Shown piece by piece: positions 1 through 26,106 of a stretch of 26,106 nt of DNA. Location: the IMG/VR virus record IMGVR_UViG_3300046758_000350, positions 1 to 26,106 of that record. One strand, 5' to 3'. The notes under the pieces are model-generated. The model was not told the DNA's origin, made no database searches, and saw nothing but the letters and a program-made list of their open reading frames with translations. This DNA comes from a virus. The position numbers were made by a program, and so were the translations under genes. Each line of letters opens with the position of its first letter. The first letter of the stretch is position 1.

Positions 1-3000
1 AGAGTGTCAGGGAATTTTGTGTTTACAGATTTAAAAACTGTAGAAACATTTACTGGAACAGGTGCAAAAAAATCTTTCAACACTAAATGGCCACTAGATT
101 TACGTAAATCAAGAGTAAACGTAACTGTAGATGGCAACAATGTTCTATATACTGATTATACTTTAAGTAATGTCAAAGATACTACAAAAACTTATAGCAG
201 AAATTTAGGCAACCTTTCATTTGAAACTGCTCCTGCTAATAATGCAACTATTGAAATTACATATTACAAAGATCCTGCAATGCTTTCCGCAGCAGACAGA
301 ATAAATGCATTTTATAATCCAAAAGAAGGCATGCCGGGTATTACTAAAAACGAAGACGGAACTATTAATTTAGGACAGTTAATGACCGGAATTGATTACG
401 AAGGTGTTAACATTGAAAGTGTTGATTTTTCAACTGATCAAGGGTTCGACGTTGGCGGCTTTGGTATTATTCCTTGGGATATCTTTAGCCAAAGCGAAGA
501 TGAAATATTTGTCCTTGATGGTAGTACATTGGTATTCACATTAAGTAAGCCATTAGAAGACGGTGTCTCTTACAATATATATAAAAATAATGTACGTATT
601 GACGATCCTAACTTTGATGGCAGCAGTGTTATAATCAACAAAAATGCTTTAATGAACACAATATATGGTGATGGAATTCAAGATACAATTCCTATAGATG
701 ATACTATTCCTACAGCAGCAGGCGATATTTTTATTGTAAGAAAAGAAACTAGCGACGGTAGTTTTGAGCCAGCTGATAATGTGCTTGACACAGAACTGAG
801 CGGTGGTGGTTACAATAATACTGCAAAAGGTTTGGAGAGTGGAGAAATTACTGTTGACGGCGATGGCTTTGTTACACAAACTACAAATGCAGGACCTGAA
901 GAAGTTGTTCCTGGACAAATTGTAGATACATTAGATATACAAGTTAAACATAAGCCTGCAGACGGACAAGGAATCAAAACAAGTTACATTTATAAAACAA
1001 AAAGTTCTATATTATCATATCCAATAGATATGCTTCCTCAAAGTCAACAAGCCGTTATTGTAAATATAAACGGACAAAAGGTAGTTGATGACAGCTATAA
1101 AATAGATTATGAAAATAACTTGTTAACTTTTGAAGATGACAGCACTATACAAGATGATATGGATTTACATATCTTAGTTATTGGTAATAATGGTACTGAT
1201 ATTTTAGAAAGTGATACATTTATTGGCGACGGTGTTACTAGTATTTTTGTAACAGGTGTAACATATACTAATCCTATTAGTAGTTTTGTTACTATTAATG
1301 GAGTAGTGCAACAGTCTAGTTTTGCTTATGAAGTTTTTGAAACTGATGCTACATATAAAAACGAAAAATGTGCTGCTATAAGATTTGGTACACCACCTAG
1401 AGCTGGCGAAGTTATTGGATTTAGTTTATATAATAATGACAGCAAATCGTTTAGTGAAATAACAGTTGATAAGTCGTTTATTGGCGATGGTGTAAATTAC
1501 GTGTACAAATTTAACAATAACACGCCGTTTACTGAAAAACCGTTTACTCATAAAATGTTAGTCAAACAAGGCGACAAATTTTTAAATGCAGGGTATAACA
1601 TAAGACATGTTTTAACAAATGACAGAGTTTATGGTATACAAACTTGGCAGTTTGAACAACCTACAAAAATTTCAAATGACGATGTATTAGTTTTATTAAA
1701 CAATAAAATTCTTATTGATGCTGTTGATTATAGATGGGATGCAATAAACAGTAGAATTGAATTTTTAAATCCTTTGTTAGGCGAAGTAGGTGATGTTTTA
1801 GAAATATATGTTTTAGGTAACGGTGAATACTATTTTATTGATACGGTAGTTGATCTAACCGATATGGAAGACAGCACTAAACAAGGGTTACTACATGACG
1901 AAGGTGATTTAATATCTTTTGTAATGGAAGACAGTACTCAAATATTTGCAACTGTAAAATCTTCAGTTGAAACAGATACAGGTGTTACACTAACATTAAA
2001 TGGATACTTTAAAGAATTAAAAGTCAAAGCAGCAGAAAACGATGTGCCTTTACAACTAACAGGTGTTAAGGACGAATCATATCCGGCAGCAATAAGAATA
2101 GATAATGTACGTTTTGTTGAAAGTGAAAATTTAACATTTAAAACAGTTCCAGCTGTAAACGAAAAAGTTGAAATTATAACCTTCAGTGAGCATGACGTTA
2201 ATAACTTTGATAGGTTGAGTTTTGAAGTACTATATTCTCCTGTAATAAGTTCAAGTAGTCCAGAATACCCTACAGCAATTTCATTAACCAATGGTAGAAT
2301 AAAACTAAATCAACCTGCTGCTGGTGTAAATTATGTTTGGGTAATACAAAATAATAGATTATTAAGACCAAGTGTAGATTATGAACTAGTAAGTGATAAC
2401 TCTATTGTTAATTTGTTTGCAAAACCACAAGATAATGAAATCATTGAAATTATACAATTTGCAGCAAAACTAACAACAACAAAATACGGTTTTAGAATAT
2501 TTAAAGATATGTTAAATCGTGTACATTACAAAAGACTAAATGAAAAATCTGTTGTAAAACTAAGTCAACCTCTAAACTTTTATGATCAATTTATATCAGT
2601 TGAAGATACAACAAACCTTCCTATTCCTAACAGAACAACAGGTAAACCTGGTGTTGTGTTTATAGAAGGAGAACGCATCGAGTATTATGTGCTTGAAGGC
2701 AATTTGTTGAGACAAATACGCAGAGGTACATTAGGAACAGGTGTAAAATCTCAATACCCTGCTGGTACTATTTTAATGGAACAAGGTGAAAGAGAAACTA
2801 TTCCTTACACAGACAAAGACTTGACACAAATATTTGTATCAGACGGTAGTACAAACATATATACTATGGACTTTGATATTACATCATACAACGAAATTGA
2901 AGTTGTAGTAGGCGGCAAAAAACTTAGAAAACCAGCTACACAAGATTTCAAAGTGTTCAATAAAACTATTGATCAAGATAGTCCAGAAGCAGACGAAACA

Positions 3001-3183
3001 GAATTACCAGAGTTTACTATAAACCCAGACGACAATACAATAACATTAAGAGACGATGCTCCAACTGGTGTAAGAATTGTAGTTCAGCGTAAAGAGGGTA
3101 AACTTTGGACAGACGATCTATCAATTAGCGATGCTAAAATTGCTAGATTTGTAAGAGCAGGAACAATTAAGTTAAGCAAATAA
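1..3183 (+). CDS. Large repetitive virion structural protein (5' partial)
   Basis: The reading frame is open from the left edge to TAA at 3181-3183. A GTG at 4 could be read as a start, but the frame is already open before it and no ribosome site is visible, so I treat the gene as entering from outside. About 1,060 residues are visible. They consist of repeated beta-rich units that open with a G-D/T-G or S-D-G turn followed by aromatic residues (FTGTGAKKSF, FIGDGVTSIF, FIGDGVNYVY, FVSDGSTNIY), continue with a V-x-V/I-(D/N/G)-G strand and end with 'aPp.ge.I' strands. Such beta-sandwich repeats are typical of large baseplate or fibre proteins of T4-like marine phages, and the three fibre genes follow directly. 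No enzymatic motif was seen. The exact structural role is not determined; the structural assignment is fairly sure. Confidence 0.7.
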   Translation, partial: RVSGNFVFTDLKTVETFTGTGAKKSFNTKWPLDLRKSRVNVTVDGNNVLYTDYTLSNVKDTTKTYSRNLGNLSFETAPANNATIEITYYKDPAMLSAADRINAFYNPKEGMPGITKNEDGTINLGQLMTGIDYEGVNIESVDFSTDQGFDVGGFGIIPWDIFSQSEDEIFVLDGSTLVFTLSKPLEDGVSYNIYKNNVRIDDPNFDGSSVIINKNALMNTIYGDGIQDTIPIDDTIPTAAGDIFIVRKETSDGSFEPADNVLDTELSGGGYNNTAKGLESGEITVDGDGFVTQTTNAGPEEVVPGQIVDTLDIQVKHKPADGQGIKTSYIYKTKSSILSYPIDMLPQSQQAVIVNINGQKVVDDSYKIDYENNLLTFEDDSTIQDDMDLHILVIGNNGTDILESDTFIGDGVTSIFVTGVTYTNPISSFVTINGVVQQSSFAYEVFETDATYKNEKCAAIRFGTPPRAGEVIGFSLYNNDSKSFSEITVDKSFIGDGVNYVYKFNNNTPFTEKPFTHKMLVKQGDKFLNAGYNIRHVLTNDRVYGIQTWQFEQPTKISNDDVLVLLNNKILIDAVDYRWDAINSRIEFLNPLLGEVGDVLEIYVLGNGEYYFIDTVVDLTDMEDSTKQGLLHDEGDLISFVMEDSTQIFATVKSSVETDTGVTLTLNGYFKELKVKAAENDVPLQLTGVKDESYPAAIRIDNVRFVESENLTFKTVPAVNEKVEIITFSEHDVNNFDRLSFEVLYSPVISSSSPEYPTAISLTNGRIKLNQPAAGVNYVWVIQNNRLLRPSVDYELVSDNSIVNLFAKPQDNEIIEIIQFAAKLTTTKYGFRIFKDMLNRVHYKRLNEKSVVKLSQPLNFYDQFISVEDTTNLPIPNRTTGKPGVVFIEGERIEYYVLEGNLLRQIRRGTLGTGVKSQYPAGTILMEQGERETIPYTDKDLTQIFVSDGSTNIYTMDFDITSYNEIEVVVGGKKLRKPATQDFKVFNKTIDQDSPEADETELPEFTINPDDNTITLRDDAPTGVRIVVQRKEGKLWTDDLSISDAKIARFVRAGTIKLSK

Positions 3184-3186
3184 ATA
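3179..3186 (+). promoter_or_regulatory. Late-promoter-like motif AATAAATA
   Basis: AATAAATA matches the NATAAATA form of the T4-type late promoter known from T4-like cyanophages (T4 itself uses TATAAATA). It overlaps the stop codon of the upstream structural gene and lies 22 nt before the next ATG (3209), close to the spacing at 7648 and 9187. ATAAATA also occurs by chance in AT-rich DNA, so its position is the main support. Confidence 0.5.
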
Positions 3187-3208
3187 CAGTATAAGTAAAG
3201 GTAAGCAA

Positions 3209-3814
3209 ATGCAATACAACGACTCAAATAAACTTAATATTCAAGGGCATATAAAAATACATGACCCTACGAATGGAGAAGTTTTAATTAACAAAAGAAA
3301 TGCAATACATTACGAAAATATGAGTATTGCACTAGCAGAAAGTTTAGGTAATCAAGGCACCGGCTTTGTTTATGAAATGAGCTTTGGCAATGGTGGCACA
3401 AGTGTAGATCCTACAGGTGTTATTACATATTTGACACCAAATAGCACAGGAACAACTGCAAGTTTGTATAATCAAACATACAGCAAAGTTGTAGATGATA
3501 GAAGTGTTAACAACACTGATCCTACAAGAAACAAAATGGAAATTCGTCATGTAAGTGGACAGAATTACACAGATTTGTTTGTAAATTGTTTACTTGATTA
3601 TAGTGAACCAAATGGACAAGATGCATTTGATACTAGTGGTGATTCAGAAAATCAATTTGTTTTTGACGAATTAGGTTTACGTAGTTATGCCGCAGATGGA
3701 AATGGACGATTGCTTACCCATGTTATTTTCCATCCTGTGCAAAAGTCTTTGAATAGATTAATACAAATTGATTATACTGTAAGAATACAAAGTCTAAGCG
3801 GAGGTAATTCGTAA
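3209..3814 (+). CDS. Virion structural protein, 201 aa
   Basis: The ATG at 3209 is preceded by AAAGG and a late-promoter-like motif. The protein is rich in beta-forming and polar residues: a glycine-rich segment near residues 50-60 (FGNGGTS), a V-I-T-Y-L strand, FDELGLRSY near residue 150, and a C-terminal IQIDYTVRIQSL strand. It has no signal peptide, membrane segment or catalytic motif. Similar small proteins lie just upstream of fibre genes in T4-like marine phages, which is recalled from family knowledge and not searched here. Its stop codon overlaps the start of the next gene, so the two are probably co-translated. It may be a fibre connector or baseplate accessory, but its specific role is unknown. 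Confidence 0.6.
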   Translation: MQYNDSNKLNIQGHIKIHDPTNGEVLINKRNAIHYENMSIALAESLGNQGTGFVYEMSFGNGGTSVDPTGVITYLTPNSTGTTASLYNQTYSKVVDDRSVNNTDPTRNKMEIRHVSGQNYTDLFVNCLLDYSEPNGQDAFDTSGDSENQFVFDELGLRSYAADGNGRLLTHVIFHPVQKSLNRLIQIDYTVRIQSLSGGNS

Positions 3815-5814
3815 TGGCATACCAAATTAACTTTACTGATTCTGTTAACAAAGGAAGTATCGAAGTAATTGATAACGATATAAACCAAGATACAAGTTTA
3901 CGACTGCCTGGCAGAAATACCACAAACTTTGGCGAAGCAGTATTAACAAATTTTTTACATTTACTAGAAAATTTTGCAGATAACAATCCTCCAGATAATC
4001 CTGTCGAAGGACAATTATGGTATGATAATACATCGCAAAATGATGTGTTAAAAGTATATGATGGTACCAATTGGGTTAGTGCAGGCGGTCTTAAAAAAGG
4101 TACAACAGAGCCCGAAATATCAAATAGTGTCTTAGGTGACATATGGGTTAATACAGGTACACAACAATTATACATTTATAGCGGAAGCGGATGGATCTTA
4201 GTTGGGCCAGAAATTGCAGGCGGTATAAACACCGGTGCAAAAGCAGTTGTAATTACAGATACTGACAATGTAGCAAGACAAGCAATTATCAATTATGTAG
4301 ATAATATTGCAGTTAGCATAATTGTAGGTGCTCAGTTTACTCCAAAAATATTAATACCAGGATTTGGTATATTATATCCTGGCATAAATGTTTCTACAAA
4401 CATTACAGGAACAGTAGGAAGATTTAAAGGTACTGCTGACAAAGCCGAACAGTTACTTGTAAATGGAAATCCTGTAGATGGTAATAAGTTTACAAGGAAT
4501 GACGAAGCTACAATAACTTCGTTTCCGTTTACAGTGCGTACAAACGATGGATTAGAAATTGGTAACACACGTACAATCGCTTTAGAAGTTGAAGGCACAA
4601 CTGCAATAATAAGCCAAGCTCAAAGTAATGGATTTTTTGATTTACGAACAAACAACGAAGGTACACAAATAACTCCTATACGTATAAAAAATAATGGTAA
4701 TGTTGGTATTTCAACTGCTGATCCTAATGAAGCATTAGACGTTACAGGAAATATTAAAAATACAGGAAATATTGTATCAGCAGGAACGTTAACAGTATCA
4801 GGTGCTGCTACCCTAAATGATAATTTATCAATAGCTGGTTCTTTGTCATTGAGCGGTTCGCTTACTACTGATAATATTTTTCCAGACGAAGCTGGTATAA
4901 CCAATATTGGTACTAACGCAAATAAGTTTAATAATATTTTTGCAAACAAATTTACAGGTGCATTAGTTGGTGATGTTACGGGTAATGTTACGGGTAGTGC
5001 AGGAAGTACAGGTAAACTTACTAGTGCAACGTCATTTAGCATGACAGGCGAAGTTAGTAGTACAAATACAATAGTATTTGACGGACAAACAGGCGGTTTA
5101 ACAAAAGTATTTAACACACAAATAAATCAACCGTTTGTTGCAGATAAAACTGCTGTAACTACTCCAGACGGCGCTGATGAAATATTAATAAACAGACCCG
5201 GAACTGGTCTTAGAAAAATTACACAAAATAATTTAATTGCAAATATTCCAGTTATTCCTGTAGGAACAATGGTTCCATATGCAGGATTAACAGCACCGAC
5301 AGGCTGGTTTATTTGTGACGGTAGTGAAAAAAGTTTGTTAAATTACTTTTTACTAGCAACTGCAATAGGTTACGATGCTGCTGATAACAATACATGGTAT
5401 TGGGGCACATCTAGCAATCCTGCTACATTCTTCGTAATTCCTGATCTTAGAGGAAGATTTCCAACAGGTATAAGCAACGGACTTTCTGGACCTAATAGAT
5501 TAATTAGTGATCCTGCAATAGGACAATTAGGCGGCGTGGGCGGCGAAGAAAACATTACGCTAGATGTTAACAACATACCAGACCACAAACACACATTAAC
5601 TAGTGACAGTGGAGATACTTATTATGCACTTAGTAAAGTAGATAATAGTGCAGAAACAGACGTTGATGTTTACAACCAAGAAATATCTAGTACTGCTGCA
5701 AGCGGTATAACAAAAACTGGCGGCGTTGATAATCCAACATTAGCTAGTTCTGTAGACATTACTCCGCCATATGTTGCAATTAATTATATAATTTATCATG
5801 GAGTGCTAGTATAA
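3814..5814 (+). CDS. Tail fibre protein with C-terminal phage tail collar domain
   Basis: GGAGG precedes the ATG, which overlaps the upstream stop codon. Residues 1 to about 135 form a module shared with the next two genes: MAYQIN start, LENFAD, GQLWYD, then GDIWVN and ILVGPE. Residues about 300-415 hold repeated 'TGNI.NTGNI..AGTL.VSG' beta units and a short period-4 glycine stretch (VGDVTGNVTG). Residues 481-663 match the phage tail collar fold: IPVGTMVPYAG, TGWFICDGS, VIPDLRGRFPTG near 541-552, PDHKHTL near 589-595, and the end PPYVAINYIIYHG. Collar domains are known in short and long tail fibres. The HKH pair recalls the metal-binding histidines of the T4 short tail fibre, but metal binding here is inference. 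It is probably a receptor-facing fibre. Confidence 0.85.
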   Translation: MAYQINFTDSVNKGSIEVIDNDINQDTSLRLPGRNTTNFGEAVLTNFLHLLENFADNNPPDNPVEGQLWYDNTSQNDVLKVYDGTNWVSAGGLKKGTTEPEISNSVLGDIWVNTGTQQLYIYSGSGWILVGPEIAGGINTGAKAVVITDTDNVARQAIINYVDNIAVSIIVGAQFTPKILIPGFGILYPGINVSTNITGTVGRFKGTADKAEQLLVNGNPVDGNKFTRNDEATITSFPFTVRTNDGLEIGNTRTIALEVEGTTAIISQAQSNGFFDLRTNNEGTQITPIRIKNNGNVGISTADPNEALDVTGNIKNTGNIVSAGTLTVSGAATLNDNLSIAGSLSLSGSLTTDNIFPDEAGITNIGTNANKFNNIFANKFTGALVGDVTGNVTGSAGSTGKLTSATSFSMTGEVSSTNTIVFDGQTGGLTKVFNTQINQPFVADKTAVTTPDGADEILINRPGTGLRKITQNNLIANIPVIPVGTMVPYAGLTAPTGWFICDGSEKSLLNYFLLATAIGYDAADNNTWYWGTSSNPATFFVIPDLRGRFPTGISNGLSGPNRLISDPAIGQLGGVGGEENITLDVNNIPDHKHTLTSDSGDTYYALSKVDNSAETDVDVYNQEISSTAASGITKTGGVDNPTLASSVDITPPYVAINYIIYHGVLV

Positions 5815-7646
5815 TGGCGTATCAATTAAACAAAACAGATGGAACTTTGCTTACTGAAATAATAGACGGCAAGATAGATGAAAATAGTACAAATTTAACT
5901 TTTATTGGTAGGAATTATAAAGGCTTCGGTGAATATTTAAATGAGAATTTTATCAAACTTTTAGAAACATTTGCTAATACAGCACCTCCTAGTAAACCTG
6001 TAAAAGGGCAGTTATGGTTTGATACTGGAGAAAACAGATTAAAAGTTTATAACGGCACAACATTTAGGAGTACAGATAACAGTACCTATACACCTACACA
6101 ACCAGCAGGATTAGTTGAAGGCGATATTTGGATTGACTCTGCTAATCAACAAATGTATTTTGCTACCGACAGCGGCATACAACTTGTAGGGCCAACTTAT
6201 AATACAAGTCAATTAAAATCAGGTCAGTTCATAGAAACTATAAGAGATACAACAGGCACAAATCAAACCATTACAGAAGAATTTATTAATGGAAGTCTAG
6301 TATTAATACATAGTAAAACAGCATTTACTCCTGCTATTCCAAAGACAGGGTTTACTGATATAAAAATTGGAACAAACATAAGCAGTTTATTTAATTTTCA
6401 ATTCTACGGAACAGCAGCAAACAGTTTAAAACTAACTGATAGTCTTGGTGTAGAATATACACAAAATGACTTCTTAACAACACAATCTGGTCAAGGGCAA
6501 GATACGACTAGTGCAGAAATTAACTTTTATAACAACAACGGCATTGTTATAGGACAAAGTCCTTTAGTTAGAATAGCCACAGGTTCTGATATTTTGATCA
6601 AGGCAGAAACCGAAGACACTGATATAAAAATACAAGTTAAGGTTGATACCAACGGTGACTTAGCTCCTGATGTAGTAGATGCTATTCATATTGATACAAT
6701 AAATCAACGTGTTGGTATATTTAAAACAGATCCAGAATATAATTTAGATGTAACTGGCGATGCAAGAATAACAGGAAATTTAAGAGTCGAAGGCGATACA
6801 ACAAACTTAGATGTTGCTAATTTACGTGTAGAAGATAAGTTAATAGAATTAGCTATTACAAGCGACAGTACGTTGTTAGAGGAAGCAGATGTAGATGGTG
6901 CTGGTATTGCAATTAGAGCATCGGGCGATGACAAATACTGGACTTGGGAACTTGCAACTGATAGTTGGACAAGTTCGAGTAATATTGATATTCCTGCTAA
7001 TTATGCATATAAGATTGATGGTAATAATGTTTTAAGTGCAAATGCCTTATCTAGTACAGTTGTAAGTGCACCGGGACTTACAAATATCGGTACGTTAGGA
7101 TTTCTTACAGTAGATAACATCGACATAGATGGTAACAGAATAAAAAGTAGGATACAAGGTTTACAAATTGAAAGCGCAGGTACAATTCAATTAGTAACCC
7201 AGCAAAAAATAGCAAATCTATCTGCACCAACAGCATCAACGGACGCTGCTACAAAGGGATATGTAGATACTTCTCTTAATGGGCAATCAATATTTTTTAG
7301 TCTTGTTACAGACGGAATGGGAACGGGTGTAACGTTACAAGCAAATGTAGGAACAGTTTTAGATGAATTGTCACCAGCAGCACAAGCAGAAGTAGGCACA
7401 GTAGCAAAGGTTTATTGTGTAGCAAGTAGTTCAAGTACAGACCCGATTGATGTAAATAGTGCAGTTAGTAAAACGTTTGTTAGCGTTGATAGTAACGGTG
7501 TACAGAACCAATCGGTAGTAAGTGACTTTAGTATAGCAAGTGTATCAACAACAGTAACAACAACTTATACTAGAACAATAATGACTTATAGTGTGAACGC
7601 CAGCAATGCTTGGACATATGTGAGCACGGTAAGTTCGGCAGTATAA
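5814..7646 (+). CDS. Tail fibre protein, second of three paralogues
   Basis: The ATG shares its A with the final base of the upstream TAA, so translation is coupled. Residues 1 to about 130 repeat the shared fibre module: MAYQLNKTDGT, KLLETFAN, GQLWFD, GDIWID, QLVGPT. The middle carries beta repeats (LDVTGDARITGNLRVEGD near residues 305-325) and the linker APTASTDAATKGYVD near residues 475-490, a motif seen in many phage fibres. The last 120 residues are rich in serine, threonine and valine, with no collar domain. The pattern of one common N-terminus with different C-termini suggests proteins that dock on the same tail site but present different tips. The fibre assignment is strong from the shared module; the receptor is unknown. 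Confidence 0.8.
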   Translation: MAYQLNKTDGTLLTEIIDGKIDENSTNLTFIGRNYKGFGEYLNENFIKLLETFANTAPPSKPVKGQLWFDTGENRLKVYNGTTFRSTDNSTYTPTQPAGLVEGDIWIDSANQQMYFATDSGIQLVGPTYNTSQLKSGQFIETIRDTTGTNQTITEEFINGSLVLIHSKTAFTPAIPKTGFTDIKIGTNISSLFNFQFYGTAANSLKLTDSLGVEYTQNDFLTTQSGQGQDTTSAEINFYNNNGIVIGQSPLVRIATGSDILIKAETEDTDIKIQVKVDTNGDLAPDVVDAIHIDTINQRVGIFKTDPEYNLDVTGDARITGNLRVEGDTTNLDVANLRVEDKLIELAITSDSTLLEEADVDGAGIAIRASGDDKYWTWELATDSWTSSSNIDIPANYAYKIDGNNVLSANALSSTVVSAPGLTNIGTLGFLTVDNIDIDGNRIKSRIQGLQIESAGTIQLVTQQKIANLSAPTASTDAATKGYVDTSLNGQSIFFSLVTDGMGTGVTLQANVGTVLDELSPAAQAEVGTVAKVYCVASSSSTDPIDVNSAVSKTFVSVDSNGVQNQSVVSDFSIASVSTTVTTTYTRTIMTYSVNASNAWTYVSTVSSAV

Positions 7647-7647
7647 G

Positions 7648-7655
7648 CATAAATA
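7648..7655 (+). promoter_or_regulatory. Late-promoter-like motif CATAAATA
   Basis: This CATAAATA lies in the short gap between two fibre genes, 24 nt before the ATG at 7680. It fits the NATAAATA late consensus of T4-like marine phages. The gap also holds an AAGGA ribosome site. Confidence 0.5.
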
Positions 7656-7679
7656 TAGTGTAGAGTAAGGAAATCGTCA

Positions 7680-9191
7680 ATGGCATATATAATTAATAAA
7701 TTTAACGGTACACAACTGCTATCAGTTGAAGACGGTACAGTTGACAATACCACAGATATTAAATTTGTTGGTAAGAACTATAGTGGTTACGGAGAAATAC
7801 AAAACGAAAACTATTTGTTTTTGTTAGAAAACTTTTCTGGAACAGTAGCACCAACAAAGGCAATAAGTGGACAAATTTGGTTTGATGCATCATTAAACAA
7901 GTTGAAATTTTACACAGGCAATCAATGGAAAAATACCGGAGGTGCTGAAGTAAGCAGTAGCGCACCATCAGGGCTAACAGTAGGAGACTTTTGGTTCAAC
8001 AATGAAACCAATCAAGTTTATGCAAGAACGTCACAAGATGACTTTGTCTTAATAGGTCCACAAGCCGCAGGTAGCGGACAAACTCAAATGAGAAGTATAG
8101 AAGTTGTTGATACCGGAAGCGTTACTAAACCTGTAATTGTAGCATTAGTAAACGATAATGTACAATTTATAATTAGCGACGAAGAATTTACTCTAAAATC
8201 TACACAAGATTCAAATGTTCCTGTTGGTGTAAATAGTTCTAATTTCCAAAAAATTAAAAAAGGTATCACACTAATCAATACTGATACAAATGGTATTACT
8301 ACTAATGCTGGTAATGCAAACGAGCCTGTAATATGGGCAACAACAAGCGATACTTTACGTTTAGGCGGTATTCCTGCTGCTGATTATATTACAGTAAACG
8401 AAACAGACTTTACAAACCTAGTAACTTTTGACGATGTAGGATTGAGAGTCGGGGATAGTAATGACTTAGCAGTTAGAGTTGTCGACGGCAATGTAGGCTA
8501 TATTGAAAATACTGTTGGCGAAGAAGTTAGATTTGGTGCAAAATTAAACACAGACAGCTCTGCAACAGTGATAGCAAAAGTTATAAACAATAACGAAAGA
8601 AAAGGTATATTACCTGGCGTAACAGATTCCTATACATTAGGAATTGAAACTAATAAATGGAACGCTGTATGGGCTAACAATTTTAAGGGTATTGCAGATA
8701 AAGCTGATACTGTAAAATTAGGAACTAGTTATGTAAGCGCAACAACAGCAAGTTCGGCAGATACAGTAGTAGCACGAGACGCAGATCAAAAAGTTTATGC
8801 TGTAGAATTTGTCGGAGTTGCAAGTAGAGCTAGATATGCTGACTTAGCAGAAAAATATACAACAAGCGAAGAACTAGCACCAGGTACCGCAGTTGCAGTA
8901 TGCAGCGATACAGATCATGAAGTAGGTCCTGCTAAGTCTAGCAGTATAGCTATTGGTGTAGTATCAACAGATCCAGCGTACATGATGAACAGTGAAGCCG
9001 AAGGACAATACATTGGTTTAAAAGGTCGTTTGCCTGTACGTGTTAAAGGTGCAGTAAAAAAAGGTCAAGGTGTATATGCTTGGGAAGACGGAGTATGCAC
9101 AACAGTACAAACAACTGCATTTATTGGAGTAGCTCTAGAAAGCAACGAAGCCGAAGAAGAAAAATTAGTCGAATGTGTTTTAAAAACATAA
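7680..9191 (+). CDS. Tail fibre protein, third paralogue, with C-terminal 'AEKY' domain
   Basis: The ATG at 7680 follows AAGGA and a late-promoter-like motif. Residues 1 to about 135 repeat the shared module: MAYIINKFNGT, LLENFSG, GQIWFD, GDFWFN, VLIGPQ. The middle includes a 'YTLGIETNKWNAVWANNFKG' segment common in phage fibres. Residues 387-503 form a separate C-terminal domain: ADLAEKYTTSEELAPGT, GVVSTDPAYMMN, LKGRLPVRVKGAVKKG and FIGVALES. This resembles the C-terminal domain of many phage fibres, which is related in sequence style to autoproteolytic peptidase G2 chaperone domains. Whether it is cleaved here cannot be told from sequence. Role: tail fibre, probably trimeric by analogy. Confidence 0.8.
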   Translation: MAYIINKFNGTQLLSVEDGTVDNTTDIKFVGKNYSGYGEIQNENYLFLLENFSGTVAPTKAISGQIWFDASLNKLKFYTGNQWKNTGGAEVSSSAPSGLTVGDFWFNNETNQVYARTSQDDFVLIGPQAAGSGQTQMRSIEVVDTGSVTKPVIVALVNDNVQFIISDEEFTLKSTQDSNVPVGVNSSNFQKIKKGITLINTDTNGITTNAGNANEPVIWATTSDTLRLGGIPAADYITVNETDFTNLVTFDDVGLRVGDSNDLAVRVVDGNVGYIENTVGEEVRFGAKLNTDSSATVIAKVINNNERKGILPGVTDSYTLGIETNKWNAVWANNFKGIADKADTVKLGTSYVSATTASSADTVVARDADQKVYAVEFVGVASRARYADLAEKYTTSEELAPGTAVAVCSDTDHEVGPAKSSSIAIGVVSTDPAYMMNSEAEGQYIGLKGRLPVRVKGAVKKGQGVYAWEDGVCTTVQTTAFIGVALESNEAEEEKLVECVLKT

Positions 9192-9194
9192 GTA
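9187..9194 (+). promoter_or_regulatory. Degenerate late-promoter-like motif CATAAGTA
   Basis: CATAAGTA differs by one base from NATAAATA. It overlaps the stop of the fibre gene and lies 21 nt before the ATG at 9216, the same spacing as the better matches at 3179 and 7648. AGGAAA serves as ribosome site. Confidence 0.3.
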
Positions 9195-9215
9195 TTATAT
9201 ACAAAGGAAAAGAGC

Positions 9216-10112
9216 ATGGTTAACCAGATAATTTCGGCATATAGATACAATGTTTTATTTGAAGCTATTGAAAACGTTTTAGGAGTACCTTCGGGAGATT
9301 CTGGATATAACCAAACAGTTGAAAGTCAAAGATTACCTAAGACTAGAATAGTTTATGCAGAAGATATGAATAAACTATACAATGATTATGTAGCTGTATA
9401 TGCACACCAAAATGGCACTTTGCCAGCTACTATTAGTACTGTAACTGATCAAAATGAAATTACCGAAACTCTATATGTTGCATACGAAACACTTTATCCT
9501 TTGCTTTTTGCTAATAGATTTGATGTAGATTCATCTCAAATTACAGGTGAACCTGCAGGTATAGATAGTTCTAGACAAAGCAGATGGGGCGGTACTGGTA
9601 CACCGCAATCAATTACTCATGAATTTTCCGTTACATTTGCAGAGCAAAATAATTTAAACGCATTTTTTAACGCCGGCGGCAATATAGAAATGTCATTTAC
9701 AATGACCTCAGTTGGCGCAGATGATAAATCTCAAGGCTGGGAAACTATGTTATCAAATATTGGCAACGTGACAATAGATTACACTGGTACACAAGTTACT
9801 GGTTCTGGCTCAGCTCAAAGCAATACTGGAATATATGATTTAACAACATCCTATACAAAAATTTATGAAAAGTTAGGTAGTGGAATTTATACTAATAATG
9901 ATTTAGAAATATTTGCTCGTAAAGATGCAAATGTAATTTATTTTAAAATAGTATTACTTGATGAATCTGTTGGTACAGATCCTGATGGCGCTGGACCAAT
10001 TGACGAAGTAGTAAATGGTAATATAACTAGCTATGTTAGACAAAATAGACCAACTGGCAGTTATGTTGAAGTGCCAACACCTTCATACAACAATATTACT
10101 GTCTTCGAATAA
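9216..10112 (+). CDS. Virion structural protein, paralogue of the 11112-12170 product
   Basis: The ATG at 9216 is preceded by AAAGGAAAAG. The product has 298 residues. Its C-terminal half aligns by eye with that of the gene at 11112: 'W.TM.SN.G', 'LTT.YTKI', 'GSIY/GIYTN.D.IE' and '(D)GDTGTGDP/VGTDPDGAGP.DE.V..N'. Near residues 150-200 it has NLNAFFNAGGNIEMSFTMTS, which looks like a beta-sandwich virion protein. No signal peptide, membrane segment or enzyme motif is present. It lies at the end of the fibre gene run, and its 3' end overlaps the end of a radical SAM gene on the other strand by 30 bp. Structural role likely; position in the virion unknown. Confidence 0.6.
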   Translation: MVNQIISAYRYNVLFEAIENVLGVPSGDSGYNQTVESQRLPKTRIVYAEDMNKLYNDYVAVYAHQNGTLPATISTVTDQNEITETLYVAYETLYPLLFANRFDVDSSQITGEPAGIDSSRQSRWGGTGTPQSITHEFSVTFAEQNNLNAFFNAGGNIEMSFTMTSVGADDKSQGWETMLSNIGNVTIDYTGTQVTGSGSAQSNTGIYDLTTSYTKIYEKLGSGIYTNNDLEIFARKDANVIYFKIVLLDESVGTDPDGAGPIDEVVNGNITSYVRQNRPTGSYVEVPTPSYNNITVFE

Positions 10113-11045
10113 TTTACCATTATAATTTTTTATTTTTTTAGTTGTTAAGTCTGTTAAACAACTACAATATTCGTATTGACATTTTATAGGTAGATACGGA
10201 ATATCAAAATCTAAATTGTGTATACTACCTAATACAAAATTAGGAAAGCACTGGCTACCGATTGTAACATTGCCTTCTCTAGTGATATTAAGTGTGTCTA
10301 TGCCAATCCAACACGCCCAGTTTTTAAATTTATTCTTTTTTTCTAATAATAATTTTTGTAAGTTAACAGGATTTTTATTTTCGTCAACCATTGTTACGCC
10401 GTAATTATCTTTTTTTACTCCATCTAATTTTACAAAGGATTTCATAGTTTCTATTTGTGTTTTAGTGTAAGGCATAGATTCGGCTTGGTCCAAACTAATA
10501 CGTAGAGGTTTATAATCTAATCTAATGTATTTGTGTAAATTTGCAAAACAATAATCGTATTGTTCAACTGCTAAATCAAAATTTTCTATGTCCATGCATA
10601 TTTGAAAATGTATATCAAAGTAACCTGCACACGCATTAAATTTTTCTACTAATTCAACTATATCTACTTGTGCTACATGAACACTAACAACTACACTATC
10701 AATATTATTTTTATTACGTAGCCACCATTTTTTTGTTTTGTTGCCGTTTGTAAGCAATTGTACTTTATTTTTTATATTTGCTTTTTTTACATATTCAAAA
10801 AAGTTTGGTATTTGTCTCCATATAGTCGGCTCGCCACCAAATAAATTATATACAGCAAACTTATCTGTATATGTTTTAGTAATTTTATCTACTAGTAGTT
10901 TTGCGTTATCTATGGTAGGAAAGTCAAATTTACCATCATGTGCAGCAGGTTCACAGTATGCACAAGCATAGTTGCATCTACTACTCATATCCCAATCTAT
11001 GTAAACAAAATCACGTGACTTTTGATATTCAAAGCGTTGCATCAT
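10083..11045 (-). CDS. Radical SAM enzyme with C-terminal SPASM/twitch-like cysteines
   Basis: I chose the ATG at 11045, giving 320 aa; an upstream GTG at 11069 extends the frame by 8 residues but has no clear ribosome site. The [4Fe-4S] motif is CX3CX2C (CNYACAYC, C24, C28, C31), and the SAM-binding motif is GGEPT at 70-74. A C-terminal region has five cysteines in a SPASM/twitch style: C245 (CWIGIDTLNITREGNV), C266, C289, C294 and C296. Such regions hold auxiliary iron-sulphur clusters in enzymes that modify peptides or proteins. It stands alone on the - strand between two paralogous virion genes on the + strand, like an inserted accessory gene. The radical SAM identity is certain; the substrate is unknown. 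Peptide or protein modification is inferred from the auxiliary cysteines. Confidence 0.88.
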   Translation of the reverse strand: MMQRFEYQKSRDFVYIDWDMSSRCNYACAYCEPAAHDGKFDFPTIDNAKLLVDKITKTYTDKFAVYNLFGGEPTIWRQIPNFFEYVKKANIKNKVQLLTNGNKTKKWWLRNKNNIDSVVVSVHVAQVDIVELVEKFNACAGYFDIHFQICMDIENFDLAVEQYDYCFANLHKYIRLDYKPLRISLDQAESMPYTKTQIETMKSFVKLDGVKKDNYGVTMVDENKNPVNLQKLLLEKKNKFKNWACWIGIDTLNITREGNVTIGSQCFPNFVLGSIHNLDFDIPYLPIKCQYEYCSCLTDLTTKKIKNYNGKLFEDSNIVV

Positions 11046-11057
11046 GTATTTAACCAC

Positions 11058-11087
11058 TTGACAAAACACAGATAAATAAGTTATACT
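11058..11087 (+). promoter_or_regulatory. Sigma70-like promoter (TTGACA-18-TATACT) with nested late motif
   Basis: TTGACA at 11058-11063 and TATACT at 11082-11087 are separated by 18 bp. Between them, GATAAATA (11071-11078) matches the late NATAAATA motif. Either could drive the structural gene at 11112, whose ribosome site GGTGGAG lies at 11099-11105. The overlap could give transcription in both phases. Confidence 0.55.
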
Positions 11088-11111
11088 ATAAAAAAGTAGG
11101 TGGAGATAATT

Positions 11112-12170
11112 ATGGCCGTAGGCAGTTCGATTAGTGCAGCAGATTTCAATAATATTAGATCAATATTATTGAACAATTTTGGACCAGGTCAATATGGGTT
11201 TGCATCCGGAACTGGTGCTAATGACATTCCTAATAGTGTAACAGGAGGCAACGATATTGCTACTAGCGATAGTGTATTGTCAGCAGATGTTGAAAGATTA
11301 TTCAGTGTAGGTCAGCTTATACACTATCATCAAAACGGAGCTATAAAAACAATATCAAGCGGAACTACATATCCTGGTTTACAAACTGGTCAAGTAATTG
11401 AATGGGCAGATTGGGGTGATGCTGGGGATGTTAAAGGATTATATGATCTTGCAAATTCATGTGCAAGTTTTGATAGACGTACAACAGAATTCGGAGGCGA
11501 TTTTAGCACAGTTGTAGCAGACTTAGACGAAGTAGATGTGTTATGGCAAAATATTTCAGGCGGTTGTGTTTATACTTGGTCGTCTGAAGATTTATATTAT
11601 GAATATTGGACCACTGGTGGAGAATTACGTGTAAATATTGATATTGATGCTATTGGTAGTGTAGGACAGGCTAGTTATGAAAAAAACTTAAACTGGCAAA
11701 CAATGGCATCAAATATGGGTACAATAAGATTATATGCTCGTCCTGATTCTGCAGGTACCGGATGGGAATGGGTAGTAGAAAGTTTAAGTAACAGTGGAAC
11801 AGGGTCAGTTACAGCAGTCTCTGAACTTACTGATGCTATAGCTTTAACCACTAAGTATACAAAAATTGGCGCAGGTTCTATTTATAACGATAACTCAATT
11901 GAAGTTCAAATGGCAGTTATTAATGGATCTAACCGTGTAACACTAAACGTAGTAATGACAGACGGCGACACTGGTACAGGTGATCCTGCAGACGGACCTC
12001 AAAGTACTCCGATTGATGAACCTGTTTCTGCTAATGTAAATATTTCTTGCACTCAATACTATCCTGATAGTACTATTACTCTAAATGACGGTACAACAGA
12101 TACTGACTTTTCTTTAGGTGGTAATGGAATTAGACCTGGGCAAAATAGAAACCAGCCTAGTGTAACTTAA
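11112..12170 (+). CDS. Virion structural protein, paralogue of the 9216-10112 product
   Basis: I chose the ATG at 11112 (352 aa) because GGTGGAG sits 6 nt upstream; a GTG at 11100 lies within that ribosome site. The N-terminus (MAVGSSISAADFNNIRSILL) looks like an alpha-helical lead. The rest is beta-rich, with aromatic pairs (YYEYWTTGGELRVNIDIDA) and a C-terminal half like that of the 9216 gene (NWQTMASNMG, LTTKYTKIG, TPIDEPVSANVNIS). The tail end TDTDFSLGGNGIRPGQNRNQ is glycine- and asparagine-rich. It is separated from its paralogue by an inverted radical SAM gene. It is most likely a late virion component; the exact site is unknown. Confidence 0.6.
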   Translation: MAVGSSISAADFNNIRSILLNNFGPGQYGFASGTGANDIPNSVTGGNDIATSDSVLSADVERLFSVGQLIHYHQNGAIKTISSGTTYPGLQTGQVIEWADWGDAGDVKGLYDLANSCASFDRRTTEFGGDFSTVVADLDEVDVLWQNISGGCVYTWSSEDLYYEYWTTGGELRVNIDIDAIGSVGQASYEKNLNWQTMASNMGTIRLYARPDSAGTGWEWVVESLSNSGTGSVTAVSELTDAIALTTKYTKIGAGSIYNDNSIEVQMAVINGSNRVTLNVVMTDGDTGTGDPADGPQSTPIDEPVSANVNISCTQYYPDSTITLNDGTTDTDFSLGGNGIRPGQNRNQPSVT

Positions 12171-12181
12171 TCATATATCGG

Positions 12182-12227
12182 TTGACAATTATCTAACAAT
12201 AATATATACTAGCAGTATATATGGAGG
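12182..12227 (+). promoter_or_regulatory. Strong sigma70-type promoter and ribosome site of the modification operon
   Basis: TTGACA at 12182-12187 and TATACT at 12205-12210 are separated by exactly 17 bp. GGAGG at 12223-12227 lies 6 nt before the ATG at 12234. The -35 is perfect and the -10 differs from TATAAT by one base. No late motif is present, so host polymerase is likely to read this operon, probably early. All downstream genes to 17770 abut or overlap. Confidence 0.75.
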
Positions 12228-12233
12228 TTTTTT

Positions 12234-12581
12234 ATGGACGAGCGGCTTGAAAAAGCATTAGATATTAGTAACTATATGGTTACATTAAACAATCAAACAC
12301 GCATTTTAAAAGAAAAGTATTACGAAAATCTTGTGTACTATTTTAACGGCGCAACCTTTACAGTATCGCGAGAGTTGATTAATTTTATCAAAAGTTTAAT
12401 CGATAGTGATCAACAGTCTGTAATTATCAGCGACGATAATGATATTCCTGCTGAGATTGCAAATTTAGAAGAGTTTTATCAAAATATTTTAAATACATAT
12501 TTTACAGCATCTAATGAATACTTTGTCGAATACAACAAAATAAAAAGCAAAAGAAGTGTTGAAGGTATACTAGATTTATGA
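12234..12581 (+). CDS. Conserved-looking hypothetical protein, 115 aa
   Basis: This is the first gene after the strong promoter, with a clear GGAGG site. The product is mostly alpha-helical and acidic: an N-terminal helix (MDERLEKALDISNYMVTLNN), a central YYFNGATFTVSRELINFIKSL, and a C-terminal helix rich in tyrosine and asparagine. There is no cysteine, no signal peptide and no membrane segment. I recall proteins of similar size and opening next to fibre genes in T4-like marine phages, but cannot confirm this. The gene ends in an ATGA overlap with the first glycosyltransferase-like gene, so it is translated with it. Function unknown. Confidence 0.6.
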   Translation: MDERLEKALDISNYMVTLNNQTRILKEKYYENLVYYFNGATFTVSRELINFIKSLIDSDQQSVIISDDNDIPAEIANLEEFYQNILNTYFTASNEYFVEYNKIKSKRSVEGILDL

Positions 12582-13402
12582 GTAAAGGCGTTTTACTTTT
12601 TGCCAAAAAAAACAAAGCATTAGATTATATTAAACAAGCTATATATTGTGCAGAACGTATTAAAAAGTATTTAGATGTTCCGGTTGCAATTGCTACTGAT
12701 ATGACAGATGATTCACGTATTGATTTTTTTGAGCATGTTATTAAATTAGAACCTAGTGTATCTGAAAATAGTCGAAAGTTTCGCGATGGTAATATGGCTT
12801 CTTCGATGTCAAATTTTAATAATGCTGATAGATATAATGCATATGATTTATCACCGTTTGACGAAACTATTGTAATGGACACTGATTTTATACTTGCCAA
12901 CGATAGTTTAAAAAACTGCTTTGGATCTAATCAAAATCTAATGATGTATAGTAATGCTGTAGATTTGTGTCATTGGAGAAAGTTAACAGAATTTGATAGG
13001 GTAACTGATACAAGTATAAAATTTTATTGGGCCACGGTTGTTTACTTTAAAAAGTGCAAGCAAGCACAATGTTTCTTTGACTTAGTAAAACATGTTAGAG
13101 AAAATTATACACACTATAAAAGTCTATATCAAATAATATCTCCTTTGTATAGAAACGATTTTGCTTTTAGTATTGCTGCTCACACATTAAATGGGTTTAC
13201 AGATGAACTAAAAATAGCTTCGCTTCCGGGTAAGAAATACTTTATTACAGATAGAGACATTGTTGATAATATAGACAATGATACAATGTTATTTCTTATA
13301 GAAAAACAATCACATATAGGACAGTATACGGGCTTAAAAACAAACAAGCAAAATGTTCATATTATGAATAAAATAAGTTTAGAGAGAATTATTAATGGAT
13401 AA
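12578..13402 (+). CDS. GT-A-fold glycosyltransferase-like protein (first of pair)
   Basis: The product has 274 aa and starts in an ATGA overlap. A Rossmann-like opening (GVLLFAKKNKALDYIKQA) leads to the DxD-type motif VMDTD (DTD at 101-103), the Mn/nucleotide-sugar site of GT-A enzymes such as the GT8 family. The C-terminal half is less typical and rich in aromatic residues. It resembles the next gene over the first 120 residues (VLLFAKK/TLLAQNS, YIKQA/YVKQA, MDTD), suggesting duplication. It likely transfers a sugar in the cytoplasm, to a fibre protein, glycan or small acceptor; the acceptor cannot be inferred. Some phage proteins of this type could be inactive relatives. Confidence in the fold is good; activity is inference. 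Confidence 0.7.
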   Translation: MSKGVLLFAKKNKALDYIKQAIYCAERIKKYLDVPVAIATDMTDDSRIDFFEHVIKLEPSVSENSRKFRDGNMASSMSNFNNADRYNAYDLSPFDETIVMDTDFILANDSLKNCFGSNQNLMMYSNAVDLCHWRKLTEFDRVTDTSIKFYWATVVYFKKCKQAQCFFDLVKHVRENYTHYKSLYQIISPLYRNDFAFSIAAHTLNGFTDELKIASLPGKKYFITDRDIVDNIDNDTMLFLIEKQSHIGQYTGLKTNKQNVHIMNKISLERIING

Positions 13403-14234
13403 AAATTTTACTTTGCTTGCTCAAAACAGCAACGATGACTATGTAAAACAAGCATGTTTGTGTGCAATGAGTATACATGCTACAAATCCAGACAGTAATG
13501 TTTCTTTAATTACCAATGATGCTGTACCAGAAAAATATAAACAGTTATTTGATCATATTGTAGAAATACCTTGGAAAGATCATGCCAAGGACGAAGACTG
13601 GAAAATTAGTAATCGTTGGAAAATATATCATGCTACTCCTTATGCTGACACGTTAGTAATGGATACAGATATGTTGGTATTGCAAGATTTAAGTAAATGG
13701 TTTGCCTTTTTAAACAATTACGATTTATATTATACCAGCAACGTTTTAACGTATAGAGGAGAAACTGTAACTAGTGATTATTATAGGAAAGCATTTACAC
13801 AATTTAATTTACCAAATTTATATAGTGGTATACATTATTTTAAGGAACGTCCATTAGCAAAAGAATTTTATACTTGGCTAGAGATGATTACAAATAACTG
13901 GCAATTGTTTTATAAAAATCATGCTGGTGGCAAAACATATCAAAAAACATGTAGCATGGATTTAAGTGCAGCAATAGCAGCAAAAATATTAAATTGCGAG
14001 CATAGTATTACAAGTAAGACAGAATTTCCTACATTTGTACACATGAAATCAAAATTACAACATTGGGAAAAATATGATGAACAAAAATGGCAAACTAGAG
14101 TAAGTAGTTACCTTGATGATAATTTAGATCTATATGTAGGAAATTACAAACAAAGCGGCGTGTTTCATTATACAGAAAAAGATTTTGCTAACAATAATAT
14201 AATTAGCACATATGAAAAATATTTAGGAATATAA
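13395..14234 (+). CDS. GT-A-fold glycosyltransferase-like protein (second of pair)
   Basis: The ATG at 13395 overlaps the preceding stop by 8 nt (ATGGATAA). The product has 279 aa. It opens NFTLLAQNSNDDYVKQACLC, has NRWKIYHATPYADTLVMDTDMLV (a basic and aromatic helix before the DxD motif, DTD at 90-92) and YSGIHYFKERPLAKEFY near 150. These match the layout of nucleotide-diphospho-sugar glycosyltransferases of GT8 type, where a lysine or arginine before the DxD helps bind the nucleotide. A histidine near the end (FVHMKSKLQHW) could complete the metal site. It is paralogous to the upstream gene. Donor and acceptor are unknown. Confidence 0.72.
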   Translation: MDKNFTLLAQNSNDDYVKQACLCAMSIHATNPDSNVSLITNDAVPEKYKQLFDHIVEIPWKDHAKDEDWKISNRWKIYHATPYADTLVMDTDMLVLQDLSKWFAFLNNYDLYYTSNVLTYRGETVTSDYYRKAFTQFNLPNLYSGIHYFKERPLAKEFYTWLEMITNNWQLFYKNHAGGKTYQKTCSMDLSAAIAAKILNCEHSITSKTEFPTFVHMKSKLQHWEKYDEQKWQTRVSSYLDDNLDLYVGNYKQSGVFHYTEKDFANNNIISTYEKYLGI

Positions 14235-14235
14235 G

Positions 14236-14796
14236 ATGCCAATAGTAGTTAGAAGCAATACGAAAAAATATATTGAGTTTGCCGATAATGGGCGTATATT
14301 ATCAATTAAAAATACACCTAGTAGTGATCAATACATTACTGTAGATTCATTTGAAGTACAAGACTTATTAAAAGGAATAATTCCTTCAAATGAATATACT
14401 GTAGAATATGATTTAGTTGCAAAAGACTATGTATTAAAACATAGTACTTACTGGACTGAAGCACGGTCGAGTGATAGTTTTTTATACAAAATTGAAAATG
14501 ACAACGAACCTGATCTAACAATTGTTCAAGATAACGTACAGAAAAAATGGCAAATTAAACTTAGTGAACAGTTAATTAAAACAATTGAAGAAAAAAATGT
14601 TAGTTTGGATCACATGATATCTAATTTTAGTGTCACAAAGAAAAATAATCCTTATTATTTGTATTGTATGCTAAATTTTAAAGAAGATACTTTCACTATT
14701 GATTTCCAAGACAACTTTGAGTTTGACAAAGAGCCAATTAGCGTTTATACTGTAAAAAAGTTTGGATCTTACGCACACGAGGTAATAAATGACTGA
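14236..14796 (+). CDS. Hypothetical protein, 186 aa
   Basis: The start is one base after the previous stop. The protein is beta-rich and acidic, opening MPIVVRSNTKKYIEFADNG, with KKNNPYYLYCMLNFKEDTFTIDF near 135-158. It contains a single cysteine and no signal, membrane or catalytic motif. It lies between the glycosyltransferase pair and a DGD-motif protein and ends 8 nt inside the next gene, so it belongs to the same co-translated operon. It may be a binding or adaptor protein for the modification pathway, but that is only context. Function unknown. Confidence 0.55.
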   Translation: MPIVVRSNTKKYIEFADNGRILSIKNTPSSDQYITVDSFEVQDLLKGIIPSNEYTVEYDLVAKDYVLKHSTYWTEARSSDSFLYKIENDNEPDLTIVQDNVQKKWQIKLSEQLIKTIEEKNVSLDHMISNFSVTKKNNPYYLYCMLNFKEDTFTIDFQDNFEFDKEPISVYTVKKFGSYAHEVIND

Positions 14797-15709
14797 TAAT
14801 ATTTTTAGAGTAGTAGACCATGACATAATTTACTTGTCATATGATGAACCTAATGCAGAACAGAATTATGCTGATTTGCTAACAAAAGTTCCATGGGCTA
14901 AACGGGTGCATGGAGTTGAAGGAAGTGATGCAGCACACAAAGCTGCTGCTAATATGAGTGACACAGATCGATTTATTACTATTGACGGTGATAACAGAAT
15001 ACGTGAAACTTTTTTAAGTCAAGAAGCAGATTTGAGTGACTACGACTTAACCGACAAAGTTATTAGTTGGACAGCGTTAAATCAAATAAATGGTTTGACG
15101 TACGGCAATGGTGGTATCAAATGTTGGCCTAAAGAAAAAGTACTTAGTATGCGTACACATGAAAATGCTGATCCTGACAATCCACATGCACAAGTAGACT
15201 TTTGTTGGGACTTACAATACATACAAATGAACGGAACGTTTAGCGATATTTACAATAATGCTACACCTCATCAAGCGTGGCGTGCTGGTTTTCGTGAAGG
15301 TGTTAAAATGGCACTCGATCAAGGCATTAGACCCGATATAGAAGATTTCAAACGTAACCATTGGAAAAATTTACATAGACTATGGATTTGGTTAATGGTA
15401 GGTGCTGATGCCGAAAACGGACGTTGGGCAGTATACGGTGCTAGAGAAGGCTTATACAAAACAATGTGTACAGATTGGGACTTTGTAAATGTACGTGACT
15501 TTGAATGGCTTAATCAGTATTGGGAATCGTTAGAAGTAACCGAAGAAACACTTGAACAAGAAACTGAACGTTTGGGCGACGAATTAATAAGCGAGCTACA
15601 AGCACCAATAGATCAAGAACCTCTTAGAGCAGGACAAAGCACATTTTTTAAAACAGTTTATCAAAATCCAGTAAGAAATCCTAAGTTTATTGATAAGGAA
15701 CTAAAATGA
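14789..15709 (+). CDS. DGD-motif glycosyltransferase-like protein
   Basis: GAGG at 14779-14782 precedes the ATG. The product has 306 aa. Its core motifs are IIYLSYDEPNAEQNYADL (13-30), AKRVHGV (37-43), a helix with AAHKAA (48-53), FITIDGDN (DGD at 66-68) and NGLTYGNGGIKCWPKE near residues 105-120. The end has GAREGLY and DFEWLNQYW. The same set recurs in the gene at 23137. I recall this family as widespread in marine T4-like phages, often annotated hypothetical or glycosyltransferase. The DGD and the strand order suit a GT-A fold, with DGD as metal/nucleotide-sugar site. The assignment as transferase is inference. Confidence 0.65.
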   Translation: MTDNIFRVVDHDIIYLSYDEPNAEQNYADLLTKVPWAKRVHGVEGSDAAHKAAANMSDTDRFITIDGDNRIRETFLSQEADLSDYDLTDKVISWTALNQINGLTYGNGGIKCWPKEKVLSMRTHENADPDNPHAQVDFCWDLQYIQMNGTFSDIYNNATPHQAWRAGFREGVKMALDQGIRPDIEDFKRNHWKNLHRLWIWLMVGADAENGRWAVYGAREGLYKTMCTDWDFVNVRDFEWLNQYWESLEVTEETLEQETERLGDELISELQAPIDQEPLRAGQSTFFKTVYQNPVRNPKFIDKELK

Positions 15710-17079
15710 GTGAAAGGGATGAGGCAGTCCGTATAACAAAATATACAGACGAACAAATATCTCCTACATTTTGTTTTGCTAAATGGTATCATGCAAACAT
15801 ATATTTCCAAACAGGTGAGACACATAGTTGTTATCATCCTGCTCCTCATAAAATAGATACACAAGCTATTTTAACAAACCCTAGTGCAATTCATAATACA
15901 GCACAAAAGATTGAAGAACGTAATTCTATGTTGCGTGGAGAAAAACCTAGCGGGTGTCAATATTGTTGGAATATTGAAAACATGGGCGAAGATTATATTA
16001 GTGACCGCAAAACTCGTAGCAGTAGTATCTATAATGAAAAAAGATTAAATGCTGTTAAAGAAGGCGGTGCAGAGTTTAACGTAAACCCAGAATACTTAGA
16101 AGTATCGTTTGGTAACGAATGTAACTTTAAGTGCGGCTATTGTCACCCTAAAGCCAGCAGTAGGTACTACAACGAAATTAAACAACATGGTCCATACGAT
16201 ATGGTTAAAAATCATCGTTGTGATATTGACTGGTTTAAAATATACGAAGAAGACAATAATCCTTATTTAGATGCATTTTGGAAATGGTGGCCGGATTTAA
16301 GTAATGAATTAACTATTTTACGGATAACAGGCGGCGAACCAACAATACAGAAAAGCACATATAAATTATTTGATTTATTAGAAAATGATCCTAAGCCAAA
16401 TCTTGAGCTCAATGTAAATAGCAACTTAGGCGGCAAGCCAAAGCAGTTAGAAAAGTTTACCGATGCAGTGAATAGTTTGCTTAGTCAAAATAAGATACGT
16501 AGATTCAAACTGTTTACAAGTATTGACACTTGGGGCAAACGTGCTGAGTATATACGTAATGGATTAGACATTGAAGTATTTGAGCGTAATCTAGATTATT
16601 TTATGCGTAATACTGATGCTCCTGTAACTATTATGATTACGTTTAATATTTTCAGTGTAACAACATTTCAAACACTACTTGAGAAAATACTCGAATGGCG
16701 CCGTAAATATAACGATGTTGAAACATACAGATGGAATAGACTGAGTTTTGATACACCTTATTTGAAAGAGCCGTTGCAGTACGATATAAATATTTTACCA
16801 CAAGAATACATGGAGTATATGCACAGTCATTTACAGTTTATCAAAGACAACTTAGATGACGAACGTAAAGATGCATTTACTACAATGGAATATGAACGCT
16901 TTAGACGGGTAGTAGATTATATGGATAGTACTAACTATGATCCAGCCAAGGTTATGCAAGGACGAATTGACTTCTGGCGTTTCTTTAACGAACATGATAA
17001 AAGAAGGAATACAAACTTCAAAGAAGCATTTCCTGAAATGAGTGACTTTTTTGATTTGTGTAAAGATACAAATGGATAA
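15706..17079 (+). CDS. Twitch-domain radical SAM protein
   Basis: The start overlaps the previous stop (ATGA) with AAGGAAC upstream. The product has 457 aa. An N-terminal region carries C23, C42, C84 and C87 (FCFAKWYHANIYF, SCYHP, CQYCW), a twitch-type auxiliary cluster placed before the core. The radical SAM motif is CNFKCGYC (C139, C143, C146), with GGEPT at 199-203 and SIDTWG near 272. This order, an N-terminal twitch then the radical SAM core, matches the 'twitch domain-containing radical SAM protein' family seen in marine phages and bacteria. The next gene, an oxygenase-like protein, overlaps its stop by 8 nt. Twitch clusters usually occur in enzymes acting on peptides, proteins or sugars; the substrate here is unknown. 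Confidence 0.9.
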   Translation: MSERDEAVRITKYTDEQISPTFCFAKWYHANIYFQTGETHSCYHPAPHKIDTQAILTNPSAIHNTAQKIEERNSMLRGEKPSGCQYCWNIENMGEDYISDRKTRSSSIYNEKRLNAVKEGGAEFNVNPEYLEVSFGNECNFKCGYCHPKASSRYYNEIKQHGPYDMVKNHRCDIDWFKIYEEDNNPYLDAFWKWWPDLSNELTILRITGGEPTIQKSTYKLFDLLENDPKPNLELNVNSNLGGKPKQLEKFTDAVNSLLSQNKIRRFKLFTSIDTWGKRAEYIRNGLDIEVFERNLDYFMRNTDAPVTIMITFNIFSVTTFQTLLEKILEWRRKYNDVETYRWNRLSFDTPYLKEPLQYDINILPQEYMEYMHSHLQFIKDNLDDERKDAFTTMEYERFRRVVDYMDSTNYDPAKVMQGRIDFWRFFNEHDKRRNTNFKEAFPEMSDFFDLCKDTNG

Positions 17080-17770
17080 ACAATTATTTGACGACTTACT
17101 ATACTTGCCTCTAGATATTGAAAATCCTCCATTAGATCATATGGATTATTTAAACAGTTTAGATTTTAGCAAAATATATCAAGACGAATATAGAAATTGT
17201 TGGCATGTGCCAGTTATGTATAATCCAACGGATAAAGATAAATTTCAATGGATGCCTTGGGCATTTGAAATGCCTAAACTAAAACAATGGTGCGAAGACG
17301 TACTATTCAAAATTACAAAACAACGTAGTAGAATAATGATTATTACTACACCTAATGATTATAAGAATCCATTACATATTGATTGTAGTCCTGAAATGTT
17401 TAACACATCGCAGCACAAGTTTAGATATGTTATGCAAGGTAATGTAGATGACTTGGACTTTATAGGAAAAGATACCAGTGTAACGCCAACTGCAATAGAT
17501 AAGCCATTTGTAATGAGCGGTAAATGGCCTCACGAGATGCACAACACATCAGGAGATACAAAATTTACTCTAGCATTAGGCGCACCATGGGACGGCAGTT
17601 ACACTGATCAAGATTATGTAAATTTATTAGATCAAAGTTATCAAAAGTTTGAGGATTATTATCTTGCTTCAGATTTTGAATTACCCAATAATTGGGAAGA
17701 CTTGTTTGAACAAAATCAGTATGAAAAACGCAAGAAGCAAGCAGATGAAATGTTAAGTAAGAACCGGTAG
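17072..17770 (+). CDS. 2OG-Fe(II) oxygenase-like protein
   Basis: I chose the ATG at 17072 (232 aa), 8 nt inside the previous gene (ATGGATAA), over an upstream ATG at 17042 that would overlap further. Candidate metal ligands are H102 and D104 (LHIDCSP) and H147 (WPHEMHN), with R118 and K154 as possible co-substrate contacts. The spacing HxD, about 43 residues, H, then K/R fits a cupin-type (double-stranded beta-helix) oxygenase, somewhat like aspartyl/asparaginyl hydroxylases. H144 is an alternative third ligand. It is last in the operon and its 3' end overlaps a convergent gene by 18 bp. It probably hydroxylates or oxidises the same target as the preceding radical SAM enzyme (inference). Confidence 0.65.
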   Translation: MDKQLFDDLLYLPLDIENPPLDHMDYLNSLDFSKIYQDEYRNCWHVPVMYNPTDKDKFQWMPWAFEMPKLKQWCEDVLFKITKQRSRIMIITTPNDYKNPLHIDCSPEMFNTSQHKFRYVMQGNVDDLDFIGKDTSVTPTAIDKPFVMSGKWPHEMHNTSGDTKFTLALGAPWDGSYTDQDYVNLLDQSYQKFEDYYLASDFELPNNWEDLFEQNQYEKRKKQADEMLSKNR

Positions 17771-18364
17771 TATTTCTTCAGCCTCAGGCCAGCGTTCGTC
17801 TTGCATTTCTTTGTAGTAATTATCTACTTTAAATTTCCAAAAACTTTGTATTGTACCTCTGTACTCTAATTCAATAGGATCTTCTAAAAAGCCCTGTTTA
17901 CGCCATTCTGGAGCCCAGCGTGTATGAACTGCCCTTTGTTTTGCAATAGGACTAGGGTGTGTACTTATATATAACGGTGTGTCTCTGCCACAGTGCTCAA
18001 TACAAGCAGGTATTAAAAACTGCGCACTTGGATGATCGTGTGGTCTAGGAGCACCTCTTAAATTGCGCAACGAGCCATGATTACGTTCACCTTGTACAAG
18101 GTTTCCTAACATGCAAATTCTAGCACCGATACGATAAGCATTTTTTCCTAGTATTTCTAAGCCTGTTAGTTTATGACTTACAACACAACCGACAATGTTT
18201 TCGTAATTATATAACAAAAATAGAGTTGAATCTTTTTCGTTGTCAAGAGATGATAAAAGCATATCGGCGTTACTATTATTGTAGTAACGCTTTTTTTCTG
18301 CTTCAATAAAAAATTCTGTTAAATCTTGTGTTCCGTTATATGTTTCAAGATGCCAGTGCTTCAT
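17753..18364 (-). CDS. GNAT-like acetyltransferase or related hypothetical protein
   Basis: I chose the ATG at 18364 (203 aa) because AAGGAAA sits 4 nt upstream; a longer frame begins at 18409. Strand patterns suit the GNAT fold: LFLLYNYENIVGCVVSHKL (residues 48-66) as central strands, RIGARICMLGNLV near 78-90, then LYISTHPS at 131-138, followed by a helix with W and the ending GFLEDPIELEYRGTIQSFWKF. The usual GNAT acetyl-CoA loop (Q/R-x-x-G-x-G/A) is not clear, though QGERNHGSLRNLRGAPRP near 91-108 could replace it. It may be an N-acetyl- or N-acyltransferase; the family call is tentative. It is the last gene of a - operon with the TauD-like gene, and contains a + strand terminator (18267-18297). 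Confidence 0.5.
   Translation of the reverse strand: MKHWHLETYNGTQDLTEFFIEAEKKRYYNNSNADMLLSSLDNEKDSTLFLLYNYENIVGCVVSHKLTGLEILGKNAYRIGARICMLGNLVQGERNHGSLRNLRGAPRPHDHPSAQFLIPACIEHCGRDTPLYISTHPSPIAKQRAVHTRWAPEWRKQGFLEDPIELEYRGTIQSFWKFKVDNYYKEMQDERWPEAEEILPVLT
18267..18297 (+). terminator. Rho-independent terminator on the + strand, inside a - strand gene
   Basis: A perfect 9-bp stem (GCGTTACTA, 6-nt loop, TAGTAACGC) at 18267-18290 is followed by seven T residues at 18291-18297. Read on the + strand it is a textbook terminator. On the - strand the T-run is missing, so the gene it lies in can be transcribed through it. It would end transcripts from the + operon that stops coding at 17770, about 500 nt upstream. 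Confidence 0.8.
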
Positions 18365-19433
18365 AAGTTTCCTTGTTTGGTAATTTAAATTCTTTGTTTT
18401 GCATTGCATTTACTACAAAGCTAATACGATCAATGTAGCTATTAATATAAGGTTGTTGCAAATAGGGCATCCACGGTTCGTCCTGCAAATGTGTATAATC
18501 GTATTGATACCTTAAGCATAGTCTATTATCAGTGCTACCTAAACGTCTATGTTGTGTAATGCTGTTATCAAACAAACACAAATCGCCGTCTTGTTTATAC
18601 CAATGATCGTAAATGTATTTGTCTACTTCTAATTCTGATTTAATTTTTTCTAGTACTTTGAGAGCTTCTGCGTCAGACATGCCTTTGATGCCTGTAACTG
18701 TATTGAAACTATAATGCAAACCTTTATGTCCGCCCGGGCTGCGTATTACCATAGGAATCTCTGCATCAGGATCTGGTGCCATATTTTTATACATTAAATT
18801 ATCTTGATTACTGTTTAAACCTGGGTTAATTTTGCCTGGTGTAAAGTTATGTAGTAAGACCATTTCGTCAAGTTCACTACGGAAACTTTCGCTTACATCT
18901 TGATAGTAATCAACAGTTGTTAAGAATCCAGTAGCACTTTTAGTTGTGCCTTCCATTCCGAGCAGTGCTACACCGGGGGCAAATGCTATATTACCACTTT
19001 CATTACTATGCCATAGTAGCTCGCCTTCTGCGAACATTCCTAATGGATTTCCGTATTCGTCTTTCTTGCCACTAACACGGATAATATTGCCCTGTTCTTG
19101 ACCAACACCTTCTCTTACACGGAAAAATCCCCAAATGCTATTTTTATCGTCTTCGCTAACATCTGGGTGTGTCATAATGCTGTCTAGTTTACCATTCCAC
19201 CAAGGATACTTTTGGAAAAGCAATCCCCAAAATGTCATGCGGTCTTTACCCCATTTTCTCATCCATTTATAATACGTGTCTTTATCTAATTTTGCTCCAC
19301 GTATTATTGTAACCATTTCTTTAAGATGTATCTTACCGATATCTGTCCATTGTTCGTCAGTCATATTATTAAAGTCGACATCATCGATAAAAACGCCAAA
19401 ACTTCCACATCCGGGTATTTTACTTATTTTCAT
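18345..19433 (-). CDS. TauD/TfdA-like 2OG-Fe(II) dioxygenase with altered metal motif (HxN)
   Basis: AAGGAGAGA lies 7 nt before the ATG. The product has 362 aa, slightly longer than typical TauD-family enzymes (about 280-340). N-terminal MVTIIRGAKLDKDTY (residues 40-54) matches the 'v.v.rg..l....' opening of TauD. ELLWHSNESGNIAFAPG near 138-154 corresponds to the TauD WHxD segment, but reads H142-S-N144 in place of HxD/E. The C-terminal part has LFDNSITQHRR (H295) and RLCLRY (R308), matching the third metal ligand and the 2OG-binding arginine. HxD to HxG/A changes are known in iron halogenases; asparagine at this site is unusual. It may hydroxylate, halogenate or be altered in function. It overlaps the upstream gene by 14 nt, so the pair is co-translated. 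Confidence 0.75.
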   Translation of the reverse strand: MKISKIPGCGSFGVFIDDVDFNNMTDEQWTDIGKIHLKEMVTIIRGAKLDKDTYYKWMRKWGKDRMTFWGLLFQKYPWWNGKLDSIMTHPDVSEDDKNSIWGFFRVREGVGQEQGNIIRVSGKKDEYGNPLGMFAEGELLWHSNESGNIAFAPGVALLGMEGTTKSATGFLTTVDYYQDVSESFRSELDEMVLLHNFTPGKINPGLNSNQDNLMYKNMAPDPDAEIPMVIRSPGGHKGLHYSFNTVTGIKGMSDAEALKVLEKIKSELEVDKYIYDHWYKQDGDLCLFDNSITQHRRLGSTDNRLCLRYQYDYTHLQDEPWMPYLQQPYINSYIDRISFVVNAMQNKEFKLPNKETYEALAS

Positions 19434-20079
19434 TTAATCTCTCCTTGGTTCTAAACAACCATGTAAAATAATATTCTAATTGTTTTTCATTTCGCAGTCC
19501 GTCAATCTGTTCAACCGCATCAATATAATTATCTGGCTTTAAAAAATCTGCAAGATCGATTGAAAAATCAGTATCTAGTTGAAAAGAGTATGGAACCATT
19601 TTTTCCCATTTGTCTTTATTCATCTGATATCTTACATTCATTCCTACATTGTATTTTTCTTTATCTGTTTCGGTAGATAAGCCAGAATAATATGTAATTA
19701 CATTTTCTAATACTAGATCACGTGTGTTAGGAGTATATGTAATTCCTACAGTAGTCGCATCACTACCAAAATGTTTTTTAATTAGTCTTGCTTGTTTGCT
19801 TGAAAAATTACCAATCCATACTTTTTTATCTCCAGCATTACTAAGAACTGCTTCAATATCAGACAGGCGATCTGTCCAATCGATATTTCTAAATTGCATT
19901 GGATTATTGTTGGTTAAATCTAAAACATATTGTTCATGATTGTTGTGTATTAGATGTCCTGTATTGGTTATATCGGGTGTGCATGGTTGTACCCATTCGT
20001 CACTCCAACCTGCTAATGTATTAATAAAAACATCGCATACTGTTCCGTATGGACACACTCCAAAATATAATTTACTCAT
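19420..20079 (-). CDS. Hypothetical protein, 219 aa, first gene of a - strand operon
   Basis: The ATG at 20079 has no ribosome site; the promoter places the predicted transcript start at the ATG itself. The opening MSKLYFGVCPYGTVCDVFIN has two cysteines near the N-terminus. The middle has KKVWIGNFSSKQARLIKKHFG, VGITYTPNTRDLVLENVI and RYQMNKDKWEKMVPYSFQLDTDFSIDL. The alternating hydrophobic strands and helices suggest an alpha/beta fold. The layout recalls sulfotransferase-like phage proteins, but I see no PAPS-binding P-loop, so I do not assign it. It precedes the TauD-like gene with a 14-nt overlap, hinting at a shared substrate. Function unknown. Confidence 0.6.
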   Translation of the reverse strand: MSKLYFGVCPYGTVCDVFINTLAGWSDEWVQPCTPDITNTGHLIHNNHEQYVLDLTNNNPMQFRNIDWTDRLSDIEAVLSNAGDKKVWIGNFSSKQARLIKKHFGSDATTVGITYTPNTRDLVLENVITYYSGLSTETDKEKYNVGMNVRYQMNKDKWEKMVPYSFQLDTDFSIDLADFLKPDNYIDAVEQIDGLRNEKQLEYYFTWLFRTKERLNENK

Positions 20080-20114
20080 GCTATTATAATAGCATAAAGA
20101 TTAGCTTATGTCAA
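20077..20114 (-). promoter_or_regulatory. Sigma70 promoter with predicted leaderless start
   Basis: On the - strand, TTGACA (20114-20109) and TATTAT (20091-20086) are separated by 17 bp, followed by 6 nt and then ATG (20079-20077). The predicted +1 therefore falls on the ATG, and no Shine-Dalgarno sequence is present. The -35 lies in the last codons of the upstream fibre gene. The promoter drives the - operon 20079 to 17753. Confidence 0.65.
20078..20095. repeat. Perfect 18-bp palindrome over a -10 element and start codon
   Basis: ATGCTATTATAATAGCAT is its own reverse complement. It covers the -10 element of the - strand promoter and two bases of the ATG of the gene ending at 20079. It could be an operator, or an extruding hairpin at the 5' end of a short mRNA leader. 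It is not followed by a T-run, so it is not a terminator. Confidence 0.6.
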
Positions 20115-21378
20115 CCCACATACTGCCATTATATCCTTGGAATTTATTTGTACTATTGTTGAAAATAATCATACCTGCTTGGGCGTCTAAATCATTACGT
20201 TGTGTACTGTTGATAGGGTGTGCTTGAAATGCATATCCGCCAACTGTACCTTGGTGGTTTACACTTAATCTTTTTGGTCCTATTATATCTGGTGGATTTG
20301 TTCCGTCGGCTACACTTACACCAAATAGTGTTCTAATACTGCCTGTATTTGATATTGTTGATTCTGGATCTGCAATATAACCCCATGCTCCTGCTTGTGC
20401 ATAATCGGTTCCGTTATGAGCTAATATTGCTTTAAAGTCTAATATTTCGCCAGGTGCTATACTTGCTTTTTCTCCGTTGCTTACTCTATGAAAATGCGCA
20501 CGTTGTCCTGCTAAATTTGTTGAATGAGGAACAACTATAAAATCGTTCTTTTCTCTAAAGTTATTAACTAATGTAGTATCAGCAAGTTCTGGACCAGTTG
20601 ATATTGTGGTAATGTTTGGACTGCCGCCGATAGATATTATACCATTGTCTGAAATAGATAATCCTATATGGGACTCATTTCTAACCATACCTTCTAAATC
20701 GCCAACAACATTGCCCTCGACATTACCGGTGTGTGTACCAGTTGTGTCACCTAAAACATCACCGACAACATTGCCAAAATGCTCACCGGTTGTGTTTCCA
20801 AAAACATCACCTTCGACATTGCCAATTAAATTACCTGTAACATTACCAGTCAAGTCACCTGTTACATCGCCAAACACTTCTCCATAATGTTGACCAGAGA
20901 CATCGCCTAACAGAGTGCCATATAATTGCCCGATAGTTGCTGTAGCTGAAGTTAAGTCAGTAACAGTGAGATCGTTTTGTAAAACAATGTTTTGTACAGT
21001 AACAGTATCTATTGTTAGTGTACGATTAGTGGCATCCAATATAACATTTTCTTGATCGTCAATTACGTCACCTTGTAAATTGCCTGTGACATCTCCAAAC
21101 ACTTCCCCAACTAAGTCGCCTGTGACATCTCCTATAAACACAGCATCAGCACCTGTGCTACCTGGATTTAAAACAACAGCGCCGTTACTAGCTGTAACAT
21201 TCCCAGCCAATACTCCGTCGAGTTTTCCTAATAGTACGTTGTTTGCAGTATCGACTAATGTTGAATTGTCACTGCCTACTACAGGACCTCTAATTGAACT
21301 ACTCCAGCTATCTACTAGAACAGAGCTATCGCTGCCTGTAATTGTTAATCTTACTGTGTCACCAGGTATTATACTCAT
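20101..21378 (-). CDS. Tail fibre-like protein with period-4 glycine repeats
   Basis: The ATG at 21378 has GGAGA upstream and a GATAAATA late motif 16 nt away. The product has 425 aa. Residues 154-230 have a glycine at every fourth position, 20 in a row (G154, G158 up to G230), with units such as GDVT, GNVE, GNVV. A shorter run spans 83-103. Such tetrapeptide repeats form extended shafts in phage fibres. The C-terminal part, about residues 250-425, looks globular and ends in the fibre-tip motif NKFQGYNGSMWVDIS near 411-425, common in T4-like marine phages. It stands alone among accessory genes on the - strand. Its start overlaps the radical SAM stop by 4 bp. Most likely a fibre or fibre tip. 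Confidence 0.75.
   Translation of the reverse strand: MSIIPGDTVRLTITGSDSSVLVDSWSSSIRGPVVGSDNSTLVDTANNVLLGKLDGVLAGNVTASNGAVVLNPGSTGADAVFIGDVTGDLVGEVFGDVTGNLQGDVIDDQENVILDATNRTLTIDTVTVQNIVLQNDLTVTDLTSATATIGQLYGTLLGDVSGQHYGEVFGDVTGDLTGNVTGNLIGNVEGDVFGNTTGEHFGNVVGDVLGDTTGTHTGNVEGNVVGDLEGMVRNESHIGLSISDNGIISIGGSPNITTISTGPELADTTLVNNFREKNDFIVVPHSTNLAGQRAHFHRVSNGEKASIAPGEILDFKAILAHNGTDYAQAGAWGYIADPESTISNTGSIRTLFGVSVADGTNPPDIIGPKRLSVNHQGTVGGYAFQAHPINSTQRNDLDAQAGMIIFNNSTNKFQGYNGSMWVDIS
20689..20919 (-). repeat. Degenerate 12-bp tandem repeat coding the glycine-period-4 shaft
   Basis: Twenty imperfect copies of a 12-bp unit encode residues 154-230 of the fibre, each unit one glycine codon plus three variable codons (typically GGN-A/GAY-GTN-NNN). 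A second block of six glycine repeats lies at about 21070-21132. The glycine period is exact with no slip across the block, which suggests functional constraint on the register. Confidence 0.7.
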
Positions 21379-22997
21379 GTTTGTCTCCTACACTTATTTA
21401 TCAGAAGTTTTTGTAGATATTGTTCTTTCATATCTCTGCGTTGGTTTATAGCATCTACTATAAATTTAGGGTCATTTGTTTGTGCTCTATATGTTTCTTC
21501 TTTGTTATACCCTAAATTTTTAATTCTATTATACTGTACAAATCCAGCAAGTGTAAATTTTTTGTGTGCATTTCGTGGATCATAATAGAATTGTTCTACA
21601 AGTTGGTCTGCTTCTTGTGCTGTCATATATGGAGATGTCCATTCAAACCAATTCATGTCGTTTTCGTTATGCTGGATGTCGTATTTTTGAGAGTCGTCTT
21701 CAATTTTACTAGTAGCATTATATTGCCACCCGTCTACTGATTTTTTAAATCCATATTTAAACATATCATAATCGCTTATGTGTAATGGGTTTATCCCTCT
21801 ATTAAATTGTTTAATATATAATCTATTATATGCAATAACATGTAACGGTACATCGGGCCTATGTAGCCACTCCATTGTATCTAAAACACTTTCTTTACTT
21901 TCTTTTGGTAATCCAATAATAAAATTGGCCCCTGTGTAAACATCGTCCTTCCATGCGTCTTTTAATTCATAGAGAAACTCTTTTAACATTTGAGGATCTG
22001 CACCCTTGCCTATAGCTTTTCCAGCTTCCTGATTAAATGTTTCAATACCAAAGTTGGCAGTGACTAGTCCCATTTCGTGCAAAAGAGGAATCATTTCACG
22101 CTGGGCAGCAATAACATCTAAACGTAAGAATCCGCTAATATTAATTTTGAAAGGTAAACTGGTAATTACTTCGTGCAAATATTTTATTTTTGTTAAACTG
22201 TCGTTCATTGTATCGTCACTAACCATATAACCGGTCGTGCCGAAATGTTCATAGTTATACATAAGTTCGTCTCTTAATGTATCACCGTTTTTAGTATAAT
22301 CTCCAAACTTCTTTCCATTTAGATTAAAAGCACAGAACGCACATTTAAAAATACATCCCCTAGCAGTTTCAATTGGTAATTCTTCATTTGGAAAAATATG
22401 ATCTGATTTGTGCCATACAATTTTACTATCATTAAATCCTGCAAAGTCGTACATCTTATCTGTAATTACGTTGCTGTTTTCCATTTCGATAACTTTAAGT
22501 TTGTCGCCAAATTTTAAGTGCTTTGATAATGCAATGGAAGATGCATCACCTTGTCCTAATATCCAATAGTCTACATTCTCAGTACTTTCTAATAATGCTT
22601 TATAGCCGCCAACAACAATTTTAGTTTTGGGATTTGTTTCTTTAATTTTTTTAAAAAACCCTTGCGTCTGTTCTTCTGTATGAGGCCAGAGCGTATGCCA
22701 AATTTCACCTAGTTGCGAAAGTGCGCCCATAGGAGGAGTAAGCCATACTTTTAGTTGTTCTTTGAAAGAAAGATGCTTACCGTACAACGTTGTTGCAAAC
22801 CCTACCCAAAGAGTTTCGTCTGTAACACATGATTCTATTACCTGTTCGACTTCTTCAACTTCCATGTCACCATAAAATTCAACAACTTGAACAGTAAACC
22901 CGTTGTCTCTCAAGTCTGTTGCTAATCTATATGGTCCTGCGTATCTTCCAAATCCTAATGGTCCGTTACAATCATTAAATATGATTATTTCTGACAT
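21375..22997 (-). CDS. B12-type (class B-like) radical SAM protein lacking DxHxxG
   Basis: AAGGAAAT precedes the ATG. The product has 540 aa. Residues 1 to about 165 resemble a cobalamin-binding Rossmann domain (GRYAGPYRLATDLRDNG near 17-33, VVGGYKALL near 128-136, YWILGQGDASSIALSKHL near 144-161), but the cobalt-contacting DxHxxG motif is absent. The radical SAM motif is CIFKCAFC (C215, C219, C222) after ETARG, as in class B and BchE-type enzymes. Later GIETFNQEAGKAIGKG and FIIGLPKES match the core of this family. Class B enzymes often methylate unactivated carbons or form rings on peptides or lipids; with DxHxxG missing, B12 may bind base-off without it, or not at all. Substrate unknown. 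A late motif for the fibre gene lies in its 3' end. Confidence 0.85.
   Translation of the reverse strand: MSEIIIFNDCNGPLGFGRYAGPYRLATDLRDNGFTVQVVEFYGDMEVEEVEQVIESCVTDETLWVGFATTLYGKHLSFKEQLKVWLTPPMGALSQLGEIWHTLWPHTEEQTQGFFKKIKETNPKTKIVVGGYKALLESTENVDYWILGQGDASSIALSKHLKFGDKLKVIEMENSNVITDKMYDFAGFNDSKIVWHKSDHIFPNEELPIETARGCIFKCAFCAFNLNGKKFGDYTKNGDTLRDELMYNYEHFGTTGYMVSDDTMNDSLTKIKYLHEVITSLPFKINISGFLRLDVIAAQREMIPLLHEMGLVTANFGIETFNQEAGKAIGKGADPQMLKEFLYELKDAWKDDVYTGANFIIGLPKESKESVLDTMEWLHRPDVPLHVIAYNRLYIKQFNRGINPLHISDYDMFKYGFKKSVDGWQYNATSKIEDDSQKYDIQHNENDMNWFEWTSPYMTAQEADQLVEQFYYDPRNAHKKFTLAGFVQYNRIKNLGYNKEETYRAQTNDPKFIVDAINQRRDMKEQYLQKLLINKCRRQT
21395..21402 (-). promoter_or_regulatory. Late-promoter-like motif GATAAATA inside a radical SAM gene
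   Basis: On the - strand, GATAAATA lies 16 nt before the ATG of the fibre gene (21378), inside the 3' coding end of the radical SAM gene. This lets the fibre be made late even though it follows the enzyme gene. Same motif form as at 11071. Confidence 0.5.
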
Positions 22998-23052
22998 ATA
23001 ATTTCCTTAACTTTATCAAAAGTTGCTACTTGATCTTGGAATGTAATCCTAA

Positions 23053-23081
23053 ATATTATCCTAGGCTTATCATTATGTAAA
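23053..23081 (-). promoter_or_regulatory. Possible sigma70-like promoter for the B12-type radical SAM gene
   Basis: On the - strand, TTTACA (23081-23076) and TAATAT (23058-23053) are separated by 17 bp, giving a leader of about 50 nt to the ATG at 22997. The -10 matches TATAAT in four of six bases. A GATAAATA late-type motif lies further upstream at 23085-23092 (-). Which one is used is unclear. Confidence 0.35.
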
Positions 23082-23096
23082 AAATATTTATCATTA
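23067..23096. repeat. Pair of 9-bp direct repeats, TTATCATTA, 21 bp apart
   Basis: TTATCATTA occurs at 23067-23075 and 23088-23096, start to start 21 bp, about two helical turns, between divergent genes. It could be a binding site for a dimeric regulator. In AT-rich DNA a chance match is possible. Confidence 0.3.
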
Positions 23097-23101
23097 AATA
23101 G

Positions 23102-23139
23102 TTGACAGGAACACGGATCTGTGTAATAATTAGTTTATG
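23102..23139 (+). promoter_or_regulatory. Sigma70-like promoter with predicted leaderless start
   Basis: TTGACA at 23102-23107, a 17-bp spacer and AATAAT at 23125-23130 are followed by 6 nt and the ATG at 23137. As at 20079, the predicted +1 is the A of the ATG, and no ribosome site is visible. It drives the + operon running to the right edge. Confidence 0.6.
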
Positions 23140-24168
23140 TATGATATATATTTTATTGGATCAAATGATCATCCTCAGTACCTAAAGTTAAAACAAAAAT
23201 TTATAATTGCTAAAACGGCAGAATCCGTTGTTTCAGCAAAGGCACAATCGAATACAAAGATGTTATGGATTGTATATCCGGAAGTAGAACTCAATAATGA
23301 TTGGGATTTTACATACACATCTAAGCCGGCTGATATAGAGTATACACACGTATTTTTAAATGGTAAAAATTACGACGGTGTTGCACTTATGCCAAAAGGA
23401 AGCCATCACGGGCCAGGAGAGCTTGCTGCTAGATTTTATATTAACAAAAAGTTTACAGATATTTCTGCAAGCACACCAATAAGTGAAACAAGTGATATAG
23501 TTTTCATCAGCTATCAAGAGCCAAACGCAGATGAAAATTATCAAAATTTGTTAGAAAGATTTCCACGAGCTAAACGGGTACATGGAGTAAAAGGAATACA
23601 CCAGGCACACATTGAAGCTGCAAAACTTTGTACATCTGACAGAGTCTGGATAGTTGACGGTGATGCTGAAATAGTTGATAACTTTAATTTTGACTATGTA
23701 CCTGAATGGTGGAATAGTAAAGCAGTACACGTTTGGCGCAGTATTAACCCGGTAAACGGTCTTGAATATGGATACGGCGGAGTAAAGTTGTTTCCAAGAG
23801 AAGAAACAATTAATATGGACACAAGTAAGCCTGATATGACCACAAGTATCAGTAACAAATTTGTAGCAATGATGAAAGTAAGCAACATTACTGGATTTAA
23901 CACTGATCCTTTTAATACATGGAAAAGTGCATTTAGAGAATGTGCAAAGCTAAGTAGTCGTGTAATAGACAGACAAAAAGATAACGAAACACAACAACGT
24001 CTTGTTACTTGGTGTACAAAAGGTACAGGAGACTTTGCTGATTATGCATTCCAAGGTGCAAAGTCAGGAGCAGTATTTGGTGCTCGTAGTAAACACAACA
24101 GTGAAGAATTAAAAAAGATTAATGACTTTGATTGGTTAGAGGAGAGATTTGGTAATGAATGTAAATAA
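23137..24168 (+). CDS. DGD-motif glycosyltransferase-like protein with N-terminal extension
   Basis: This is a 343-aa paralogue of the 14789 gene. The shared core is FISYQEPNADENYQNLLE (123-140), AKRVHGVKG (145-153), WIVDGDAEI (DGD at 174-176), NGLEYGYGGVKLFPRE near 209-224 and a C-terminal FDWLEERF. About 118 residues precede the core and are absent from the other copy: MYDIYFIGSNDHPQYLKLK, MLWIVYPEVEL and YDGVALMPKGSHHG, possibly a separate small domain. The family is common in marine T4-like phages. The GT-A-like role (metal at DGD) is inference. The start has no ribosome site (see the leaderless promoter). It overlaps the next gene by 14 nt. Confidence 0.7.
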   Translation: MYDIYFIGSNDHPQYLKLKQKFIIAKTAESVVSAKAQSNTKMLWIVYPEVELNNDWDFTYTSKPADIEYTHVFLNGKNYDGVALMPKGSHHGPGELAARFYINKKFTDISASTPISETSDIVFISYQEPNADENYQNLLERFPRAKRVHGVKGIHQAHIEAAKLCTSDRVWIVDGDAEIVDNFNFDYVPEWWNSKAVHVWRSINPVNGLEYGYGGVKLFPREETINMDTSKPDMTTSISNKFVAMMKVSNITGFNTDPFNTWKSAFRECAKLSSRVIDRQKDNETQQRLVTWCTKGTGDFADYAFQGAKSGAVFGARSKHNSEELKKINDFDWLEERFGNECK

Positions 24169-25042
24169 TGAAATTGCAGTAGATAATATAAGTTGGTTGC
24201 ATGGCCTACAAGAATATTTTGATTTTGTCAATGATAAAGAATCAAAAATGCTTGTTGATTTTTTCTTATCAATGATGTATTCAAAGGACAATATGATAAA
24301 TTTGTCATTGGATCTTAACATTGCAGAATTTTTACATTTTTTAAAGAAACAAACAACTAACGATATTTTTGATATATTTGACAAGTATTATAGAAATAAT
24401 TATAATCCTATTTTCCTACAAGATGCATTTAGTAGAGGGCAAGTAAATAGTAAAATATGGGCAATGGAAGAACTTGCAAAAATACAAAAAGAATTTGATA
24501 CTGTGTATGTACTCGGAGGATGGTACGGACAGATACGTTTGTTCCTTGAGCAAGTTATAGAATATAATAAAATGAGAGTGTTTGATGTTGATTCTGAAGC
24601 ATGTTACATTAGTGATAAGATTTTTAATGCACAGCGTATTGAAGGTTATAAAGTAAAATCTGTTGAAATGAAACTACCAATGGCAAGTAGCAGCGATTTA
24701 GATAAAAACATGGAATGGATCAGCAGAACAGGGTGTACTTATAATGTTAAAAATTATACAACTGACAAAGAAATATTTGAAAAAACACAACCAAGTTTAG
24801 TGTTTAATACAAGTGCCGAACACATGCCTAGTACGTGGTATCAAAAATTTGTGCATAGACCAATGGAAAGCGATCCATTGTTTGTTATTCAAAGTAATAA
24901 CTTGTTTGATGTTGAAGAACATGTAAATTGCGTACATAGTATAGATCATATGTGTAAAAAGTTTCCAATGGAGCGACTTGAATACGCTGGTGAACAAGAA
25001 TTATATGGATATAAAAGATTTATGGTTATAGGACGTCCATGA
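24155..25042 (+). CDS. Class I SAM-dependent methyltransferase-like protein
   Basis: I chose the ATG at 24155 (295 aa), with GGAGAG upstream; the frame opens with a TTG at 24149 that is unlikely to be used. The first 110 residues are helical. Then come VYVLGGWYGQ (117-126) as the glycine-rich motif I, VFDVDSEAC (142-150) as the acidic strand end that binds the SAM ribose, and SLVFNTSAEHM (214-224) at the motif IV site. The end LYGYKRFMVIGRP is a typical final beta-hairpin. The order suits a class I methyltransferase. The target could be a sugar, protein or small molecule. No target-recognition domain or DPPY motif of DNA adenine methyltransferases is seen. Confidence 0.68.
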   Translation: MNVNNEIAVDNISWLHGLQEYFDFVNDKESKMLVDFFLSMMYSKDNMINLSLDLNIAEFLHFLKKQTTNDIFDIFDKYYRNNYNPIFLQDAFSRGQVNSKIWAMEELAKIQKEFDTVYVLGGWYGQIRLFLEQVIEYNKMRVFDVDSEACYISDKIFNAQRIEGYKVKSVEMKLPMASSSDLDKNMEWISRTGCTYNVKNYTTDKEIFEKTQPSLVFNTSAEHMPSTWYQKFVHRPMESDPLFVIQSNNLFDVEEHVNCVHSIDHMCKKFPMERLEYAGEQELYGYKRFMVIGRP

Positions 25043-25263
25043 TAGATTTAGAAATATTAAGTTTAAGACAGTTACAAAAAGAAAGTGCAAGAGCTCTGAG
25101 TACAATGCAGGCTACAAATAATAATATTTGGCAATTTAATAAACAAGCACACCATAATAGTCAACAATGGTATAAAGCTGTAATCAAATGGTATATTGAG
25201 GAATACGGTGATTTGCCAAGTCAAACTGGCCCAGGCAAAAAGGTAAAGTTGGTGATAGAATGA
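25039..25263 (+). CDS. Small hypothetical protein, 74 aa
   Basis: It starts in an ATGA overlap with the methyltransferase-like gene and ends in a similar overlap with the next gene. It is helical and glutamine- and asparagine-rich (LRQLQKESARALSTMQATNN), with aromatic WQFNKQ and WYKAVIKWYIEEYGDLP, and a basic tail (GPGKKVKLVIE). No cysteine, signal or membrane segment. Tight coupling suggests it is translated with both neighbours. Function unknown; it could be a small adaptor. Confidence 0.55.
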   Translation: MIDLEILSLRQLQKESARALSTMQATNNNIWQFNKQAHHNSQQWYKAVIKWYIEEYGDLPSQTGPGKKVKLVIE

Positions 25264-25610
25264 AATTTACACAACCTTTAAAAATTTATTTATTCAAAGA
25301 TCAAAATCGAGTAGATGTTAGTGTAAAGATAAATGAAACTTTAGTAAATGGTTATAGATTTACAATATCTGACTTTGAAAAAATAATTGATAATTGGCAA
25401 ACTGGCATAGAGTTTGAATTTGAAGGCGGTTATGCAGTTATTGAATATAAAAAACACGGACCTAGACCTGAGCGTAAGTTAGATCCGTATGTGCGTTTTA
25501 GTATAAGTATAGGATACGGTACATTTCATCATAGACTTACCTATAATGATATGTTACAATTAGAAAAAGAATACTTCTATCAAAAGAATAATAAAATGTA
25601 TTGGGACTAG
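25260..25610 (+). CDS. Hypothetical protein, 116 aa
   Basis: Its ATG overlaps the previous stop. The protein is beta-rich: LKIYLFKDQNRVDVSVKI, then EFEFEGGYAVIEYKKHG, a basic and proline stretch PRPERKLDP, and VRFSISIGYGTFHHRLTYND. The length and strand pattern suggest a small beta-barrel or sandwich. There is no catalytic motif. It precedes the fourth radical SAM gene with a 2-nt gap, so a partner role (for example substrate presentation) is possible but not shown. Confidence 0.55.
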   Translation: MKFTQPLKIYLFKDQNRVDVSVKINETLVNGYRFTISDFEKIIDNWQTGIEFEFEGGYAVIEYKKHGPRPERKLDPYVRFSISIGYGTFHHRLTYNDMLQLEKEYFYQKNNKMYWD

Positions 25611-25612
25611 GA

Positions 25613-26106
25613 ATGTATAGTTATAGTGATGTTAGAACAGTTCATTTAGAGATTACACAAAAATGTCAAGCAGCATGTCCTATGTGTGATAGAAACATGA
25701 ATGGCGGAGCAGACAATCCTCATATTACAAATGCAGAATTAAGTTTAGAAGATTGCAAACGTATCTTTAAACCCGAATTTATTGCACAGTTAAAAACAAT
25801 GTTCATGTGCGGTAACTTAGGCGATCCTATTGTTGCTAAAGACACATTAGAAGTTTTTCGTTACTTTAGAGAACACAATCCTAATATGTGGCTCTCAATG
25901 AATACAAACGCAGGAGCAAAAGATGAAGCGTGGTGGAGTGAACTTGCCCAAGTCTTTGGTAGAATGGGTGCTGTTATTTTCAGCGTGGATGGTCTTAGTG
26001 ACACTAATCATTTATACAGGCAGAATGTTGTCTGGGATAATGTAGAACGTAATATGCGAGCATTTATAAATGCCGGCGGCAGAGCTCGTTGGGATTATAT
26101 TATATT
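25613..26106 (+). CDS. Radical SAM protein (3' partial)
   Basis: The ATG at 25613 follows the previous stop by 2 nt, with AGGA just upstream, and the frame is open to the right edge (164 codons seen). The translation opens MYSYSDVRTVHLEITQKC and holds the radical SAM motif CQAACPMC (C18, C22, C25), followed by DRNMNGG. Then come FMCGNLGDPIVAKDTLEVF, a variant of the GGEP region with GNLGDP, and LSMNTNAGA and VIFSVDGLSD, which match the core strands of the family. The C-terminal part, where auxiliary clusters would be, is missing. This is the fourth radical SAM gene in 16 kb. Substrate unknown. Confidence 0.85.
   Translation, partial: MYSYSDVRTVHLEITQKCQAACPMCDRNMNGGADNPHITNAELSLEDCKRIFKPEFIAQLKTMFMCGNLGDPIVAKDTLEVFRYFREHNPNMWLSMNTNAGAKDEAWWSELAQVFGRMGAVIFSVDGLSDTNHLYRQNVVWDNVERNMRAFINAGGRARWDYII

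Follow-up and report, generated by a model that had tools for sequence, protein, structure and literature searches.

Radical SAM (rSAM) genes have already been noted in T4-like marine phages, where they have no settled purpose in the accessible parts of the relevant descriptions (PMC5332604, PMC7029224). One T4-like marine genome of 183 kb, TARA_ERS488813_N000010, is described there with 12 radical SAM genes (PMC5332604), and the host recognition cluster of pelagimyophages is presented as varying in content, with radical SAM cassettes and GT8 glycosyltransferases found there together with tail fibres (PMC7029224). In bacteria, mosaic adhesive trimer fibres of Bdellovibrio, which are phage-tail-like and serve surface recognition, have been reported in the consulted portion of another study (PMC10769870). 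Here, we analyzed a window of 26,106 nucleotides (positions 1-26,106 of IMG/VR record IMGVR_UViG_3300046758_000350) in which rSAM and glycosyltransferase genes follow fibre genes. Our leading but tentative reading, which we hold as somewhat short of probable, is that this island represents a shared biosynthetic system whose heavily modified glycan would be transferred to tail fibres (or to a host surface) by glycosyltransferases specific to the phages.

The window begins inside the gene of a very long structural-region protein, whose C-terminal part it covers (1-3183, +) and which had no match in a PHROG profile search; its relatives are ORFs of 4637, 4528, and 4592 aa, placing full-length relatives at about 4,500-4,640 aa. 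A conserved 201-aa protein of unknown function (3209-3814, +; phrog_11259) is followed by a tail-fibre-like protein (3814-5814, +; PHROG tail matches, best 3.4e-14), a virion/fibre-like protein (5814-7646, +; PHROG virion structural match, 8.2e-10), and the tail-fibre-like protein used as the anchor of our locus scan (7680-9191, +; PHROG tail fibre, 1.8e-13). The original prediction had counted five or more virion genes, and these last three have tail or virion profiles, whereas three other candidates had no tail-protein profile match: a presumed fibre or adhesin after the fibres (9216-10112, +), with a homolog 3' of the anchor in 43/43 loci among the matches listed, a variable presumed fibre-type protein (11100-12170, +), and a 425-aa protein that is fibre-like by eye (20101-21378, -).

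A related 137-kb record, which was the sequence examined rather than the window itself, encodes T4-type capsid, portal, prohead protease, and baseplate genes. Judged via that record, the lineage falls within the T4 superfamily, nearest to large-genome phages, which its capsid protein matches at 65-70%. Host recognition clusters of T4-like marine phages are delimited by the VrlC and gp14 genes; the island here follows the very long structural-region gene, which adjoins a gp6-type baseplate gene. The labels "Pelagimyophage" and "moraphage" (PMC12619734, in the accessible part of that source) were not adopted for this lineage. Its presumed marine origin rests on the titles of MAGs with related phage contigs and on the sources of the isolates. 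Bdellovibrionota were considered as a candidate host.

The genes next to the fibres form a conserved core. Our fibre-anchored scan yielded 80 loci among the matches listed, of which 43 were used, near-duplicates included (e.g., L149/L150 and L198/L200), and 37 with less than 9.9 kb downstream were left out; relatives were the best 80 of 411 in one set and came from 79 loci of 111 relatives in another. In 42/43 of these loci among the matches listed, the anchor fibre was followed in fixed order by a conserved, phage-only 115-aa protein (12234-12581, +; itself in 42/43 loci) and three glycosyltransferase genes (12578-13402, 13395-14234, and 14789-15709, all +). An rSAM2-like sequence started within 150 bp of the third glycosyltransferase in 36/43 loci, and some similarity to a window rSAM lay within 10 kb in 39/43, among the matches listed, with none detectable at that distance in L175, L182, L192, and L204. 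A phage-only 186-aa protein (14236-14796, +) was found in 23/43 loci among the matches listed. Scattered genes, occurring independently of each other in related phages, would have spoken against the joint pathway originally proposed; instead, the order of the core was kept. Farther downstream, genes differ strongly between related phages. This strong change of composition outside the core is what would be expected if a variable region had accumulated unrelated auxiliary metabolic genes. Host-recognition regions of variable content are known from the accessible description of pelagimyophages (PMC7029224), but a fixed core gene order argues against such an accumulation.

All four CX3CX2C radical SAM ORFs of the original prediction were confirmed. 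Each of the encoded proteins matched PF04055, and three of the four reached its curated cut-off: rSAM1 (10083-11069, -; 3.8e-8), a putative SPASM-like protein by its C-terminal cysteines at 247, 268, 291, 296, and 298, with direct relatives in 6 loci among the matches listed; rSAM3 (21375-22997, -; 1.2e-15); and rSAM4 (25601-26106, +; 4.1e-8), an N-terminal part cut by the window end, whose full length is 365 aa in a close relative. rSAM2 (15706-17079, +) remained under the PF04055 cut-off (24.7 vs 29.5 bits) and is a member of NF033640 N_Twi_rSAM, "twitch domain-containing radical SAM" (E 3.7e-94, 316 bits vs a cut-off of 170), aligned over its full length (profile 1-398 of 398) and with Cys 23, 42, 84, and 87 of its N-terminal half invariant in 20 aligned sequences. 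This family has a name without a known reaction, and rSAM1, rSAM3, and rSAM4 either fell short of its cut-off or gave no score. The families closest to rSAM3 were the B12-type ones PhpK (1.3e-20) and ladderane type (4.7e-18), though neither match came near the curated cut-off, and the match of rSAM3 to the B12-binding domain PF02310 was likewise below cut-off (E 0.0041, 17.4 vs 32.1 bits). The architectures differ, as predicted, with the B12-type assignment of rSAM3 standing by below-cut-off similarity.

The count of four turned out to be an underestimate of scale. Related records carried 1-21 rSAM genes (20 records) and fibre-anchored records 1-17 (17 records), with 16 in a 330-kb record; both sets were picked by length, the 20 also by rSAM2 similarity, and some members may be near-copies (e.g., G003 and G014). 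Further rSAM genes lie 3' of rSAM4 in related records, beyond the window end, and only the margin of a larger rSAM array falls within the window. Fe-S supply was considered as a common theme and set aside as not general, given that an A-type carrier occurred in only 2/17 long records.

The claim of four glycosyltransferase-like genes was upheld. A joint profile of the phage-only proteins starting at 12578 and 13395 retrieved 19 PDB sequences at E values of up to 1, 19/19 of them glycogenins (best 1e-5), a similarity that covers the first 105 profile positions only, and D90 and D92 of the DxD motif were invariant in 18 sequences; Pfam gave no match for either protein. By profile similarity and motif, these two qualify as GT8-like enzymes. 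For the protein starting at 14789, which is GT-A-like, the predicted model (pLDDT 78) had 13 PDB matches at E<=0.001, all glycosyltransferases, with TM-scores of only about 0.3. A second member of this family (23137-24168, +) has an extra N-terminal part, and its C-terminal part is 30% identical to the 14789 protein. The 186-aa protein had no PDB match at E<=0.001 and three matches to viral models at this threshold, none with a named function. Glycosyltransferase models do not separate protein acceptors from glycan acceptors.

Other assignments of the original prediction were revised. Of its two oxygenase-like genes, one encodes a TauD-family protein (18345-19433, -; PF02668, 4.3e-15), whereas the other (17042-17770, +) is oxygenase-like by motif only (HxD at residue 101), with no significant family or PDB match. 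Six Prochlorococcus phage records among 50,697 phage records matched the TauD protein (best 57%, P-HM2), and in cyanophage MED4-213 its relative is located away from any annotated rSAM gene; therefore, TauD need not be part of the system. The supposed GNAT-like gene (17753-18409, -; a conserved 218-aa protein) and the supposed methyltransferase (24149-25042, +) had no significant family or PDB match, and neither label is supported. A 219-aa protein without assigned function (19420-20079, -) and a 116-aa phage protein (25260-25610, +) complete the window.

Among the structures closest to the 14789 model are SunS and ThuS, which are peptide S-glycosyltransferases, and polypeptide GalNAc-transferases. 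These would fit rSAM enzymes that modify proteins or peptides directly, whether fibre residues or a small RiPP-like precursor, with glycosyltransferases adding sugars to them. Relatives of the window carry asparagine synthase, AMP-binding, tryptophan halogenase, and Asp/Asn hydroxylase genes; tryptophan halogenases and Asp/Asn hydroxylases are known to act on peptides and proteins. As a counterpoint to a glycan, the first three of these could also point to a peptide or a small molecule as the product. However, no precursor was identified, short of a systematic search of ORFs under 60-100 aa. None of the four rSAM proteins of the window matched a RiPP maturase family above cut-off, and GT2 genes adjoin two of the bacterial islands described below. 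We regard direct peptide modification as improbable.

The enzyme part of the window recurs in chromosomal islands of Bdellovibrionota, while the fibres and GT8-like genes do not. At E<=1e-40, NF033640 was found in 41/144 genomes of that phylum and in 3/299 and 2/198 genomes of two other phyla. Array rSAM proteins of phage loci shared 60-67% identity with those of bacterial loci. The bacterial set excluded L229-L232, L262, L266, and L293, each judged to be a phage contig with certainty or high likelihood; phage fibre or cassette genes are present in L232, L262, L266, and L293, and L229, L230, and L231 show rSAM matches only. In 13/17 matches at E<=1e-40, rSAM genes were no more than 10 kb away from the 14789-type glycosyltransferase, a raw count that leaves out the three weaker of 20 matches (all G152, E 4e-26 to 1e-12). 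Among the 17, L345 lies beside a truncated ORF that is an rSAM by eye, L341 has its closest rSAM 10.7 kb away, near a contig end, and L343 and L346 had no rSAM.

We compared 11 bacterial islands, picked by glycosyltransferase or rSAM2-type matches. Genes of the 14789, 24149, rSAM2, and rSAM4 types, all present in the window, occurred in 10, 8, 11, and 9 of them, respectively. One island (G132) had homologs of seven window genes, including a B12-type rSAM3 homolog (35% over 539 of 540 aa) and a 28% homolog of the 17042 protein; it was the sole island with homologs of 17042, 18345, and 21375, and it had none of the 116-aa protein. The joint system is further supported because this enzyme part recurs without fibres in Bdellovibrionota chromosomes, and the joint recurrence of four gene types again argues against unrelated auxiliary genes, which we consider a very improbable explanation. 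As to which way the genes were transferred, in a tree of one rSAM family (8 rows) the phages formed one side of a supported branch, and in that of a second family (13 rows) they did not, the latter tree being unsure, with long branches. The literature searched contained no paper linking such rSAM arrays to Bdellovibrionota.

In two islands read with Pfam, GT2 genes and FAD oxidoreductases exceeded the cut-off, and membrane transferases matched weakly; recurrent membrane-protein pairs of the bacterial islands had no Pfam match. These GT2 genes and transferases favour a glycan as the putative product, which is probably an unusual surface sugar. They would also suit enzymes that remodel the envelope polysaccharide of the infected host, for instance to block superinfection or change a receptor, leaving the virion undecorated. 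Such a role has been proposed for the GT8 enzymes that pelagimyophages encode in their host recognition clusters, in the accessible part of that report (PMC7029224), and in Vibrio phage K566 an annotated PagP-like lipid A protein lies about 8 kb from rSAM genes. On the other hand, the core is fixed directly after fibre genes in 42/43 loci among the matches listed, and the GT8-like pair was absent from the 11 bacterial islands compared, as it would be if the acceptor belonged to the phage; neither observation settles the matter, and we consider host-envelope remodelling possible though rather unlikely.

Returning to the glycan-decoration reading, the system comprises two layers. The layer common to Bdellovibrionota islands combines the 24149 protein and glycosyltransferases of the 14789/23137 type with rSAMs of several kinds and variable tailoring enzymes. 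It may build a short glycan and alter its sugars step by step through radical, oxygenase, and transfer reactions. Confined to the phages are the fibres, the 115-aa gene, the pair of GT8-like glycosyltransferases, and the 186-aa gene; the 11 islands had no homolog of the 115-aa gene and no recognisable fibre gene. Here, the GT8-like enzymes may start or anchor the glycan on a phage acceptor, most likely the adjoining fibres, and decorated fibres could change adsorption or shield the virion. Phage DNA hypermodification also involves glycosyltransferases and rSAM enzymes, and the island product could in principle be a hypermodified DNA base. Given that the island adjoins fibre genes and that bacterial chromosomes carry its enzyme layer alongside GT2 genes, we find this last explanation hardly credible.

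Our analysis places the rSAM genes in one conserved fibre-linked system and locates its enzyme layer in Bdellovibrionota chromosomes, which gives orphan rSAM genes a pathway that can be tested and that has counterparts in bacteria. If the product is a glycan, it may bear new modifications, with consequences for how phages and predators engage bacterial surfaces. A bolder proposal, which we consider doubtful, is that many N-twitch, SPASM-like, and B12-type rSAMs with a glycosyltransferase pair constitute an unrecognised class of system, common to predatory Bdellovibrionota and large phages, that would decorate the surfaces with which they meet cells (bacterial envelope and phage tail fibres) with a polymer of new chemistry, and that may have been exchanged as both engage the same Gram-negative surfaces or as phages infect the predators.

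Against 50,697 phage records, megablast of positions 9201-26106 gave no match, nor did tblastn of rSAM1, rSAM3, the 115-aa protein, and the 13395, 14789, and 23137 glycosyltransferases, while rSAM2 matched only Vibrio phages K566 and K567 (28.6%). K566 resembles our lineage in having six PF04055 matches, three of them annotated close together, but neither Vibrio phage had a tblastn match to the 115-aa gene or the three glycosyltransferase proteins searched. A possible link to the Bdellovibrio trimer fibres is speculation: these share a phylum with the islands, in which no fibre gene was recognised (PMC10769870, accessible part). TARA_ERS488813_N000010 is likewise T4-like with many rSAM genes, a likeness with no sequence comparison behind it; Fe-S assembly partners (A-type carrier, grx, and paaD) are named in the accessible part of its description, unlike the rare A-type carrier here, whereas fibre linkage, glycosyltransferases, and Bdellovibrionota, all found here, do not appear in that part (PMC5332604). 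The pelagimyophage host recognition cluster similarly combines fibres, GT8 enzymes, and rSAM genes in a variable region, but our capsid is nearest to large-genome phages, and the rSAM scale and bacterial counterpart reported here are not in the accessible part of its description (PMC7029224).

All four radical SAM (rSAM) genes originally predicted in this record of 26,106 bases lie where they had been placed, and each has a PF04055 match: rSAM1 (10083-11069, minus strand), rSAM2 (15706-17079, plus), rSAM3 (21375-22997, minus) and rSAM4 (25601-26106, plus, truncated at the window edge). Over its full length, rSAM2 belongs to the N-terminal-twitch rSAM subfamily NF033640 of NCBIfam. To obtain loci not selected on rSAM, we anchored the neighbourhood comparison on the fibre gene 7680-9191 and used the 43 of the best 80 anchor loci with at least 9.9 kb downstream, keeping near-duplicates. 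In 42 of these 43 loci, the fibre anchor was followed, in order, by a gene for a 115-aa protein (12234-12581, plus) and the glycosyltransferase (GT) genes 12578, 13395 and 14789, which argues that the core genes are neither scattered nor independent of each other. In 36 of the 43 loci, similarity to rSAM2 started no more than 150 bp from the last of the three GT genes, and 39 had, within 10 kb, sequence with some resemblance to an rSAM protein of the window; the four loci without it were L175, L182, L192 and L204. L182 also lacked the GT core, and the record of L204 had one PF04055 match. Farther downstream of the core, gene composition varied strongly among relatives.

The clustering of rSAM genes and modifying enzymes beside fibre genes is real, but its scale had been understated, as the window is the rim of a larger array. 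Among 20 long records picked because they encode rSAM2, PF04055 genes (E ≤ 0.001) numbered 1-21 per record, with 20 in 97.8 kb of G003, 21 in 64 kb of G012 and just one in two records. Seventeen records picked by fibre similarity and length had 1-17 (16 in a 330-kb record, and 17 each in records of 236 kb and 126 kb). Of the 43 ORFs between 55 and 98 kb of G003, 20 encode proteins of at least 180 aa with the CX3CX2C motif. Pfam was run on 20 proteins lying between or next to the rSAM genes of G003 and G012, and seven had matches at the curated cut-off: asparagine synthase, nitroreductase, FkbM methyltransferase, AMP-binding, subtilase, Asp/Asn hydroxylase and tryptophan halogenase. The tryptophan halogenase-family gene (PF04820, E 2.6e-66) lies inside the G012 rSAM array at L133:17672-19090. 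We also observed an A-type Fe-S carrier gene (PF01521) in two of 17 long phage records (G024:20278-20583 and G027:137113-137418).

A related 137-kb record had T4-type portal, capsid, protease and baseplate genes, and its capsid protein was 65-70% identical to those of large-genome phages, among them Vibrio phage 2.275.O, Sinorhizobium phage Phosso, PA5oct and Serratia phage BF. The window enzymes were nearly absent from 50,697 isolate phage records, except for TauD, which shared 57% identity with that of Prochlorococcus phage P-HM2; cyanophage MED4-213 had no annotated rSAM gene beside its TauD relative. Two isolates were searched with PF04055, giving six genes in Vibrio phage K566 and none in Vibrio phage 2.275.O. 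The annotation of K566 (L147:14839-25301) places three rSAM genes ~8 kb away from a gene for PagP-like lipid A acylation.

Among the other predicted enzymes, the TauD label of 18345-19433 is firm (Pfam) and four glycosyltransferases are supported, while the GNAT (17753), methyltransferase (24149) and second oxygenase (17042) labels remain unproven, with no significant match in profile or PDB searches. Pfam gave no match to 12578, 13395, 14789 or 23137 at E up to 10. Support came instead from a joint profile of the GT8-like pair 12578 and 13395, for which every PDB match up to E 1 (19 in all) was a glycogenin (best 1e-5), from a 14789 model that matched 13 PDB entries at E ≤ 0.001, all of them glycosyltransferases, albeit with low TM-scores (~0.3), and from 30% identity of the C-terminal part of 23137 to 14789. 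The TauD family motif is His-x-Asp/Glu; residues 142-144 of 18345-19433 read His-Ser-Asn, as in the TauD relatives of L008, L011, L013, L016, L086 and MED4-213. Between the enzyme genes, 20101-21378 (minus strand) encodes a 425-aa protein that contains repeated stretches of Gly-Asp-Val type and looks fibre-like on inspection; it had tblastn homologs in 84 of 97 sequences searched and no match in profile searches.

The bacterial counterpart was found mainly in Bdellovibrionota. When the rSAM2 alignment was used to scan GTDB genomes, it gave 111 relatives, of which 79 loci were kept, 61 of them titled Bdellovibrio, Bdellovibrionales, Bacteriovorax, Halobacteriovorax or related groups. At E ≤ 1e-40, NF033640 matched 41 of 144 genomes of the Bdellovibrionota phylum, 3 of 299 and 2 of 198 in the phyla of MAGs titled Alphaproteobacteria and Flavobacteriales, respectively (the centre is included in each count, and three genomes brought in by the scan in the 144), and none of 14 control genomes. 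Ten genomes from the scan had 5-33 matches each (E ≤ 0.001), often in tight arrays. The 14789-type GT family occurred in 10 of the 144 genomes, with 13 of 17 matches (E ≤ 1e-40) within 10 kb of rSAM genes, a raw proportion; several of these also adjoined 24149-type and rSAM4-type genes. Across 11 chromosomal islands selected by GT or rSAM2-type matches, N-twitch-type rSAM genes were present in 11, GT in 10, rSAM4-type in 9 and 24149-type in 8. On visual inspection, rSAM genes at L314, L340, L341, L342, L344 and L350 repeatedly had two membrane-type proteins (~140-175 aa and 285-330 aa) as neighbours; two such pairs had no Pfam match, and the pairs did not group into a family spanning three or more of the islands compared. 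The phage fibre and GT cassette was also seen on contigs within bacterial MAGs (L262 and L266, both of a Neomarinimicrobiota MAG, L232 and L293), one of them 335 kb long, which look like mis-binned phage genomes.

When four phage arrays were compared with bacterial loci (E ≤ 1e-8), all 64 genes with the rSAM motif had matches, as did 29 of the 109 others. The former count carries little weight because the bacterial loci were picked by rSAM2 similarity; the weight rests on the high identities, 60-67% for the best full-length phage-bacterial rSAM pairs. In a tree of one rSAM family (8 sequences), a supported branch had the phages together on one side; this was not so for a second family (13 sequences), whose tree had long branches. 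The island on contig 34 of G132 is flanked by genes read as EF-Tu, secE/nusG, ribosomal-protein and rpoB genes, with gyrase, dnaN and recF, also identified by reading, on the same contig. It has homologs of 14789 (39% identity), 17042 (28%), 18345 (29%), 23137 (41%), 24149 (33%), rSAM4 (50%) and rSAM3 (35% over 539/540 residues), those of 17042, 18345 and rSAM3 occurring only in G132 among the 11 islands. The match to rSAM1 covered just 83 residues and the best match to rSAM2 was 22%. No homologs were found there of the long structural-region protein (1-3183), 3209, the fibres, 9216, 11100, the 115-aa gene, 12578, 13395, 14236, 17753, 19420, 20101 or 25260. By this gene-by-gene pattern in G132 and the other islands, the system divides in two: an enzyme layer shared with bacteria and one that is phage-only.

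Alongside their rSAM/GT genes, two bacterial islands carried GT2 genes and FAD oxidoreductases (Pfam, above cut-off) and, with scores below cut-off, membrane proteins resembling PMT or TMEM260, company that points to a glycan or glycoconjugate as the probable product. Searches of bacterial islands did not recover the GT8-like pair, which in phages directly follows the fibres. Given this glycan hint and the position of the phage-only pair, we propose that the shared layer would build a glycan of an unusual kind, which the phage-only transferases may then attach to an acceptor of the phage itself, with the fibres as the likeliest candidate. The main rival is that these enzymes remodel the host envelope, followed by direct modification of a protein or peptide. 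Structural neighbours of the 14789 model include the O-antigen enzyme WrtF, the peptide enzymes SunS/ThuS, polypeptide GalNAc-transferases and a chlorella virus enzyme that glycosylates the capsid; they do not decide between these readings.

Overall, the originally suggested joint pathway gains support, and we consider it a strong lead because of the array scale and the sharing with bacterial chromosomes. Among the papers listed from the PubMed Central open subset, no title or abstract start tied such rSAM arrays to Bdellovibrionota; published work describes phage-like fibres in Bdellovibrio (PMC10769870), a T4-like genome of 183 kb that carries 12 rSAM genes (PMC5332604) and a prevalence of rSAM and glycosyltransferase genes in Tasman Sea viral data (PMC7150976). 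Also described is a host recognition cluster of fibres, GT8 enzymes and rSAM cassettes, for which modification of the host O-chain was suggested (PMC7029224).
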